The translations under genes and the position numbers were made by a program. A stretch of 64,000 nucleotides of DNA from Streptomyces roseochromogenus subsp. oscitans DS 12.976 (lineage in GTDB: Bacteria > Actinomycetota > Actinomycetes > Streptomycetales > Streptomycetaceae): contig NZ_CM002285.1 of NCBI RefSeq assembly GCF_000497445.1, forward strand, positions 6,690,719 to 6,754,718, written 5' to 3'. Positions within the stretch are counted from its first letter, which is position 1. Each line of letters starts with the position of its first letter. Shown in pieces: positions 1-64,000 of the stretch. A model generated the notes under the pieces. The model did not search any database. It was not told the DNA's origin and saw only the letters and a list, made by a program, of their open reading frames with translations.

Positions 1-1050
1 CCCGCACCCGGCGTGCGCCCAGCGTGCGCCTGCGCGACCGGTACATCCGGCACAGCGCTGGTCTACGCGATCGGCACCGTCGGATTCGACTACACGACCG
101 AAGCCCGTCGGGACAGCTTCCGTCAGGCGATGCCCTTCGTCGACGACGGGCAGGACGACCAGGGACGCCCGCGCACCAAGCAGCCGGACGTCTACGACCC
201 CGCCCAGCTGCGCGACTACCTGATCACGGCCCCCTGGGCGGCGAACAACCTCGCCTGGACCCTGATGGTCGACGGCGCACCGGTCTACGCGCTGGAGGCC
301 GAACCGGCCATCGGCATGGAGTACGGCGAGACCTTCGACGAGGAGCGGGTACGCGGCGCGGCCTCGGACCCCTCCGGCCTGGCGGACCTGCTGGTCGAAC
401 TCGCGCGCCCGCCCGTCTCCACGGTCTACCGGACGTTCCGGGACGCCATCGTCGGCGAGGCGCTGAAGCCGGAGGACAAGAACTTCGTCTCCCTCGTGTC
501 CATCCCCGGTGTGCTGACCGACCGCACCACACGCCTGTTCAGCGGACAGGTCGTGCCTGTGGTCGAGGTGAAGAGCCGCGGACTCTACACCTGGAATGAG
601 GCGGCCCTGGTCGAGGACGTCATCGCCACCGTGATGGCCGACAACGCGCGGCGCAACGTCGACCTGAGCGAGGACACGCTCCGCAAGACCGTACGCGCCC
701 TGCTGGACAAGCTCTACTACCAGTTCCGCAACCTCGGGCAGACCGACGCGGACCGGGCCCTGAACTACGCCGGCACCAACGCGTTCCTGCTCACCAGCTC
801 CTTCGCCGACGGGTTGCTGGGTGCGAAGTACGTCCCCGGCGACGAGGACCGCTTCTACTCCCTGGACACCATCACGGTCAGCAAGAGCACGTACTGCCGG
901 GAGAGTTCGGTCTGCTACGACGTCGTGACGACCTTCTTCGACCCGGAGAACGAGCTGCGTTCACGGCTGTCCTTCCTGCAGACGATCGACGTCAGCATCG
1001 AGACCCCGGTCAGCGTGGCACCGGTCCACCAGTTCCTGGGCGCCATGTGA
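1..1050 (+). CDS. PatG-like protease, C-terminal part (5' end outside window)
   Basis: The frame is open from base 1, so the true start lies upstream; 350 codons are visible. The visible part resembles the C-terminal region of PatA/PatG-type cyanobactin maturation proteases: a segment around NNLAWTLMVDGAPVYAL, then AEPAIGMEYGE, and a C-terminal block rich in aromatic residues. No catalytic triad is visible because the subtilisin domain, if present, would be upstream. In PatG the N-terminal subtilase and C-terminal domains act on a ribosomally made precursor peptide. A GTG ORF with a strong ribosome binding site begins 30 nt downstream, then two more small ORFs and a hemopexin-repeat gene on the same strand, so this looks like the start of a five-gene transcription unit. 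Family assignment is from recalled sequence pattern and is moderate. Confidence 0.6.
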   Translation, partial: PAPGVRPACACATGTSGTALVYAIGTVGFDYTTEARRDSFRQAMPFVDDGQDDQGRPRTKQPDVYDPAQLRDYLITAPWAANNLAWTLMVDGAPVYALEAEPAIGMEYGETFDEERVRGAASDPSGLADLLVELARPPVSTVYRTFRDAIVGEALKPEDKNFVSLVSIPGVLTDRTTRLFSGQVVPVVEVKSRGLYTWNEAALVEDVIATVMADNARRNVDLSEDTLRKTVRALLDKLYYQFRNLGQTDADRALNYAGTNAFLLTSSFADGLLGAKYVPGDEDRFYSLDTITVSKSTYCRESSVCYDVVTTFFDPENELRSRLSFLQTIDVSIETPVSVAPVHQFLGAM

Positions 1051-1080
1051 GGCCCTACCCGCCCCTAGGAGGCGACGACA

Positions 1081-1281
1081 GTGTCCAGTACGCACCGACC
1101 ACCGCGGATCAGACCGCCCATCCCCGCACCGCCCGTGTTCAGGGACGGGCCCATGGAACTCCCGGGGCACGCCGGCCCCGGAGCGGACGGCGGGGCCCGG
1201 GCAGCGGGTGACCGCTGCGGGCACCTGTCCGGCACAGCGCGGCAGATGTGTTACTCCGCGCGCTACGGCATCCGGGTCTGA
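1081..1281 (+). CDS. Small ORF, candidate precursor peptide 1
   Basis: This is a 66-residue product starting at GTG, preceded by an excellent ribosome binding site (AGGAGG at 1067-1072). The N-terminal third is Pro/Arg-rich (RPPRIRPPIPAPP), the middle Gly/Ala-rich, and the C-terminal part holds the only two cysteines (about residues 46 and 57) before GIRV. It matches no family I know. It sits between the PatG-like gene and another small ORF with short gaps, which is the usual place for a precursor of a ribosomally synthesised, modified peptide, but no core or leader motif is recognisable. It could also be an ordinary small hypothetical protein. Confidence 0.5.
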   Translation: MSSTHRPPRIRPPIPAPPVFRDGPMELPGHAGPGADGGARAAGDRCGHLSGTARQMCYSARYGIRV

Positions 1282-1320
1282 ACGATCCGGGTAGGAAAGA
1301 AGACAGAGAGGAGCAAGGCC

Positions 1321-1524
1321 ATGAGGGACCGCATCTCGCGAGAGGCGGACGGGCTCAGGGCCGCCGCGCTGCGCATGCCGCAGCAGGCGCCCCCGGTCGA
1401 CCGGACCGCCGCCGGGGCTGCCGCCTACGCCCACGACAGGGGCGACGGCGTCCAGCCGAACGGACTCCTGAGCTGGCTCGGCCAGCAGGCGGACAACGTC
1501 GTCGGCAACGTCCTGCCGTTCTGA
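1321..1524 (+). CDS. Small ORF, candidate precursor peptide 2
   Basis: This is a 67-residue product with an ATG start and a GAGAGGAGC ribosome binding site 6-8 nt upstream. The charged N-terminal third (MRDRISREADGLR) is followed by a Pro/Ala-rich middle and a hydrophobic C-terminus containing GLLSWLGQQADNVVGN and ending in LPF. This layout, a polar leader-like half and an amphipathic or hydrophobic tail, would suit a precursor peptide. There is no Cys and little Ser/Thr in the tail, so lanthionine or azoline chemistry is unlikely there. It lies 39 nt after the previous small ORF on the same strand. No family was recognised. Confidence 0.55.
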   Translation: MRDRISREADGLRAAALRMPQQAPPVDRTAAGAAAYAHDRGDGVQPNGLLSWLGQQADNVVGNVLPF

Positions 1525-1607
1525 CACCGCCACCGCGCAGGCGGGCGCGGCTGCCCATCACGTCCGCCTGCGCGCCCCCTTATCCGTAACGGACGAAAGG
1601 CCGTGCC

Positions 1608-1937
1608 ATGCGCCTCAACCTCCCACCCCAGGCGGCGATCGACCGGAAGCGGGACCGCTACCACCCTTATCTGCTCAGCTACGTCCTCACGGACGACTCG
1701 TCCGGCGACTCCTCCGACAATTCGCCTGGCGGCTCGTCCGGCAACTCGTCCCGGGCTCCGGGGGCGGTGCGCACCGTCACCCCACGGGACAGCCTGCTGC
1801 CGCCCGGCGGCCCGGCTCGCGACAGTAACGCGTTCGTGCTCGAGGTCCAGCCCGGCGGTCTCTTCGGCCACGACCCCGGCGACCCCGCCCCCCTGTGCCG
1901 CTCCACCCGCGGCGGCTGTCCCCCGTCCCGCCGCTGA
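1608..1937 (+). CDS. Small Ser/Gly/Asp-rich ORF in the PatG-like unit
   Basis: This is a 109-residue product with an ATG start and AAAGG about 8 nt upstream. Residues about 29-47 are a low-complexity run of Ser, Asp and Gly; the C-terminus carries two Cys spaced by seven residues (LCRSTRGGC) and ends in PPSRR. No family was recognised. Its position between two small ORFs and the hemopexin gene, with 83 nt and 27 nt gaps, suggests co-transcription. It could be a third precursor-like peptide or a small partner protein. Low-complexity composition makes a purely spurious ORF possible. Confidence 0.45.
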   Translation: MRLNLPPQAAIDRKRDRYHPYLLSYVLTDDSSGDSSDNSPGGSSGNSSRAPGAVRTVTPRDSLLPPGGPARDSNAFVLEVQPGGLFGHDPGDPAPLCRSTRGGCPPSRR

Positions 1938-1964
1938 CCCGGCCGCCGCCCGAGAGGGGACACC

Positions 1965-3242
1965 ATGCCCGCCCTGCGCACGGCCATCGCCTGGCCCAAC
2001 GACAAGACGTACCTCTTTTTCGACGACGACACCTACACCCGCTACGACACGGTCACCGGCTCCCTCGAACAGGGCGGGCTGAGCGTCCCCGCGCAGTGGA
2101 CCGGTCTCCCCCGGTCACCCGGCGCGTTCGTGTGGTGGGGCGCGGGCAAGGCCTACGCGTTCACCGGCGGCACCTACGTCCGCTACGACGAGCCCGGCGA
2201 CCGGGCCGACCCCGACTACCTGCCCCCCAACCCGCCCTTCACGGTGGCCGGGAACTGGCCCGGGCTGCCCGCCGCCTGGCAGCCGGGTTTCGACACGGCG
2301 GTGAACTGGGGCACGGGCAAGCTGTACTTCTTCAAGGGCGACTCCTACCTGCGCTACGACATCACCGCCGACCGTGCCGACGACGGCTACCCCCTCCCGA
2401 TCTCCGGCAACTGGCCCGGCCTCTTCCCTCAGGACCTCACCGCCGCCGTGTACTCCGGCGGCCGGCACGCGTACTTCTTCCGCGGCGACGACTACCAGCG
2501 GTACGACGTCGATGCGGACACCGTGGACGACAGCGGCACCCTGGCGACCCTGCACCTCGACCCGGCCCCCGGCGGCGGCGTACAGCCGGCCCGGCTGCTG
2601 ACCCCGGAGCAGGCGGGCCGGCTGACGACCGACCTGATCGCCCGCGGCGTCCTGACCCTCCAGGGCGGAGGGACACCGGCTGTGGGCCAACGGGTCGCGG
2701 TCCAGCCGCCCACCCTCGGCCCGGTCCGCTACACCAACGCCCTCAATCCCGCGGCCGGCTTCTTCGACAACGTCGACCAGCGGATGCTCATCGCCCTGTA
2801 CCGCCTGACCCGCTGGATCGACGCCTCGGCCCCGGACGTGACCGAGCTGCGCCATCTCGGCATCGGCCACGGCAACGGCCCGCCCAACGACTGCCACAAC
2901 CAGGGCCGCGCTCTGGATCTCTCGGGCATCGCCGGCACCTTGGACGGCACCCCCTTCACCAAGTCGATCCTCCAGGACTGGGGCAACCTGCCGCCCCGGC
3001 CCGGCAGCGCCGTACGCATCGCCCCGTCCGTCGACGCCCTGGCCTACCAGCTGTTCTCCACGGCCTACCGCTTCGCCGTCCACGAGTGCGAGGCCAACGG
3101 CATCGGCACCGGAAACAAGTGGCCCATGCCCCCGCTCGGCGACAGCGGCTTCGTCATCTACCCCGACTACGGCGGCGACCCCGCGCTGCGGCAGGCGCAC
3201 CAGAACCACATCCATATGCAGGTCGGCAAGACGAGAGCCTGA
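1965..3242 (+). CDS. Hemopexin-repeat protein with C-terminal M15-like peptidase domain
   Basis: The 425-residue product starts at ATG behind a GAGAGGGGAC ribosome binding site. Residues about 1-205 hold four hemopexin-type repeats, each with a pattern like KTYLFFDDDTYTRYD or KLYFFKGDSYLRYD, predicting a four-bladed propeller. The C-terminal half carries a motif set of the LAS/M15 metallopeptidases: CHNQGRALD (His311 and Asp318) and NHIHMQ (His415, His417), the expected zinc ligands of D-Ala-D-Ala carboxypeptidase or VanY-like folds. No signal peptide is visible, so the enzyme may act in the cytoplasm, which would be odd for a wall enzyme and fits instead with a role on a peptide. It is the last gene of the PatG-like unit. 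Confidence 0.75.
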   Translation: MPALRTAIAWPNDKTYLFFDDDTYTRYDTVTGSLEQGGLSVPAQWTGLPRSPGAFVWWGAGKAYAFTGGTYVRYDEPGDRADPDYLPPNPPFTVAGNWPGLPAAWQPGFDTAVNWGTGKLYFFKGDSYLRYDITADRADDGYPLPISGNWPGLFPQDLTAAVYSGGRHAYFFRGDDYQRYDVDADTVDDSGTLATLHLDPAPGGGVQPARLLTPEQAGRLTTDLIARGVLTLQGGGTPAVGQRVAVQPPTLGPVRYTNALNPAAGFFDNVDQRMLIALYRLTRWIDASAPDVTELRHLGIGHGNGPPNDCHNQGRALDLSGIAGTLDGTPFTKSILQDWGNLPPRPGSAVRIAPSVDALAYQLFSTAYRFAVHECEANGIGTGNKWPMPPLGDSGFVIYPDYGGDPALRQAHQNHIHMQVGKTRA

Positions 3243-3278
3243 TCACGAGGGAGGTCCGGGGTCCCGCACAATCGGAGC

Positions 3279-3725
3279 GTGAACCCGCGAGAGCCGAGGG
3301 GGCCCGAGGGCCCGCTGCCCTTCTTCGTCTACGGCACGCTCCGCCCCGGCGAGGCGAACCACGACCTGTTCCTGCGAGGCCGCACCGCGGCGGAGGAAGG
3401 GGCCCGCCTGCCCGGCGCGGCGCTCTACGACGGCCCCGGCTTTCCGTACGCCGTCGAGGAGCCCGGTCGAGCGGTCGTCAGCGGGGAACTGGTCACCGCG
3501 CTGCCCGAGGCTCATGACCAGTTGCTCGCCGAGCTGGACCAGCTGGAGGAGTACGTGCCCGGCGACCCACGCAACCTCTACGAGCGTGTCGCCCGGGACG
3601 TCGTACGCACCGCCGACGGCACCCCCGTCCGGGCCTGGGTCTACCTGGCCGCCCCACGCATGGCCGACCGCCTACGCGCCCGTGGCACGCGCATCGAGAG
3701 CGGCGACTGGGCGGCCCGGCGCTGA
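3279..3725 (+). CDS. Gamma-glutamylcyclotransferase-like (AIG2/GGCT family) protein
   Basis: The 148-residue product starts at GTG. The family signature YGTLRPGE is at residues 18-25, and the acidic residue expected to act as the general base lies in LAELDQLEEY (about Glu90). This fold converts gamma-glutamyl amines or peptides to 5-oxoproline, but many small bacterial members have unknown substrates. The length is normal for the family. It starts 37 nt after the hemopexin gene and ends tail-to-tail, only 1 nt from the stop of the N-acetyltransferase gene on the other strand. Confidence 0.8.
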   Translation: MNPREPRGPEGPLPFFVYGTLRPGEANHDLFLRGRTAAEEGARLPGAALYDGPGFPYAVEEPGRAVVSGELVTALPEAHDQLLAELDQLEEYVPGDPRNLYERVARDVVRTADGTPVRAWVYLAAPRMADRLRARGTRIESGDWAARR

Positions 3726-3726
3726 G

Positions 3727-4566
3727 TCAGCTCAGCAGTGGCAGCCCCTCGGGTACGGCGATCCCGAACTCCTCCGCCGCGACGCGCCGAGCCTCCGCCT
3801 CGTTCGTCAGTTTGCGCTCGGCCACCGTGCCGTCGGCGCGGGTCTCGGTCAACAGGCTGCCGTCCAGGGACAGATGACGCCCGGCGGTGGTGCGCTGCAG
3901 AAAGGCGCGCTGGGTGAACGGAGAGCGCGGGTTGGTGCTGACGTACCAGTTGAACACCTCGAAGTCCCGCGCGGTGAACGGCTCCAGTGTGAAGGCGTAC
4001 TGCCCGGCCCACTCCCGCTCCCGCCGGTCGTACGCCTGCAATTCCCACAGCTCCAGCGGGCCCTGGTGCGGCAGCGGCATCAGCCGGTGCCGGCGTCCGC
4101 CGCCCTCGGGCTCGACGCCGGTCACCAGCGGCACCGGCGCCAGCAGCGCCCCGATCGAACCGAAGCCGACGTCCGCGAGATACGGTTCCGGCTCGCCCGG
4201 CACCGTGACCCGCAGCATCGCATGGGTCCGCGGCCGGCTCTCCGGGGTTGCCGCGCCCAGCACCACCCGCCCGGCCAGCGGCGTCACCGGGAACCCCAGC
4301 GCCTCCAGAGCCAGCCGGAGCAGTGTGTTGTGCTCGTAGCAGTAACCGCCGCGCCTGCCGTGGACCATCTTGGCCAGCAGATCCGCCGGGGCGAGCGAGG
4401 GAGCCCGCCCGGACAGGGCGTCCAGGTTCTCGAAGGGCACGGACAGCGCGTGCGCCAGATGGACACCCCGCAGCGTCTCCAGGCCCGCACGCCGGCCGCC
4501 CCGCCAACCGATGCGGTCCAGATAGGCGTCGAGGTCGAACTGCTCAGACTGCTCAGAATCAGACAT
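3727..4566 (-). CDS. nat: Arylamine N-acetyltransferase
   Basis: This 279-residue protein is of typical length for bacterial NATs. The catalytic triad is visible: Cys76 in RRGGYCYEHN, His115 in RPRTHAML and Asp132 in YLADVGFGS. The enzyme moves the acetyl group from acetyl-CoA to arylamines or hydrazines by a ping-pong mechanism; in some actinomycetes relatives make amide bonds during ansamycin synthesis, but no such cluster is seen here. The gene stands alone between converging and diverging neighbours. The N-terminus is acidic (MSDSEQSEQFDLDAYL), as expected, and supports the chosen ATG start. Confidence 0.93.
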   Translation of the reverse strand: MSDSEQSEQFDLDAYLDRIGWRGGRRAGLETLRGVHLAHALSVPFENLDALSGRAPSLAPADLLAKMVHGRRGGYCYEHNTLLRLALEALGFPVTPLAGRVVLGAATPESRPRTHAMLRVTVPGEPEPYLADVGFGSIGALLAPVPLVTGVEPEGGGRRHRLMPLPHQGPLELWELQAYDRREREWAGQYAFTLEPFTARDFEVFNWYVSTNPRSPFTQRAFLQRTTAGRHLSLDGSLLTETRADGTVAERKLTNEAEARRVAAEEFGIAVPEGLPLLS

Positions 4567-4622
4567 GCTCCGAACCTACGCGCCCACCCCGCGCACCGCC
4601 GCGGCCCCCGGACCGGTCCGCG

Positions 4623-6716
4623 CTACTCCGGTGGCCCTACGACCTCCACCCGCACCGCGCACGACTTGAACTCCGGCATGCGGGACGTCGGGTCGAGGGC
4701 CGGGTTGGTGAGGGTGTTGGCGCGGCCCTCGCCCGGCCAGTGGAACGGCATGAAGACCGTGTCCGGGCGGATGGCGGAGCTGATCCGGGCGGGCGCGGTG
4801 GCCCGGCCCCGGCGGGATGTCACGGTCACCGGGTCGCCCTCGGCCGCGCCGATACGGGCCGCGAGGCGCGGGTGCAGCTCCACGAACGGGCCGGGCGCGG
4901 CCGCGTTCAGTTCGGCGACCCGGCGCGTCTGCGCCCCCGACTGGTACTGCGCCACGACCCGGCCGGTGGTCAGCAGCAGCGGATAGTCGGCGTCCGGCTC
5001 CTCCGCCGTCGCCCGATGGGCCACGGCGGCGAAGCGGGCCCGGCCGTCGGGCGTCGCGAAGCGGTCCAGGAAGAGGCGGGGCGTGCCCGGGTGGGCCACC
5101 TCGTCCGTGCTCTCCGGGCACGGCCAGAACACCCCGGTCTCCTCCGCCAGCCGGCGGTAGGTGATCCCGGAGTAGTCCGCGGGGCCGCCCGCGCTGGCCC
5201 GGCGCAGCTCCTCGAAGACCTCCTCGGGGTCGGTCGGGAAGCCCTTCTCGACGCCGAGGCGGGCGGACAGCTCGTGCAGGACGTACAGGTCACCGCGGAC
5301 CCCGGGCGGCGGAGCGACCGCCGGCCGGCGCAGCAGGACCCTGCCCTCCAGGCTGGTCGTCGTGCCGGTCTCCTCCGCCCACTGGGTGACCGGCAGCACG
5401 ACGTCCGCCAGCTCCGCCGTCTCCGAGAGGACGACGTCGGCCACCGCCAGGAAGTCCAGCGAGCGCAGCCGCTCCTCGACATGCGCCGCGCGGGGCGCCG
5501 ACACCACCGGGTTGGAGCCCATCAGCAGCAGCGCCCGGATGTCCGTGCCGAGGGCGTCGAGGAGCTCGTACGCGCTGCGGCCGGGCCCGGGGAGCGCATC
5601 CGGGTCCACGCCCCACACCCCGGCCACGTGCGCCCGCGCCTCCGGGTCGTCCAGCTTGCGGTAGCCGGGCAACTGGTCGGCCTTCTGGCCGTGTTCGCGG
5701 CCGCCCTGCCCGTTGCCCTGCCCGGTCAGACAGCCGTACCCGGACAGCGGCCGGCCCGCGCGGCCGGTCGCCAGGCACAGGTTGATCCACGCGCCCACCG
5801 TGTCCGTGCCCTTGGACTGCTGCTCCGGGCCGCGCGCGGTGAGCACCATCGCCGACTCGGGCGCACAGAACAGCCGTACCGCCTCCCGGAGCTGGGGAAC
5901 GGACACCCCCGTGATCCGCTCCACCTGCTCCGGCCAGAGCGCCATCGCCGCCGCCCGGGCCTCCTCCCAGCCCGTCGTCCGCTCCCGTATGTACTCCTCG
6001 TCCGTCCGCCCCTCGGCCACCACCAGGTGCAACAGACCCAGGGCGAGCGCGAGATCGGTGCCGGGGCGCGGCGCCAGATGCAGGTCCGCCTGCTCGGCCG
6101 TCCTCGTCCGGCGCGGGTCGACGACGATCAACGTGCCGCCGTTCTCCCGCAGTTCGCTGAAGAACCGCAGAGACGGCGGCATGGTCTCGGCGAGATTGGA
6201 GCCCACGAGGATCACACACCCCGTCCGCGGGATGTCCTCCAGCGGGAACGGCAGCCCCCGGTCCAGACCGAACGCCCGCGTCCCGGCCGCCGCGGCCGAC
6301 GACATGCAGAAACGGCCGTTGTAGTCGATCTGCGAGGTGCCCAGCGCCACCCGCGCGAACTTGCCGAGCGCGTACGCCTTCTCGTTGGTGAGCCCGCCCC
6401 CGCCGAACACGCCCAGCGCGTCGGCGCCGTACGCCTCCCGCGTACTCCCGAGCCGCTCGGCGAGCAGGTCCAGCGCCGCCGCCCAGCTCGTCTCGACCAG
6501 CCGGCCACCGGACCGCACCAGCGGCGAGGTCAGCCGCACCGCCGGTGACAGCACCGCGGCCGCCGTCCGGCCCTTGCCGCACAGCGCACCCCGGTTCACC
6601 GGGAAGTCCGGCCGCTCGGCGACCTCGACGCCCCCCGCCGCCAGGGGCGTGAGGTTCATTCCGCACTGCAGGGCGCAGTACGGGCAGTGGGTGGGCGTCG
6701 AGGCGATCGTGTCCAT
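4623..6716 (-). CDS. Molybdopterin oxidoreductase, probable assimilatory nitrate reductase catalytic subunit
   Basis: The 697-residue protein belongs to the DMSO-reductase superfamily. The N-terminal 4Fe-4S site is Cys11, Cys14, Cys18 and Cys46 (HCPYCALQCG, then GALCGKG), with the conserved Lys next to the last Cys. The GSN(L/P) segments ILVGSNLAE and LLMGSNPVV bind the two molybdopterin guanine dinucleotides; the C-terminal molydop-binding domain runs from LLLTTGRVVAQYQSG. Size and motifs match NasA/NasC-type soluble nitrate reductases of Streptomyces rather than exported NarG. A formate-dehydrogenase-like function cannot be excluded. A sirohydrochlorin chelatase, needed for the siroheme of nitrite reductase, lies about 1 kb away, which supports nitrate assimilation. 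Confidence 0.85.
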   Translation of the reverse strand: MDTIASTPTHCPYCALQCGMNLTPLAAGGVEVAERPDFPVNRGALCGKGRTAAAVLSPAVRLTSPLVRSGGRLVETSWAAALDLLAERLGSTREAYGADALGVFGGGGLTNEKAYALGKFARVALGTSQIDYNGRFCMSSAAAAGTRAFGLDRGLPFPLEDIPRTGCVILVGSNLAETMPPSLRFFSELRENGGTLIVVDPRRTRTAEQADLHLAPRPGTDLALALGLLHLVVAEGRTDEEYIRERTTGWEEARAAAMALWPEQVERITGVSVPQLREAVRLFCAPESAMVLTARGPEQQSKGTDTVGAWINLCLATGRAGRPLSGYGCLTGQGNGQGGREHGQKADQLPGYRKLDDPEARAHVAGVWGVDPDALPGPGRSAYELLDALGTDIRALLLMGSNPVVSAPRAAHVEERLRSLDFLAVADVVLSETAELADVVLPVTQWAEETGTTTSLEGRVLLRRPAVAPPPGVRGDLYVLHELSARLGVEKGFPTDPEEVFEELRRASAGGPADYSGITYRRLAEETGVFWPCPESTDEVAHPGTPRLFLDRFATPDGRARFAAVAHRATAEEPDADYPLLLTTGRVVAQYQSGAQTRRVAELNAAAPGPFVELHPRLAARIGAAEGDPVTVTSRRGRATAPARISSAIRPDTVFMPFHWPGEGRANTLTNPALDPTSRMPEFKSCAVRVEVVGPPE

Positions 6717-6833
6717 ACCGCCAGCGTGCGTCGACCGTGTTACGACCCTCGACCGCTCCCGGTTACACGCCCGACACGGCGACCTCCCCGCGCCGCCCCG
6801 CCCGCGGTGAGGGGACGTGCCGGGTGGCGACGG

Positions 6834-7511
6834 TCACCGCCCGGCGGCCAGCGCCCGCGCCACCCCCGGCTCCTTCGGCCCGAGGAACGCCGGATCCGGA
6901 CGGAACACCGCGTCCAGTACCGCCTTGCCCGCCGCGAACACCTCGCGCGTCCCGCCGTAGTACCAGGTCACGTCATGTTTCGCGTCGACCCCGACCCCGT
7001 ACGAGTCCACCCCCGCCGCCCGGCACAGCGCCACCGCCCGCCGGATGTGGAAACCCTGGCTGACCAGCACGGCCCGGTCCACGCCGAAGATCTTCCTGGC
7101 CCGCACACAGGAGTCCCAGGTGTCGAACCCGGCGTAGTCGCTGACGATCCGCCGCTCCGGCACCCCGTGCTTCGTCAGGTAAGCGCGCATGGCATCGGGC
7201 TCGTCGTAGTCCTTGCGGCTGTTGTCCCCGGTGACCAGGACGACCTCGACCCGCCCCGCCCGGTACAGCTTCGCCGCCGCGTCCAGCCGGTTCGCGAGAT
7301 ACGGCGACGGCTCCCCGTTCCACAGCCCGGCCCCGAACACCACGGCGACCTGAGCGCGCGGCGCGTCCGCCGTCGTCCGCAGCCGGTCCGCCGTGGACAC
7401 GAACAGCCAGGTCACCGGCAGCAGCGCCAGCACACACCCGGCCATCACGGCCTGTACCAGCCGCCGCTGCCCCTGACGGGTGCGCGGCGGCCGCGGTCGA
7501 CGGATCTTCAT
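6834..7511 (-). CDS. DUF218 (SanA/YdcF-like) membrane-anchored protein
   Basis: The 225-residue product starts at ATG with GGGGGG about 5 nt upstream. One transmembrane segment lies near residues 19-41 after an Arg-rich N-terminus. The rest is a DUF218 domain: [39 protein letters not shown] and [12 protein letters not shown]. coli SanA, which has the same layout, affects envelope permeability to vancomycin; ElyC affects peptidoglycan. The exact biochemical role is unknown. It lies upstream of, and on the same strand as, the nitrate reductase gene with a 117-nt gap, so the two are probably separate units. Confidence 0.85.
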
Positions 7512-7679
7512 ACGGTCCCCCCGCAATACGGTCCCCCGGAATCGGCTGTCGACCCTCAAGGACGTCCTCGACGCCGCTCCGGTTCGCTCACATCGTCCAT
7601 GTGTACGACGTGAACCCGTGGAAAACGCTCGTGACGGCCCGGCAACGGCCATGCAACGTGACCCCGGCAGGATCGTTCC

Positions 7680-8534
7680 ATGACGGCGTCGCATCCTCCC
7701 CGCCCCGAGTCCCTCGTCCCCCTCGACAGTACGGCGCACCTCATGAACAGCATCGGCAACGAGCTGGCCGGACAGCTGCGGCTCGTCTCCCCGCTCGGCG
7801 GCCGCCGCCCGGCCCGGCCCGCCCTCGTCCTGGTCGCCCACGGCAGCCGCGACCCCCGCGCGCTGCAGACCGTACGAACCCTGCGGGACCGCATAGGCGA
7901 GCTGCGCCCCGGCCTCCCCGTCCACCTCGGCCACATCGAACTGAACGCGCCCCTGCTCCCGGACACCCTCGCCGCCCTGGGCGACACCCCCGCCGTCCTG
8001 GTCCCGCTGCTCCTCTCCCGCGGCTACCACGTCAAGCAGGACATCCCCGCGATGGCCGCCACGGCACAGGCACGCGCACGCACGGCACCCCCACTCGGCC
8101 CGCACCCCCTCCTGGCGGAGGCCCTGTACGACCGCCTGCTGGAGGCCGGCTGGCCGAGCCGCATGGACGACCGCGCACGGCGGTCGAGCGCGATCGTCCT
8201 GGCCGCGGCCGGCTCCCGCGACCCCGACTCGGCAACGGACACCCGTGCCATGGCCCGCCTCCTCGCAGCCCGCCTCGGCGTCCCGGTGATCCCCGCCTAC
8301 GCCTCGGCGGCGAGCCCGAACGTCCCGGCGGCCGTACGGGCGCTGGCGGCACGCGGCCGGCACCGGGTGGCGATCGCCTCGTACTTCACGGCCCCGGGCC
8401 GTTTCGCGACCCAGTGCGCGGAGGCGGCGCCATGGATCGCCGCGGATCCCCTGGGCGCCCACCCGGCGATGGCGCGCTTGATCATCAACCGCTACGAGGA
8501 GAGCCTTGCAACACGGGCGAGGGAGGCTGCCTAG
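7680..8534 (+). CDS. Sirohydrochlorin chelatase (CbiX/SirB family)
   Basis: The 284-residue product carries the CbiX signature: [13 protein letters not shown] with His54, and [14 protein letters not shown] with His117, the two histidines that bind the metal and porphyrin. The second half repeats the fold ([16 protein letters not shown]) but has lost the catalytic His, as in two-domain actinobacterial enzymes. It inserts Fe(II) into sirohydrochlorin to make siroheme for nitrite and sulfite reductases. It starts divergently from the DUF218 gene. About 50 residues precede the first conserved strand; an internal start at Met22 is possible. Confidence 0.87.
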
Positions 8535-8650
8535 GGGCGCGGGGCTGTATCGGTCTGCGGCTCCGCCGCGATGGGGGTCCCCCCGGGTTTGAGCGAAGCC
8601 GAGAACTTGGGGGAGCGACAAGCCACAACGCACCCGCAGCCGCCCGAAAA
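8535..8650. repeat. Dispersed Streptomyces-type intergenic repeat, copy 1
   Basis: The gap between the chelatase and dgt holds GC-rich inverted segments: CTGCGGCTCCGCCGCG, then GGGGTCCCCC with GAGCGAAGCCGAGA, and AGCCACAACGCACCCGCAG. The last segment, read on the other strand, recurs near 20,483. I recall this sequence as a common intergenic element in Streptomyces chromosomes. It is non-coding, and the hairpins may serve as terminator or RNA-stabilising structure. Confidence 0.6.
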
Positions 8651-8686
8651 CGGAACTCGGCAGACGACTGGGCATACTGTCGAGGA

Positions 8687-9955
8687 ATGGAAGGCATCGC
8701 ACTCAGCTACGACCCAGCCGCACTGGAACGTTACGCCCCCGAGCCGGACAAACGCCCCGGCCGCACCGCCTTCCAACGCGACCGCGCCCGCATCCTCCAC
8801 TCCGCCGCCCTACGCCGCCTCGCGGGCAAAACACAGGTGGTCACCCCGGGAACCCGCAGCCAGGTCTGGGACGCCAGCCCCAGGACAAGGCTCACCCACT
8901 CCCTGGAGTGCGCCCAAGTCGGCCGGGAGCTGGGCGCGGCCCTCGGCTGTGACCCCGACCTCGTCGAAGCCGCCTGCCTGGCCCACGACCTCGGACACCC
9001 CCCTTTCGGCCACAACGGCGAACAGGCCCTGAACGCCTTCGCGGACGACTGCGGCGGCTTCGAGGGCAACGCCCAGTCCCTCAGACTCCTCACCCGCATC
9101 GAGCCCAAACGGTTCACCCCGGAGGGCTCCGTCGGCCTCAACCTCACCCGCGCCGCCCTCGACGCCGCCACCAAGTACCCCTGGCCGCGCGGCGCCCACC
9201 CCACCGACCCGGCTTCGCGCAAGTTCGGCGTCTACGAGGACGACCGCCCGGTGTTCGACTGGGTCAGAGCGCACGCCCCCGGCACCCGCACCTGCTTCGA
9301 GGCCCAGGTGATGGACTGGTCGGACGACGTGGCGTACTCGGTGCACGACGTCGAGGACGGCCTGCACGCCGGGCACATCGACCCCAACTGCCTGCACGCC
9401 GAGCCCGAGCGGCAGGAGGTGTTCCGGGTCGCCATCGGCCGGTACGTCCCCGCCGGCACCGACCCGGCCGAACTCTCCGCCGCCCTCGACCGGCTCCAGG
9501 ACGAGGAGTGGTGGCCGCACGGCTACGACGGCACGGCGGTCGCCCAGGCCCGCCTGAAGGACGCCACCAGTCAGCTCATCGGCCGGTTCTGCCTGGCCGC
9601 CGAGGGCGCCACACGCGCCGCGTACGGCAGCGGCCGGCTCACCCGCTACGGCGCCGAACTCGTCGTACCCCGCGAGGCCCGTATGGAGTGTGCCGTGCTG
9701 AAGGCGGTCGCGGACCGGTATGTGATGCAGCGCGCCGAGCAGGAACGGCTGCGCGCGGACCAGCGGGTGATCGTGGCGGAGCTGGCCGAGGCGCTGACCG
9801 CTCGCGCGCCGGACGGCCTCGACCCGCAGTTTCGGGCACTGTTCTACGGGGCAGGCGACGACCACACGCGCAAGCGGGTGATCGTCGACCAGATCGCCTC
9901 CCTCACCGACGCCTCCGCTCGCTCGCTCCACGCGAGACTTACGGGGCATATGTGA
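8687..9955 (+). CDS. dgt: Deoxyguanosinetriphosphate triphosphohydrolase
   Basis: The 422-residue product has the HD-domain metal site: His71 in RLTHSLE and His100-Asp101 in [13 protein letters not shown]. It hydrolyses dGTP (or dNTPs) to the nucleoside and tripolyphosphate, controlling dNTP pools. The chosen start, [16 protein letters not shown], is the conserved N-terminus. The ATG follows CGAGGA with almost no spacing, and a TACTGT-like -10 element sits about 8 nt upstream, so a leaderless transcript is possible. Being next to dnaG is the conserved actinobacterial arrangement. Confidence 0.93.
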
Positions 9956-10069
9956 GAGGAACGTGACCGGCGGTGGCCTGATCGGGTCACTCCCTCTTCC
10001 CGCAGCACGTCGCGTGCGGGACGCTCGCACAGGGCGGCATATGGCGGCACCCTTACGAGGAGGCATCAA

Positions 10070-11332
10070 GTGGTCGACGCGGATCAGACATTCGTCATCG
10101 TCGGGGGCGGTCTCGCTGGTGCGAAGGCGGCCGAGACGCTCCGCGCGGAGGGCTTCACCGGCCGGGTGATACTGATCAGTGACGAGCGCGACCACCCCTA
10201 TGAGCGCCCGCCGCTGTCCAAGGGCTACCTGCTCGGCAAGGAGGAGCGCGACAGCGTCTTCGTGCACGAGCCCGCCTGGTACGCGCAGAACGACATCGAA
10301 CTGCACCTCGGCCAGCCCGCCGTCGCGATCAACCGCGCCGACAAGACCGTCCGCCTCGGTGACGGCACCGTCATCCGCTACGACAAGCTGCTCCTCGCCA
10401 CCGGCGCCGAACCCCGTCGTCTCGACATCCCCGGCACCGGCCTGGCGGGCGTCCACCATCTGCGCCGGCTCGCGCACGCCGAGCGGCTCAAGGGCGTGCT
10501 GGCCTCCCTCGGCCGGGACAACGGGCATCTGGTGATCGCGGGCGCCGGCTGGATCGGCCTGGAGGTCGCGGCGGCGGCCCGCGAGTACGGCGCGGAGGTC
10601 ACGGTGATCGAGCCGTCGCCGACCCCGCTGCACCATGTGCTCGGCCCCGAGCTGGGCGGCGTCTTCGCCGAGCTGCACCGCGAGCACGGCGTCCGCTTCC
10701 AGTTCGGGCGGCGGCTCACCGAGATCGTCGGGCAGGACGGCATGGTCCTCGCGGTCCGCACCGACGACGGCGAGGAGCACCCGGCGCACGACGTCCTCGC
10801 GGCGATCGGCGCGGCGCCCCGCACGGCCCTGGCCGAGGCGGCGGGGCTGGCGGTCGTCGACCGGGCGGACGGGGGCGGCGTCGTGGTGGACGAGCAGCTG
10901 CGCACCTCCGACCCCGACATCTACGCGGCCGGTGACGTCGCCGCGTTCCCGCTGCCGCTCTTCGGCACCCGGATCCGCGTCGAACACTGGGCCAACGCCC
11001 TCAACGGCGGCCCGGCCGCCGCACGGTCGATGCTCGGCCAGGAGATCGCCTACGACCGCGTGCCCTACTTCTTCACCGACCAGTACGACCTGGGGATGGA
11101 GTACAGCGGCTGGGCGCCGCCGGGGTCGTACGACCAGGTGGTGATCCGCGGCGACGCCGGCAAGCGGGAGTTCATCGCGTTCTGGGTGGCGGAGGGACGC
11201 GTGCTGGCCGGGATGAACGTCAACGTGTGGGATGTCACAGACCGGATCCAGCAGCTGATCCGTTCCCAGGCCCAGGTGAACACGGAGGCCCTGGCCGACC
11301 CGCACGTCCCGCTGGACGGTCTGGCCTCCTGA
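10070..11332 (+). CDS. FAD/NAD(P)-dependent oxidoreductase, ferredoxin-reductase-like
   Basis: The 420-residue product starts at GTG after GAGGAGGC. Two dinucleotide-binding motifs are present: VIVGGGLAGAKAAE near residues 9-22 for FAD and IAGAGWIGLEVAAA near 155-168 for NAD(P)H. ATGAEPRRL and the C-terminal YAAGDVAAF are typical of class-I pyridine nucleotide reductases, and ERPPLSKGYLLG is typical of the rubredoxin/ferredoxin reductase (BphA4-like) subgroup. It probably passes electrons to a ferredoxin or a small redox partner. It lies between dgt and dnaG; the 114-nt gap before it suggests its own promoter. Confidence 0.87.
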   Translation: MVDADQTFVIVGGGLAGAKAAETLRAEGFTGRVILISDERDHPYERPPLSKGYLLGKEERDSVFVHEPAWYAQNDIELHLGQPAVAINRADKTVRLGDGTVIRYDKLLLATGAEPRRLDIPGTGLAGVHHLRRLAHAERLKGVLASLGRDNGHLVIAGAGWIGLEVAAAAREYGAEVTVIEPSPTPLHHVLGPELGGVFAELHREHGVRFQFGRRLTEIVGQDGMVLAVRTDDGEEHPAHDVLAAIGAAPRTALAEAAGLAVVDRADGGGVVVDEQLRTSDPDIYAAGDVAAFPLPLFGTRIRVEHWANALNGGPAAARSMLGQEIAYDRVPYFFTDQYDLGMEYSGWAPPGSYDQVVIRGDAGKREFIAFWVAEGRVLAGMNVNVWDVTDRIQQLIRSQAQVNTEALADPHVPLDGLAS

Positions 11333-11370
11333 GAGCCAGGTGTGTCGGTGCCGCCCCGTAGAATCACCTC

Positions 11371-13278
11371 GTGGCAGGACGGATCAACGACGAGGACGTG
11401 AAGGCGGTACGGGACGCGGTCCCGATCGACGCCGTGGTCTCCGAGTACCTCCAGCTGCGCAGCGCGGGCGGCGGCAATCTCAAGGGCCTCTGCCCCTTCC
11501 ACGACGAGAAATCGCCGTCCTTCCAGGTCAGCCCGAGCAAGGGACTCTTCCACTGCTTCGGCTGCCAGGAGGGCGGCGACACCATCACCTTCGTGATGAA
11601 GGTGGACCACCTCTCCTTCTCGGAGGCGGTCGAGCGCCTCGCCGCCCAGGCCGGCATCACGCTGCGCTACGAGGAGGGCGGGTACAACCCGGCGCACCAG
11701 CGCGGCGAGCGCATCCGCCTGGTCGAGGCGCACAAGATCGCCGCGCAGTGGTACGCCGAGCAGCTCGCCACCAGCCCCGAGGCCGAGACCGGCCGGCTCT
11801 TCCTCGCCGAGCGCGGCTTCGACCAGGCCGCCGCCGTCCACTTCGGCGTCGGCTACAGCCCGCAGGGCTGGGACCACCTCACCCGCTATCTGCGCGGCAA
11901 GGGCTTCACCGACAAGGAACTGCTCCTCTCCGGCATCTCCCAGGAGGGCCGCCGCGGCCCCATCGACCGCTTCCGTGGCCGCCTGATGTGGCCGATCCGG
12001 GACATCGGCGGCGAGGTCGTCGGCTTCGGCGCCCGCAAGCTGTACGAGGCGGACAACGGCCCGAAGTACCTGAACACACCCGAGACCCAGATCTACAGGA
12101 AGTCGCAGGTCCTGTACGGCATCGACCTGGCGAAGAAGGACATCGCCAAGGCCAGCCGGGCGGTGGTGGTCGAGGGCTACACGGACGTCATGGCCTGCCA
12201 TCTGGCCGGGGTGACGACGGCCATCGCGACCTGCGGTACGGCTTTCGGCGGCGACCACATCAAGATCCTGCGCCGCCTGCTGATGGACAACGGCTCGGCC
12301 CGCGTGATCTTCACCTTCGACGGCGACGCGGCCGGGCAGAAGGCCGCCCTGCGCGCCTTCGAGGACGACCAGAAGTTCGCCGCCGAGACCTATATCGCGA
12401 TCGCGCCGGACGGCATGGACCCGTGCGAACTGCGCCTCGCGAAGGGCGACGAGGCGGTGGCGGACCTGGCCGAACCCCGCACACCCCTCTTCGAGTTCGC
12501 ACTCCGCCAGATCGTGAGCCGCTACGACCTGGACACGCCCGCGGGCCGGGCGGGCGCCCTGGACGAGGCGGCGCCCATCGTCGCCCGCATCAAGAACAGC
12601 GGCGCCCAGCACGAGGTCGCCGTCGAACTGGCCGGCATGCTCGGCATCCTCGACACCCAGTTCGTGGTCCGCCGCGTGGCCCAGCTGGCCCGCTGGGCGA
12701 GGGACCGCGGCGGAAAGGCCCCGCAGGACCGCCCGCGCGGCGCGGAGCAGCAGTGGCCGGCGCCGACCGCCCGCCCAGCCTCCTCCGGCCCGGCCCTCAC
12801 CCTGCGCAACCCCGTCTACGCCGCCGAACGCGAACTGCTCAAACTCGCCCTGCAACGCCCTGAGTTGGTCTCCCCGGCCTTCGACGCCTACGGCCTGGAC
12901 GAGTTCACCGCTCCTCCCTATGCCGCCGTCCGCCAGACGGTCGCCGAGGCGGGCGGCGCCGAGTACGGCGTCCAGGACCCGCAGGAGTATCTGGTCCGGG
13001 TCCGCGAGGCCGCGCCCGACGACACCGTCCGCGCGATGGTCACCGAACTGGCCGTGGAGCCGATCCTGCGGCGCACGGTGGACGAGGTCTACGCCGGCAC
13101 GGTCCTGGTCCAGATCCGCCGTCGCGCCGTGGAACGCCGTATCCACGACATCCAGTCCCAGCTGACCCGCCTCGCCACGGGCGGCGACCCCGCCCAACTG
13201 TCCGCCGTTCAGAACGAGATGTGGATCCTCCAGCAGTACGACCAGGCGTTGCGGGAGCGGGGCGCGAAGGCGCTGTAG
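11371..13278 (+). CDS. dnaG: DNA primase
   Basis: The 635-residue product is a normal-length bacterial primase. The N-terminal CHC2 zinc finger uses Cys41, His44, Cys62 and Cys65 (LCPFHDEKSPS, FHCFGCQ). The RNA-polymerase core follows with a TOPRIM site: Glu268 in VVVEGYTDVM, and Asp317 and Asp319 in FTFDGDAAG. The C-terminal helicase-interacting region (about residues 480-635) is helical and ends in a QQYDQALRERG stretch. It makes RNA primers at the replication fork with DnaB. The start is GTG at 11,371, 38 nt after the oxidoreductase stop, so the two may be co-transcribed. Confidence 0.97.
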   Translation: MAGRINDEDVKAVRDAVPIDAVVSEYLQLRSAGGGNLKGLCPFHDEKSPSFQVSPSKGLFHCFGCQEGGDTITFVMKVDHLSFSEAVERLAAQAGITLRYEEGGYNPAHQRGERIRLVEAHKIAAQWYAEQLATSPEAETGRLFLAERGFDQAAAVHFGVGYSPQGWDHLTRYLRGKGFTDKELLLSGISQEGRRGPIDRFRGRLMWPIRDIGGEVVGFGARKLYEADNGPKYLNTPETQIYRKSQVLYGIDLAKKDIAKASRAVVVEGYTDVMACHLAGVTTAIATCGTAFGGDHIKILRRLLMDNGSARVIFTFDGDAAGQKAALRAFEDDQKFAAETYIAIAPDGMDPCELRLAKGDEAVADLAEPRTPLFEFALRQIVSRYDLDTPAGRAGALDEAAPIVARIKNSGAQHEVAVELAGMLGILDTQFVVRRVAQLARWARDRGGKAPQDRPRGAEQQWPAPTARPASSGPALTLRNPVYAAERELLKLALQRPELVSPAFDAYGLDEFTAPPYAAVRQTVAEAGGAEYGVQDPQEYLVRVREAAPDDTVRAMVTELAVEPILRRTVDEVYAGTVLVQIRRRAVERRIHDIQSQLTRLATGGDPAQLSAVQNEMWILQQYDQALRERGAKAL

Positions 13279-13294
13279 AGGCGCCTCCGCGGTG

Positions 13295-13663
13295 TCAGTC
13301 CTCCGGATACTGCGAGTCCGTGATGCCAAGGTGACGCAGGATCGCGTCGACCGACATCGTCAGGCTGTCCAGCTTCTCGGTGTGCTTGTCCTGCACCCGC
13401 GCCAGTTCGATCTGGCCGGTGAGGAGGACTCCCGCAGTCGTGCCGAGCTCCCTGAGCGTCTTGCCGTGCTCGATCTGTGTAGTCCGCAGAGCCTGGAGCA
13501 GCTGCATGTCCGCCCTGCGCTGCTCCTGAAGCGCGGCCACGTCCCGGTCGGAGTTCACAGCGAGATGCCTGGTGGCGGCCTGCTGTTCCACGACCTCGTC
13601 CACCCGCGCCTCCAGCGCCTCCAGGCGCCGCCGCAGCTCTTCCATCTCGCTCATGCCTTCCAT
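13295..13663 (-). CDS. Small coiled-coil protein of unknown function
   Basis: The product is about 122 residues if the start is MEGMSEMEELRRRLEAL; the frame is open further upstream but without a convincing ribosome binding site. It is predicted as one long helix with heptads: EMEELRRRLEALEARVDEV, then a middle segment with VQDKHTEKLDSL, ending in a short tail ITDSQYPED. No catalytic motif is visible. It is antisense to the flow of dnaG and the sigma-factor gene and ends 17 nt from the dnaG stop, so the genes converge. Similar short coiled-coil proteins occur widely in Streptomyces without known role. Confidence 0.6.
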   Translation of the reverse strand: MEGMSEMEELRRRLEALEARVDEVVEQQAATRHLAVNSDRDVAALQEQRRADMQLLQALRTTQIEHGKTLRELGTTAGVLLTGQIELARVQDKHTEKLDSLTMSVDAILRHLGITDSQYPED

Positions 13664-13938
13664 CCTGCCCCAAGTCGGTGCGGGCCAATGCCCGCATATG
13701 CCAGTCGGATGGTCCAACGAGCTGAGTAACCGACCGGTCACGGACTGGGCGCCACCTCCGGATCACCTACCGGTCACGGATCGGATGCAAAAAGTCACCG
13801 CAAGCCCCTCGTGGCGGGGATGTGTCGTACTCCACACTGGGGGCGGTGCCCGAGTCCGCGGAGCGCAGGCCGTCGACTCTCCACTCCCGAAACCGCTGCC
13901 GCACACCTTCAGCAGTGATCATCCTGGAGGTCGCCCCC

Positions 13939-15099
13939 GTGCAGACCCAGACCCTCACCCAGACCGACAGTGCCACCGGCGCCACCGCGGACGAGCCGGA
14001 CGCGGAGCCGGAAGTCCTCGTGGCCGTGCCCCCGCAGGGCCCCGCAGCCCGGCACCCGGAGACGGTGCCCGCCGAGCCGGCGGAACCGCCCGCGGAAGCG
14101 TTCACGGACGAGCCCGAGCAAGCCGGCGAACCACTGGAGGCCGCCGGGCTCGTCGAGACACCGATTGTGGCCCGGGTCGACACCGGCGGCCCCTCCGCCG
14201 ACCTGTTCCGCCAGTACCTGCGCGAGATCGGCCGCATCCCGCTGCTCACGGCCGCCGAGGAGGTCGAACTCGCCCGCCGGGTCGAGGCCGGCCTGTTCGC
14301 CGAGGAGAAGCTGAGCAACACCCCTGACCTGGAAGGCCAGTTGGCGCTCGATCTGGACCGGCTCGTCGTCATGGGGCGGATGGCCAAGCGGCGGCTCATC
14401 GAGGCCAATCTGCGGCTCGTCGTGTCCGTCGCCAAACGGTACGTCGGCCGCGGCCTGACCATGCTCGACCTGGTCCAGGAAGGCAACCTCGGGCTGATCC
14501 GGGCGGTCGAGAAGTTCGACTACGCCCGCGGCTACAAGTTCTCGACGTACGCCACCTGGTGGATCCGCCAGGCCATGTCCCGGGCCCTGGCCGACCAGGC
14601 CCGCACCATCCGCGTCCCGGTCCATGTGGTCGAGCTGATCAACCGGGTCGTGCGGGTGCAGCGGCGCATGCTCCAGGAACGGGGGTACGAGCCGACGCCC
14701 GACGAGGTCGCCGACCACCTCGACCTGGCGCCCGAGCGGGTCTCCGAGGTGCTGCGGCTGGCCCAGGAACCCGTCTCGCTGCACGCCCCGGTCGGCGAGG
14801 AGGATGACGTGGCCCTCGGTGACCTGATCGAGGACGGCGACGCGGCGAGCCCCGTCGAGTCCGCCGCGTTCCTCCTGCTCAGGGAGCATCTGGAGGCCGT
14901 CCTGTCCACGCTGGGGGAACGGGAGCGGAAAGTCGTCCAACTCCGGTACGGCCTCATCGACGGCCGCCCCCGCACCCTGGAGGAGATAGGCCGCCTCTTC
15001 GGCGTGACCCGGGAACGGATACGCCAGATCGAGTCGAAGACCCTCAACAAGCTTCGCGACCACGCCTTCGCAGACCAGCTGAGGGGCTATCTGGACTGA
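13939..15099 (+). CDS. hrdA: Principal-type RNA polymerase sigma factor (HrdA-like)
   Basis: The 386-residue product starts at GTG behind GGAGG at 13,926-13,930. An acidic, Pro-rich N-terminus of about 90 residues is followed by region 1.2 ([19 protein letters not shown]), region 2 with the -10-binding [19 protein letters not shown], region 3 and region 4 with the helix-turn-helix [20 protein letters not shown]. It lacks the very long N-terminus of the essential HrdB, so it fits HrdA, HrdC or HrdD. The neighbourhood with dnaG, a paired ABC exporter and an FGGY kinase matches my memory of the hrdA locus of S. coelicolor; the specific name is less certain than the family. Confidence 0.87.
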
Positions 15100-15120
15100 G
15101 ACCCGGACCGAGGAGACGAT

Positions 15121-15144
15121 GGGGGCCGCCCGTCGGTGGCCCCC
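15121..15144. terminator. Hairpin between sigma factor and ABC genes
   Basis: GGGGGCCGCC and GGTGGCCCCC form a 10-bp stem with one G-T pair and a CGTC loop. It lies between two convergent genes, so it can end transcription from both sides. There is no strong T tract, as is common in Streptomyces. Confidence 0.6.
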
Positions 15145-15150
15145 GTCCGC

Positions 15151-17079
15151 CTAGTCCACCTCGGCCACAGCCTGCGCGAACTGGGCCTTGTAGAGCCGCG
15201 CGTACGCACCCTCCGCGGCCAACAGCTCGGCGTGCGCGCCCTGTTCCACGATCGACCCGTTCTCCATCACGAGAATCGTGTCCGCGTCCCGGATCGTCGA
15301 CAGCCGGTGCGCGATCACGAACGACGTCCGCCCCGCCGCCAGCTTGGCCATCGCCTTCTGGATCAGCACCTCGGTCCGGGTGTCGACCGAACTCGTCGCC
15401 TCGTCCAGCACCAGGATCGTAGGGTTGGACAGGAACGCCCGCGCGATGGTGATGAGCTGCTTCTCACCCGCGCTGACCCCCGTGCCCTCGTCGTCGATCA
15501 CGGTGTCGTACCCGTCGGGAAGCGTGCGGATGAACCGGTCGGCGTGCGCGGCCCGCGCTGCCTCCTCGATCTCCCCACGGGTGACCTCCCTGGACGCCCC
15601 GTACGCGATGTTCTCCGCGATCGTGCCGCCGAACAGCCAGGTGTCCTGCAGCACCATGCCGATCCCGGCCCGGAGTTCGTCCCGGGACATCCTGCGGATG
15701 TCCACGCCGTCCAGGGTGATCCGGCCGCCCGACACGTCGTAGAACCGCATCAGCAGGTTGACCAGCGTGGTCTTGCCCGCGCCGGTCGGGCCGACGATCG
15801 CCACCGTGTGACCGGGCTCCACCGCGAGCGAGAGGTCCTCGATCAGCGGCTTCTCGGGGTCGTACCGGAAGGACACATGCTCCAGGCGCACCCGCCCGCG
15901 CAGTTCGGCCGGCCGCTCGCCCGGCACCGGATCCGCCTCCTGCTCCTCCGCGTCCAGGAGTTCGAAGATCCGCTCGGCCGAGGCGACACCGGACTGCACC
16001 AGGTTCGCCATCGACGCGACCTGCGTCAGCGGCATCGAGAACTGCCGCGAGTACTGGATGAAGGCCTGCACGTCACCGATGGAGAGCGAACCGGAGGCGA
16101 CGCGCAGACCGCCGACGACCGCGACCAGCACGTAGTTGAGGTTCGACACGAACATCATCAGCGGCTGCATGACACCGCTGTTGAACTGCGCCTTGAACCC
16201 GGCCTCGTAGAGCGCCTCGTTCTGCTCGGCGAACTGCTTCGCCGACTCCTCCTGCCGGCCGAACACCTTCACCAGGGTGTGCCCGGTGTACATCTCCTCG
16301 ACGTGCGCGTTCAGCTTGCCGGTGGAGCGCCACTGCTGCACGAAGTGCGGCTGCGACCGCTTGCCGACCCGCGTGGCCACGACGTACGACAGCGGCACGG
16401 TGACCAGCGCGACCAGCGCCAGGATCCAGGAGACGTAGAACATCATCGCGAGCACGCCGATGATGGTCAGCAGCGAGTTGATCAGCTGGCCCATCGACTG
16501 CTGGAGGGTCTGCCCGATGTTGTCGATGTCGTTGGTCGCGCGGGAGAGCACCTCGCCGCGCTGGCGCTTGTCGAAGTACGACAGCGGCAGCCGCGACAGC
16601 TTCGCCTGCACGGACCCGCGCATCCGGAACATCGTGCGGTTCACGGACCGGTTGACCAGCCTGGTCGCCACCGCCATCAGCAGGCCGGCGACCAGGAACG
16701 TACAGAGCGCGAGCAACAGGACGTTCCCGACGGCACCGAAGTCGATGCCCTTGCCGGGCGTGAAGTCGGTGCTCTGCAGCATGTCCGCGACGGAGCCCCT
16801 GCCATGGGCCCGCATCTGGTCGAGGACCTGCTGCTTGGTGACCCCGGCCGGCATCTGCCGGCCGATGATGCCGGCGAAGACCAGGTCGGTCGCCTTGCCG
16901 AGGATCTTCGGGCCGATCACGTTCAGGGTCACGCTGACGACCACGCACAGCAGCAGGCCGTAGATCGTGAGCCGTTCCGGTTTGAAGAGGGAGACGAGCC
17001 GTTTGCCCGACCCCTTGAAGTCCATCGAGCGCTGGTCGGGGCCGCCCCCGGCCATCAGGCGTCCCATGGGCCCGGCCAT
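15151..17079 (-). CDS. ABC exporter, fused permease-ATPase subunit B
   Basis: The 642-residue product has an N-terminal six-helix exporter domain (about residues 35-350) and a C-terminal ATPase. Walker A is GPTGAGKTT, the signature is the variant VSAGEKQ, and Walker B is ILVLDEATSSVD with a normal catalytic Glu. The ATG overlaps the stop of the upstream ABC gene (TGATG), so translation is coupled and the two products almost certainly form a heterodimer. The substrate is unknown; such MdlAB-like pairs export drugs or lipids. The N-terminal 30 residues (MAGPMGRLMAGGGPDQ) are Gly-rich and poorly conserved. Confidence 0.92.
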   Translation of the reverse strand: MAGPMGRLMAGGGPDQRSMDFKGSGKRLVSLFKPERLTIYGLLLCVVVSVTLNVIGPKILGKATDLVFAGIIGRQMPAGVTKQQVLDQMRAHGRGSVADMLQSTDFTPGKGIDFGAVGNVLLLALCTFLVAGLLMAVATRLVNRSVNRTMFRMRGSVQAKLSRLPLSYFDKRQRGEVLSRATNDIDNIGQTLQQSMGQLINSLLTIIGVLAMMFYVSWILALVALVTVPLSYVVATRVGKRSQPHFVQQWRSTGKLNAHVEEMYTGHTLVKVFGRQEESAKQFAEQNEALYEAGFKAQFNSGVMQPLMMFVSNLNYVLVAVVGGLRVASGSLSIGDVQAFIQYSRQFSMPLTQVASMANLVQSGVASAERIFELLDAEEQEADPVPGERPAELRGRVRLEHVSFRYDPEKPLIEDLSLAVEPGHTVAIVGPTGAGKTTLVNLLMRFYDVSGGRITLDGVDIRRMSRDELRAGIGMVLQDTWLFGGTIAENIAYGASREVTRGEIEEAARAAHADRFIRTLPDGYDTVIDDEGTGVSAGEKQLITIARAFLSNPTILVLDEATSSVDTRTEVLIQKAMAKLAAGRTSFVIAHRLSTIRDADTILVMENGSIVEQGAHAELLAAEGAYARLYKAQFAQAVAEVD

Positions 17080-18812
17080 CAGGCAGCCTCCGCTTCCGTC
17101 AGCTGGGAGAGCACGATCTCCCGGTAGGTCTCGTTGCCCGCCATCAGCTCCCGGTGCCGGCCGGAGCCGACGACCCGGCCCTCGTCCAGCACGATGATCC
17201 GGTCGGCGTCCCGGATGGTCGCCACGCGCTGGGCGACGATGACGACGGTCGCCTCGGAGGTCTCCCGGCCGAGTGCCGCGCGCAGCGCCGCGTCGGTGGC
17301 GTAGTCGAGCGCGGAGAAGGAGTCGTCGAAGAGGTAAATCTCCGGGCGCTGCACCAGGGTGCGGGCGATGGCCAGCCGCTGGCGCTGGCCGCCCGAGACG
17401 TTCGTACCGCCCTGCGCGATCGGCGCGTCCAGGCCGCCCTCCAGCTTGCTCACGAAGTCCTTGGCCTGCGCCACCTCCAGCGCGTGCCACAGCTCCTCGT
17501 CGGTGGCGTCCGGGTTGCCGTAGCGCAGGTTGGTGGCGACGGTGCCCGCGAAGAGATACGGCTTCTGCGGCACCAGTCCGACCGTCTTCGCCAGCAGCTT
17601 CGGGTCGACTTCCTGGACGTCCACGCCGTCGACCAGGACCTCGCCCTCGGTGGCGTCGAACAGCCGCGGGACCAGCCCGAGCAGCGTCGACTTGCCGCTG
17701 CCGGTGGAGCCGATCACGGCGGTCGTCTCACCCGGCCGGGCCACCAGGTCGACGGCCTTCAGCACCGGCTCCTCGGCACCCGGATAGCGGAAGCCGGCGG
17801 CCCGGATCTCCAGATGACCGTGCCGGCGCAGCTCGACGACCGGCGCCGCCGGCGGCACCACGCTGGAATCGGTCCCGAGGACCTCCTCGATGCGCTCGGC
17901 ACACACCTCCGCGCGCGGCACCATCATGAACATGAAGGTGGCCATCATCACGGACATGACGATCTGCATCAGATAGGCGAGGAACGCGGTCAGGTCGCCG
18001 ATCGCCATCCCGCCGCTGTCGATGCGGTGCGCGCCGAACCACACCACCGCGATCGACGACAGGTTCACCACCGTCATGACGATCGGGAACATCAGCGCGA
18101 GCATCCGGCCGGTGGCCAGCTGCATCTCGGTCAGATCGGCGTTGGCCTTCCCGAACCGGCCCTGCTCGTACTCATCGCGGACGAAGGCGCGGATCACCCG
18201 GTTGCCGCTGATCTGCTCGCGCAGCACCCGGTTCACGGTGTCGAGGCGCACCTGCATCGACCGGAACAGCGGCCGCAGCCGGCGCACGATCAGCGTCACG
18301 GAGATACCGAGCACCGGCACGACCGCGACCAGCACACCGGACAGCGGCACGTCCAAGCCGAGCGCCATCACGATGCCGCCCACGCACATGATGGGCGCCG
18401 ACACCATCAGCGTGAACGTCATCAGGGCCAGCATCTGGACCTGCTGTACGTCGTTCGTCGTACGGGTGATGAGCGAGGGCGCCCCGAAGTGACCCACCTC
18501 ACGCGAGGAGAAGGACTGCACCCGGTCGAAGACGGCACCGCGTACGTCCCGGCCGAGCGCGGAGGCGGTCCGCGCGCCGTAGTACACGGCGCCGATGTTG
18601 CACACGACCTGCGCCAGCGAGATGCCGATCATCAGGGCGCCGAAGGACAGGATGTAACCCGTGTCACCCTTCACCACACCGTTGTCGATGATGTGCGCGT
18701 TCAGGGTGGGCAGGTAGAGGGTGGCGCAGGTCTGCAGGAACTGCAGCAGCACCAGCAAGGCTATGGGTTTCTTGTAGGGACGGAGATAGGTCCGCAGAAG
18801 TCGTATGAGCAC
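17079..18812 (-). CDS. ABC exporter, fused permease-ATPase subunit A
   Basis: The 577-residue product begins with the membrane domain (MLIRLLRTYLRPYKKPIALL) and ends with the ATPase: Walker A GSTGSGKST, a perfect signature NVSGGQRQR, and Walker B YLFDDSFSALD. In Walker B the catalytic Glu is replaced by Asp, so this subunit should contribute the degenerate ATP site of an asymmetric heterodimer. It is first in the two-gene operon. A 20-bp imperfect palindrome lies upstream at 18,887, a possible operator. Confidence 0.92.
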   Translation of the reverse strand: MLIRLLRTYLRPYKKPIALLVLLQFLQTCATLYLPTLNAHIIDNGVVKGDTGYILSFGALMIGISLAQVVCNIGAVYYGARTASALGRDVRGAVFDRVQSFSSREVGHFGAPSLITRTTNDVQQVQMLALMTFTLMVSAPIMCVGGIVMALGLDVPLSGVLVAVVPVLGISVTLIVRRLRPLFRSMQVRLDTVNRVLREQISGNRVIRAFVRDEYEQGRFGKANADLTEMQLATGRMLALMFPIVMTVVNLSSIAVVWFGAHRIDSGGMAIGDLTAFLAYLMQIVMSVMMATFMFMMVPRAEVCAERIEEVLGTDSSVVPPAAPVVELRRHGHLEIRAAGFRYPGAEEPVLKAVDLVARPGETTAVIGSTGSGKSTLLGLVPRLFDATEGEVLVDGVDVQEVDPKLLAKTVGLVPQKPYLFAGTVATNLRYGNPDATDEELWHALEVAQAKDFVSKLEGGLDAPIAQGGTNVSGGQRQRLAIARTLVQRPEIYLFDDSFSALDYATDAALRAALGRETSEATVVIVAQRVATIRDADRIIVLDEGRVVGSGRHRELMAGNETYREIVLSQLTEAEAA

Positions 18813-18886
18813 GCTACGTCTCTCGGGTTCGGCGACAGGGGCTGGTCGGTGTGCCCTTGGCCCCCATCGTCGGACACTCCACCCGC

Positions 18887-18906
18887 GTTACCTCAACCGA
18901 ATTAAC
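18887..18906. promoter_or_regulatory. Palindromic candidate operator upstream of ABC operon
   Basis: The 20-bp sequence is symmetric as GTTA-N2-TC-N4-GA-N2-TAAC. It lies 75-94 bp upstream of the ABC start codon in a relatively AT-rich stretch, where a repressor of MarR or TetR type could bind. No regulator gene is adjacent in the window. Confidence 0.4.
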
Positions 18907-18960
18907 CCGACAGCCCAGCATCAACCCGACGGCCCAGCGCTTACGGCCAGGGGCTGTGGG

Positions 18961-20412
18961 TCACACGCGGAACGCTCCCGGGTGGGTCTGCTCCCGCACC
19001 GCCACGAACTGCTGCCGCACCGCCTGGCCCACGGCCAGTTCGTCGCCCGGCTCCAGCACCTGTGCCGCGGCCCCCTGCCAGGCCGGCGGGGTACGCGGAT
19101 CGAGCGTGCCCTGTGACACACCCAGCGCCCAGGCCGCCTGCCGGGCCGCGCCGATCGCCGCGTAGTCCGCGGGCTGCGGTACGACGACCTGCGCACCGAA
19201 CAGCGAGGGCGCCGCGGCCTGCACGGCCGGCAGCTCGGCGGCCGGGCCCAGCAGGAAGATCCGCCGCACGTCCACGCCCCGCCCGCGCAGCACGTCGAGC
19301 GCGTCGGCGAGCCCGCACAGCATGCCCTCGAACGCGGCTCGCGCCAGATGCTCCGGTTTCATCGACTCCCGCCGGAGCCCGGCGAGCGTCCCGGCGGTGT
19401 GCGGCAGACTCGGGGTCCGCTCACCCTCCAGATAGGGGAGCAGGACGAGTCCATGGGAGCCCGGCGTGGACTTCATCGCCAGCTCGGACAGGCTCTCCAG
19501 ATCCGGCAGCCCGAGCAGTTCGGCGGTGCCGCGCAGGGTGCGCACGGCGTTCAGGGTGGTGACGACCGGCAGGTGCATGCCGGTGGCGTCGGCGAGGGAG
19601 GTGATCATCCCGGACTGGTCGGCGAGCGCCTCGGGATGGACGGCCATCACGGACCCGGAGGCCCCGAGCGATACGACGGCGTCCCCCAGCCCGATCCCGA
19701 GCCCGAACGCGGCCGCCATGGTCTCCCCGGTCCCCGCGGAGATGAGCAGCCCCTCCGGGGTCGTACCGGCCGCGTCCGACGGGCCGATCACCTCCGGCAG
19801 CATCGCCTGATGGCCGAGTGCCAGCTCGACCAGGTCGGGCCGGTAGGCACCGGTGGCGGCCGACCAGTACCCGGTTCCGGAGGCACCCCCGCGATCAGTG
19901 GTCCGGCGCACCGGCCGCCCGAGCAGCTGCCAGACCAGCCAGTCGTGCGCCTGCAGCAGTACGGCCGTCCGGCGGGCGTTCTCGGGCTCGTTCTTCGCGA
20001 GCCAGCGCAGCTTGGTGGCCGGCTGTGCGGCCGATGGCACGCACCCCACGGCCTGCGCCCAGGCCTCGCGCCCGCCGAGGGCGTCGATGAGATCGGCGGC
20101 CGCGACCTGCGCCCGCTTGTCGCCGCCGACCAGCGCCGGGCGGACGGTGTTGCCCTGGGCGTCCAGGGGGATCAGCGCGTTCTGCTGGGCCGACACACCG
20201 ATGGCCTGTACGCCCTCCAGCAGGCCACCGCCCGCGGCTTCGCCGAGGGAGAGCAGCCAGGCCTGGGGGTCTATGTCGCTCGGGCGAGCGCCGTCCGGCG
20301 TCTCGACCGGATGCGGTGCGTATCCCTGCCGTAGTACGGCACCGGTGTCTGCGTCGCAGACCACGATGCGTGTGAAGTCCGGTGAGCTGTCCAGCCCGGC
20401 GACTATCCCCAT
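18961..20412 (-). CDS. FGGY-family carbohydrate kinase (xylulokinase-like)
   Basis: The 483-residue product starts at ATG giving MGIVAGLDSSPDFTRIVV, the first phosphate-binding loop of the sugar-kinase/actin fold. The second loop is GTGETMAAAFGLGIG and the adenosine region ends with QPADYAAIGAARQAAWALG. It should phosphorylate a pentulose or related sugar using ATP. The first loop has DSS where xylulokinases have DxGT, so the substrate is uncertain. There is no clear ribosome binding site; an AAAATT-like -10 element about 10 nt upstream suggests a leaderless message. It stands alone, with no sugar transporter nearby. Confidence 0.82.
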   Translation of the reverse strand: MGIVAGLDSSPDFTRIVVCDADTGAVLRQGYAPHPVETPDGARPSDIDPQAWLLSLGEAAGGGLLEGVQAIGVSAQQNALIPLDAQGNTVRPALVGGDKRAQVAAADLIDALGGREAWAQAVGCVPSAAQPATKLRWLAKNEPENARRTAVLLQAHDWLVWQLLGRPVRRTTDRGGASGTGYWSAATGAYRPDLVELALGHQAMLPEVIGPSDAAGTTPEGLLISAGTGETMAAAFGLGIGLGDAVVSLGASGSVMAVHPEALADQSGMITSLADATGMHLPVVTTLNAVRTLRGTAELLGLPDLESLSELAMKSTPGSHGLVLLPYLEGERTPSLPHTAGTLAGLRRESMKPEHLARAAFEGMLCGLADALDVLRGRGVDVRRIFLLGPAAELPAVQAAAPSLFGAQVVVPQPADYAAIGAARQAAWALGVSQGTLDPRTPPAWQGAAAQVLEPGDELAVGQAVRQQFVAVREQTHPGAFRV

Positions 20413-20482
20413 ACGGAGAATTTTGCCGCATCGCCGCGCCGGCTTCGGCCGATGGGCGCCCAATGGGGTGGGAGTGTCTCAG

Positions 20483-20546
20483 TGTCGGCGGGTGCGGGTC
20501 CGTTGTGGCTGGTCGCTCGGTTCCCGCGCCCCTGGGGAACCGGTGC
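20483..20546. repeat. Dispersed Streptomyces-type intergenic repeat, copy 2
   Basis: This segment holds GCGGGTCCGTTGTGGCTGG followed by TCGC and CCCGCGCCCCTGGGG. It is the inverted counterpart of the AGCCACAACGCACCCGCAG part of the element at 8,535-8,650. It fills the gap between the FGGY kinase start and the small membrane-associated gene. Confidence 0.55.
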
Positions 20547-20555
20547 TCAACCCGC

Positions 20556-20861
20556 TTACGTGTCGCTGGTGCCCCAGTCGTCCTCGGGGGTGCCGTTGAG
20601 GTTCCGCTCCCGCAGGGATCGCACCCGCTGGGCCACGGTCTCGGGGACCCGGTCTCCGACCCTGTCGCTGACCGTGTGGAAGGCCTTGCCTGCGTACTGG
20701 CGGCCCTGCTGGGCGGCGCTCTCGGCCGTGTTGCGGACGGCAGGGTTCTGCGCGATCCGCTGGACGGCCTTCTTCAGCTGCTCGTAGCGCTCGCGTCCGG
20801 CCCTCGTGCCGAGTACGTAACCGAGGGCCAGTCCGGCGACGAACGTGAGCCGGTAGCGCAT
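20556..20861 (-). CDS. Small YtxH-like membrane-associated protein
   Basis: The 101-residue product starts at MRYRLTFVAG with GAAGGG about 10 nt upstream; an in-frame GTG three codons earlier is an alternative. A short hydrophobic segment with glycine zipper (LTFVAGLALGYVLGTRAGRE) is followed by a charged helical tail: YEQLKKAVQRIAQNPAV and DRVGDRVPETVAQRV. This layout, glycine-rich membrane segment plus amphipathic helix, is that of YtxH-like stress or envelope proteins. The function is unknown. Confidence 0.75.
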   Translation of the reverse strand: MRYRLTFVAGLALGYVLGTRAGRERYEQLKKAVQRIAQNPAVRNTAESAAQQGRQYAGKAFHTVSDRVGDRVPETVAQRVRSLRERNLNGTPEDDWGTSDT

Positions 20862-21019
20862 GGCTGCCACCCTTCCCTTGCCTTGGTCTGCGGTGCGACG
20901 TGGGCGCCGAGGGTACCGATTGGCGGAGCACCCCCCTGCTTGCGCTAATGTATGTGTCGCAGCGAGCGCCCGCCCCCTGGCGAATACCCAGGTAGGTACG
21001 TTCGATGCAATCGAGGCGA

Positions 21020-21092
21020 TCCTCCGTAGCTCAATTGGCAGAGCAGCCGGCTGTTAACCGGCAGGTTACTGGTTCGAGTCCAGTCGGGGGAG
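21020..21092 (+). tRNA. tRNA-Asn (GTT), copy 1
   Basis: This is a 73-nt cloverleaf. The acceptor stem TCCTCCG pairs with CGGGGGA, the anticodon loop CTGTTAA carries GTT, and the T arm reads TTACTGGTTCGAGTCCAGT. CCA is not encoded. It is identical to the copy 6 nt downstream. Confidence 0.96.
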
Positions 21093-21098
21093 CTTCGG

Positions 21099-21171
21099 TC
21101 CTCCGTAGCTCAATTGGCAGAGCAGCCGGCTGTTAACCGGCAGGTTACTGGTTCGAGTCCAGTCGGGGGAG
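21099..21171 (+). tRNA. tRNA-Asn (GTT), copy 2
   Basis: This is identical in sequence and structure to the first copy, separated from it by CTTCGG. A rho-independent terminator follows at 21,183, so the two probably form one transcription unit. Confidence 0.96.
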
Positions 21172-21182
21172 CGCAGTGAACG

Positions 21183-21207
21183 AGGACCCCTTGGGGGTCC
21201 TTTTTCA
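21183..21207 (+). terminator. Intrinsic terminator after tRNA-Asn pair
   Basis: AGGACCCC, a TT loop and GGGGGTCCT form a compact stem directly followed by TTTT. This is a classic factor-independent terminator. Confidence 0.85.
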
Positions 21208-21347
21208 TGCCCGCGGGAACCGCCGTGCCCGCGCCGTAGTCCTCAAGGTCATGAGCAGCACGGATGCCGACCATCCGAAGCAGGAGATCGTATGAGCGGC
21301 TATGCTGCGGCAGACGGCGCGCACACATGTACGCGACACGCCGCTAT

Positions 21348-21424
21348 GGGGCGGTAGCTCAGCCGGTTAGAGCAGCGGACTCATAATCCGTCGGCCGTGG
21401 GTTCGAGTCCCACCCGCCCCACCA
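21348..21424 (+). tRNA. tRNA with anticodon CAT (Ile2 or elongator Met), integration target
   Basis: The acceptor stem GGGGCGG pairs with CCGCCCC, followed by A and an encoded CCA. The anticodon loop is CTCATAA, giving CAT. The sequence does not by itself tell a lysidine-modified tRNA-Ile2 from elongator tRNA-Met; I lean to Ile2. From base 21,377 (within the anticodon stem) to just past CCA it is duplicated at 47,762-47,810, so the gene is kept intact by the inserted element's own tRNA 3' end. Confidence 0.93.
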
Positions 21425-21425
21425 G
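21377..21425 (+). repeat. attL: 49-bp direct repeat within tRNA 3' end
   Basis: The core begins GGACTCATAATCCG and ends CCCCACCAG. It matches 47,762-47,810 base for base over 49 bp and the match stops at both edges (GC versus AA on the left, GCAC versus TGCA on the right). It covers the anticodon arm through the CCA end, the usual target of tyrosine integrases. Confidence 0.93.
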
Positions 21426-21465
21426 GCACCGCAGGTGCAGAAGCGTTTCTACCTGCGAAAACGTA

Positions 21466-21504
21466 GAAGGAGGGCCGCCGCGCCGAGCGTGGTGGCCCTC
21501 CTTC
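21466..21504. terminator. Long-stem hairpin between tRNA and integrase
   Basis: GAAGGAGGGCC and GGCCCTCCTTC form an 11-bp perfect stem around a 17-nt loop. It lies between the 3' ends of the tRNA and the integrase gene, so it probably terminates both. Confidence 0.75.
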
Positions 21505-21524
21505 ACTCGTTCAGATCAAGATCC

Positions 21525-21562
21525 AGTGGACGCGTAGTGGACGCGGGGACGGTTCAGTGGAC
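21525..21562. repeat. AGTGGAC repeats at the island's left end
   Basis: AGTGGAC occurs at 21,525, 21,536 and 21,556. A matching set with 11-bp spacing lies near the right end at 47,617-47,645. Their placement near both att cores suggests arm-type binding sites for integrase or its directionality factor. The last copy overlaps the integrase stop codon. Confidence 0.45.
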
Positions 21563-23203
21563 CGAAGTACTCTCACGCGCCTTTCGTCGCCTGCTTGGCC
21601 CCCGGCGGGCGGTCCGGATCGCTGCGGAAGGCAAGCCGGTCGGTAGCGACCAGGCGTCCAGGGCTGGAGACTTGGAGCGGGCGATCGTGAAGCGGGTGAG
21701 CGAGAACGCGGACCGCTGCTCCTCCGGGTAACGGTCGTTGAAGTTCTCGACCCGGACCAGCTCCAGATCGTTCGCGGCGCAGTGGTCGCGTATCCATTTC
21801 ACAGCCGCGTTGGCGGCATCGTCCTGGCCGCGGCCGGCCATCGTGATCATGCCGAGGAGATCGGCGTCCGGATGAGGCTGCGCTCCGACGGCCCAGGTAT
21901 CGGCCGACTGCCGCGCGCCGTGGGCGAAGAAGACGGCCACGTCGCCTTGCCAGGCTTCCGCGGGGATCTCCATGGGGGTGCGTACCTTGAAGGGGATTTC
22001 GCGGGGGACGACGGCCATCACGGACTCGGCTTCGGCCCGCATCATCTCGGGCAGCACGCTGGTGTAGGTGTCGGAGGTGATCTGGCGTGAGGAGTGCCCC
22101 AGCTTCTCCTGGACCACCTTGATGTCGGTCCCGGCGAGCAGGGACAGGGTGGCAGCGAGGTGGCGCAGGTCGTGGAGGCGGACTGGCGGAAGGCCGGACA
22201 GCTCCACGAGACGGGAGAAGCGTCGTGATATCCAGTCGGGATGGAGCGCCTCACCGTTCTCGTGCGTCCACACGCGGCCGGTCTCGTCGTAGGCGTCCTT
22301 CCACTCCTGGCGCTTCTGTTCTTGCTTCGTACGGAAGTTGACCAGGTTGTCGCCGGACTCCAGGCTCAGTGGCAGGGTGCGAACGCTGTCGGCCTTCGGC
22401 GTCTCGCCGTACAGCTTGTAGACGACTTCCACGATCTGTTGGGAGATCCGCAGCCAGAGCGCATCGGTGCTGACCTCCGTCCAGGGCAGCGCAGCCATTT
22501 CTCCACGGCGGGGGCGCAGGAAGATGAACGAGTGCCATAGTTCGTAGAGCCAGTCGTCTTTGACAAAGTCCAGGAACTCGCCGGTCAGTTGCGGCGTCCA
22601 GACCATGACCGGGCCGGGCTTCTCCCCGGTGCGCTTCCAGTGCTCGATTCGCTCAGGGGTCCAGACGAGCGGCTTCGGGCGGGTGACCGGCGGCAGCTCG
22701 ACCAGCTGTGCCCAGTTCTTGGCGAACGCGCTTTCGCGCTTGATACCCCAACTCAAGGCGGAGGACAGCGTGTCGTTGATGCGGTGCATGGTGGCTGCGG
22801 AAGTGACCTTCCGCAGCCCTCTCTTCCCTTCGCGAAGTGCCGCGTTCGCGTCGAGGAACGTTCGTCGGGCGGCGCGGCGCTCCTCCTTCTTCCCGGCTGC
22901 CCTCACCCAGGCCTGGTGCGCGGCGTCGCGGTCCTTCTGGAGCTGATCGACGCGGAGGCGGTGGAGAACTCTCTCGGCGTTCTCCTTCTCGATGGCGTCG
23001 TACATGAGGTCGAGGTGCCGGACCTTGAGGTTGCACCGCTTGATGTGCCCCAGGTGAGGGATGAGGTAGTTGTGAATGTGCTCTTCGTAGCCATGGCGGG
23101 TCGTGCGGGCCAGTGACTTCTTTGCCTTGATCCACCGGAGGAAGAAGTCGCCGCACTTCTTACAAGGGTCGCGAAGGCGAACGCATAGGGGCTTGAGCGG
23201 CAA
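21554..23203 (-). CDS. int: Tyrosine recombinase (site-specific integrase) of the island
   Basis: The 549-residue product starts at TTG with AGGAG 6 nt upstream. The core-binding SAM-like domain is at about residues 18-160, interrupted by a charged helical hairpin (80-130). The catalytic residues are Arg233 (RPRRGE), His344 and Arg347 (LHDLRHLA), His370 (LGHSS) and Tyr380 (SDTYTSVLP). It lacks the usual N-terminal arm-binding domain, having instead a short stretch with four Cys (positions 7, 14, 17, 57). It continues for about 160 residues after the nucleophile, an unusual tail including GDVAVFFAHGARQSADTWAVG. It should catalyse integration into the CAT tRNA next to it. No excisionase is visible beside it. 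Confidence 0.93.
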   Translation of the reverse strand: MPLKPLCVRLRDPCKKCGDFFLRWIKAKKSLARTTRHGYEEHIHNYLIPHLGHIKRCNLKVRHLDLMYDAIEKENAERVLHRLRVDQLQKDRDAAHQAWVRAAGKKEERRAARRTFLDANAALREGKRGLRKVTSAATMHRINDTLSSALSWGIKRESAFAKNWAQLVELPPVTRPKPLVWTPERIEHWKRTGEKPGPVMVWTPQLTGEFLDFVKDDWLYELWHSFIFLRPRRGEMAALPWTEVSTDALWLRISQQIVEVVYKLYGETPKADSVRTLPLSLESGDNLVNFRTKQEQKRQEWKDAYDETGRVWTHENGEALHPDWISRRFSRLVELSGLPPVRLHDLRHLAATLSLLAGTDIKVVQEKLGHSSRQITSDTYTSVLPEMMRAEAESVMAVVPREIPFKVRTPMEIPAEAWQGDVAVFFAHGARQSADTWAVGAQPHPDADLLGMITMAGRGQDDAANAAVKWIRDHCAANDLELVRVENFNDRYPEEQRSAFSLTRFTIARSKSPALDAWSLPTGLPSAAIRTARRGPSRRRKARESTSVH

Positions 23204-23581
23204 GCCAACTCCTGTCGTGTGATGTTGATCTCATGGTGACAGTGTGTGCGCGGAACGAAGAGCGTGTCAGTTTTCAGTAAAGAGCCGATCATTCACAGGT
23301 TGCGCACAGGTGTTCACCGCTCTGAGGGTCGTCACCGCGATGACTGTCGGTAACTTCCCCTGCCGATTTTGGTCTTGCTTCGTGTGCATGACGCGTGCAT
23401 ATGGTGATGATCCTCTCCCGGAACGGATCAGACCAGTCCGTTTCTGGGAGAAGGGCCGGCGCGTCCTGGGGGGAAGCGCCACGTACACGCCAGCCTCCCC
23501 AACTCCCGAGGGGGCTGGCCGCTTCCCTCTCAGAGCGTGACCCGGAATACGGGGCCACACCTTCATAGAGAGGGATTGCGC
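23204..23581. other. Divergent promoter region, integrase / giant toxin
   Basis: This 378-bp gap separates two divergent genes. It is less GC-rich in its first half (for example GTGTCAGTTTTCAGTAAAG near 23,264). A GAGAGGGA ribosome binding site for the toxin is at 23,567-23,575. I see no complete gene; an excisionase is not recognisable here. Confidence 0.5.
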
Positions 23582-26500
23582 GTGTTGCGCAGACCACCCA
23601 GACCACCATCGAGCAGACGCAGATGGGCGAGAAGACTGGCGACTCCGGTCGTCTCCATCGCCTCACTCGGCCTGCTCGCCACCCTTGCCGTCCACCCCGA
23701 ACTCGTCACCCACGATCCGAGCGGCGTGAAGCCGGCAGCTGACTCCTACCCCTGGTACACCCAGACGGCGGCCGAGCAGTTGCGGCAGGACCAGTGCCTC
23801 ATGTCAGAGGTTCTGCGCCTGGGCGGGCCCACCATGGCCACGACCGCGCAGGACGGGCTGAACCAGCCCGCGGACAAGCTGCACGTCCTGGCCAACCGGG
23901 ACCACTGGGACAAGACTCCGCTCGCGGGCGCCTACCAGAAGGACCGGGACGCCTACGACAAGCAGCTCGACGACCTTCACAACCTGCGCAACGCCTGGCA
24001 GAAGCCGCTCGCTGGCCTGTCGACGCCGGCCGGGTTCACCGATGCGGACTTCCACTGGCCTCCGGGATCGCCCGGTGACGGCAAGCAGGACTTCTACACG
24101 CAGACCGGCCTGTCGAAGTGGATATCCGACCGGTTCTGGAAAGACGACGCCGACTTCTACACCGACCCCACCGCCAAGGCCGACGACAAGACGGTCCAGG
24201 CGTTCAAGACGATCGGCGACCCCCTCTACACCGGGGACCCCGACCCCAGCCTGCCCCCCGAGGCCCGGGACCGCCGTTACGCGGAGCAGTCCGCCTACGA
24301 GTTCCTGAAGTTCAGGGACCAGTACTTCGCCGATGACCTGCGGCTGTTCCTGACCTCGGGCGGTTTCCCCCACACCGCACCGGATCCGGACTCCCCGGAG
24401 TACCGGGTCGCCGTGGAGGACGTGAAGACCCGGTTCGCGGCCTGCTCCTGGCGGGACCCGATCGACCCGGACAAGGTTCTCGGCGACGTCACCAGCACAG
24501 CCGCGAAGGAGTGGCAGCAGGAGATCAGCAGCCAGGCGGGGATGCGGAACACCATCCTGGACGCCAACGAGGACGCCGTCACCAGCCTCACCAAGGCCGC
24601 CAAGATCCTCGGTGACCTGCTGGGCCAGTCCTGGACGGCTGACCATCTCGCGCGCTGGCAGGACTACTGGCAGCCGGGTGGGCTCGGCTGGGTCGGGGAT
24701 GCCGACAACATCGTCCAGGTCGTCAACGCCGCCGGTAAATGCCTCGACGTCCAGGGCTCCGGTACCGCGAATGGCACGCCGGTGCAGGTGTACACCTGCA
24801 ACAACAGTGCGGCACAACGGTGGAAGATCCACGGCAGCGAGGATGCCGCCCAGCTCGTCAACGTCGCCTCGCAGAAGTGCCTGGATGTCGCCGGGAACAA
24901 CGACGACAACAAGACGCCGATCCGGATCTGGCAGTGCAATGACAGCCCCGCCCAGCGGTGGGCGCTGAACATGCAGTCCGACACCCCCATCAAGAGTGTC
25001 GGCACCGGGAAGTGTCTGGACCTGCACACGTTCAACAACGGGCAGGACGCCTGGCTGTACGGCTGCAACAACAGTGCGGCGCAGAAGTTCCGGGTCAAGC
25101 CCCTCGGTCACAACGGCACCGACGACAGCAGCTACCCGGACAAGGCGCAGTTCACCAAGGCCACCACCGGCATCACCAACGCACGCACCAAGGCCAAGAG
25201 CCTCCTGGAAGACCTGAAGGCGTTGCAGAAGACCGCAGCGGCGGCGGCGAAGAAGTCCGACGACGCCGAAACTGCCTCCTACCAGGTTGCCGACCAGCAG
25301 GGCGCCCCGCGTGGGCGCGGGCTGTTGGTGGGTCAGCAGAAGAACCAGGTCACCCAGGGCATCACCGCCGCTGTGGACGCCATGGAGAAGGCCGGCGAAA
25401 CGGCGGAGGCTGCCACCCGCGCGAGTGGCTCGGACAGCGACACGATCGCCCAGCGCGCGATAGCTCAGGCCGCGCAGGTCAAGACGGAGTTCCGCCACCA
25501 GGCCGCCCACACCGCAGAGTTGCAGGCCAAGGCAGCAGCGGATGCGGCGAAGGTCCACCGGGACAACGCCAAGCAGGATGCTGACACCGCCAAGCAGAAG
25601 CTTGGCGAAACGCTCGCGGCGGAGGACAAGGCGAAGACGGCGGCCGCCACCGCCCACGCCCGCCGCCTGGACGCCGAAGCCCAGGAGGCCACGGCGAAGC
25701 AGGAGAAGGCCAACGCCGCCGCCGCCCAGACCGAAGCGAACCAGCATCGGAAGAACGCCGAGGACCTGGCGGGCAAGGCGAAGGACGCGAAGGACAAGGC
25801 CGAAGCCTCCGAGAAGACCGCATCGGACAAGCGGGACGACGCCAAGGCCAAGGCCAACCACGCCCGCGACATGCGGAATGACGCCTGGGACGCCCAGCAG
25901 AAAGCCAACGTCGACCGCACCAAGGCCGACGCAAAGAAGGCTTACGCCGACTCCCTCGACGCCGGGGACGACGCCGACAAGGCACGCCAGGCCGCGAACG
26001 ACGCCGACAAGCACGCGACCGACTCCGAGACGGCCGCCAAGAAGGCCCAGGACGAAGCCGACGCCGCCACACAGTCTGCCGAGGACGCCGATGCGGCAGC
26101 GACCAGGGCTGAGGCGGCGGCGAAGCGGGCACGCGCGGACGCCAATGAAGCGCAAGCGGCGAAGGCAGACGCCGACGCAGCCGTACGCACCGCCACCGCC
26201 ACGGCCGCTGACGCCATCGCAGCCTCCCAGCACGCCGCCGGCGAAGCACGGACAGCCGTCAAGCTCGCGGATGAGGCCGAGACCGATGCGAACAACGCCA
26301 AGGCCCAAGCGGACTCGGCGAAGAAGGACCTGAAGGACGCCCTCGTCGCAGCGGCCAAGTCCGCCGGGTACGCGCACGTCACCGCCCAGGCGGCCGTGGA
26401 TGCGGGGAAGTCGGCGAAGCAGGTCGTCAAACCCGCCAACGACGCCATCGAACTCGGCTCCCCCTACATTGACAACGACTCCACAGCCGAGCTGGTGGTC

Positions 26501-28465
26501 CTGACCGGGCAGGCGTCGAAGACTCTCGCCGAGCAGCAGAAGGCTGTTGCTGACACGCATGCGAAGAACGCGCAGGCGGAGGCTGATGCCGCGAAGAACA
26601 TCGCGGACCAGGCGAAAGACGACACCAAGGCAGCGTTGCAGTCAGCGGCCAACGCCGCACGATCAGCAGCGGACGCCCGCGGCTACGCCAACCAGGCCTT
26701 GGACTATTCGGCCGACGCCGCGAAATCGGCGGCGGCTGCTGTGGACTCGCTGAACCGGACGAAGGAGTACGACCGGCAGGCCGGCGAAGACGCCGCCGCA
26801 GCCGACACCGCAGCGACCAGCGCCGAAGGCTACGCGAAGGACGCCCGCGCCTCAGCCGACGAGGCCGCCCTCGACGCAGACGCCGCCCACAAGGCAGCCG
26901 ACCAGGCCGCACAGGACGCCAAGGACGCGAGGGCTGCCGCCAACCGCGCCGACCAGGCCGCGACCGAGGCCGAAAACTACGCCAAGGACGCCGACAAGTA
27001 CGCCAAAGAAGCCCAGGACATAGCCACCGACACGGCGAAGAAACAAGCCAACCAGGAACTCGGCAAGGGCTCCATGACGGGTGTCCCCGGCGTGTTCGTC
27101 GTCCCGGAAGACGGCACCTTCCAGATCCTCAGCGGCACACAGCAAGGCAACTGCGTTCCAGGGATGCCGCAGGCAGCGATCGTCGGCTGCGACGCCACGT
27201 ACAGCGAAATCCACGTCAAATACGTTGCCGACTTCTACTTGTGCACCGACGATCAGGCACCGGCCACGGCCGAGGGCTGTCCGCCGACGGCCTGGCGTCT
27301 CCTGGAGCGGAAGCTGCTGCCGGACGTCAAGATCACCAACTGGCAGCACCACTTCTCCGGTGAGGACGTCGTCCGCGCCGGATGGCAGACCCTCTTCGGC
27401 GAAGTACCGGGGAACGTCCTGTTCGAGTTCTTCGCCAAGGACATGCTCAAGTGCCTCCACGGCAGCGCCGCCGGCTGCGCCTGGGCGTATGCCAACTACG
27501 GCGGAGCAGACAGCGCACTCAGCGAGATCGTCAAGAACGTCTTGGACCTTAACCGCGCGGTTAAGTCCGAGGACGGTATCGCGGATGCCTGGAAGTCTCT
27601 CAAAGAGTCTGGACTCGACGACGACGTCGTCGCTGGCATCGGCAAGAAGGAAGCCGACAAGATCGCCGCAGCCTGCCGGAAGAACAGCTTCCCGGCAGGT
27701 ACACAGGTCCTGATGGCAGACGGTTCCCGTAAGGCGATTGATACGATCACCACGGACGATCGGCTTCTGGCCACCGACTCTCAGACCGGGGAAACTCGCC
27801 CGGAGCCGGTCACCGACACCTTCTCGCACCGCGCGGACCAGTTGGTCGCGATCACCTTCGCCGACGGCGGACGTGTCCTCACGACGCCAGGCCACCGGAT
27901 GTACGTGACGGGCCATGGCTGGACAATCGTGTCGGAGCTGGCCGCCGGCGACCGGCTCAGGACCCCGGACGGTAAGACGGACGTCGTGGCCGACCTGCGG
28001 ACGCTGACAGCACCGCAGACGGTCTGGGACCTGACGGTCGATGACCTCCACACCTTCTACGTGCTGGCTGGTGCAAAGCCGGTCCTCGTTCACAACTGCG
28101 AGGGTGAACTCAGCGACGCCCTGTACGACGAGATCGATGCGCGCTACGGCACGGACATCGCTGACGGTGTGGAATACAACGCGATGCGGATGCACGACGG
28201 CACTGCGCAATCCCTCGACCACGAGATTCCAGGCATTGGGCACAACCTGAAGTTGCTCGCCGACTACCTGGCCGGCTGGCGCAATAAGTTCACCTACCGT
28301 GACGTGAGGCAGGGTTCACAGGTGGTCTACGACACAGGCAAGGGAGTGCTCGTGGTGAAGACACCACGCAATATCCATGCCTACCAGTACACCGCTGATC
28401 AGTGGGAGAAGGGCGTGCACGAGGGCCGGTACGTGCCGCTGAATCCCGGAGGAGGAACACCGTGA
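23582..28465 (+). CDS. Giant secreted polymorphic toxin: ricin lectin, Ala-rich coiled coil, Hint domain, toxic tip
   Basis: The 1,627-residue product starts at GTG behind GAGAGGGA. An Arg-rich N-terminus and a hydrophobic segment (VVSIASLGLLATLAV) form a signal peptide or anchor. Residues about 375-510 are a ricin-type beta-trefoil with three CLDV/L...QRW repeats, a sugar-binding domain. About 530-1160 is an Ala/Lys/Asp-rich coiled coil with hundreds of residues of heptads, a stalk. Residues 1365-1505 are a Hint (hedgehog/intein) self-cleaving domain: Cys1365 near NSFPAGTQVLMADGS, TTPGHRMY, and the end VLVHN-Cys1506. The last 122 residues are the predicted toxic tip, released by cleavage after Asn1505. 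The tip has no family I can name. An immunity gene overlaps its stop. Confidence 0.88.
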   Translation: MLRRPPRPPSSRRRWARRLATPVVSIASLGLLATLAVHPELVTHDPSGVKPAADSYPWYTQTAAEQLRQDQCLMSEVLRLGGPTMATTAQDGLNQPADKLHVLANRDHWDKTPLAGAYQKDRDAYDKQLDDLHNLRNAWQKPLAGLSTPAGFTDADFHWPPGSPGDGKQDFYTQTGLSKWISDRFWKDDADFYTDPTAKADDKTVQAFKTIGDPLYTGDPDPSLPPEARDRRYAEQSAYEFLKFRDQYFADDLRLFLTSGGFPHTAPDPDSPEYRVAVEDVKTRFAACSWRDPIDPDKVLGDVTSTAAKEWQQEISSQAGMRNTILDANEDAVTSLTKAAKILGDLLGQSWTADHLARWQDYWQPGGLGWVGDADNIVQVVNAAGKCLDVQGSGTANGTPVQVYTCNNSAAQRWKIHGSEDAAQLVNVASQKCLDVAGNNDDNKTPIRIWQCNDSPAQRWALNMQSDTPIKSVGTGKCLDLHTFNNGQDAWLYGCNNSAAQKFRVKPLGHNGTDDSSYPDKAQFTKATTGITNARTKAKSLLEDLKALQKTAAAAAKKSDDAETASYQVADQQGAPRGRGLLVGQQKNQVTQGITAAVDAMEKAGETAEAATRASGSDSDTIAQRAIAQAAQVKTEFRHQAAHTAELQAKAAADAAKVHRDNAKQDADTAKQKLGETLAAEDKAKTAAATAHARRLDAEAQEATAKQEKANAAAAQTEANQHRKNAEDLAGKAKDAKDKAEASEKTASDKRDDAKAKANHARDMRNDAWDAQQKANVDRTKADAKKAYADSLDAGDDADKARQAANDADKHATDSETAAKKAQDEADAATQSAEDADAAATRAEAAAKRARADANEAQAAKADADAAVRTATATAADAIAASQHAAGEARTAVKLADEAETDANNAKAQADSAKKDLKDALVAAAKSAGYAHVTAQAAVDAGKSAKQVVKPANDAIELGSPYIDNDSTAELVVLTGQASKTLAEQQKAVADTHAKNAQAEADAAKNIADQAKDDTKAALQSAANAARSAADARGYANQALDYSADAAKSAAAAVDSLNRTKEYDRQAGEDAAAADTAATSAEGYAKDARASADEAALDADAAHKAADQAAQDAKDARAAANRADQAATEAENYAKDADKYAKEAQDIATDTAKKQANQELGKGSMTGVPGVFVVPEDGTFQILSGTQQGNCVPGMPQAAIVGCDATYSEIHVKYVADFYLCTDDQAPATAEGCPPTAWRLLERKLLPDVKITNWQHHFSGEDVVRAGWQTLFGEVPGNVLFEFFAKDMLKCLHGSAAGCAWAYANYGGADSALSEIVKNVLDLNRAVKSEDGIADAWKSLKESGLDDDVVAGIGKKEADKIAAACRKNSFPAGTQVLMADGSRKAIDTITTDDRLLATDSQTGETRPEPVTDTFSHRADQLVAITFADGGRVLTTPGHRMYVTGHGWTIVSELAAGDRLRTPDGKTDVVADLRTLTAPQTVWDLTVDDLHTFYVLAGAKPVLVHNCEGELSDALYDEIDARYGTDIADGVEYNAMRMHDGTAQSLDHEIPGIGHNLKLLADYLAGWRNKFTYRDVRQGSQVVYDTGKGVLVVKTPRNIHAYQYTADQWEKGVHEGRYVPLNPGGGTP

Positions 28466-28842
28466 GAGGTAAACCGTTCGTCCGGCGAGAGAGGAACGGG
28501 TTCGCCGTGCGGTTCGTCGGAGCACAGCGTGACCTCGTCGGCGAGGCACTGCTCTGGCTCGCCTACAGGCGGGAGGGCGAATCAGTACTCCAGGTGTGGG
28601 CCGGGTGTGGTAAACAGCAACTGGAAGAACTCCACGGCAGGATCCAGAGTGCCGGTGATCGTGAGTATGTGGTTCTCTCAGCCGGGGAACTGCATACTCT
28701 GCACGCCGTGCTGACGTCCGTGTACTGCATGTTCGCTTCGGAGGAGGCCTTCCACGAGCAGCTCGGGTTTTACCGCGAGAACCTTTTCGCCCTGGTGAGC
28801 GGCCTGATGGTGACAGTAAGCCAGGCTGCCACAGCCGAGTAA
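28462..28842 (+). CDS. Predicted immunity protein for the Hint toxin
   Basis: The 126-residue product starts at a GTG that overlaps the toxin stop codon (GTGA), so the two are translationally coupled. GGAGGA lies 6 nt upstream inside the toxin gene. There is no signal peptide, as expected for a cytoplasmic antidote. The sequence has a beta-rich N-terminal half (GFAVRFVGAQRDLVGEALLW) and a helical C-terminal half (YCMFASEEAFHEQLGFY). No immunity family was recognised; the role is inferred from position only. Confidence 0.7.
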   Translation: MRGKPFVRRERNGFAVRFVGAQRDLVGEALLWLAYRREGESVLQVWAGCGKQQLEELHGRIQSAGDREYVVLSAGELHTLHAVLTSVYCMFASEEAFHEQLGFYRENLFALVSGLMVTVSQAATAE

Positions 28843-28862
28843 TCGGATCCATCGGTCCTTCA

Positions 28863-28895
28863 GGCCCCGCCGACGCTTCCGGCTTCGGCGGGGCC
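28863..28895 (+). terminator. Hairpin after the Hint toxin-immunity pair
   Basis: GGCCCCGCCGA and TCGGCGGGGCC form a perfect 11-bp stem with an 11-nt loop, 20 nt after the immunity stop. There is no T tract, as is usual in Streptomyces. Confidence 0.75.
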
Positions 28896-28901
28896 GGGCT
28901 A

Positions 28902-29309
28902 TTGGATGAGCAGGGCGAAGGACTTCGGTTGACGAGCGGTCTGCAAGTATCCGAACAGGTGATCAACCTCGTGCGTGAGAACCAGGGCGATCTGACTCAA
29001 GGGAAAGAGGCCGTTGCTGATCTCGAGACGTTCTTTAAAGCTGAACAGCTGGAGCCCTACTGGTTCCAAGTGAGCCGGTATGACTCATATCCGCACTCGC
29101 GGCCAACCGGTGCTGTCCTGCACGGGTTCGGCATCCGCCCCACGCCGACTTTTGGGGTGAGTGGTCGGAACAGGTTCTCGAAGTCCCGTATCGCAGAGGG
29201 ACGTACGATGCGACCTTCTGGTGTCGCACACGAAGCGACATGCCTTTCTAGCCGAACGGCCAACGAATGGCTCCGCATCTGGCATGTAATCTGGCACGGG
29301 CGCACCTGA
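28902..29309 (+). CDS. Hypothetical protein, possibly a displaced immunity remnant
   Basis: The ORF of 135 codons starts at ATG without a clear ribosome binding site. The first 85 residues look like a real protein: SEQVINLVRENQGDLTQGKE is amphipathic, followed by LETFFKAEQLEPYWFQVSRY. After about residue 90 the composition turns to that of random frame. I suspect a gene whose 3' part was lost or frameshifted, perhaps a second antidote left by an earlier toxin tip. No family was recognised. Confidence 0.35.
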   Translation: MDEQGEGLRLTSGLQVSEQVINLVRENQGDLTQGKEAVADLETFFKAEQLEPYWFQVSRYDSYPHSRPTGAVLHGFGIRPTPTFGVSGRNRFSKSRIAEGRTMRPSGVAHEATCLSSRTANEWLRIWHVIWHGRT

Positions 29310-29313
29310 CCTG

Positions 29314-29757
29314 CGAAGACGTGCGGAACTCCACCCTCGGGCCAAGAGGGCGTGCCCCCGCAGCGCCGGTGAGAGAATCCGCTACTCAGAGGTTCTGTCC
29401 GCCACACATGTGGTTCCGCTCACCGACGCGACGTCCACCCAGCCGGGCGTCAGGGTGTGGCGCCTGCCGCCACGCATGGGCAGCCCGCTGGACCACTGCC
29501 TCACCTTGTTCGACCGGGTCCAGCTGGATCGCCGGGCCTTGCCGGCCGGTGCGCAGTCGGGCTTCACCGAGGCCGGCGCGTTCGTCAGCGAACTGCACCG
29601 CGGCCGTCGTCATCTGATGGCCCTGCAACGGGTGGTGACGGAAAGGCTGTGCATGAGTGCCTGCGCCATCGGCGGTGCCCGCGCGCTGTTGGCCACGAGT
29701 TCCCCGTGTATGCGGGAGAATCCTGACCGCGCCGCGACCACCGAAGCCGAGGCGTAG
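29314..29757 (+). pseudogene. Orphan coding fragment without a start
   Basis: An open frame beginning around GERIRYSEVLSATHVVPLTD and ending LLATSSPCMRENPDRAATTE has plausible actinobacterial codon use but no ribosome binding site or known domain. A GTG at 29,410 gives 115 residues. It lies between the toxin-immunity unit and the convergent amidase gene. It may be a relic of an unidentified gene. Confidence 0.3.
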
Positions 29758-29857
29758 GGCTTCTCGCCGATGCGCGGAGAGAGAACCCCGCTGCTCTGCC
29801 CGGTGGAGGCCGGGCAGAGCAGTCGGTCAGGGTCTCAATCGTGTGCTGTCAGTTGTG

Positions 29858-32725
29858 TCAGGGCACGTTCTTGTAGGTGCCGGTGGACCACAGGGCGCCT
29901 CCGGTGCTTGGGCCGCCGCCGCTCTTGTAGACGACGAAGTTGCCGTCGTTCTGGAGGGTGGCGTAGGCGCCGGAGTGGCCCCAGGTGCCCGTGGACCAGA
30001 GGGCGCCTCCGGTGCTTGGGCCGCCGCCGCTCTTGTAGACCACGAGGTTGCCGTCGGTCTGCATGTAGGCGTAGGCGCTGGAGTGGCCCGAGGTGGCGCT
30101 GGACCAGATGGCCTTGCCGTCGCTGTTGCGGTAGATCACCAGGTTGCCGTCGAGCTGCATGACCAGCCGGGTGTACTGGGCCTGGGCCCACCAGCCGGCC
30201 CAGAGTTTCTGGCCGGAGGCGATGGTCTGCCCGCGCTTGTAGGTGTGGGTCGACCACAGTGCGCCGCCGGTGCTCGGGCCGCCGCCGCTGGCATAGACGA
30301 CGAAGTTGCCGTCATTTTGCAGGGTGGCGTAGGCGCCGGCGTGGCCCGAGGTGCCTGTGGACCACAGTGTGCCGCCAGTGTTCGGGCCGCCGCCGCTCTT
30401 GTAGACCACGAGGTTGCCGTCGCTCTGCATGTAGGCGTAGGCACCGGTGTGGCCGTTGGTGCCGCTGCTCCATACCGCCGGGCCGTTGCCTGTGCCGCCG
30501 GTCTTGAGGTAGGCGACGAGGTTGCCGTCGTTCTGCATGGTCAGCGTCATGCCGGCGCTGGACAGGCTGTGTCCGGGGGTGAGGAACTGGCCCGGCTGCA
30601 TTGTGGTGCCGGTGGCCGTCGGCGCGATGGGCGTGAGGGTTTTGACGTCGGCGGTGTCGACGTAGGCGAGGCGGCCGTTGTACTGGATCGGGTAGTAGGT
30701 GCTTGTTCCGGTGATGAGGGTGCGGTCGTCGGGGGCGCTGCCGTCGATGTTGACGGAGTTGTAGAAGTCGCCCTTCACGGCGGGCTGGGCGAGGTAGAGC
30801 TGACCGGCCGCGATGCTGTATTTCGACAGGGGAGTGACCGGCTGTGCGGTGACGCCGGTGGGGTAGGCGCCGGCCTCGGGGTAGGCGCGGCCGTAGACGG
30901 GGATCGAGGTGGCGCCGTCCTTGGCGGTGATGAGGGTCTGGCTGGTGTCGTCGGACGGGATGGTCCACTGGCCGCTGGGGTTGTCGAACCAGGCTTCCTG
31001 CCCGCTGTACCAGATGGCCGTCCACTCGCCCTGCTGGGCGGCGACGACGAACCGTTGCCCGGTGACGGCCTTGTCTCCCCAGTCGTAGGCGGTCGTGGTG
31101 CCGGTTCCCGTGGAGTGCAGGTAGGGGTCGGCGATCAGCGGGTCGCTGGTGGAGGGGCCGGTGCGCAGGTAGACGAAATTGGCCGGCTGTGGTGAGGCGT
31201 TGTCGACCGGGGGTTCGTTGGCCGTGGTAAACGGCGGGGCGATGGTGACCAGTTCACCGGCCTGCAGCGGGTCGCCTACCGGGTTGGCGCCAATGGGCGC
31301 GCCCAGGAGCTGCATGTAGTGGGTCCAGTCCCAGAAGGGGCCCGGGTCCCAATGCATGCCCGCGACGTAGGCGTCCAGCGGGCCGGGGACGTTGTCGTGA
31401 CCGAAGATGTGTTCGCGGTCGAGCGGGATGTTGTACTGGGCGGTCAGGTACTTCACCAGCGCCGCCGAGGACTCGTACTCCGACTCGGTGTACCAGGACG
31501 CGCCGGAGATCGCGTAGCCCTCGTGCTCGATCCCGATGGAGTGCATGTTGACGTACTTGTTGCCCGAGTGCCAGGCGATGTCCTCGTTGGGCACCATCTG
31601 TGTGACCAGTCCGTCGGAGGAGCGGATCACGTAGTTGGCGCTGGCGTAGGCGGTCGGATCCTGGAACTGGTTGACGGTCGTCGCGTAGTCGGACTCCGTG
31701 TCGTGGATGACGATGTTCCGGATCGAATTGCCGTCCGTCGGGCGGTTGGCGATGTCGTAGTTGCCGTAGTTGCTCTTGTCGTTGGGATCGTTCTGCGTGT
31801 ACGCGGCCGGGACGAAGTTGCAGACCAGGCCGGACGGGCACTCGGGTGTCGGCGTGGTGGTCCCGTCCGCCGGAACGGCGTACCCGGCCGGGGCGTACCC
31901 GGTGTTGGTTCCGCCTTCGGTCCAGTAGTCGGCCGGCTGGTAGCCAGCGCTCGTGATGTGCGGCCGCAGTGCCGGCTGAGCGGACATGGTGACCTGTTGT
32001 CCGTCGGTCGTGGTGCGGCTCAGCCCGGTACGGATGTGGGCGTAGACCCGCCGCGCGAACTGCACCGCGCCCGCGGCGTCCGGAGACTGGCTGAACCGCT
32101 CCACCGCGGGGTACCACTGTGCCGGGTCCGCCGGAAGAGTGCCGGTGGCCGCCTTCTCGTAGCGCGCGAGCAACGCGGCGCCACCGCGTACGCTCTTGCC
32201 CATGTCTGCGCGCAGCGTGCTGTCCGGCTGGCCGATCAGTTTCGCGGCCTGGTCGAGGGTGTGCAGCGCCGGAGCGGACGTCCGCACCGCGCCCACGTCC
32301 GCAAGAACCCGCGCGTCCGGGCGAAATCTGCCCCGGTGGTCGTCACCGCGCATGTCGAGTTCGGCCGTCCGGTCCTTGCCCGAAGGCCGCTTCAGCGTCT
32401 GCGGGCTGACCTGGGTCAGACCCATCACGTTGTAGTTGCCAGTGGTGCTCGGCATGCCGTTGTGGGTGTCCCACCGGCTTTCCTGATACGCCACCGCCAT
32501 CAGCACGCTCTGCGGCACGTGGAACTCCTGGGCCGCCGCGGTGAATTCGTGCTGCAATGCGTATGGCTGCGGTCCAGCGGGCTGCTTGGCCTGTGCCAGC
32601 GCCGTGACTCCGGCCCCCACCGCGACCGCCATCACGCCCGCGATTCCCAGCGACAGTCGGACGCTCGATCTGCGGTGTCTGCTTCGTCTTTGACTCAACG
32701 CTCGCATTCCCTCTGCTGAAGTCAT
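29858..32725 (-). CDS. Secreted N-acetylmuramoyl-L-alanine amidase with lysozyme-like and B-lectin domains
   Basis: The 955-residue product has a signal peptide (VRLSLGIAGVMAVAVGAGVTALAQA). Residues about 55-230 resemble a lysozyme-like/transglycosylase fold, with a candidate acid at Glu82 (AVAYQESRWD) and NYNVMGLTQVSP. An amidase_2 domain spans 335-470: likely zinc ligands His341 (IVIHDTES), His443 (FGHDNVPG) and Asp460 (HWDPGPFW), with Glu400 near the active site. A linker with SH3-like segments follows. The C-terminus holds two tandem B-lectin (mannose-binding) modules, each made of repeats such as LQNDGNFVVYKSGGG. It should cut peptidoglycan outside the cell. The start could also be Met7 or Leu10; the ribosome binding site AGAGGGA favours the latter. 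Confidence 0.88.
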   Translation of the reverse strand: MTSAEGMRALSQRRSRHRRSSVRLSLGIAGVMAVAVGAGVTALAQAKQPAGPQPYALQHEFTAAAQEFHVPQSVLMAVAYQESRWDTHNGMPSTTGNYNVMGLTQVSPQTLKRPSGKDRTAELDMRGDDHRGRFRPDARVLADVGAVRTSAPALHTLDQAAKLIGQPDSTLRADMGKSVRGGAALLARYEKAATGTLPADPAQWYPAVERFSQSPDAAGAVQFARRVYAHIRTGLSRTTTDGQQVTMSAQPALRPHITSAGYQPADYWTEGGTNTGYAPAGYAVPADGTTTPTPECPSGLVCNFVPAAYTQNDPNDKSNYGNYDIANRPTDGNSIRNIVIHDTESDYATTVNQFQDPTAYASANYVIRSSDGLVTQMVPNEDIAWHSGNKYVNMHSIGIEHEGYAISGASWYTESEYESSAALVKYLTAQYNIPLDREHIFGHDNVPGPLDAYVAGMHWDPGPFWDWTHYMQLLGAPIGANPVGDPLQAGELVTIAPPFTTANEPPVDNASPQPANFVYLRTGPSTSDPLIADPYLHSTGTGTTTAYDWGDKAVTGQRFVVAAQQGEWTAIWYSGQEAWFDNPSGQWTIPSDDTSQTLITAKDGATSIPVYGRAYPEAGAYPTGVTAQPVTPLSKYSIAAGQLYLAQPAVKGDFYNSVNIDGSAPDDRTLITGTSTYYPIQYNGRLAYVDTADVKTLTPIAPTATGTTMQPGQFLTPGHSLSSAGMTLTMQNDGNLVAYLKTGGTGNGPAVWSSGTNGHTGAYAYMQSDGNLVVYKSGGGPNTGGTLWSTGTSGHAGAYATLQNDGNFVVYASGGGPSTGGALWSTHTYKRGQTIASGQKLWAGWWAQAQYTRLVMQLDGNLVIYRNSDGKAIWSSATSGHSSAYAYMQTDGNLVVYKSGGGPSTGGALWSTGTWGHSGAYATLQNDGNFVVYKSGGGPSTGGALWSTGTYKNVP

Positions 32726-32834
32726 CCGTGATCACCCGGTGGGGGACGGGCACCGGCGAATCGTAGGAGTCGGATCGGAAGAGCAGGGTGAGAAGAAGGT
32801 GAGTGACCGTGCTGCGACCTGCGCAGGGCTGGTC

Positions 32835-33365
32835 TCAGGTTCGGTGAGATGACCGGGGGCGGGCCGCCTGTCGCACCGCGCTGATGACGGCGGACCGGTC
32901 GGTGGGCGAATAACTGCGAACGTTGGGCAGCTTGACCGAAGGGCCCATGGTGATGAATCGCTGATGGGGATTGTGCTGGGCGGCTGTGGTCACGGCCTCA
33001 TGGAGACCTGGACCCACCGAGATGATCAACCCGCACTTGCGCTGCACCAGGCTGTTGACATACGGCAGGGACGCCGTAGTGCTGCCTTTCGGTACCTGGA
33101 TGTGCTGCGCGTTTATGGCAGCGCCTGAAGCGGCGTTCTGCAGGGATGACCAGACGGGCTGGGCCATGGCCGCATCCTGTTGATCATTGACCAGGCAGGC
33201 GCGGAAATTCCTTGAGATGTTGTTGGCGACGATCTTCGCGGTCCGGGGGCCGGTCAACAGAGCGACGGCAAGCCATGCCAGCAATCCGGTGCCGACCAGT
33301 GCGCCTGCGGCAGCAATGAGCCGTACCCTTCGGGGGCGGTGGTTAAGGCGGAAGGAAAGGTTCAC
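32835..33365 (-). CDS. Membrane-anchored BMP-like (periplasmic-binding-fold) protein
   Basis: The 176-residue product starts at GTG with GGAG 9 nt upstream. One transmembrane segment (VRLIAAAGALVGTGLLAWLAVALL) follows an Arg-rich N-terminus. The rest resembles the N-lobe of basic-membrane-protein/PBP1 binding proteins (FRACLVNDQQDAAMAQPVW, GLIISVGPGLHEAV, RFITMG), but it is half the length of a full binding protein. It is downstream of the mycosin-like gene on the same strand with a 66-nt gap, so the two likely form an operon and may act together at the outer face of the membrane. The function is unknown. Confidence 0.6.
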   Translation of the reverse strand: MNLSFRLNHRPRRVRLIAAAGALVGTGLLAWLAVALLTGPRTAKIVANNISRNFRACLVNDQQDAAMAQPVWSSLQNAASGAAINAQHIQVPKGSTTASLPYVNSLVQRKCGLIISVGPGLHEAVTTAAQHNPHQRFITMGPSVKLPNVRSYSPTDRSAVISAVRQAARPRSSHRT

Positions 33366-33431
33366 CTGGCGCGCTCCAAAATCGATTCTGCTAATGGCCT
33401 GTTACCTGACCGGTGGGGATGTGGCGCACCT

Positions 33432-34679
33432 TCAGGTTCGGCTTTTCTGCTTCTTCTTTCCTGACTTTCCGGCGTTACGCGATGTGCCGCGTGGCGGCGT
33501 CGGAGTCGGGTCGTTCCGCATGGCGGAACGGTTCTTGCGGCGCCGGACGACGATCCACACCGACGCGGAGATCAGAGCCACTGCTGCTCCGCCCAGAGCG
33601 ATGAGGGTGACCCGTCCGTCACTGGTGTTCGTGGGCTTGCCGAGTGGGTCGGCGGATAGGAGCGGGTTGGTGGTAGCGCCGTTGATGACCGTGGGTGCGC
33701 GCAGGGCCGCCAGCGGGTCGATCAGACCGTAGCCGTACTGGTCGTCATGGCCGCTTCCGCCGGGCCGGGAAGCGGTGCTGATCAGCCGGCGGATGGTCTG
33801 GCCCGCACTCAGGTGAGGGAACGCGGAGCGGACCAGAGCGGCCGCTGCGGAGACATAACCGGCGGCGTAGCTTGTGCCGTCCGCCCTTACATATTGACCC
33901 CGGTCGTTGGCGGAGTAGATGTCGGTGGCCGGCGCGGCGAGCGTCGATCGGGGTCCGGATTCGCTCACCGGCCAGAAATGACGGCCGGAATCGGTTCCGG
34001 TGACATCGATGACGCCAGGGAAGGAAGCCGGGTACATGGCCGGGTTGCCGTTCTCGCCGTCGTTTCCGGCGGAGGCGACGACGACCGCGTCTTTGCCGAG
34101 TGCGTAGTTGACGGCTTCGCGTAGCAGGGGGTCTGGCGTGGCCGTTCCGGAGGATACGTTGATGACCTGCGCGTGGTGATCGGCGGCGTATTTGATGCCC
34201 TGCGCGATAGCGGTGGGATCTACGGTCGTGTTGGTGGACACTCGGACGGGAAGCACCTTAGCCTTCGGTGCGAGTCCGGTCATTCCGTAGCCACCGCTCG
34301 CTTTCCCTGTGCCTGCGATGATGCCGGCAATCGCTGTTCCGTGCGAGTCACCGGAGATGTCGGTCTGGCCGTTGTCCCGGGGGTCTCCGATGAATCCCGC
34401 GCCTTGGAGGACCTGGCCATTGAGGTCGGGATGGCCGGCGTCGACTCCGCTGTCGATGACGGCAACGGTGATGCCTTGGCCCTGCGATATGTGCCAAATC
34501 TCGTCCGCCTGGAACTGCGTGAGCGGCCACTCGGACGTGCGGATGACCACCGCTTCGGCGGGGGTGTCGGCCGCGAAAGCGCAGAGTCCCGCAAGAGTGG
34601 AGCCGACAAGGAATCGGCGCAGGACCGGCAGCGCGATCGGCGTGCAGCGTCTGCTGGATCGTCTTCGCGGAAAGGGCAC
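33432..34679 (-). CDS. Mycosin-like membrane-anchored subtilisin (S8) protease
   Basis: The 415-residue product starts at GTG with TTGGAG 6 nt upstream, better than the TTG four codons earlier. A signal peptide is followed by the S8 catalytic domain: Asp76 (AVIDSGVDAGHPDL), His113 (DSHGTAIAGI), the oxyanion Asn206 (ASAGND) and Ser270 (DGTSYAAGY). A C-terminal transmembrane helix (VTLIALGGAAVALISASVW) and a basic tail follow, as in mycosins (MycP) of type VII secretion. No EccB/C/D, EspG or WXG100 gene is present, so this is an orphan mycosin. It may process proteins leaving the cell, such as the two giant toxins beside it; that is inference. Confidence 0.87.
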   Translation of the reverse strand: MPFPRRRSSRRCTPIALPVLRRFLVGSTLAGLCAFAADTPAEAVVIRTSEWPLTQFQADEIWHISQGQGITVAVIDSGVDAGHPDLNGQVLQGAGFIGDPRDNGQTDISGDSHGTAIAGIIAGTGKASGGYGMTGLAPKAKVLPVRVSTNTTVDPTAIAQGIKYAADHHAQVINVSSGTATPDPLLREAVNYALGKDAVVVASAGNDGENGNPAMYPASFPGVIDVTGTDSGRHFWPVSESGPRSTLAAPATDIYSANDRGQYVRADGTSYAAGYVSAAAALVRSAFPHLSAGQTIRRLISTASRPGGSGHDDQYGYGLIDPLAALRAPTVINGATTNPLLSADPLGKPTNTSDGRVTLIALGGAAVALISASVWIVVRRRKNRSAMRNDPTPTPPRGTSRNAGKSGKKKQKSRT

Positions 34680-34985
34680 GAACAGCTCCAATCGGTGTGG
34701 GCTTCCCGTACAGCGCGCACGGGGAGCGCACGGAGCCAGCCAGGTTCTACCACATCGCCTGTGATGGGCGGCCCGTGGCTGAATCCCGAGTCAAGGCCGA
34801 CCATCAGGGAGCCAAGCTTTGATCAAGGCCGCAGGGATGAATCGGACGCAAGTGTCTGCGATCAGACCAAGTCGGCATGGGTATTTGTCGATGACTCGTT
34901 GATCAACCGTCGAACAGGAGCTACAACTTCCGCTTGCGCCTCCATGGGTGAGGCGTTGTCGTGTCCTGCCTGTGGGGGTTGTGCG
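34680..34985. other. Divergent promoter region, mycosin / RHS toxin
   Basis: This 306-bp gap lies between two divergent genes. It is locally AT-richer near 34,800-34,930. The ribosome binding site of the RHS gene is the G-run at 34,974-34,978. No other gene is seen; the open frame running through it toward 34,173 is the antisense of the mycosin gene. Confidence 0.5.
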
Positions 34986-37900
34986 ATGAGTCGCCATCGG
35001 TTCCGCGTGTCGTCTGGCGTGGGTAAGGGATTGGCGTCCCTCATCGCCTTGCTCACCGGCGGCGTGCAGCGGCGCTGGCTGCGGAGGATCGCGCTCGCGG
35101 TCAGCGGTGTGCTGCTCGTGGCGGTCGCGACACAGCCCGCCGAGGCGGTCATCGACGAGCACGCCCTGGCATCGGGCTCCGCAGTGCTGCCCCACCAGCG
35201 GACGGGTTCCGCTGCTGGGCTGCCGCACCAGGTGAAGTCGGCGGCGCTGCGCACGAAGGGAAGTGCCTCCAGCCCGAAGGCCAAGGCGGTGCGGGGCGCG
35301 CTTCCGCCGTCCAAGACGCACGTGCCGAAGGCGAAGGAGCGGGGTTCGTTCCGTCCGCAGGGGCAGCTGGCTGCGAAGCGCGTCTCGCCCCCGGCCCGGA
35401 TACGGGCGGCTCTGCTGAAGGAGGCTCAACGGAAGGCGGCCAAGGCGGCCGGCGCCGGCTCGTCGGCGCAAGAGGGCGACCCGCACATACCAGGCCCGAA
35501 TGCCAGCGGCGCGGAGGTGGTCAAGGACCGCACCGGGAACACGTCGGTGTTCCGGAACGCGGACGGCACCCTCACCGCGCGGGTCTACAGCCGCCCGGTG
35601 CACTACCGCACGGCAAAGGGCGCATGGGCCGACATCGACAGCACTCTGGTTCAGGGTTCGGACGGCCGGTGGGCGGAACGTGCTGACTCCGCGCCGGCCG
35701 GCTTCGCCGCGAGCGGAAACGATCCGCTGCTGGTCTCGTACGGGCCGTCGGCGAGCGAGCAGGTCGGCTACTCCCTCCAGGGCGCGGCTGCGGTGACGGG
35801 GCAGGTGTCGGGCAACGCGATCTCCTATCCCCAGATCGCCACTTCCTCGGACTTGAAGTACTCGGTCACCTCGGGGGGCGTGAAGGAGACCCTCGTCCTG
35901 CATGACGCCTCGGCCCCGACGAGCTGGGTGTTCCCGCTCCAGCTGACCGGCCTGACACCGTCCCTCACCTCGGACGGCAGCGTGGTGTTCAAGAACTCCT
36001 CCGGTGCGGTGCGGGTGACGATCCCGCACGGCTACATGGAGGACTCGAACATCGGCAAGGTGTCCGGCGAGGGCGCGACGTCCACCGGGGTGACCTACAG
36101 CCTGACCACCGTGGACGGCGCTCCGGCGCTGCGGGTGTCGCTGGATGCGTCCTGGCTGCACGACAAGGCCCGCGTGTTCCCGGTCAAGGTCGACCCGACG
36201 AACCTGAACGCGTCCTCCAGCACCTATGTGGAGACGCCGTACGACATCAACTTCTCCACCGACTCGGTGCTGAAGGTCGGCTCGTACGACGGTGGCAGCC
36301 ACAAGGCCAACAGCTACGTTCTGAACTGGTCGTTCGGCTCGACGTTCCAGAACGACTACATCGAGCAGGCGTCGCTGTACCTGGATGACGTGTGGTCCGG
36401 TGGCTGCACCGCGGAACCCGTCTATGTCCACGGCATCACCAGTTCCTGGAACGTCGGCACGATCGCCGACTACCCGGGCCTGTCGTACGGGTCGACGATC
36501 GGCTCCTCCAGCTTCGAGGCCGGGGCGAGCTGCGGCGGGTCCTCCTGGCACGGGATCGACATCGGTGACAACCCCAGCGCGGCCGGTGTGAAGCTGCTGG
36601 AGGGCTGGGCCCACGGCACCGTCTACAACAACGGTCTGGCGCTGACCGCGGACAACTCCGTCGTCGCGGCGTGGAAGCAGTTCGCCAGCGTCAACTCCTC
36701 TTACCCGCCCTACCTGTCGGTCACCTACAGCTCCTACGGTGCCGACTACTCGATTCCCAAGCAGACGTACACCCAGCCCACCGCGAGCACCACCGGCTCG
36801 ATGAAGGTGGCGCTGACCAACCGGGGCACCGCCTCCTGGTCGACGTCGAGCACCCAGCTCGCCACCGACATCTACAACACGTCCTGGACGAAGCTGAGCA
36901 CCAACGCCACCAAGACGTACGTGACGAGTTCGGTCAGCCCCAACTCCTCACTGACGATGACCGGGACGCTCCCGGCCGAGCCACCCGGCCAGTACTACGT
37001 GTGCTGGGACATGCTGACCAGCGGCACCTCGTTCTACACCACCTACAACGTGCCTCAGACGTGTGCCGAGTTCACCTCCGCGGACACCCCGCCGCAGATC
37101 GACTCGACCTCGCCGCCCTCCAACGTCGTGGCCGGCTCCCTCACGCCGCAGCTGTTCGCCGGCGGCAGCGACCCGGACAATTACCCGGGCAACGGGCTGA
37201 CCTACGACTTCCAGGTCTACACCAACCCGGCGTCCGGAAAGCCGTCCCTGGTGGTGGACTCCGGCTCGGTCAGCAAGACCCAGTGGACCGTTCCGGCCGG
37301 CAAACTCGCCTGGAACCAGTCGTACTACTGGATCGTGTCGGACAGCGACGGCGACGCGCAGAGCGCGTGGTCGTATCCCTCGTACTTCTCCACGACCGTT
37401 CCTCAGCCGCTGATCACCTCGCATCTCGGTGAGGCGGCACAGGGCCCGGCCGGCCGGACCTTCGCCCCCAGGGTCGGGAACTACACCACCGCCGCGACGG
37501 ACGCGGAGGTGTCCGTGGCGGGCCCGGCGTTGTCGGTGAGGCGCTCCTACAACTCGCTCGACCCGCGAACCGGCAACCTCTTCGGTGCGGGCTGGTCGAC
37601 GCTGTACGACATGTCCGCGCTGCCCGACAACGACGGCTCCGGCGCGGTCGTGGTCACGCTGGCGAACGGCCAAGCGACGCGATTCGGCCTGAACGCGGAC
37701 GGCACGACGTTCACGCCGCCGCAGGGCACCTACTCCACGTTCCAGACCGTCACCGGCGGCGGCTACACCCTGACCGACAAGTCGGGCACCACGTACACGT
37801 TCGGTCAGCAGGTCGGCTCGGCCTGGAAGCTGAAGACAATCAAGGACGCGTCCGGGCGGAGCGAGACCCTCTCGTACAACGCCGACGGCACCCTGGCCAC

Positions 37901-40900
37901 GGCCACCAACACGACCAGCAGCCGCACGCTGCACTTCACCTGGAGCGGCGGCCACGTCACCCAGGTGGCCACCGACCCGGCCACCTCCGGCGGCACAGCC
38001 GAAACCTGGACGTACTCCTACACCAGCGGCAACCTGACCGGGGTGTGCCCGCCCACCTCCTCCACGGCGTGCACCGCCTACTCCTACACCTCCGGGTCGT
38101 CCTCCGGCTCGCACTACCGCACGTCCGTACTGGACGCCAACCCCTCCTCCTACTGGCGCCTCGGCGAGTCCACCGGCACCTCGGCGGCCAGCGAGGTCGC
38201 GGTCAACGAGGGCAACGACAACGGCACTTACACCGGCGGTTACACCCTCGGCGCGGCCGGACCGCTGCCCGGCTCACCGACCACCGCCGCCACGCTCAAC
38301 GGCTCCACCGGCTACGTCTCCCTGCCGAACAGCCTTCTGACCTCGGCGAGTTACGTCTCCGCCGGGATGTGGTTCAAGACCACCTCCTCCGGCGTGCTGT
38401 TCTCCTACCAGAAGGACGCGCTGACCAACAGCTCCACGCCCGGCAACTACACACCGGCGCTGTACATCGGCACCTCCGGGAAGCTGTACGGCGAGTTCTG
38501 GGCGGGCAGCGTCTCCCCGATCTCCACCTCGTCCTCGGTCGCCGACGGTGCCTGGCACTACGCGGTGCTGTCCGCCGCGGGCAACACGCAGTCGCTGTAC
38601 CTGGACGGCAACCTTGTCGGCACCCTCTCGGGGCAGGTGTCGGTAACCGGCCAGCCGGTGGACGCCATCGGCACCGGATTCATCGGCGGCCACTGGCCCG
38701 ACGAGCCGCACTACAGCACCACCAGCAACACCGGCTACCGCACCTTCTTCAACGGCTCCGTCGCCGAAGCCGCCTTCTACACCCACGCGCTCGGCCTCCC
38801 GGCCGTCCAGCAGCAGTACACCGCGGGCACCCACGCCGCCAGCGAGCTGACCGGCACCACCCTGCCCTCGGGCAAGACCGCACTGGCCGCCTCCTACGAC
38901 GCCTCCCGCGACCAGGCCACCCAGATCACCGACGCCGACGGCGGCACCTGGAAGCTCGGCCAGCCCACCACCACCGGCTCCGGCGCCTACTACCGCGACG
39001 CGGTCATCTCCCAGGCCGCCCCCAACTACTGGCGCTTCCAGGACACCTCCGGCAACCAAGCTGCCAACGAAGTCGCCGGGACCACGGCCTCCAACTGGTG
39101 GTCCTCCGGCCCTGCCACCTACAACAACGTCACCCTCGGTGCGCCGGGACTGTTCACCGGCAGCCCGGAGACCGCCGCGTCCTTCAACGGCACCAGCTCC
39201 TACGTGTCGCTGCCGTCCACCACGATCTACGGCGGCAAGGTCTCGGCGAACTTCTCCATCGAGCTGTGGTTCAAGACCAGCGCCTCCGGCGAAACCCTGT
39301 TCAGCTACCAGAGCGGCCCGATCGGCACCACCCTGTCAGGCAACTACACTCCCGCCCTGTACGTCGGCGCCGACGGCCACCTCTACGGGCAGTGGTGGGA
39401 CCACCTGCTGTCACCCATGGAGTCCCCGGACCCCGTGAACGACGGGCAGTGGCACCAGGCCGTGCTCACGGTGAACACCAACGGTGAGCAGACCCTCAAC
39501 CTGGACGGCCAGCAGGCCGACACCCGCACCGGCCAGCAACTGGACTTCACCGGCGAGAATGTCGTCTCCATCGGCGCGGGCTACCTGTCGGGGTCCTGGC
39601 CCTCCCTGCCCTCGAACAACCCCCAGGGTTACTTCAACGGCTCCATCGCCGAGGTCTCCACCTTCAACCAAGCCCTGAGCACGCAGGCGGTGGCGGCCCA
39701 GTACGCCGCCCGCGGCACCTCCAATGGCGCCACCCCGGTCACCACCGTGCCCGTGACCGACCCCACGGGCAAGACCCTCACCTACCGCTACGACCCGGCC
39801 AACAGCTACCGCCTGATCTCGGTCACCGACGCGCTCGGCCATACCACCTCCTACTCCTACGACTCCGGAGGCTTTTTCGCCACGGTGACCGACCCGGACG
39901 GCAACTTCACCACCACCACGCAAAACACGCGTGGGGACGTGCTGTCAAGCACGACCAGTGACATGCACGGTGACACCACCACCAGCTACTCCAGCTACCC
40001 GGCCTCCGGCACGTACGGCGTCACCGACCCACGCAACGACGAGCCCACCTCCACCGCCGACCCGCGCTCCACCAGTGCCACCGACACCACCTACGCCACC
40101 ACCTACACCTACGACTCCGCCGGGAACCTGCTCACCTCCACAGACCCCGACCAGCACGCCGTCACCAAGACGTACACGGCGGGCACCGAGTCCGCGGTCG
40201 GCGGCGGCACCGAACCGGCCGGGCTCCTGGCATCCGTCAAGGACGCGAAGGGCAATGTCACCGGCTACGCCTACAGCAGTGCCGGTGACCTCGCCCAGGT
40301 GACCTCGCCCTCGGGGCTGAAGACCACCTATACCTACGACAACCTTGGCAGGCGCCTCACCAGCACCCAGACCTCGGACACCTATCCGGCCGGCGTGACC
40401 ACCAACTACACCTACGACGGCCAGGACCGCATCGTCACCGCCACCGGACCGGCCACCACCGACGCCGTCAAGGGCACCACCCACACCTCCCAGACCACCT
40501 ACACCTACGACGACGACGGCAACACCACCTCGCAGGCGGTCGCGGACACCACCGGTGGGGACACCACCCGCACCAGCGCCTGGACGTACAACTCTCACGA
40601 CCGGCTCGACTCAGTCACCGACCCTGCGGGCCGCAAGACCACCTACGGTTACGACGCCTACGGCAACCGCACCGCCGAGACCGACCCCAACGGCAACGCC
40701 TACACCTACGCGTACTCACCGACCGGTGAACTGCTCACCACCACGCTGACCAACTACACCGGAGACCCGGTCAGCCCCTCCTCGCCCACGTCCCTGGTGC
40801 TGGACTCACGCGCCTACGACCCGGCAGGCTGGCTTGCCTCCGACACCGACGCGATGGGGCGGACCACCAGCTACTACTACAACTGGAATCACAAGCTCAT

Positions 40901-43900
40901 CCAGGCCTACCTGGCCAACTTCCACAACCCGGACGGCTCCACCACCACAAAGGTCCTCCAGCAGGATGCCTACGACGCTGCCGGCCATCTGACGGAACAG
41001 CAGAACACCGCCGCCCTGATCGAGACCGACTACACCGTCGACCCCGCGGGCCTGGTCACCGGATCCGTCTTCGACCCCTACGGCCAGAACAAGACCACCA
41101 CCTCCAACAGCTACGACCCCGACGGCAACCTCACTTCTGCATCCGTCACCAAGGGCAGCACCACCGAACAGACCGACTACGCCTACAACACCCTCGGCGA
41201 CGCCACCTCCGAGACCGTCCACAACGGCTCCACCAACCTCGTCACCACCCACACCTACGACCAGCGCGGACTGCTCACCTCCACCACCGATCCGCGCGGC
41301 AACGTCTCCGGCGCCACCCCCGCGAACTACACCACCGCCTTCACCTCCGACCAGGCGGGCCAGCTCACCCAGGTCGCTGCGCCGACGGTGAACGCGGAGA
41401 CCAACGGCGGCACGCCGCAGCAGGTGCACCCCATCACCCTGTACGGCTACGACACCTTCGGCGATAAGACGTCCATCGACGACCCCGACGGCAACATCAC
41501 CACCTACACCTACGACTCCGACGGCGAACGGGTCGCCACCTCGGGGGCTGCCTACACCCCGCCAGGGTCCACCACCGCCATCACCCCCACCGTCACCGCC
41601 CAGTACAACGCGGCCGGAAGCATCACCGCCGCCACCGACGGCAACGGCAACACCAGCAGCTACACCTACGACCAGTTCGGCAACCTGGCCCAAGCTGTTC
41701 AGCCCGCCGTAGGCGGCAGCGCACCGACCACCCACACCACGTACGACACCGACGGCGAGAAGCTGTCCATCACCGACCCGACCGGCGCGGTCACCACGTC
41801 GACCTACGACGACCTCGGCCGCACCCTGACCGTCAGCCAGGTGGTCCGGCAACCAACCACCACCACCGACACAACTACCTACGGCTACGACGCGGCAGGC
41901 AACCCCAACTCCACGACCCTGCCGGGCGGCCAGACCTCCACGGCTACCTACGACACGGCCGGTAACCGAATCACCGCCACCGACCCGCTGGGCAACAGCA
42001 CCCACTCCACGTATGACCTCGACAACCGGCTGACCCAGACCACACTGCCTGACGGCACGGCCATCACCCACACCTACGACCTGGCCGGACGTCAGACCGG
42101 ATCGGCAAAGCTGGACGCGTCCGGCACCACCCTGGCCTCCACCTCTACCAGCTACGATCCGGCCGGCAACCCCACAGCGGTCACCGACGCCAACGGCCAC
42201 ACCACCCGCTACACCTACGACGCCACCAACGTCCTCACACAGCAGACCGAACCGGTCACCTCCACCTCGTCCATCACCACCAGCTTCGGCTACGACTCCG
42301 CCGGCAAGCACACCCGCTACACCGACGGCAACGGCAACGCCACCATCACCACCTACAACACCCTCGGCCTGGCCGAATCAACCATCGAGCCGAGCACCCC
42401 CTCCTTCCCGAACGTCTCCGACCGCACCACCACCACCGCCTACGACGCCGACGGCCACCCCGTCACCGTCACCCGACCCGGGGGCGTCATCGAGACCAGC
42501 GCCTACAACGCCGACGGACAGCTGACCAGCCAGTCAGGCAGCGGAGCCGAGGCAACCACCACCACCCGCACCTTCGGCTACGACGCTGCCAGCCGCGTCA
42601 CCTCCGTCAGCGCCCCCAACGGCACCAACACCTACACCTACAACGACCGCGGCGAGATCACCGCAGCCAGTGGACCGTCCGGCACCGCCAGCTACGCCTA
42701 CAACTCCAACGGTCAACTGACCTCCCGGACCGACAAGGCCGGCACGACCGCCTTCACCTACGACAACGCCGGAAACCTTGCGACCGCCGCCGACCCGCTG
42801 AACGGCACCACGCTGACCTACACCCGAAACACCCTCGGCCAGGTCACCGGCATCTCCTACGGCAGCGGTGCCGCCAGCCAAACCCTCCACTACGACGCCC
42901 AGCACCGGCTGACCAGCCAAACCCTCACCACCCCCGGTGGTGCCACCGAAGCAGCCACCAGCTACGGCTACGACACCGCAGGAAACATCACCTCGCAGGC
43001 CACCACCGGCACTGCCGCAGCCGCCAGCAACACCTACACCTACGACCAGGCAAACCGACTGAGCAGCTGGAACAACGGAACCACCAGCACCTCCTACGGC
43101 TACGACAACGCCAGCAACCGCACCAGCACCGCCACCGGCTCAACCACCTCCACTGCCACCTACAACGCCCGCAACCAGCTGACGTCCACCACCGCAGGCT
43201 CAGCGACCACCAACTACAGCTACACCGCCCGAGGCACCCTGGCGACGGTCACTGGCACCAGCACCGAGAACCTCACCTACGACGCCTTCGACCAACTCGT
43301 CACCGATGGCGCCACCAATTACACCCACGACGCCCTCGGTCGCCTTGCCACCGCGGGATCGGCAACCTTCACCTACAACGGCACCGACAACACCATCGTC
43401 TCCGACGGCACCGACACCTACAGCCGTGGCCTCGGGAACCAGCTGATCGGCATCAGCAACAGTGCGGGCGCATCCCTCGCCTACACCGACCAGCACGGCG
43501 ACCTCAGCGCCACCTTCACCGCAACTGGCACAGCCCTAGCTGGGTCCACGGCCTATGACCCCTACGGGCAGGTCATCGCCAACAGCGGCACCAGGCACGA
43601 CCTCGGCTACCAAGGCGGCTGGACCGACCCCACCACCAGCCGGACCGCCACCGCCAGCCGCTGGTACGACCCGGCAACCGGCAACTTCACCAGCCACGAC
43701 GCCACCGCCCAGCCCCCTGCCCCTTCCGTCAACGCAAACGCCTACGCCTACGGCAACGACAACCCCCTCACCAACGCCGATCCCTCCGGCAACAGCTCCT
43801 GCTACAGCACGCCCTATACCCCTGCTCCGGAACCGAGCACCAACTGGCAGCCGGCAGGCGACGGTGGTGGAGGAGACACAGGCGGCGGTGGCGGAGGCGG

Positions 43901-45047
43901 CGGCGGTTACACCGCGCCGCACGATGTCACCAGCACGTACGACGCGACTCAGGGCGACGACATCTGGAACACCCTCGAGGTGGTGGGTCTGGGCATCCTG
44001 ATCGGCGTAGCTGTTGTAGCCGCGGTGGTCACCGCCCCGGTAGACGCAGTCGTCGGCGGACTGGCAGCGATAGGCGCAGGCCTCGCAGCCGCCTTCGACT
44101 TCGGGTACTCGAGCTGCGACGTCGCAATCAGCCACCCGGCACCGCCGCCGCCCCCGCCGCCGACCGCGCAGATGGGCCTGCGTGAAAACCCCGGCGCCCG
44201 CCCCAGCGGCCAAGCTGACGGTGCCAGCCCCAAGATCGACCCGTCCAAGTTCAAGGTGGTCGCCACTGTGGCCGCCGCTGCCGCAGCCCAGGCAGGCCAC
44301 CAGCCGCTCGCCAACGGCGGAACTTCCTCGGCTGCCGGCAACGCACTGGCCTCGCTCACCGCGGCGGGGGCTACCGCGGCGTTCTGCACCCTGACTGGGG
44401 CGTGCACGCCCCAAGACGATCAGTCGGACCCGGGGTGCCAAGTCGACGGTGCTGGATGGACCGACTATGGACCAGTCGACATCGGCCATGGCGGACGCGC
44501 GACTGGAGTGACGGCGTGCCTGGACAGCAGCTACTTGGAGTCACATCCGGGCACCTCGACCGAGACCAACAAGGGCGAGGGGATCGTTCCGCCAGGCTAT
44601 GACTGGGCGCGAAAGTACGTCGGTTATTTGGGCGGCAAGCCGAGTGGCGTGAACGCCTGCCACCTCCTGGGGGCACAATTGAGCGGCTCCGGCACCAATC
44701 TCGAAAATCTTGCAACCTGCGGAACGGATGGAAACTCGTACGTCGGGAAGCCCAATAAGCCGATCAAGCCGATGGATAGCATGCTGCATTTCGAAGACAA
44801 GGTGCGGCAGGCAGTGGATGACGGCAATATCGTTCTCTATCGGGTGACGCCGGTATATTCCGGTAGTCGAACCGTGCCGTACGAGATGCAAATGTCCTAC
44901 GTTTCCTGGGACCGCTCCGGAAGACTCAACGGGGCCGCATCAGACACCGTTTCCAACCTCATATACACTGCGGGTAGCGGATGGAAGAACCTTGGCACAG
45001 CGGTCGACAGCCGAACCGGCGCCGATGCCCCCGTCGCCGGTCAGTAG
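34986..45047 (+). CDS. Giant RHS/YD-repeat toxin with LamG domains and C-terminal nuclease
   Basis: The 3,353-residue product starts at ATG giving MSRHRFRVSSG, with a signal peptide ending near AEA (about residue 55). Order of parts: a beta-rich N-terminal region with DUF/PT-HINT-less lectin-like modules (about 150-800); a YD-type entry segment (about 815-1040); two LamG-like concanavalin domains (about 1045-1290 and 1335-1580); a long YD-repeat shell (about 1590-2935) with many TYTYD and GYD repeats; the RHS core end RWYDPATGNFTSHDA and NPLTNADPSGN. After it come a hydrophobic segment (about 3000-3038) and a C-terminal domain like the DNA/RNA non-specific endonuclease family: NACHLLGAQLSGSGTNLENL with His3226, and RVTPVYSG. 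An SUKH immunity gene follows 33 nt downstream. Confidence 0.92.
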   Translation: MSRHRFRVSSGVGKGLASLIALLTGGVQRRWLRRIALAVSGVLLVAVATQPAEAVIDEHALASGSAVLPHQRTGSAAGLPHQVKSAALRTKGSASSPKAKAVRGALPPSKTHVPKAKERGSFRPQGQLAAKRVSPPARIRAALLKEAQRKAAKAAGAGSSAQEGDPHIPGPNASGAEVVKDRTGNTSVFRNADGTLTARVYSRPVHYRTAKGAWADIDSTLVQGSDGRWAERADSAPAGFAASGNDPLLVSYGPSASEQVGYSLQGAAAVTGQVSGNAISYPQIATSSDLKYSVTSGGVKETLVLHDASAPTSWVFPLQLTGLTPSLTSDGSVVFKNSSGAVRVTIPHGYMEDSNIGKVSGEGATSTGVTYSLTTVDGAPALRVSLDASWLHDKARVFPVKVDPTNLNASSSTYVETPYDINFSTDSVLKVGSYDGGSHKANSYVLNWSFGSTFQNDYIEQASLYLDDVWSGGCTAEPVYVHGITSSWNVGTIADYPGLSYGSTIGSSSFEAGASCGGSSWHGIDIGDNPSAAGVKLLEGWAHGTVYNNGLALTADNSVVAAWKQFASVNSSYPPYLSVTYSSYGADYSIPKQTYTQPTASTTGSMKVALTNRGTASWSTSSTQLATDIYNTSWTKLSTNATKTYVTSSVSPNSSLTMTGTLPAEPPGQYYVCWDMLTSGTSFYTTYNVPQTCAEFTSADTPPQIDSTSPPSNVVAGSLTPQLFAGGSDPDNYPGNGLTYDFQVYTNPASGKPSLVVDSGSVSKTQWTVPAGKLAWNQSYYWIVSDSDGDAQSAWSYPSYFSTTVPQPLITSHLGEAAQGPAGRTFAPRVGNYTTAATDAEVSVAGPALSVRRSYNSLDPRTGNLFGAGWSTLYDMSALPDNDGSGAVVVTLANGQATRFGLNADGTTFTPPQGTYSTFQTVTGGGYTLTDKSGTTYTFGQQVGSAWKLKTIKDASGRSETLSYNADGTLATATNTTSSRTLHFTWSGGHVTQVATDPATSGGTAETWTYSYTSGNLTGVCPPTSSTACTAYSYTSGSSSGSHYRTSVLDANPSSYWRLGESTGTSAASEVAVNEGNDNGTYTGGYTLGAAGPLPGSPTTAATLNGSTGYVSLPNSLLTSASYVSAGMWFKTTSSGVLFSYQKDALTNSSTPGNYTPALYIGTSGKLYGEFWAGSVSPISTSSSVADGAWHYAVLSAAGNTQSLYLDGNLVGTLSGQVSVTGQPVDAIGTGFIGGHWPDEPHYSTTSNTGYRTFFNGSVAEAAFYTHALGLPAVQQQYTAGTHAASELTGTTLPSGKTALAASYDASRDQATQITDADGGTWKLGQPTTTGSGAYYRDAVISQAAPNYWRFQDTSGNQAANEVAGTTASNWWSSGPATYNNVTLGAPGLFTGSPETAASFNGTSSYVSLPSTTIYGGKVSANFSIELWFKTSASGETLFSYQSGPIGTTLSGNYTPALYVGADGHLYGQWWDHLLSPMESPDPVNDGQWHQAVLTVNTNGEQTLNLDGQQADTRTGQQLDFTGENVVSIGAGYLSGSWPSLPSNNPQGYFNGSIAEVSTFNQALSTQAVAAQYAARGTSNGATPVTTVPVTDPTGKTLTYRYDPANSYRLISVTDALGHTTSYSYDSGGFFATVTDPDGNFTTTTQNTRGDVLSSTTSDMHGDTTTSYSSYPASGTYGVTDPRNDEPTSTADPRSTSATDTTYATTYTYDSAGNLLTSTDPDQHAVTKTYTAGTESAVGGGTEPAGLLASVKDAKGNVTGYAYSSAGDLAQVTSPSGLKTTYTYDNLGRRLTSTQTSDTYPAGVTTNYTYDGQDRIVTATGPATTDAVKGTTHTSQTTYTYDDDGNTTSQAVADTTGGDTTRTSAWTYNSHDRLDSVTDPAGRKTTYGYDAYGNRTAETDPNGNAYTYAYSPTGELLTTTLTNYTGDPVSPSSPTSLVLDSRAYDPAGWLASDTDAMGRTTSYYYNWNHKLIQAYLANFHNPDGSTTTKVLQQDAYDAAGHLTEQQNTAALIETDYTVDPAGLVTGSVFDPYGQNKTTTSNSYDPDGNLTSASVTKGSTTEQTDYAYNTLGDATSETVHNGSTNLVTTHTYDQRGLLTSTTDPRGNVSGATPANYTTAFTSDQAGQLTQVAAPTVNAETNGGTPQQVHPITLYGYDTFGDKTSIDDPDGNITTYTYDSDGERVATSGAAYTPPGSTTAITPTVTAQYNAAGSITAATDGNGNTSSYTYDQFGNLAQAVQPAVGGSAPTTHTTYDTDGEKLSITDPTGAVTTSTYDDLGRTLTVSQVVRQPTTTTDTTTYGYDAAGNPNSTTLPGGQTSTATYDTAGNRITATDPLGNSTHSTYDLDNRLTQTTLPDGTAITHTYDLAGRQTGSAKLDASGTTLASTSTSYDPAGNPTAVTDANGHTTRYTYDATNVLTQQTEPVTSTSSITTSFGYDSAGKHTRYTDGNGNATITTYNTLGLAESTIEPSTPSFPNVSDRTTTTAYDADGHPVTVTRPGGVIETSAYNADGQLTSQSGSGAEATTTTRTFGYDAASRVTSVSAPNGTNTYTYNDRGEITAASGPSGTASYAYNSNGQLTSRTDKAGTTAFTYDNAGNLATAADPLNGTTLTYTRNTLGQVTGISYGSGAASQTLHYDAQHRLTSQTLTTPGGATEAATSYGYDTAGNITSQATTGTAAAASNTYTYDQANRLSSWNNGTTSTSYGYDNASNRTSTATGSTTSTATYNARNQLTSTTAGSATTNYSYTARGTLATVTGTSTENLTYDAFDQLVTDGATNYTHDALGRLATAGSATFTYNGTDNTIVSDGTDTYSRGLGNQLIGISNSAGASLAYTDQHGDLSATFTATGTALAGSTAYDPYGQVIANSGTRHDLGYQGGWTDPTTSRTATASRWYDPATGNFTSHDATAQPPAPSVNANAYAYGNDNPLTNADPSGNSSCYSTPYTPAPEPSTNWQPAGDGGGGDTGGGGGGGGGYTAPHDVTSTYDATQGDDIWNTLEVVGLGILIGVAVVAAVVTAPVDAVVGGLAAIGAGLAAAFDFGYSSCDVAISHPAPPPPPPPTAQMGLRENPGARPSGQADGASPKIDPSKFKVVATVAAAAAAQAGHQPLANGGTSSAAGNALASLTAAGATAAFCTLTGACTPQDDQSDPGCQVDGAGWTDYGPVDIGHGGRATGVTACLDSSYLESHPGTSTETNKGEGIVPPGYDWARKYVGYLGGKPSGVNACHLLGAQLSGSGTNLENLATCGTDGNSYVGKPNKPIKPMDSMLHFEDKVRQAVDDGNIVLYRVTPVYSGSRTVPYEMQMSYVSWDRSGRLNGAASDTVSNLIYTAGSGWKNLGTAVDSRTGADAPVAGQ

Positions 45048-45080
45048 CGCCGTGGATGTTCCACGAGAGAGGACTCGTAC

Positions 45081-45644
45081 ATGGGCCACCCGGCTATGAG
45101 TCACCCCGCGATCCTGCGCCTTGGTCAGGTACTCGAAGCGCCTCCGACCGGTGGTGACCGCGTCGACTGGGATGTGCTGTTCGAGGAGTCGGGTCTGCGG
45201 TTGCCCGAGGACTACCGTGCCTTTGTCGAGGTCTATGGCGGGGGGGAAATCGATGAGTACCTTTCGGTGAGCACCCCGCCGGTTACGGAGTCAGCCTATG
45301 GCGATCTGCTGGATGGGTTGAACCCATCGCTCCGTCCAGCAGATCTGGAGTTCTTGGCAGGTCACTTTGCTGGCAGTGCAACGCCGGAGGTTTTGGCCTT
45401 CGGTGGCACTGCGAGCGGTGACGCAGTCTTCTGGCTGTGCACTGACACTGATCCCGACAAATGGAGTGTCGCCGCCTTTAGACGCCAGTCACCCTACGGA
45501 ACCGTTCCCTGGACGGTTTTCAGTGGCGGGATGGTGGAGTTCCTGCTGGCTGTCCTTGGCGGGAACCTCCAGCCTTTCAGTGACCGCAGTCTTGCCCAAG
45601 GGCCGCACGAATTTCTCGGTTGGCGAGCCATGAGAGGTTTCTGA
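45081..45644 (+). CDS. SUKH (SMI1/KNR4) immunity protein 1
   Basis: The 187-residue product starts at ATG with GAGAGGA about 8 nt upstream. The SUKH signature is clear: DWDVLFEESGLRLPEDYRAF, then VYGGGEIDEYL, VLAFGGTASGDAVFWLC and a C-terminal helix MVEFLLAVL. SUKH proteins neutralise nuclease-type polymorphic toxins by binding them. The position just after the RHS-nuclease gene makes it the likely cognate antidote. It has no signal peptide. Confidence 0.9.
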   Translation: MGHPAMSHPAILRLGQVLEAPPTGGDRVDWDVLFEESGLRLPEDYRAFVEVYGGGEIDEYLSVSTPPVTESAYGDLLDGLNPSLRPADLEFLAGHFAGSATPEVLAFGGTASGDAVFWLCTDTDPDKWSVAAFRRQSPYGTVPWTVFSGGMVEFLLAVLGGNLQPFSDRSLAQGPHEFLGWRAMRGF

Positions 45645-45884
45645 AAGCCAGTTGCTGCTGGCATCCTTCTCGGCAGCCCGGGGCTGCGTCGTTCTCGCGG
45701 GGTGCTTAATCACCTGATGTCCAAGGGGGCCAGGGGCCTGGCGGGGTTGCCGGCGTGGTGCCGGAGGCCCTCAGCGATGCTTGCGCGGCCGGTGAGCCGG
45801 GGACGCACCCTAGTCGTAGGACGTGCCCGACCCGCCCGGCCGGGTGCCGTGCAGGGCGAGCCTGCGCGGCACCGAGGAGGAGAA

Positions 45885-46463
45885 GTGAACCAGAACATGC
45901 GCAAGCTCATGACCTTGATGCCTCCGCACGTTGGTGCGGGTGACGTCATCGACTGGCGCCAGGCGCGCGAAGTGTGGGGCTGCGATTTCCCTTCCGATTT
46001 CCGGGACTTCATGTCCGTCTACGGATCAGGCGTGATCGAGGACCGCCTCGCCATCTCTCGCCAGAACGAGGGCGCCCCGGGTGACGGGCCCTATGGCGCC
46101 TGGTTCGTCCCGTCCCCGGACTGGCTGGAGGACGTTTCGGCGCCGTATCCGGCATGGCCGGCAGCGGGAAGTCTGATCTGCTGGGGGGAGGATTCGAACC
46201 AGAACGTCCTGTGCTGGTCCACCCGCGGCAGTGATCCGGACAAGTGGCCGGTCGTTGTCTGGGACTCCGGCGGTCTCGACGGCGAGGCATTCATCGAGTT
46301 CGACTGCGGCATGGCGGAGTTGCTGCTTCGGATCTTCAGTGAAGAACAGCCGTATCCCTTCAACGAGGGATTCCTGGGCGGTGTCACCCGTCCCAGATTC
46401 GTGCATCGCAGGGAAGAGGCCCGTCTGCGTGGGCTCGGCATCAACCCTTGGCCGGACGCTTGA
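45885..46463 (+). CDS. SUKH immunity protein 2
   Basis: The 192-residue product starts at GTG behind GAGGAGGAGA. It shares the SUKH layout of the preceding gene: VIDWRQAREVWGCDFPSDF, FMSVYGSGVIEDRL, LICWGEDSNQNVLCWST, DPDKWPVVVW and MAELLLRIF. The 240-nt gap before it contains no gene. A second antidote in tandem may protect against related toxin tips of other strains, a common arrangement. Confidence 0.88.
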   Translation: MNQNMRKLMTLMPPHVGAGDVIDWRQAREVWGCDFPSDFRDFMSVYGSGVIEDRLAISRQNEGAPGDGPYGAWFVPSPDWLEDVSAPYPAWPAAGSLICWGEDSNQNVLCWSTRGSDPDKWPVVVWDSGGLDGEAFIEFDCGMAELLLRIFSEEQPYPFNEGFLGGVTRPRFVHRREEARLRGLGINPWPDA

Positions 46464-46617
46464 ACCTCACCCGCAACCAGGCGCAGCCTCTTGCCCAAGA
46501 AGCGGGCGCACGGCAGGCGTCTGCGACTGCGGCTGTTCTCGGTGCCACCCAAGAGGAATGCGTTGTCCAGAACAACGCAACGGCATCAGGTAGCTACTGC
46601 AGTCACGGGATTTGGTG

Positions 46618-46911
46618 ATGATTTCTACAAAAATTGTCGACGCTCTCCTGCCTCTTCTTGGCGGTCCTGTTCGCCACGGCGAAGAGAAACAGCTGAGAGA
46701 GGTGGCAGCAGAGTGGGGTGTGCAGTTTCCACCGGCCTTCGTTGAAGCTGCCGGGGCGTACGGGGACACAGTCATCTGCGACTACATCTTTCTTTGCGGT
46801 GCCCGGAAGATCCGCTCCTATGCTGAGCGAATGGGGCGTCGAATGGAGCAGTCTCGGGAGCGATCGAGACCGACTGGATGCCGGAGTGGCCTTCGCGGCC
46901 ATACCCCCTAG
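46618..46911 (+). pseudogene. Truncated SUKH immunity gene 3
   Basis: The frame starts at ATG giving MISTKIVDALLPLLGG and keeps the first part of an SUKH domain (VAAEWGVQFPPAF, AAGAYGDTVICDYIFL). After about residue 70 the similarity stops and the frame ends early at 46,911. The middle and end of the domain are missing, so this is a broken third antidote gene. Confidence 0.65.
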
Positions 46912-46979
46912 AACTCGTTGACTGAGCTCTTTCGGCGTGGTCACTGAACCTCTTTGCCGTGGCTGGTCCGTGACGCGGT

Positions 46980-47421
46980 TCAGCCTCACCCTTATGAGCA
47001 GTTGGCCGCGCTACCGCGCAGTGGGGCGTGACGGCGAGTCGCGGAGGGCGCTGCTGGCTCAGCAGCGTCGGCGCCGTGAGGCGGCGGGCGTCTCGGCGAA
47101 AGCATGGGGCCTTCTCCAGGACGCAACGGTCGGGTACGGGTATCGGCCGTGGCTGGCCGGGCTGTGGTTGTTGGGCCTGCTTGCCGCCGGATCGGTCTAC
47201 TTCGCGTCCCACCACCCTGCACCGCTGGGCACGGGCAACCCGCATTTCAACGCGGTCGCCTACACGCTCGACCTTTGGTGCCGGTAGTGAGCCTTGGTCA
47301 ATCGGGCGCGTGGAATCCGAGCGGGTCCAGTCAGGTGCTGGCCTATGCGCTGATCAGCAGTGGTTGGACGCGAGCCACGACGCTGGTCGCCGGGGTCACA
47401 CGAATACTGGTGCGGCCTTGA
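46980..47421 (+). pseudogene. Frameshifted C-terminal relic of a large membrane protein
   Basis: One frame reads ALLAQQRRRREAAGVSAKA, then GYGYRPWLAGLWLLGLLAAG and a membrane helix up to AYTLDL. From there the continuation LVPVVSLGQSGAWNPSG to ATTLVAGVTRILVRP is in another frame, which needs a 1-nt deletion near 47,275. The pieces match the C-terminus of a Streptomyces protein commonly annotated as membrane-associated oxidoreductase. The N-terminal part is absent. Confidence 0.6.
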
Positions 47422-47616
47422 GATGACGGGTCTCTCTGCGGTTGGCCCGCCAGTCACGAGGTGACATCAAACCGTCGCCCTTGGTAACGGTGACTGAGCG
47501 CCCGCTGCGCCGGTAAGGCACTCCGCTGCTCGCGGGTTCAAATCCTTCTGCACTCGGCGCCGCGGCCTGGACCGACGTCCTTGACGAGATCCCCTGGAGC
47601 CTTAATGAAGCGCACG

Positions 47617-47645
47617 CGTGGACCCGTAGTGGACACGCAGTGGAC
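47617..47645. repeat. GTGGAC repeats at the island's right end
   Basis: Copies of CGTGGAC or AGTGGAC start at 47,617, 47,628 and 47,639, exactly 11 bp apart. They mirror the set at the left end near the integrase. One helical turn spacing would place bound recombinase subunits on one DNA face. Confidence 0.45.
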
Positions 47646-47761
47646 GGAAGGATCAGGAATGATCGGGAAGCCTTCAACAAGGGGCGATAGCGGGTAGCTC
47701 TCTGACCTGCGAAAACAGGAAGATCAAGGCAAGATCATGCGATGATCGGAAGATCCGAAAA

Positions 47762-47810
47762 GGACTCATAATCCGTCGGCCGTGGGTTCGAGTCCCACCC
47801 GCCCCACCAG
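47762..47810 (+). repeat. attR: 49-bp copy of the tRNA-CAT 3' end
   Basis: This is identical to 21,377-21,425 over all 49 bp. No tRNA 5' half precedes it (AAAA instead), so it is the remnant left by integration. Confidence 0.93.
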
Positions 47811-47818
47811 TGCAGGTC

Positions 47819-47910
47819 TCTGATCTGCAAAAACGTCTCTGCGGGCGTGCGGATTCAGGACTTTGGCTCAACGGACTGAATCCGCTGCTCGTGAGTTCAA
47901 CCGCGATGCG
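47819..47910 (+). repeat. Degenerate second tRNA-like attachment relic
   Basis: Just outside attR the order TCTGATCTGCAAAAAC, about 40 nt, then CGGACTGAATCCG and GTGAGTTCAA repeats, with changes, the order inside the island at 47,701-47,792: TCTGACCTGCGAAAAC, then GGACTCATAATCCG and GTGGGTTCGA. A further tRNA-like piece CTCCGCTGCTCGCGGGTTCAA is at 47,520. These look like leftovers of earlier integrations in tandem. Confidence 0.4.
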
Positions 47911-48358
47911 GCGATCCGCAGTTGGGCGCTTCGTTGACCTGCGGTTATGCCTCGTGCGGTTGCTCTCGCGGGCTGGAGTGGACGGTCTGATCGGCGGGCG
48001 AGGGCGGTATTCGGGACGCTTGATGGGACGCAGGGAATCGGAAGTGGCTGCCTCGGGCCCATCCTGTCGACGCTGGCCAGTGGGAGACAGCGGAAGGCGT
48101 TGATGGCGGCAGACCGGGTGCTGCGTACCTCTGGAGCGCAGGGTTGTTCGCCGTGACTGGCTGTTGTGCGGGTTAGGGGCCCGTACTGATACGGCCCACC
48201 GGGTCTGCGATCAAGGTCGGTTTCCCTGCCCGGCGGCATCGTCGCGGAGTACAAACCGGACGGGTCGAGCCATCGTCGTCGATGCCGACGTCGTAAGCGA
48301 TTTGGTGTAGCCGGAGAGCCTTCGGCCGGGTTGGTCCGGTTGTGGCTCGGCCGCCCCG
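47911..48358. other. Non-coding stretch right of the island
   Basis: I see no supportable gene, RNA or repeat in these 450 bases. Open frames are short, overlap on several strands and lack ribosome binding sites. Confidence 0.5.
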
Positions 48359-48775
48359 TCAGGCGTCGTCGGTGGTCGCGAGGTGTGCTGGCTGTCTCTG
48401 CCACGGAGAAGTGGGGCCGGCGATCGAGCAGGTAAGGGCTGCGACTCGGGTGGCGAATCGGCAGGCTTCCGCGACGTCATCGACTCCGAGACCGACCAGG
48501 TGTCCGCCGAGGAGCCCGCGTGCGCTGAGGCGTTGGAGCAGTCGGGCAGTGAAGGAGTCTCCCGCGCCGACGTTGTCGACGACCAGTGTGGTCACCGCGG
48601 GCACGCGCACCCGTTCTGCGTCGAGTGAGGCCAGGGCAGCCTCGGCGCCGAGGGTGATCACCACGAGCTGTACCCCGGCAGCGTGCCAGGTGCCGCACGC
48701 CTGCTCGGGTGGGATGCCCGGCTAGAGCAGTCCCAGGTCGTCCTCGACGCTGTGGCCGATGATCATGCTCATGAG
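48359..48775 (-). pseudogene. PfkB-family sugar kinase relic with in-frame stop
   Basis: The C-terminal part keeps the PfkB signature VDNVGAGDSFTARLL and VVITLGAEAALASL. Upstream in the same frame the sequence reads HSVEDDLGLL, then TAG at 48,722-48,724, then PGIPPEQACGTW, where relatives have a Tyr, so one base change made the amber codon. The N-terminal two thirds of a fructokinase or ribokinase are missing. A GTG at 48,664 could start a 101-residue remnant, but without the substrate domain it would be inactive. Confidence 0.65.
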
Positions 48776-48805
48776 CAGCAGCCTGACCGGACGCCCCCGG
48801 CGCCT

Positions 48806-49180
48806 TCAGCCGGTCGACGTCCCGAGCGGGGTGAACACCCCCGGCCGCACCTGGAGCACCCCCCGCTCCACCAGGCGTCTCGCCTTCGACCGCAGCCCCT
48901 CGACCTTCGCCGGGACCGCCTGAAAGCCCAGGGCCTCAGCCAGTTGCTGGCACCGCATGCCCTCCCGGCCCGCACCCGACTCCAGCACCGACATGATCCG
49001 CTGGTAGTCCGGAGGCAGGACCGGCGCTTCCGATCGGCCCGTTGCGGCCCTGAGAAGCCATCCGCTCACCCGGCAATGGAGTTGCTGGTCGAACAGGGTA
49101 CTGGATCGGTGATCGTGCCGGAGCCGGTGCATGAAAGCAGGACCTCCTGGTAGCTGGGCGATGCGAATCGGCGGAGCCAC
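48806..49180 (-). pseudogene. Winged-helix-like fragment, probably mobile-element debris
   Basis: The frame contains LPPDYQRIMSVLESG, CQQLAEALGFQAVPAKVEG and RLVERGVLQVRPGVFTP, a helix-turn-helix/winged-helix pattern seen at the ends of several Streptomyces insertion-sequence-linked proteins. The N-terminal 40 codons have no such pattern. The 5' end overlaps an 11-bp inverted repeat. It could be a short real protein, but it looks like the tail of a lost one. Confidence 0.4.
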
Positions 49181-49189
49181 CAGGAGGTC
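49141..49189. repeat. 11-bp inverted repeat, possible IS end remnant
   Basis: GACCTCCTGGT (49,141-49,151) and ACCAGGAGGTC (49,179-49,189) are perfect inverted copies separated by 27 nt. They lie at the edge of the winged-helix fragment. They could be an IS end, a terminator for the YVTN gene, or a small hairpin. Confidence 0.5.
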
Positions 49190-49258
49190 TCGTTGGCGTG
49201 TTGTGTCGTCCCGGCGCGGTGGGGCAGGCGGGGACGGTGAGGTTCGGTTGGTTCGGTC

Positions 49259-50989
49259 TCAGTGGTGGATCACGACGAGGGGTGCGGTGTCGGTGGCGGG
49301 GGCGAGGGCGGGGGTGCCGGCGAAGGTGGCGGTGTACTGCCTGTGGCGTACTGCTTCCACGAAGGCGACCCGGCCGTGGCAGGTTGCGGTGCCGGTGCTG
49401 TCGGTGACCGCGGTGCACACGGTGTGGGTGCCGACGGTGAAGGTGATCGTCTGGCCCGGGGCGGGTTGTCCGGTGACGGTGTCGGTGAGTGTGGCGGAGA
49501 GGTCGAGGAAGATGTCCGGCGGGCCGGGCGGGGTGACGGAGGCCACGATCGGGTGGGCGGTGAGGTTGGTGGTGTCGGGGTCGTAGGTGTAGAGGTCGGC
49601 GGGGTTGGTGGGGCTGGTGCCGGCGGGGGTGGTGACGGTGACGTCCACGGTGCCGGTGCCGGCCGGGGCTGTCGCGGTGATCGAGGTGTCGTCGGTGACG
49701 GCGAATGAGGTGGCCGGGGCGGTGCCGAAGGCGACGGCAGTGGCGCCGAGGAAGTCGGTGCCGGTGATGGTGACGCTGGTGCCGCCGGAGGCGAATCCGT
49801 GGGTCGGGTTCAGGGCGGTGACGGTCGGGGCGGGCTCGTCGTAGGTGTACTGGTCGGCAGGCCCGGTGGCGCTGGTCCCGGCGGGCGTGGTCACCGTGAC
49901 GTCGACAGTGCCGTCGGCGTGCGCCGGGATCGTCGCCGTGACCGTGAAGTCGTTGACGACGGTGACGTCGGTCGCGGGGGTCGTGCCGAACGTGACGGCT
50001 CGGGCGCCGGACAGGTGGGTGCCGGTGATCGTGATCGTTGCGCCGCCTGCTTCCGGGCCGTGGGTGGGGTTGAGTGCGGTGACGGTCGGCAGGGCGGTGG
50101 CCTCGGCGAGGCCGAACGGGGTGTTTCCGACGGCGACGGTGGCGGTGACGGTGTTCGTTGCCGTGTCGATCACGGAGACGGTGTTGGCGCCGGCGTTGCT
50201 GACGTAGACGGTTGCGCCGTCTGGGGCGACCAGGACGGCGACTGGTGAGGCGCCGACCGCGATGGTGGCGATGACGGTGTTGGTCGCGGTGTCGATCACC
50301 GCGACACTGTTCGCGTTGGCGTCCGCCACATAGGCGCGGGTGCCGTCCGGGCTGATCGCGATGCCCTCCGGGCCGTTTCCCACGGGGACGAGCGTGGTGA
50401 TCGTGTTCGTCGCGGTGTCGATGACGGACACGTTGTTGCTGTTGAAGTTGGCCGCGTAGGCGTGCGCCCCGTCCGGGGTGATCGCGACGCCGGCCGGGGT
50501 CCTCGCGCTGGGACTGCTGATGGTGGCGATGACGGTGTTCGTGGCGGTGTCGATCACCGACACCACGCTGCCGACGAAGCACGCCACGTAGACGCGGGCG
50601 CCGTTAGGGGTCACCGCGATACCGAACGGCTGGTTACCGACCTGGACGGTGGCGGTCACCGTGTTCGTGCTCGTGTCGATGACGTCGACGCCGCCGATAC
50701 CCGGGCTGAAGAAGCGGCCGACGTAGGCGTGGGCGCCGTCGGGGGCGAACGCCACCGGGTTCGGGAACCGGCCGACCGGGATGAGGGCGGTGACGGTGTT
50801 CGTGGCGGTGTCGATCACCGACACGGTGCTGTCCGCATCGTTGGTGACGTAGGCGTGGGCGCCGTCCGGGGAGACCGCGACCCCCTCGGGAAACCGGCCG
50901 ACCGGGATGGTCGCGACGACCGTGTCGGTCGACGGGTCAATGACCGAGACCGTATTCCCCCGTAAATCAGCAACATAGACCAGGGACAT
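49259..50989 (-). CDS. YVTN beta-propeller and IPT/TIG-domain protein
   Basis: The 576-residue product starts at MSLVYVADLRG with AGAGGTGG 6 nt upstream. Residues about 1-300 are seven blades of the YVTN type, each with a core such as VSVIDTATNTVTATV and PDGAHAYV. Two IPT/TIG immunoglobulin-like domains follow (about 305-390 and 393-470: VTALNPTHG...GGTSVTITGTDF), and a C-terminal Ig-like domain of the bacterial Big type (ATLTDTVTGQPAPGQTITF). Such proteins bind surfaces or polymers. No signal peptide is visible at this start, which is unusual for this layout. The domain duplication is also evident at the DNA level. Confidence 0.85.
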   Translation of the reverse strand: MSLVYVADLRGNTVSVIDPSTDTVVATIPVGRFPEGVAVSPDGAHAYVTNDADSTVSVIDTATNTVTALIPVGRFPNPVAFAPDGAHAYVGRFFSPGIGGVDVIDTSTNTVTATVQVGNQPFGIAVTPNGARVYVACFVGSVVSVIDTATNTVIATISSPSARTPAGVAITPDGAHAYAANFNSNNVSVIDTATNTITTLVPVGNGPEGIAISPDGTRAYVADANANSVAVIDTATNTVIATIAVGASPVAVLVAPDGATVYVSNAGANTVSVIDTATNTVTATVAVGNTPFGLAEATALPTVTALNPTHGPEAGGATITITGTHLSGARAVTFGTTPATDVTVVNDFTVTATIPAHADGTVDVTVTTPAGTSATGPADQYTYDEPAPTVTALNPTHGFASGGTSVTITGTDFLGATAVAFGTAPATSFAVTDDTSITATAPAGTGTVDVTVTTPAGTSPTNPADLYTYDPDTTNLTAHPIVASVTPPGPPDIFLDLSATLTDTVTGQPAPGQTITFTVGTHTVCTAVTDSTGTATCHGRVAFVEAVRHRQYTATFAGTPALAPATDTAPLVVIHH

Positions 50990-51128
50990 CGATTCCACCT
51001 CTCTGTGACACGGCGACCCGACGCCCCGGCTTGGGTCGGCATCCCGATCGAGACGGTGACGCCCTTGCCTGCGGCGTGCCGTCGCCTACCGGTCCGCACA
51101 CGAAGTCGCCCCGTGAAAGACCTGGTTG

Positions 51129-51206
51129 GCCGGCAAGCCGGCCTCTGGCAGCCTTGCCTCCCGGCCTGCCGGCAATAGAGTGTGCGGGATGCATCGAATG
51201 CATCCC
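51129..51206. repeat. Large hairpin and perfect palindrome upstream of the YVTN gene
   Basis: GCCGGCAAGCCGG and CCGGCCTGCCGGC (51,129-51,173) form a 13-bp stem with one mismatch. Immediately after, GGGATGCAT and ATGCATCCC flank CGA (51,186-51,206), a perfect 9-bp inverted repeat that would suit a dimeric repressor. Both lie 140-220 bp upstream of the YVTN start. Confidence 0.5.
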
Positions 51207-52140
51207 GTTGTGAGTTGTGGCCATGGTTGAGGGCCGGCGAGGGCACGAACGTCCGCCAAGAAGATTCCGGTGGGCCGGTCTTGCTCGCCGGGGATATCGT
51301 GCGCTTTTCTGCCTTTCCTGTTAAGGGGCTGTTACAGGGCGCAGGTGACTGAAAACGGTCATTCGGAGGTACAGTGCGGGCGCGTGGGGGACATATCGCG
51401 CCCCCGGGCATGCGATCGCGCGCGGATCCGGATGATGGTGGCGGCGAAGAGCGGGCTGCACTTCACAACCCACGACGCCCCAAAGTCCCATTGCGGCCGG
51501 TCACTTCTTGCGCGCTCGCGGTGCACGACGTCGGCCCTGCGTTTGATCTCCTGGTTCGGTCGCTCCGGCACTGCGCGAAAGTCGTGCACGTATGCCTCCA
51601 TCAGCGCCGCTGTGTTATGGCGTAAGCGTGCTGGTCAAGGGGGTTGAGCGAGGCGCAACGGGACGCCTGTCGGGGCAGCACCGCCCGTACCTGCTCAACG
51701 GCTGCCTCGCCGAGACCGGGCTGACCCTCGATCCGTGATCGATCCAGCCGCTGTCTCCAGTTCAGTCTCAGCGGCTCGGCACTGGCCTCACGGCGGAAAG
51801 GTCGGGGCGCGCGTCCCATGCGGCGCGCGGGTGGCGTGCCCCGCGCCCGGGTGGCGTGCCCTTTGCTCTGGTTCCTCACCCCCTGGTGTTGGTTGCGGGG
51901 ACGCAGGATAGTGCCCGCAATACACCCGCACAGCGAATCCTCAACAGGATTCCGCGGGTGGTCAATTCGATCCCGATGTGGGGGATCGAGCAGTTCCCCT
52001 AGCTCAGTTAATCAGCCCCCGATAGGGGGCTGTGCGCAACAGGGTAACCAACTGCTTCGGTGCCCTGGCCGGTTCCCGGTCGGTTAAAGCTAGGGCGACC
52101 CGCCAGGGTTATCCGAGGCCATGGGCCGGGTTCTGGTAGC
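51207..52140. other. Mostly non-coding stretch with relics
   Basis: Over 900 bases I can support only a short transposase relic (51,520-51,601) and a tandem pair of CGGGTGGCGTGCCC near 51,829 and 51,850. Other open frames are short and unconvincing. Confidence 0.45.
51520..51601 (-). pseudogene. Fragment of an IS256/Mutator-type transposase
   Basis: The translated piece VPERPNQEIKRRADVV matches the conserved C-terminal segment of Mutator-family transposases (usual form: L-N-x-E-I-K-R-R-T-x-V-V). Nothing else of the enzyme is visible, so this is a small relic. Confidence 0.4.
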
Positions 52141-52374
52141 TATCTGGAGGCCGACGGTGGGACAGCGGGCCCCGTCGGCGGCGGCACCCACCTTGCCGCG
52201 CAGCGCGAACTTCTGGAGATGATGGGCTGCACAGGAAAGGGAAGCGCGGCCCGCCTGGCCGAAATAATCGCCGGTTTTGCACTCGCCCTCGACTTCTCGA
52301 CGGTCTCCGCAGCCGTTTCCGGATATTTCGCCAGCGCCCATGAACGCCTCGGGCGCAACAGGCTTGCCCGCTGA
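52141..52374 (+). pseudogene. C-terminal fragment of an HMG-CoA-reductase-like gene
   Basis: The frame reads GPVGGGTHLAAQRELLEMMG, then AARLAEIIAGFALALDFSTVSA and FASAHERLGRNR. This matches the end of hydroxymethylglutaryl-CoA reductases: the GTVGGGT NADPH loop and the region with the catalytic His near the C-terminus. The N-terminal three quarters are absent. It stops next to the decayed IS630 copy, which may have caused the loss. Confidence 0.55.
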
Positions 52375-52439
52375 GGGCTGTTCAACTCCGCTACGTCAGA
52401 GGCACGCGAGTGGGCCGGACGAGACGAGGAGTGCAGCGA

Positions 52440-53225
52440 TGCCGCAGCAAGGTCCAGGTCCCTGACCTGGGCAAGGTCGGTGAAGTCGTTGGGTGACACG
52501 ACTTTCTGCCGGACGACGGAGAAGTAGATCTGCATCTGGTTCAACCAGGAGGCGTGCACCGGGGTATGGAGCATGACCGCGTTCGGGAAAACGCTGGTCA
52601 GCCGGTCGGCGGCCTTCTGCCCGCGGTGGGAGGAGCCGTTGTCCACGATCCAGAACACCCGCATCGCCCGGGCCCGGCCCGGTGGCAGGGTGGGGCGGCA
52701 TCGGCATCGGGCCTGGATGAAGGTCTTCTCGTCGGCGCTATCGGGGTTGCGGATGAAGATGCAGGAGCGGTGCTGCCAGGGCTTGAGCGCGTCCTGGGCC
52801 AGTCAGCGGCGCACGGGGGACGCGGACACGGCCGGGGCGATGCCCCGTTCCATGGCCTCACGGGCCGGTTCTGGACACGACCAGCGGGATAGCGGAGTGC
52901 CGGTCTCGGCGGGCAGTTGGCAGGCCAGCGCTTTGACCTGGGCGGTCTGCAGCGCGGTGAACGAGGGCGGGCGCCCGGAGCGCTTGCGGTCGGCCGGCCC
53001 GGGCATGCCCTGCTCGGCAAACCGGCGCCGCCACGTCCCCACGGTGTCCAGGTGCAGTCCCGTCTCGCGTGCGACGCCTGCGTTGGAGCGGTCTCTGGCG
53101 GCGTGGAGCACGACGTGCACGCGCATCCGGGCTGGGGAGGGAGTCTTGTGGCCATAGGCCATCTTCTTCAGCCGGTGCCCCTGCGAGGCCGTCGGCGATA
53201 TCGGGCAGGCAACGGCAATGGACAA
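52440..53225 (-). pseudogene. Decayed IS630-family transposase
   Basis: The N-terminal part has the helix-turn-helix region (GVARETGLHLDTVGTWRRRF, RSGRPPSF). The frame meets TGA at 52,803-52,805 (VRR-stop-LAQDALKPWQHRS, where relatives have Trp). It then continues in the same frame through SADEKTFIQARCRCRPTLPP and VDNGSSHRGQKAADRL to PVHASWLNQMQIYFSVVRQK. Two internal blocks of the DDE domain are missing compared with intact enzymes, and the C-terminus is cut. It is inactive. Confidence 0.8.
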
Positions 53226-53305
53226 GGCAGGCAGGCCGATCAGCAGGAGTGGATCTTACCGATCGCAGTCTGTCACGGCACCCGGCAGACTGTCGGAAAT
53301 CAGCG

Positions 53306-55075
53306 TCAGAGGGACTGCCGGTAACCAAAGAACTCGTGGTCCTCGTTGTAGCCACCGAATCCGCTGCCGATGTCGGAGAATTCGGCGACGAACTCGATCG
53401 CCTTGATCCACTTGACCTGCTTGAAACCAAGTTCGACCTCGTTCCGCAGCCGCAGCGGGGCACCATGACCGAACGGCAGTGCCCGGTCGTTCATGCCGTA
53501 GGCGAGCATGGTGAGTTTGCTACGCATGTGCTCAATGGGATGGGCGTCGTAGTAGGTACCGCCGTCGGCGCCTTCCCCCAAGGAGTAGAACACCACCCAC
53601 CTGGCCTGCGGGTCGGGCATGACCAGGTCGAGAATCACGGACATGGAAACGCCTGTCCACTTGGCGACTCCCGACCATCCCTGAATGCAGAAGTGCTGCG
53701 TGATCTGCTCATGGACGGGCAGTTTCCGCAAGTCGTCGAGGGACAGCTCGGCCGGGTGGGCAACCAGGCCGCCGATGCGCAGCCGGTAGTCGGCGAACCC
53801 GCCTTCTTGCAGGGCCTTGTACTCGGCGGAGTCGGGGTAGCGGCCGTTGTGCCAGAAATAGGGAGAGATGTCCCTGGCGGTGTAGGCGCCGGGGCGGACG
53901 TCCACATGCTCGAACCAGCGTTGCACACCGCCGATGAGGGCATAGCCGACGCGCTGTACGACCCGCGGATGACGCAGAGTGAACGGTGTCGCAACGACCC
54001 ATCCGGCAACGACCACCGCCATCCATCCGACGAAGATCCAAAATCCCAGCCAGCTGTTGTCGCTGCGGCCGCTGCTGATGAGGTTGAGGTTGGTGAGGAG
54101 CCCGGTGGTGAAGACCAAGCCGACGTGGATCACGATGAACAGCAGGAACCAACTGAAGACCAGGAAGTGCAGCGACCGCGCGGTCTGGATGCTCAGCACC
54201 CGGCTGATCCGCCGGAACCGGGTCGACAACGCCGGTGACATGCCCAGCCCAGTGATGAGAGCCAGAGGTGCCGCGACGAAAACGGTGACGAAGTAGGCCA
54301 GCTGTTGCAGCCCGTTGTAGGCCACCCAGCTGTCGTTCCGCGGCCAGTCCAGCGACAGGTACTGGATGGCTGTCGACAAGGCGTTGGGGAACACCGTCCA
54401 GCTCGTGGGGACCAGGCGTTTCCACTGCGGGGTGACGAAGAGCAGCACGTAGAAGACAAGTCCGTTGAGAAGCCACAGCGTGCTCACTCCGAGGTGCCAC
54501 CACCGGGCCAGGCCGATCGAGTGCCGGATCCCGGGCAGCGCGACCTGGCCGGGCAAGCTGATCGAGTCCTGCTTCGCGGTCCACAGCGGGTCGGCGGGCA
54601 CAGGCTTTTGGATGCGGAACCATTCCCGCCCCGGGGTGCAGTGCCGGGTCCAGTACAGGCGCGGATGATCGCTCAGGATCTGCAGCCCCGACCGCAGGAT
54701 GAACAGGATGAAGAACAGGTTGAAGAAGTGCGACCAGCGGGCCCACGCCGGAAGGCCCGCGTCATCGTCATGGCCCGCGACGGGGCCAGTGCCGGGATGC
54801 TCGGTGATGAACCGCTGGACCGACGGCATGCCCCGCAGCCCCTTGGCCCCGGCGACGCACACCAGCAAGACGACGAAGCCGAGCGGGAGCAGCCACAACA
54901 GGTTGAACCACCGGTTGCCCAGGCGCACCCTCGGCGCCACCCCGCCCGCCGCCGGCACCGAGCCCGACCACGTCACCCCATCGACGACATCCGTACCCTC
55001 CGTCAGCCCCGAGCGGAAGCCGGGTGGGATCCGGTCGGAGGCCCCCGACGCGTGCGGACGGTCCTCCGCACTCAT
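53306..55075 (-). CDS. Membrane molybdopterin oxidoreductase (sulfite-oxidase fold) with cytochrome b-like domain
   Basis: The 589-residue product starts at MSAEDRPHASG with GAGG 8 nt upstream. An N-terminal half with about five membrane helices resembles cytochrome b561/thiosulfate reductase (WSHFFNLFFILFILRSG, HFLVFSWFLLFIVIHVG), with His pairs that could bind heme. The C-terminal third is an Oxidored_molyb domain: TQHFCIQGWSGVAKWTG, whose Cys binds Mo, and APLRLRNEVELGFKQVKWI. It should oxidise or reduce a small substrate at the outer membrane face and pass electrons to the quinone pool. The substrate is unknown. It stands alone. Confidence 0.87.
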   Translation of the reverse strand: MSAEDRPHASGASDRIPPGFRSGLTEGTDVVDGVTWSGSVPAAGGVAPRVRLGNRWFNLLWLLPLGFVVLLVCVAGAKGLRGMPSVQRFITEHPGTGPVAGHDDDAGLPAWARWSHFFNLFFILFILRSGLQILSDHPRLYWTRHCTPGREWFRIQKPVPADPLWTAKQDSISLPGQVALPGIRHSIGLARWWHLGVSTLWLLNGLVFYVLLFVTPQWKRLVPTSWTVFPNALSTAIQYLSLDWPRNDSWVAYNGLQQLAYFVTVFVAAPLALITGLGMSPALSTRFRRISRVLSIQTARSLHFLVFSWFLLFIVIHVGLVFTTGLLTNLNLISSGRSDNSWLGFWIFVGWMAVVVAGWVVATPFTLRHPRVVQRVGYALIGGVQRWFEHVDVRPGAYTARDISPYFWHNGRYPDSAEYKALQEGGFADYRLRIGGLVAHPAELSLDDLRKLPVHEQITQHFCIQGWSGVAKWTGVSMSVILDLVMPDPQARWVVFYSLGEGADGGTYYDAHPIEHMRSKLTMLAYGMNDRALPFGHGAPLRLRNEVELGFKQVKWIKAIEFVAEFSDIGSGFGGYNEDHEFFGYRQSL

Positions 55076-55455
55076 CGAACCCGCCTCGTCCGACACAACC
55101 CTCGGCCTCCCAAGGCATGCATCCAGGCCCTCACTCCGCATGCCGTCAACAGAGCCCTCCACTGGCTCCAGCGCCCTCGTGCGCGGCGGAACTTCCTCTC
55201 CTCGCCCGGACCGACGAGACGAGGGACTTGGCGATCATGATGCAGCTGACCCGGTGGATCGCCGGCCAGCCACTTCCGTGACCAGGGCGTCCCGGTGTCT
55301 CAAGGACCATGGGTATGGACTTCAGCGTGACACGGCCAATCGGCCCAACCGCAGCTCCTGCGCTCGGCAGCGGTGTGTCTCACCCATTCGCGCGCCACAC
55401 ACAGCAACGGCTCCGGAGCCAACCCCCGAAGGACTTCCGGAGCTGACCACTCAGG
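55076..55455. other. Gap with a short coding relic
   Basis: The 380 bases between two same-strand genes hold no complete gene. A + strand piece LARTDETRDLAIMMQLTRWI ending AGQPLP and a stop (to 55,281) looks like the end of a lost protein, but I cannot name it. Confidence 0.4.
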
Positions 55456-56901
55456 TCAGTCGCCTGCTTCGGCCTCGGCGGCGACGTCGCGGATGCCGCG
55501 GGGGCGCCCGGCTTTGGCCCACATGCGGTACAGCACGGCGGCGATGAGGACGGCGGCGGCCAGTGAGGCGATCGGCTCGCCGCGGGAGAGGTTGACTACC
55601 AGCACGAACGCGACCGCGACCGCGCCGATCAGGTTCACCGCCGTGTGGCCGAATTCGCGTTCGCGCAGGGAGAAGCGGGCCATGGCGAGCAGGCCGGCGA
55701 GGAAGGCCATGAAGACGGAGACGGCGTAGAAGAGGACCAGGCGCTGGTCGTCTCCGTCGGCTGCGACGATGACCAGGCCGGAGACGGCGAGGAAGAGGAC
55801 GACGCCCCAGTAGGGGGTGTGGTGCTTGTTGGTGCGCCCCCAGAGGGCCGGGAGGATGCCGGCTTCACTGCCGTCTGCGCGGTGGTGGCGGGCGAGGGCC
55901 TTGAGGAGCCCGGGTCCGGCGGCGAAGGAGGAGGACGCGGCGGAGAGCAGCAGCAGCGCGGTGAGCAGCTGGAAGAGGGCGTAGAGGGGTTTGGAGGCGG
56001 CCGCGTGGGCGAGGTCGGCGATCTGGGTGCTGTCGGGGGCAGGGATGCCGATGCGCAGGTGGACGGCCTCAGCGGTGAGGCCCAGGGTGATGCCGCCGAC
56101 CAAGAGGAGGGTGAGCCAGAGGGTGATGCGGCCGAAGCGGCGGCGTCCGGCGTCGTCGAGCTGGCCGAGCTGGGCGATGGCGGAGGAGGGGGCTTCGACG
56201 CCGGTGGCCAGGGCCATGGCGACGGGGAAGGCGACGGCGACGGCGAGCGGGGCCCAGTGACCTGCGCTGTGGGTGATGGTGCCGCTGGGGTGCACGGGGG
56301 CGGTCAGTCCGCCGGACAGGACGGCGGCGGTGACGGCGATGAAGGCGAGGGTCATCAGCGCGAAGACCGCGCGGCCGAGGTGGCCGAACCAGGTCAGTCC
56401 GGCGACCAGCGCGGTGAGCGCGAGCGCGAGGGGGATACGCCAGGGCGCGGCGGCGGGCGCGTAGGCGATGATCGCGGATGCTCCGGCGGCGGAGCTGATG
56501 GCGATGGTCAGCACGAAGTCGACGATCAGCGCGCCGATCGGCACGAACGCGGCGGCCTCGCCGAACGCCTCCCCGGCCGCCGCCGCGGCGCCGCCGCCCT
56601 GCGGGTAGCGGGCGACCAGCTGGTGGTAGTTGACGATGACCAGCGCGATCAGGGCGACGACCAGACCCATGGTGGGCAGCAGCAGGTCCAGGTCCCCGTG
56701 CAGGGCGCGCAGCGCGGCCTCGATCGCGTACGCGACGGAGGAGACCGGGTCGGCCATCACCGCGAACGCGAACGCGATCAGCAGCACGGGCCGGGCGTGC
56801 AGCAGGGTCCGCCAGCGCGCAGGTGCAGCTGTGACGGGCTGGGTGCTGGGGGGCACTGGCATCAGGCTGCTTTCGTCGGCGGGGAACATGGGGGATTTCA
56901 T
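55456..56901 (-). CDS. APC-family amino acid/cation permease
   Basis: The product is 481 residues from the ATG at 56,901 (MKSPMFPADES); starts at 56,889 or further in are possible. It has about twelve membrane helices with the APC motif in helix 1 (ADPVSSVAYAIEAALRAL) and GGGAAAAAGEAFG in helix 3. Similar actinobacterial permeases (KUP/BasC-like) move amino acids or potassium. The N-terminal part is followed directly by a possible structured leader on the upstream side, so expression may be controlled by an ion or metabolite. Confidence 0.85.
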   Translation of the reverse strand: MKSPMFPADESSLMPVPPSTQPVTAAPARWRTLLHARPVLLIAFAFAVMADPVSSVAYAIEAALRALHGDLDLLLPTMGLVVALIALVIVNYHQLVARYPQGGGAAAAAGEAFGEAAAFVPIGALIVDFVLTIAISSAAGASAIIAYAPAAAPWRIPLALALTALVAGLTWFGHLGRAVFALMTLAFIAVTAAVLSGGLTAPVHPSGTITHSAGHWAPLAVAVAFPVAMALATGVEAPSSAIAQLGQLDDAGRRRFGRITLWLTLLLVGGITLGLTAEAVHLRIGIPAPDSTQIADLAHAAASKPLYALFQLLTALLLLSAASSSFAAGPGLLKALARHHRADGSEAGILPALWGRTNKHHTPYWGVVLFLAVSGLVIVAADGDDQRLVLFYAVSVFMAFLAGLLAMARFSLREREFGHTAVNLIGAVAVAFVLVVNLSRGEPIASLAAAVLIAAVLYRMWAKAGRPRGIRDVAAEAEAGD

Positions 56902-56904
56902 CGC

Positions 56905-56965
56905 CGACCAGACTTCCCGGCACACCAAGCGGGGAGCCTAGCTAAGAAATCATCAGTGTGACGTC
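56905..56965 (-). promoter_or_regulatory. Possible structured leader (riboswitch-like) of the APC permease
   Basis: On the minus strand the 60 nt before the start codon read as TAGGCTCCCCGC, then GTGCCGGGAAGTCTGGTCGG, ending directly at the ATG. The CCCG/CGGG pair and the GGGAAG element can form alternative stems that would expose or hide the ribosome binding site. I recall very similar leaders before cation-transporter genes in actinobacteria, but the class name is not certain. Confidence 0.4.
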
Positions 56966-56993
56966 AAGAAGTCGTTAAAGCCGCTCGCCGGAC

Positions 56994-57258
56994 GTGCGGT
57001 GTGCGCAGGCCGGCGACCCGCTGGTCCTGTACGCCGACGGGCTGGTCGAGACCCGTCACCGCTCCGTCGACGAGCGCCTCGACAGCCTCCACCACACGTT
57101 CTCGGCACGCGTGACTGCCCTGGGAAGGGGCGTGCGACCGGTTCTGGGACGGCCTGCGGCATCCGGACGACCACGACGATGTCGCCCGGCTGATCGCCAG
57201 CGCGGCGCCCGTGGCACCTGACTTGGCAGATCTCCACCGCTGGGGTCTGGGGCAGTAG
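56994..57258 (+). pseudogene. Relic of a SpoIIE-type PP2C phosphatase C-terminus
   Basis: One frame reads DPLVLYADGLVETRHRSVDE, RLDSLHHTF; another frame continues CDRFWDGLRHPDDHDDVARL to HRWGLGQ and a stop. Together these match the end of SpoIIE/RsbU-like phosphatases (LLYTDGLVE and DDVxLL motifs). A frameshift lies near 57,120 and the rest of the gene is absent. Confidence 0.6.
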
Positions 57259-57304
57259 CGGTGAGAGGCGGCCGTTCTGTGGAGGCGGATTCCGGCCGGT
57301 TGGA

Positions 57305-57805
57305 TTACCGGTGGTGGGGCGGGTGCGGGGGTGGGGGCGGGATGCTGTCCAGGCCGGGTGTGGGCTCCGGCCACACCAGCAGGACCGGGCAGGGGGCGTG
57401 GTCGACGACGAACCGGCTGGCCGGGCCAAGGCTCTTCGGTCCCAGTCGGCTGGGGTCGCCGTCCCGGGCCACGATGAGCAGGTCGGCGTCCTGGGCGGCG
57501 ATGATGACCTCCCGTTCGAGGCGGCCGGTGCGCTCGATGCGGGTGCAGGGCCGGCCGAGCCGGGCGGCGGCCTGTTCGAGCAGCTGCTGGGCGGAGGCGG
57601 CGGCGAGGTGTTCGAGCCGGGTGCCGGGATCCCGCTCGGGGTGGCCCCGTCCCAGCAGGCCGGCGAAGGCACCGTGCGCGGCGCCCGGGATCTCGTGGCC
57701 GGTCACATGCAGCAGCACGATGTCGGCGTCGTCGGGTGTATGGGTGCGGGCGGCGTCCACGCACGCGGGCCAGGTGCCTTCGACGATCCAGACGATGACA
57801 GCCAT
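57305..57805 (-). CDS. Universal stress protein (UspA family)
   Basis: The 166-residue product starts at ATG with GGAGG 8 nt upstream. It has the UspA fold: VIVWIVEGTWPACVDAA, DADIVLLHVTGHEI, and the C-terminal AQDADLLIVARDG followed by PKSLGPASRFVVDHAPCPVL. The ATP-binding motif G-x2-G-x9-G-S/T is present only in degenerate form, so nucleotide binding is uncertain. A Pro-rich tail closes the protein. It lies 36 nt upstream of the SLC13-like permease on the other side of a stop, same strand order. Confidence 0.8.
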   Translation of the reverse strand: MAVIVWIVEGTWPACVDAARTHTPDDADIVLLHVTGHEIPGAAHGAFAGLLGRGHPERDPGTRLEHLAAASAQQLLEQAAARLGRPCTRIERTGRLEREVIIAAQDADLLIVARDGDPSRLGPKSLGPASRFVVDHAPCPVLLVWPEPTPGLDSIPPPPPHPPHHR

Positions 57806-57841
57806 ACAGGTCAGCCTCCGGCCTCGTGTCTCCGGCTCGGG

Positions 57842-59071
57842 TCAGGTTCCGGTCAGGTGCAGCGCCGCCCACAGCGCCACCACCGAGCAGGCGAGCGCAG
57901 CGGGCACCGTGTACAGGCCGAGCCGGGTGAACTCGGCCAGCTCCACCTCAGTGTCGTGCTCGCGCACGATCCGCCGCCACAGCAGCGTCGCCAGCGATCC
58001 GGCGTAGGTGAGGTTCGGGCCGATGTTCATCCCGAGCAGCACGGCCGGCACCGCGCCCGGCCCGAGCTGGGTGGTGAGCGGCAGCAGCACCAGGACCGCC
58101 GGCAGGTTGTTGATCACGTTCGCCAGGACAGCGGCCAGCACCGCGACGGCCAGCAGAGCGGGCAGGCTGCTGCCGTCGGGGATGAGATGGCCGAGCGCAT
58201 CGTCGAGCCCGTTGTCGACCACCGCGCGCACCACGATGCCCAGCGCCGGCACGAACGCGAGAAAGGGGATGGCGGAAGCCAGCACGAGAGCCGACGAGGT
58301 GGTGCGGCGCTGGGCCAGGGCACGGGCGGCCAGCACCAGCGCACCGGCCGCGGCCGCCCACGCCGGATTCACTCCGAGCGCCGAGGTCACGACGAACCCG
58401 GCGAGCGTGCACGCCACCACGACGAGGGCGAACAGCGGCAGCTCGGGCGGCTCGCCGCTGGGCGCAGCCTGCGCGCCGGCGTCCAGGTCGGCCGCGAAGA
58501 ATCGGCGGAAGACGACGTACTCCACCCCGATCGCGACCAGCCACGGCAGCACCATCAGCTCGGCGAAGCGGGTGAAGCTCAGCCCGCTGGCCGCAAACGC
58601 CAGCAGGTTCGTCAGGTTGGAGACCGGCAGCAGCAGCGACGCCGTGTTCGACAGATGGGTGCAGGCATACACGTGCGGCTTGGGGCGGGCGCCGAGCCGG
58701 GCGGCGGTGGCGAACACCACCGGAGTCAGCAGAACCACCGTCGCGTCCAGGCTCAGCACCGCCGTGATCACCGACGCGCTCACGAACACCTGCACCAGCA
58801 GCCTGCGCGGCCGCCCCACCCCCGCCCGGGCCATCCATGCCCCGCAGCGCAGGCATGGAACAGTCCCTCGTCGTCGCACAGCTGAGCCAGCACCAGCACC
58901 GCCGCCAGAAACCCGATCACCGGCCCCAGCCGCTGCGCTTCCTGCCGTGCGGCGTTCAGCGACACCGCCCGCCCCGGTCAGGATCACCAGGGCCGCGGCC
59001 GGGACCGCGACCACCGCCTCCGGCCAGCCCCACGGTCGGATGACCGCGCAGGCCAGCACCAGCACCAGCAA
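57842..59071 (-). CDS. SLC13/ArsB-like permease with internal frameshifted segment
   Basis: The 409-residue frame from TTG 59,071 has about ten membrane helices (VFVSASVITAVLSLDATVVL, HLSNTASLLLPVSNLTNLLA, LANVINNLPAVLVLLPL), the pattern of the ion-transporter superfamily that includes ArsB and citrate/sulfate carriers. Residues about 34-75 do not fit: the expected sequence SLNAARQEAQRLGPVIGFLA is in another frame. Two small insertions (about 4 nt near 58,965 and 5 nt near 58,850, nine in total) shift the frame out and back. The product may lack a proper second helix. It could be a sequencing error or real decay. Confidence 0.7.
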   Translation of the reverse strand: MLVLVLACAVIRPWGWPEAVVAVPAAALVILTGAGGVAERRTAGSAAAGAGDRVSGGGAGAGSAVRRRGTVPCLRCGAWMARAGVGRPRRLLVQVFVSASVITAVLSLDATVVLLTPVVFATAARLGARPKPHVYACTHLSNTASLLLPVSNLTNLLAFAASGLSFTRFAELMVLPWLVAIGVEYVVFRRFFAADLDAGAQAAPSGEPPELPLFALVVVACTLAGFVVTSALGVNPAWAAAAGALVLAARALAQRRTTSSALVLASAIPFLAFVPALGIVVRAVVDNGLDDALGHLIPDGSSLPALLAVAVLAAVLANVINNLPAVLVLLPLTTQLGPGAVPAVLLGMNIGPNLTYAGSLATLLWRRIVREHDTEVELAEFTRLGLYTVPAALACSVVALWAALHLTGT

Positions 59072-59235
59072 GGCGGCGGAGGGCGACAGGCGCCATGCGG
59101 TGATCCTTGGAGGAGGATGTCACGCTTCGTGCTCGCCGAAATGAGAGGTTGTGAGAACGAAGATCATGGACAAACTGGACACGGTCCGGCGGGGGCGTGA
59201 TCTCTCAGAACCGCTCATTTGTATGAGAATCGCCG

Positions 59236-59823
59236 TCATGCGCCCGCATGGTGCAGGGCGGTGAGCCACTGGGTCACGACGGCGTCGATGAAGGCGTCGG
59301 TGACCTGGCCGCGGTCGAGGAAGAGCCGGGCGAGGACGGGGCCGTACAGCATCGTGTACTCGTCGTCGTTGATCTGGACGCCGGACGGCTCCAGTAGCTT
59401 GTTCAGGGCGGCATGGCGGTCTTCGCCGATGCGGACGAGGGCCTGGGCGCTGTCGGGGTCGTGATCGGCCTGGGCGGTGACGGCGAGGACGGCGGTACGG
59501 ATGGCTGGGTCGCTGATCCCGGCGCGCAGGCTCTTGAGCCAGGCGGTGGCCACGGCGCGTACGTCACTGCCGGGTTCGGGGTAGGTGCCGGAGTCGGGGC
59601 CTTCGAGGATGAGGTCGAAGAGCAGGGCCGCCCGGCCTGGCCAGTGCCGGTAGAGGGTCTGGCGGGTGACATCGGCCCGTTCGGCCAGCAGGGCGTAGGT
59701 CAGTCCGGTTGGCCCGACCTCGGGTAGCAGGTCGCGCGCGACGGCCAGGATGCGGGTGCGGGTGCGCTGGACGCGCGGGTTGCTGAGTGCTGGCTTCCGG
59801 CGGTGGACGGGTGTGGACGACAT
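59236..59823 (-). CDS. TetR-family transcriptional regulator
   Basis: The 195-residue product starts at MSSTPVHRRKPALS; an in-frame ATG three codons upstream is possible. The N-terminal DNA-binding domain has the helix-turn-helix GLTYALLAERADVTRQTLYRHW. The C-terminal part is a TetR_C-type ligand domain (AVATAWLKSLRAGISDPAI). It is divergent from the quinone oxidoreductase, and three copies of an ATCACAC-N5-GTGTGAT palindrome fill the gap, so it very likely represses itself and that gene until a ligand binds. Confidence 0.92.
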   Translation of the reverse strand: MSSTPVHRRKPALSNPRVQRTRTRILAVARDLLPEVGPTGLTYALLAERADVTRQTLYRHWPGRAALLFDLILEGPDSGTYPEPGSDVRAVATAWLKSLRAGISDPAIRTAVLAVTAQADHDPDSAQALVRIGEDRHAALNKLLEPSGVQINDDEYTMLYGPVLARLFLDRGQVTDAFIDAVVTQWLTALHHAGA

Positions 59824-59843
59824 GGTCTCCATCCTACGCAAGA

Positions 59844-59940
59844 ATCATACGTGATGTGTGATGAGGGCCACCGTCGTCGGACTTCACCAATCACACGCTG
59901 TGTGTGATACACGGAAGAGTAATCACACGCACTGAATGAT
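59844..59940. promoter_or_regulatory. Three TetR operators between regulator and oxidoreductase
   Basis: The sites are ATCATAC-N5-GTGTGAT (59,844-59,862), ATCACAC-N5-GTGTGAT (59,890-59,908, perfect) and ATCACAC-N5-GAATGAT (59,922-59,940). All have 19 bp and the same 5-nt spacer. The outer sites are next to the two genes. Confidence 0.7.
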
Positions 59941-59980
59941 TCAGGGTGTGTGCAGTTTCCCTTCCCTGTGGGAGTTCCTG

Positions 59981-60889
59981 ATGTCCACTGCGATCACTTT
60001 CTCCGAGTACGGCGCGCCCGGCGTGCTGACACTGTCGGAGGTCCCGACGCCGGAGCCGGGCCCGGGCCAGGTCCGCGTCCGCGTGCGGGCCGCCGCCGTG
60101 AACCCGATCGACGTACGGATCCGCGCGGGGATGATGCAGGGCGTCTTCCCCGTCGAGTTCCCGATGATCCCGGGCTGGGACGTCGCCGGTGTGGTCGACA
60201 AGGTCGGCGAGGAGGCGAGCTTCACGGTCGGCGACGAGGTCTTCGGCGTCGCGGCAGTCGGTGGCTACAGCGAGTTCGCGCTACTGGACCGCCCGTTCGC
60301 CAAGCCGAAGGAGCTGTCGTTCGAGACCGCAGCCGCCCTGATCACCGTCGGCGAGGCCGCCTACCGGGCCCTGGAACACCTGGGGGTCGGAGCGGGCCAG
60401 ACCCTGCTGATCCACGGTGCGGGCGGCAGCGTCGGGACCATCGCGGTGCAGCTGGCCGCCGCCCGCGGTATCGCCGTGGTCGGCACCGTCGCCGAGCAGG
60501 ACATCGAGCGCGTCGGCGGCCTCGGCGCCACCGCCGTCCTCTACGGCGAGGGTTGGGTGGAGCGGGTGAAGGCCGCCGCTCCGGGCGGGGTGGACTTCGT
60601 GTTCGACGCCTCCGGCGCGGGCGTGCTCGCCGAGTCCGTCGCCCTGGCCGGCGACGCCGGCCGGGTCATCACCATCGCCGACCCGTCCTTCGCCCAGCAC
60701 GGGGTGCGCTTCACCGGAATGGACCCGGCCGACCGGTTCCCCGAGGCCCTGCCGCAGCTGGCCGGCCTGATCGCCGCAGGCAAGCTCGACGTCCCAGTGT
60801 GGCGGGCCTACCCCCTGACGGAGGCCGCGCAGGCCCACGCCGACATCGAAGCCCGCCGCAACGAGGGCAAGGTCGTCCTCCTCCCCTGA
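59981..60889 (+). CDS. NADP-dependent quinone oxidoreductase (zinc-less MDR family)
   Basis: The 302-residue product starts at ATG giving MSTAITFSEYGAPGVL, with GGGAG 6 nt upstream. The N-terminal GroES-like domain (AAVNPIDVRIRAG) is followed by the nucleotide-binding domain LLIHGAGGSVGTIAVQLA. It lacks the zinc-binding cysteines of alcohol dehydrogenases. Enzymes of this group reduce quinones or enones with NADPH. It is the probable target of the TetR regulator, so it may respond to a toxic quinone or electrophile. Confidence 0.9.
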   Translation: MSTAITFSEYGAPGVLTLSEVPTPEPGPGQVRVRVRAAAVNPIDVRIRAGMMQGVFPVEFPMIPGWDVAGVVDKVGEEASFTVGDEVFGVAAVGGYSEFALLDRPFAKPKELSFETAAALITVGEAAYRALEHLGVGAGQTLLIHGAGGSVGTIAVQLAAARGIAVVGTVAEQDIERVGGLGATAVLYGEGWVERVKAAAPGGVDFVFDASGAGVLAESVALAGDAGRVITIADPSFAQHGVRFTGMDPADRFPEALPQLAGLIAAGKLDVPVWRAYPLTEAAQAHADIEARRNEGKVVLLP

Positions 60890-61000
60890 CCCCGCAGCCC
60901 CCGTCTCGCGCGGGCAAGTGAGGCGGCCCCGGGCCGCAGCCGGGACACTCCCAGACCGGTTGCGGCCCATGCGTACTGGACGGTCCGGATTTCCGGGTCT

Positions 61001-61440
61001 TCAAAGTTGAGCGGTGCGGAGGTGTCCGCGGGCTCGGCGGGTGGTGACGCAATGTGTCCGTAGCCGTTGGTTGTCCACGTTGCGGTAGCCGAACGGGTTA
61101 CGGGCGGGAAGCTTGATCACTCGGTTGATGCTTTCGCTCTTGGCGTTGCTGTGACAGGTGTCGATGAACGCTTCGGTCTCGGGCCGGCGGTCGACGGTGA
61201 TGGCGAGCTGCCGCACTTCGGGGATGCCGGAATCCGCGCACCAGGTGAGGAACTTACAGCGTGCGTGGCTGTCTTGACGCCGGTTGAGGCCGGTGCGGGT
61301 CAGGGCGAGGAGGTGGCGGGGATTGTTCTTGGTGATCCAGGCTCGTCAGTAGCAGCCTCTGGGGAATCAGCGGCAGTCAGGTCGAGACGCTCGGCCTTGT
61401 AAACGAATGCCCCCAGCTGCTCAATGCGCCAGCTCTCCTG
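61001..61440 (-). pseudogene. ISL3-family transposase relic
   Basis: The recognisable end reads ETEAFIDTCHSNAKSESINR, RVIKLPARNPFGYRNVDNQR, which is the C-terminal part of ISL3 transposases (normal form: SNAKSEGINRVIK and FGFRNxDNQRLR). Upstream pieces (CKFLTWCADSGIPEVRQLA) continue in the same frame for a while and then break. No inverted repeats were identified. Confidence 0.6.
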
Positions 61441-61458
61441 TGACCTCACAGCACCCCC

Positions 61459-62955
61459 TCAGCTTCCCGCGAACGCTGCGAAGATGTCTGCCGGGTCCGG
61501 CGCCTGGCACGGCGCGCTCGCCGAGCACCCGAGCGTGAACGCCGCTTCGAAACCGCCGGGCGCGGGGACCAGACTCTGGTAGTCGCCCACCTCTTTGCTC
61601 CCGTTGTGCACGGCCCGCATGTCGAACGGGCCGCCGAGCACATGCGAGGTCGAGAAGGTCTTGCCGCCGTCATCCGAGCGGGCCAGCCACCGCGTGGTGG
61701 GCAGGATCGGGTTCGTCGAGGAGTTGTCGGTGAAGTCGTACCAGGTCAGCCCGATCGTGCCGTTCGCGGCCACCGCGACGTTGGCCTGGAAGGTCTCGGC
61801 CGGGCGGTGAACGTCCGTCGGCGAGGACCACGTGGCGCCGCTGTCAGCCGAGGAGGCGACCATCACCTCACCCGGGCTGTTCTGAGCGCAGTCGAGGGGG
61901 TTGACCTGGGAGAGCGTGCAGGTCGTCCAGGCCAGGTAGGCCGAGTTGTTCGGCCCGGCCGCCAAGGACGAGACTGCCCCGTCGCTGCCGAACTCGTTTC
62001 CGTTCTGAGGATCGACGATTTTGGCGCCGTCGGACGGGACCGTGGCGATCTTGCTTGGCGTGGACCAGCTGGCGCCGCCGTCGGTGGAACGGGTCGCGTA
62101 CAGGTCGTGCGAGGGAGCCTGACAAGCCAGCGGGCATCGGTGGAACACGTTGAGCAGGGTCTTGCCGTCAGACAGCACCACCATGCGCGAGAGGACATCG
62201 GACTCGTCGACTGGCTGATCGATGGGTGTCACGGCGAAGGTCTGGCCACCGTCGTGGGTGGTCGCAAGCATGAGGGCGCCGGTCGAGAGGTTGGTGAACG
62301 TGACGTAGGCGGTGCCGGGGCTGAGGGGGTCGGCCACCACGGTGTCGGAGTCGTCCGCGCGGGAATCGACGATCGTCGCCGGGGTCCACTGCGGTGGCCA
62401 TGTCCCCGGGGGTGATGTCGTCATGAAGACGGGGCCGGCGAGCGCGTTGCGCCCCAGGTACACGCGTCCGTCGGGCCCGAAGGACAGGCTCGGATCGCCG
62501 ACGTCGGGCAGCGTTCCGCCGGAGCAGACCTGTCCCCCGGGAGCGGGGACCGGCGGGCTCCAGGTGCTCCCACCGTCGCTCGATGAAGCCGTGAGCGTCA
62601 TCGTGCCCGTCTCCGCGCCGGGAGAGCCCATGACCTGCATCCAGGCCGCGACCATGTGGGCGGGATTGTTCGGGTCGACGGCCAGGCTCACCTCCCGGTC
62701 GCCCCCCTGGCTCGAACAGACCGGCGCAGGCTCGGTCTGAAAAGGCGCGCCGGAAACGCGGTGGAGGGTCGCGCTGTCGGTGACGGCGCTCACGAGCGGA
62801 GCCTGTGCCCCGCGTGCGGGCGGTTGCACCGACTGAGAGGAGTCCGCCCTTGCCTGCGCCGGGCCGGCGACACCAAGGGAGACCAGCCAAGCGCACAGTA
62901 CAACGATGGTCCGCAATGGCCGGGCCGGGCCGTCTCGATGCATCCTCGTGCTCAT
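61459..62955 (-). CDS. Secreted BNR/sialidase-like beta-propeller protein
   Basis: The 498-residue product starts at MSTRMHRDGPARPL with GGAGGAG 3-5 nt upstream. A signal peptide (TIVVLCAWLVSLGVAGPAQA) is followed by a propeller with repeated Asp-box motifs SSDGGSTWS, STDGGASWS, SSADSGATWS and SDDGGKTFS. Catalytic residues of true sialidases (Arg triad, Tyr/Glu) are not evident, so it may bind rather than cleave glycans. Four Cys near the ends (VCSSQGG, GCSASAPC) may form disulfides. Confidence 0.82.
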   Translation of the reverse strand: MSTRMHRDGPARPLRTIVVLCAWLVSLGVAGPAQARADSSQSVQPPARGAQAPLVSAVTDSATLHRVSGAPFQTEPAPVCSSQGGDREVSLAVDPNNPAHMVAAWMQVMGSPGAETGTMTLTASSSDGGSTWSPPVPAPGGQVCSGGTLPDVGDPSLSFGPDGRVYLGRNALAGPVFMTTSPPGTWPPQWTPATIVDSRADDSDTVVADPLSPGTAYVTFTNLSTGALMLATTHDGGQTFAVTPIDQPVDESDVLSRMVVLSDGKTLLNVFHRCPLACQAPSHDLYATRSTDGGASWSTPSKIATVPSDGAKIVDPQNGNEFGSDGAVSSLAAGPNNSAYLAWTTCTLSQVNPLDCAQNSPGEVMVASSADSGATWSSPTDVHRPAETFQANVAVAANGTIGLTWYDFTDNSSTNPILPTTRWLARSDDGGKTFSTSHVLGGPFDMRAVHNGSKEVGDYQSLVPAPGGFEAAFTLGCSASAPCQAPDPADIFAAFAGS

Positions 62956-63334
62956 TTCTCCTCCACACGTCGGGCGCAGCATCCCTCCGGGTGGCCCGAG
63001 TGGCCAGGGCGCACGACCTTGCCGTGCGAAGCACCAGGAGCGAGAAGGGGCGTGTGCTCAGCTTGAGCTCTGCGCTTCGCGCCGTCTGCGCCAACTTCCG
63101 CCAGCGGTTCCAGTCCCAGCCCCACCCGAACGCCGCACATACCTTGTGGATGACCTCGCGACCGTACACGCGCAGGAGTACAGCAAGGTGTACGACGAAC
63201 TCCTCGCCGCGGCTGCCCGGCTCGACGCCAGCCGCTGTCCACCCCCGACGCGGCCGTCCGCTGCACCAGATGGGTAGCTCCGAAGTGCCGGTTGGCCGAA
63301 GGGAGTTGTCGTACCTGCACGCTACGTTGAACGC
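62956..63334. other. Gap before the terminal VOC gene
   Basis: The 379 bases hold no complete gene. A + strand piece LVDDLATVHAQEYSKVYDEL, LAAAARLD (to about 63,235) looks like the tail of a small protein but lacks a start and recognisable family. Confidence 0.4.
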
Positions 63335-64000
63335 ATGACCTATGTAGAGGGCAAGATCGAACGCATCAGGCCGCAGCAGTTCCACGAGACCGCCGGCCTG
63401 GAGGACTGGCGTGTCCTGGGCGAGGGGGCGTGCGCGTACTACCGCACCGGGTCGTTCACGATCGGCGCCCGGCTCGTGCAGGCGATCAGCGAGTTGCCGG
63501 GCGTGGGGGACGGGCACCCGGACGTCGACCTGCGGCACGAGGGTGTGACCATACGGCTGATCACGATCACGGACGACTACTACGGGCTTACCGAGCGGCA
63601 CATCGAGCTGGCCCGGCAGATCTCGGAAGTGGCGCGCACGCTGGACATTCCAGCCGACCCGTCCGCCGTGCAGACCGTCCAGGTCACGGTCGACGCCCTC
63701 GCCGGTCCGGACGTGGTGCCCTTCTGGCGAGCCCTCCTCGGGTACCAGAACCGCGCGAACAGCGGTGAGGACCTGATCGACCCGCAGCGCCGCGGGGCAC
63801 CGTTCTACTTCCAGCACATGGACGCACCACGCCCGCAGCGCAACCGGGTCCACGTCGACGTCTGGGTGCCGTACGACCAGGCCGAGGCGCGGATAGCCGC
63901 GGCGCTCGCTGCCGGCGGCCGTCTGGTGAATGATGCCGACGCGCCGTCGAACTGGGTGCTGGCCGACCCCGAGGGGAACGAGGCTTGTGTCGGCGTGGCC
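63335..64000 (+). CDS. Pterin-dehydratase-like/VOC fusion protein (3' end outside window)
   Basis: The ATG gives MTYVEGKIERIRPQQFHETA; 222 codons are visible and the frame runs off the window. Residues about 1-105 resemble the 4a-carbinolamine dehydratase (PCD) fold (LEDWRVLGEGACAYYRTGSF, HPDVDLRHEGVTIRLIT), keeping its paired His/Asp region. From about 115 a glyoxalase/bleomycin-resistance (VOC) domain begins (VQVTVDALAGPDVVPFWRAL, NRVHVDVWVP, NWVLADPEGNEACV). This fusion is common in actinobacteria and of unknown substrate. A TACGTT -10-like element 7-12 nt upstream and no ribosome binding site suggest a leaderless message. Confidence 0.8.
   Translation, partial: MTYVEGKIERIRPQQFHETAGLEDWRVLGEGACAYYRTGSFTIGARLVQAISELPGVGDGHPDVDLRHEGVTIRLITITDDYYGLTERHIELARQISEVARTLDIPADPSAVQTVQVTVDALAGPDVVPFWRALLGYQNRANSGEDLIDPQRRGAPFYFQHMDAPRPQRNRVHVDVWVPYDQAEARIAAALAAGGRLVNDADAPSNWVLADPEGNEACVGVA

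What the first reader, a model, noticed from the sequence alone, without database searches (positions are those of the whole stretch)
21377..47810. tRNA-integrated island whose cargo is two complete polymorphic-toxin units plus envelope enzymes
A 49-bp exact repeat of the tRNA-CAT 3' end bounds 26.4 kb with its own integrase. About 15 kb of this is two single genes for giant secreted toxins with antidotes; the rest is a wall amidase, an orphan mycosin and a BMP-like protein. There are no replication or transfer genes. A dedicated antagonism island of this composition is not a standard AICE or prophage.
Basis: partly seen in the sequence, partly recalled or inferred. Interest (0 to 1): 0.88.

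Follow-up and report, generated by a model that had tools for sequence, protein, structure and literature searches.

The report
Phage-ended island carrying two toxin systems
In a Streptomyces chromosome, a 26-kb stretch keeps the two ends of a virus that inserts in a transfer-RNA gene, but in place of virus genes it carries two very large secreted toxins with probable antidotes.

Summary
The 49-bp repeat is real: the only two copies in the window, marking a 26.4-kb island at tRNA-Met(CAT). The cargo is as described: two intact giant polymorphic-toxin genes with antidote candidates, a secreted amidase, a mycosin and a Bmp-like protein. Three points change the reading.

(1) The integrase is not that of a self-mobile antagonism island. 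Its close relatives belong to a temperate phage family at the same tRNA. The island keeps both attachment arms, but its integrase lacks the N-terminal arm-binding region, and no other gene of the one phage compared in full was found.

(2) The mycosin and Bmp-like genes form one divergent unit with the RHS toxin in the 8 closest of 29 mycosin loci fetched and in 0 of the other 21.

(3) The right flank (47,811 to about 74,342) is accessory too and begins with another element's arm: tandem accretion.

Four sister islands with the same right arm lack prophage genes and carry other cargo, one an RHS-HINT toxin. PT-HINT toxins are not enriched at this site (1 seen, 0.34 expected). Precedent: toxin-bearing defective prophages of Mycobacterium. 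New variant of a known kind.

The parts
21348..21424 (+). tRNA-Met(CAT) gene, the integration site (attL side)
   Evidence: ARAGORN. Whether it is Met or lysidine-type Ile was not tested.
21377..21425 (+). left copy of the 49-bp att core
21426..21562 (+). left attachment arm with arm-type repeats AGTGGAC at 21525, 21536, 21556
21554..23158 (-). 5'-truncated tyrosine integrase of a phage family; the open frame runs on to 23203 in unrelated sequence
   Evidence: Pfam Phage_integrase 1.6e-12, PHROG integrase 7.6e-37; N-terminal region of relatives missing
23537..28465 (+). giant toxin 1 (1642 aa; coding start perhaps 23726): hydrophobic N-terminal stretch, RicinB lectin, alanine-rich coiled coil (by eye), PT-HINT, C-terminal toxin of unknown fold
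28402..28842 (+). candidate immunity gene 1 (probable start near 28507)
   Evidence: position next to the toxin only; best Pfam hit E 0.088, not significant
29858..32725 (-). SLT + Amidase_2 + bulb-type lectin protein, probably secreted
   Evidence: relatives at E <= 1e-80 in 237 of 295 genus genomes
32835..33365 (-). Bmp-like short protein with an N-terminal hydrophobic stretch, partner of the mycosin
   Evidence: (E 1.1e-4, under cut-off)
33432..34691 (-). S8 mycosin with a C-terminal hydrophobic stretch, divergent from the RHS gene
34974..45047 (+). giant toxin 2: RHS/LamG protein with C-terminal DNA/RNA non-specific endonuclease (start near 34974-35019)
45081..45644 (+). SUKH (SMI1/KNR4) immunity candidate
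   Evidence: 25.5 bits, cut-off 25.4
45702..46463 (+). second SUKH immunity candidate (coding start probably near 45885)
47617..47761 (+). right attachment arm, conserved in five other elements; arm-type repeats at 47628 and 47639, a degenerate one at 47617
47762..47810 (+). right copy of the 49-bp att core (attR)
47811..47900 (+). arm of a further element in tandem; accessory DNA goes on past the window end to about 74342

Best explanation
The island is a non-autonomous, phage-ended element. A temperate tailed-phage family of Streptomyces integrates by a tyrosine integrase into the 3' end of tRNA-Met(CAT). Here the two attachment arms, the core and about 85% of that integrase gene (its 3' part) remain, but the N-terminal arm-binding region is gone, no other gene of the compared phage was found, and the space between the arms holds secreted antagonism genes. 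Shown: the att repeat, both arms with their arm-type repeats, the integrase truncation, the lack of matches to the compared phage, polymorphism of both toxin families, and the conserved RHS-mycosin-Bmp unit. Inferred: the island cannot excise by itself and moves only if a related phage supplies integrase in trans, or not at all; toxin 1 is released by HINT cleavage and the RHS nuclease from its shell, with the mycosin acting on the RHS product at the cell surface; the lectin domains bind target or own cell walls; the SUKH proteins and the gene after toxin 1 protect the producer; the toxins keep the island in the population.
For: Integrase relatives: 31 loci in Streptomyces, 27 of 31 beside the full tRNA-Met gene, 20 of 31 with at least 1 of 13 prophage genes and 9 with all nine of the early block, the query's source among them. 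The G006 element is a 66.6-kb prophage with terminase, portal, capsid, tape-measure and endolysin. Of its 69 called ORFs only the integrase matches the island; DNA similarity lies in the left arm plus integrase (21439-23160, 86%) and the right arm, apart from two short hits inside (E 8e-4). Truncation: of 19 loci whose match begins at residue 15-17, 16 carry a conserved N-terminal stretch of about 100 residues in full; L251, L262 and L268 keep parts of it in interrupted frames. Arm-DNA-bind hits (E 1e-4 to 3e-2, all under the curated cut-offs) occur in that stretch in 4 of 4 relatives scanned and not here. Arm-type repeats in both arms and nowhere else in the window, 0 expected. Right arm shared with five other elements, one of them the prophage. 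Polymorphism: 18 relatives of toxin 1, 3 broken, the other 15 with assorted C-termini and downstream genes; RHS: 2 of 2 relatives with another C-terminus; neither the two own C-termini nor the first antidote candidate matched any of 286 held loci at E <= 1e-3.
Against: No experiment. The truncated integrase keeps its catalytic region, so residual activity is not excluded. The toxin genes are intact, so the island may have been assembled as a unit. The most similar integrase (G170, 97-98%) lies at a contig edge and could not be read in full. Only one prophage proteome was compared in full, so genes of a different ancestral phage could have been missed. Base composition does not help: the island has 66.3% G+C against 71.2% to its left, but the shared chromosome beyond 74,342 has only 65.3%.
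Confidence: 0.74

Rival explanations
1. A functional att parasite or satellite: the island keeps exactly the sites that the phage integrase needs and is regularly excised and spread by helper phages; toxins are its fitness cargo.
For: The right arm is conserved (71-95% over 61-146 bp) in five other elements; of these G034, G109 and G123 gave no hit at E <= 1e-10 to the integrase or to any of 69 prophage ORFs, and G199 (L273) matches the integrase only over residues 380-543. G034 and G109 keep the left arm too. 17 of the 40 genomes with the right-end pattern have two or more copies.
Against: No packaging or regulatory gene was recognised; own genome holds no second close integrase (best other 45%); G123 does not keep the same left arm; deletion inside resident prophages would leave the same anatomy.
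Confidence: 0.2
2. One reading: a dedicated self-mobile antagonism island with its own integrase.
For: att repeats, an integrase-like gene and antagonism cargo.
Against: Integrase truncated; integrase and arms are phage-type; other elements at the site carry different cargo.
Confidence: 0.06
3. A composite: a toxin region of other origin came to lie between two att copies left by successive elements, by recombination within a tandem array.
For: Several att copies per genome are frequent (17 of 40), the right flank is another element's arm, and relatives of each large cargo gene occur in other chromosomes.
Against: Left and right arms match the two ends of one phage family and carry the same arm-type repeat.
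Confidence: 0.12

Closest known systems
Defective prophages with PEST toxin cassettes in Mycobacterium (PMC10654092, passages seen)
   Same: Actinobacterial prophages, defective prophages and candidate PICIs that carry polymorphic toxin plus immunity genes next to the integration functions, with tyrosine integrases often at tRNA genes.
   Different: PEST toxins have WXG100 motifs for ESX export; here an RHS protein and a lectin-HINT protein without a WXG hit. Here no other gene of the compared phage was found.
Accretion of AICEs at tRNA genes in Streptomyces (PMC9513070, passages seen)
   Same: Several elements in tandem in one tRNA gene with identical direct repeats and variable cargo.
   Different: AICEs carry traB; none was found here, and the integrase is a phage's.
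Polymorphic toxin systems with HINT, RHS and SUKH (PMC3482391, passages seen)
   Same: Conserved N-terminus, variable C-terminal toxin, adjacent immunity genes; RicinB, bulb-lectin and Laminin-G domains described; tandem SUKH loci described; a mycosin-like protease near Ntox38 toxins and S8 protease with RHS for Ntox32 tabulated.
   Different: A divergent Bmp-mycosin / RHS unit was not among the passages seen.
Streptomyces umbrella toxins (PMC13274773, passages seen)
   Same: Secreted polymorphic toxins of Streptomyces with lectins of, among others, ricinB, bulb and laminin-G kinds.
   Different: Lectins sit on separate UmbA proteins there; here in the same chain as the toxin. No ALF repeat hit in toxin 1; that UmbC has ALF repeats is recalled.

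Membership tests
AICE | TraB/FtsK-type transfer protein | tested here: not met
   None in the nine proteins scanned; no listed PF01580 match in the island, 6 of the 8 matches of this genome being listed
AICE | working integrase and replication initiator | tested here: not met
   No replication family; integrase truncated
Intact prophage | packaging and structural genes between the att sites | tested here: not met
   Of 69 ORFs of the related prophage only the integrase matches; no such Pfam family
Prophage remnant / phage-ended element | att arms and integrase of a prophage family at the same site | tested here: met
PICI-type phage satellite | packaging, capsid-remodelling or regulatory genes and induction by a helper | tested here: inconclusive
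   No such family among scanned proteins; induction not testable here
Tycheposon (definition recalled; only a listing seen) | tRNA site, intact tyrosine recombinase, cargo without transfer genes | tested here: not met
   tRNA and cargo met; recombinase truncated
PEST cassette | WXG100 domain on the toxin and a WXG100 partner | tested here: not met
   No WXG hit in toxins 1 and 2; L257, a related prophage-like locus, does have a WXG100-RHS protein
Polymorphic toxin, toxin 1 | conserved scaffold with variable C-terminal toxin and adjacent immunity gene | tested here: met
   N-termini 60-67% identical in 18 relatives; 3 broken, the other 15 have assorted C-termini, some shared among themselves, none like the own one. 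Immunity function not tested.
Polymorphic toxin, RHS protein | conserved RHS core with variable C-terminus | tested here: met
   G168 and G243: core 65% identical, other C-termini
Umbrella toxin | UmbC ALF repeats with UmbA/UmbB partners (ALF recalled) | tested here: not met
   No ALF hit in toxin 1; partners were not searched genome-wide

The most novel reading that the evidence does not exclude
Streptomyces carry a class of 'attachment-site parasites': islands of a few to some 26 kb that keep only the arms and core of a tRNA-Met phage, have lost its integrase, are moved in trans by the phage's integrase, and pile up in rows as an exchangeable set of offence and defence cassettes (RHS and HINT toxins, restriction-modification, NACHT and WD40 proteins). 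The window's island would be a large offensive member still carrying an integrase fragment.
Probability: 0.22. Interest if true: 0.72.

Novelty: new variant of a known kind. Interest (0 to 1): 0.5.

Why it matters
It links giant secreted toxins of Streptomyces to a specific phage attachment site, extending the toxin-bearing defective prophages known from Mycobacterium to another genus and other toxin classes. It offers a testable case of islands that live on a phage's attachment sites without a working integrase, and it defines a conserved partner unit (mycosin plus Bmp-like protein) for one RHS toxin family, a lead on how such RHS toxins are processed at the surface of a Gram-positive cell.

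Tried and rejected
Rejected: AICE (no transfer family; no listed TraB match in the island). Rejected: umbrella toxin for giant gene 1 (no ALF hit). Rejected: 'orphan mycosin'. Tested and not supported: that toxin cargo marks this element family. PT-HINT matches in 24 genomes, chosen from the 40 with the right-end pattern mostly for contiguity: 67 in all, 2 in own genome (1 in the island); of the 65 others 1 lies in a tRNA-Met interval (G034) against 0.34 expected, P about 0.29. Tested and not supported: the exact empty-site joint 21,425|47,811; no full-length match in 61 genomes, own included, because the right flank is accessory. Not useful: base composition. Led nowhere: solved-structure search with the C-terminus of toxin 1 (best E 0.065); structure prediction (job interrupted, then tool switched off), so the fold and target of toxin 1 stay unknown. 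PADLOC on 20 passenger proteins: 6 had hits, 3 of them in G182 (type I restriction-modification and a candidate defence protein), the others an ATPase, a subtilase and a transporter-like protein. Limits: the genus sample has 295 genomes drawn by the tool, one per species, so strain-level empty sites could not be examined; gene calls in relatives are from a home-made codon-usage caller; the cargo side of the 31 named loci is cut at 10 kb or at contig ends; the 29 mycosin loci hold only about 1.5 kb on each side, so partners further away would be missed.
Full report
1. Observation. The 49-bp repeat is exact (21377-21425 and 47762-47810); its first 48 bases have only these 2 matches in the window with up to 3 mismatches, 0 in the shuffles, and in the own genome it occurs in full only at these two places. 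The left copy is the 3' end of a tRNA read as Met(CAT), about 8 kb downstream of dnaG (11371) and 6 kb downstream of a sigma-70 gene (13822; both named by eye from the ORFs). Island G+C is 66.3% against 71.2% to its left, but 65.3% in the shared chromosome beyond 74,342, so composition does not mark it as foreign.

2. Genes. Giant gene 1 (23537-28465, +): hydrophobic N-terminal stretch, RicinB lectin, alanine-rich coiled coil by eye, PT-HINT and about 120 residues after it. Giant gene 2 (about 34974-45047, +): DUF6531, two LamG, 23 RHS stretches and a C-terminal DNA/RNA non-specific endonuclease, similar by sequence to the solved nuclease Spd1 (E 1.9e-6). Two SUKH genes follow. On the other strand: an SLT-Amidase_2-bulb-lectin protein, a Bmp-like short protein and an S8 mycosin. 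The two giant genes make up 15.0 of 26.3 kb.

3. The integrase is a phage's and is truncated. Searching genus genomes (89 of 295 at E <= 1e-60, own included) and named genomes (31 loci) gave relatives of which 27 of 31 lie beside the full tRNA-Met gene, mostly about 150 bp away. Of these 31 loci, 20 carry at least one of 13 prophage genes and 9 carry all nine of the early block (terminase subunits, ParB-like, methylase-like, recombinase-like and others; one of the 9 is the query's source). The G006 element (66.6 kb) has terminase, portal, scaffold, major head, tape-measure, minor tail and endolysin proteins by PHROGs; its head protein is 50% identical to a protein of Streptomyces phage ZL12 (annotated as hypothetical or putative), and the best phage-record match of the window's integrase is 39% over 70% (TurkishDelight). 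Of the 69 ORFs called in G006, one, the integrase, matches the island; by DNA the island matches it in the left arm and integrase (21439-23160, 86%) and in the right arm (47501-47539 and 47620-47761), plus two short hits of E 8e-4. The most similar integrase, G170 (97-98%), is cut by a contig edge; on another contig of that genome the right-end pattern adjoins five matches to the prophage. Of the 19 named loci whose match begins at residue 15-17, 16 have a conserved stretch of about 100 residues before the point where homology to the window's integrase begins; L251, L262 and L268 keep only parts of it in interrupted frames. That stretch gives Arm-DNA-bind hits, all under the curated cut-offs, in 4 of 4 relatives scanned and none here. 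An arm-type repeat (AGTGGACNCGNAGTGGAC) stands in both arms (21525; 47617 with one mismatch and 47628) and nowhere else in the window, 0 expected. So both arms remain while the part of the integrase that should bind them is missing; that this part binds arms is inferred from the weak Pfam hits and from the usual order of such integrases (recalled).

4. Sister elements. The right-end pattern occurs in 40 of 295 genus genomes with 0 in the reversed control rows; 17 of the 40 have two or more copies. The longer right arm of the window's island is shared by G006 (prophage), G034, G109, G123 and G199. G034 (15.3 kb) gave no hit at E <= 1e-10 to the integrase or to any of 69 prophage ORFs and carries an RHS-PT-HINT protein of 2217 aa and a bulb-lectin/FG-GAP protein. 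G109 and G123 likewise gave no prophage hit; G109 has PIN, transposase, S8, sigma, ABC-transporter and transglutaminase-like genes, G123 a PIN/Phd pair and a 1360-aa WD40 protein. G199 (L273 by its coordinates) matches the integrase only over residues 380-543. Others at the site: type I restriction-modification plus a candidate defence protein (G182), a NACHT protein (G013), and metabolic or transport genes (G217, G164). The cargo is a mixture, and PT-HINT toxins are not enriched at the site (1 of 65 non-own matches inside, 0.34 expected).

5. Accretion. I fetched 20 kb right of the tRNA in eight near relatives (L049-L056). In G016, G020 and G033 the chromosome resumes at window-scale position about 74,345, and in G003 and G027 at about 78,020, after 1.7-7.2 kb; in G007 and G009 at about 78,030 after 15-16 kb; in G013 not within 20 kb. 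In none of the eight did the cargo search find more than subtilases of about 30% identity. In the window 53 kb intervene, of which the island is the first half. The first 100 bp after the right core have 51 matches in 37 of 286 held loci (some overlapping stretches of one genome), 50 of them directly after a tRNA or att copy: this is the arm of a further element. Such tandem accretion is described for Streptomyces AICEs at a tRNA-Arg gene (PMC9513070, passages); here the ends are phage-type.

6. The toxins. Toxin 1's scaffold occurs in 58 of 295 genomes, own included; in those compared by coordinate (G007, G092, G141, G164, G213) it lies far from the tRNA. Of 18 relatives fetched, N-termini are 60-67% identical, 3 are broken, and the other 15 have assorted C-termini (some shared among them) followed by assorted small genes. 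The RHS scaffold occurs in 60 of 295 genomes; the two closest relatives (G168, G243) have other C-termini. The own C-termini of both toxins and the first antidote candidate matched none of 286 held loci at E <= 1e-3. Both families are polymorphic. The 8 closest mycosins outside the window stand divergent from an RHS relative and are followed by the Bmp-like gene (8 of 8); the next 21 mycosin loci fetched show neither within about 1.5 kb (0 of 21). The amidase family is ordinary for the genus (237 of 295).

7. Mechanism. Shown by sequence: phage-type ends, truncated integrase, toxin architectures and the conserved unit. Inferred: HINT cleavage frees toxin 1; the RHS shell frees the nuclease, with the mycosin (a mycosin-like protease is tabulated near Ntox38 toxins in PMC3482391, passages) acting at the surface; lectin domains bind cell-wall sugars, as the umbrella toxins' lectins do (PMC13274773, passages); SUKH proteins and the gene after toxin 1 protect the producer. 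The island needs an outside integrase to move.

8. What is known. Mycobacterium prophages, defective prophages and candidate PICIs carry polymorphic toxins beside their integration functions (PMC10654092, passages). Searches of the held library for polymorphic toxins with Streptomyces and islands or prophages (20 of 164 papers listed), for mycosin with RHS (one paper), for tycheposons and for RHS on integrase-bearing elements listed no paper that, by title and start of abstract, describes this site or unit; most papers were seen only in these listings, and papers outside the library were not seen. The finding is a new variant of a known kind.

Noticed in passing
G286:C1:2903526-3071598; G132:C1:7654938-7743298: Long rows of att copies at the tRNA-Met site (seven and six beside the tRNA), with some units only about 5 kb long; what the 5-kb units carry was not annotated.
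   Followed up: partly
G278:C1:9899283-9947486 and 11180685-11304113; G165:C2:10054298-10118131; G152:C2:11344066-11376901; G252:C1:9433949-9508964: Further att arrays megabases from the tRNA gene, toward a chromosome end; in G278 also near the start of the record (236719-360148), as if in terminal repeats.
   Followed up: no
47811-64000 and on to about 74342: Accessory region right of the island: YVTN-type propeller gene, transposase-like fragments near 52.1-53.2 kb, a molybdopterin-oxidoreductase-like gene and others, named by eye; no further att copy with up to 3 mismatches in the window.
   Followed up: partly
L257:2-3169: In a related prophage-like element (Streptomyces sp. L-9-10) a WXG100-RHS protein stands some 7 kb from the integrase, like the PEST toxins of Mycobacterium prophages; cut by the contig end.
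   Followed up: partly
L280:8091-12496 and L288:1917-6313: Two short tRNA-Met islands in different species carry the same gene pair (1360/1357 aa at 85% identity, 108 aa at 93%); the L280 large protein has WD40 repeats and neither L280 protein has a PADLOC hit.
   Followed up: partly
29858-32725, 23537-28465, 34974-45047: Each of the three large proteins has a different carbohydrate-binding type (bulb lectin, RicinB, LamG).
   Followed up: no
G141:C1:5583132-5692183: Two prophages of this family appear to stand in tandem at the tRNA in one genome (integrases at 5583871 and 5682183).
   Followed up: partly
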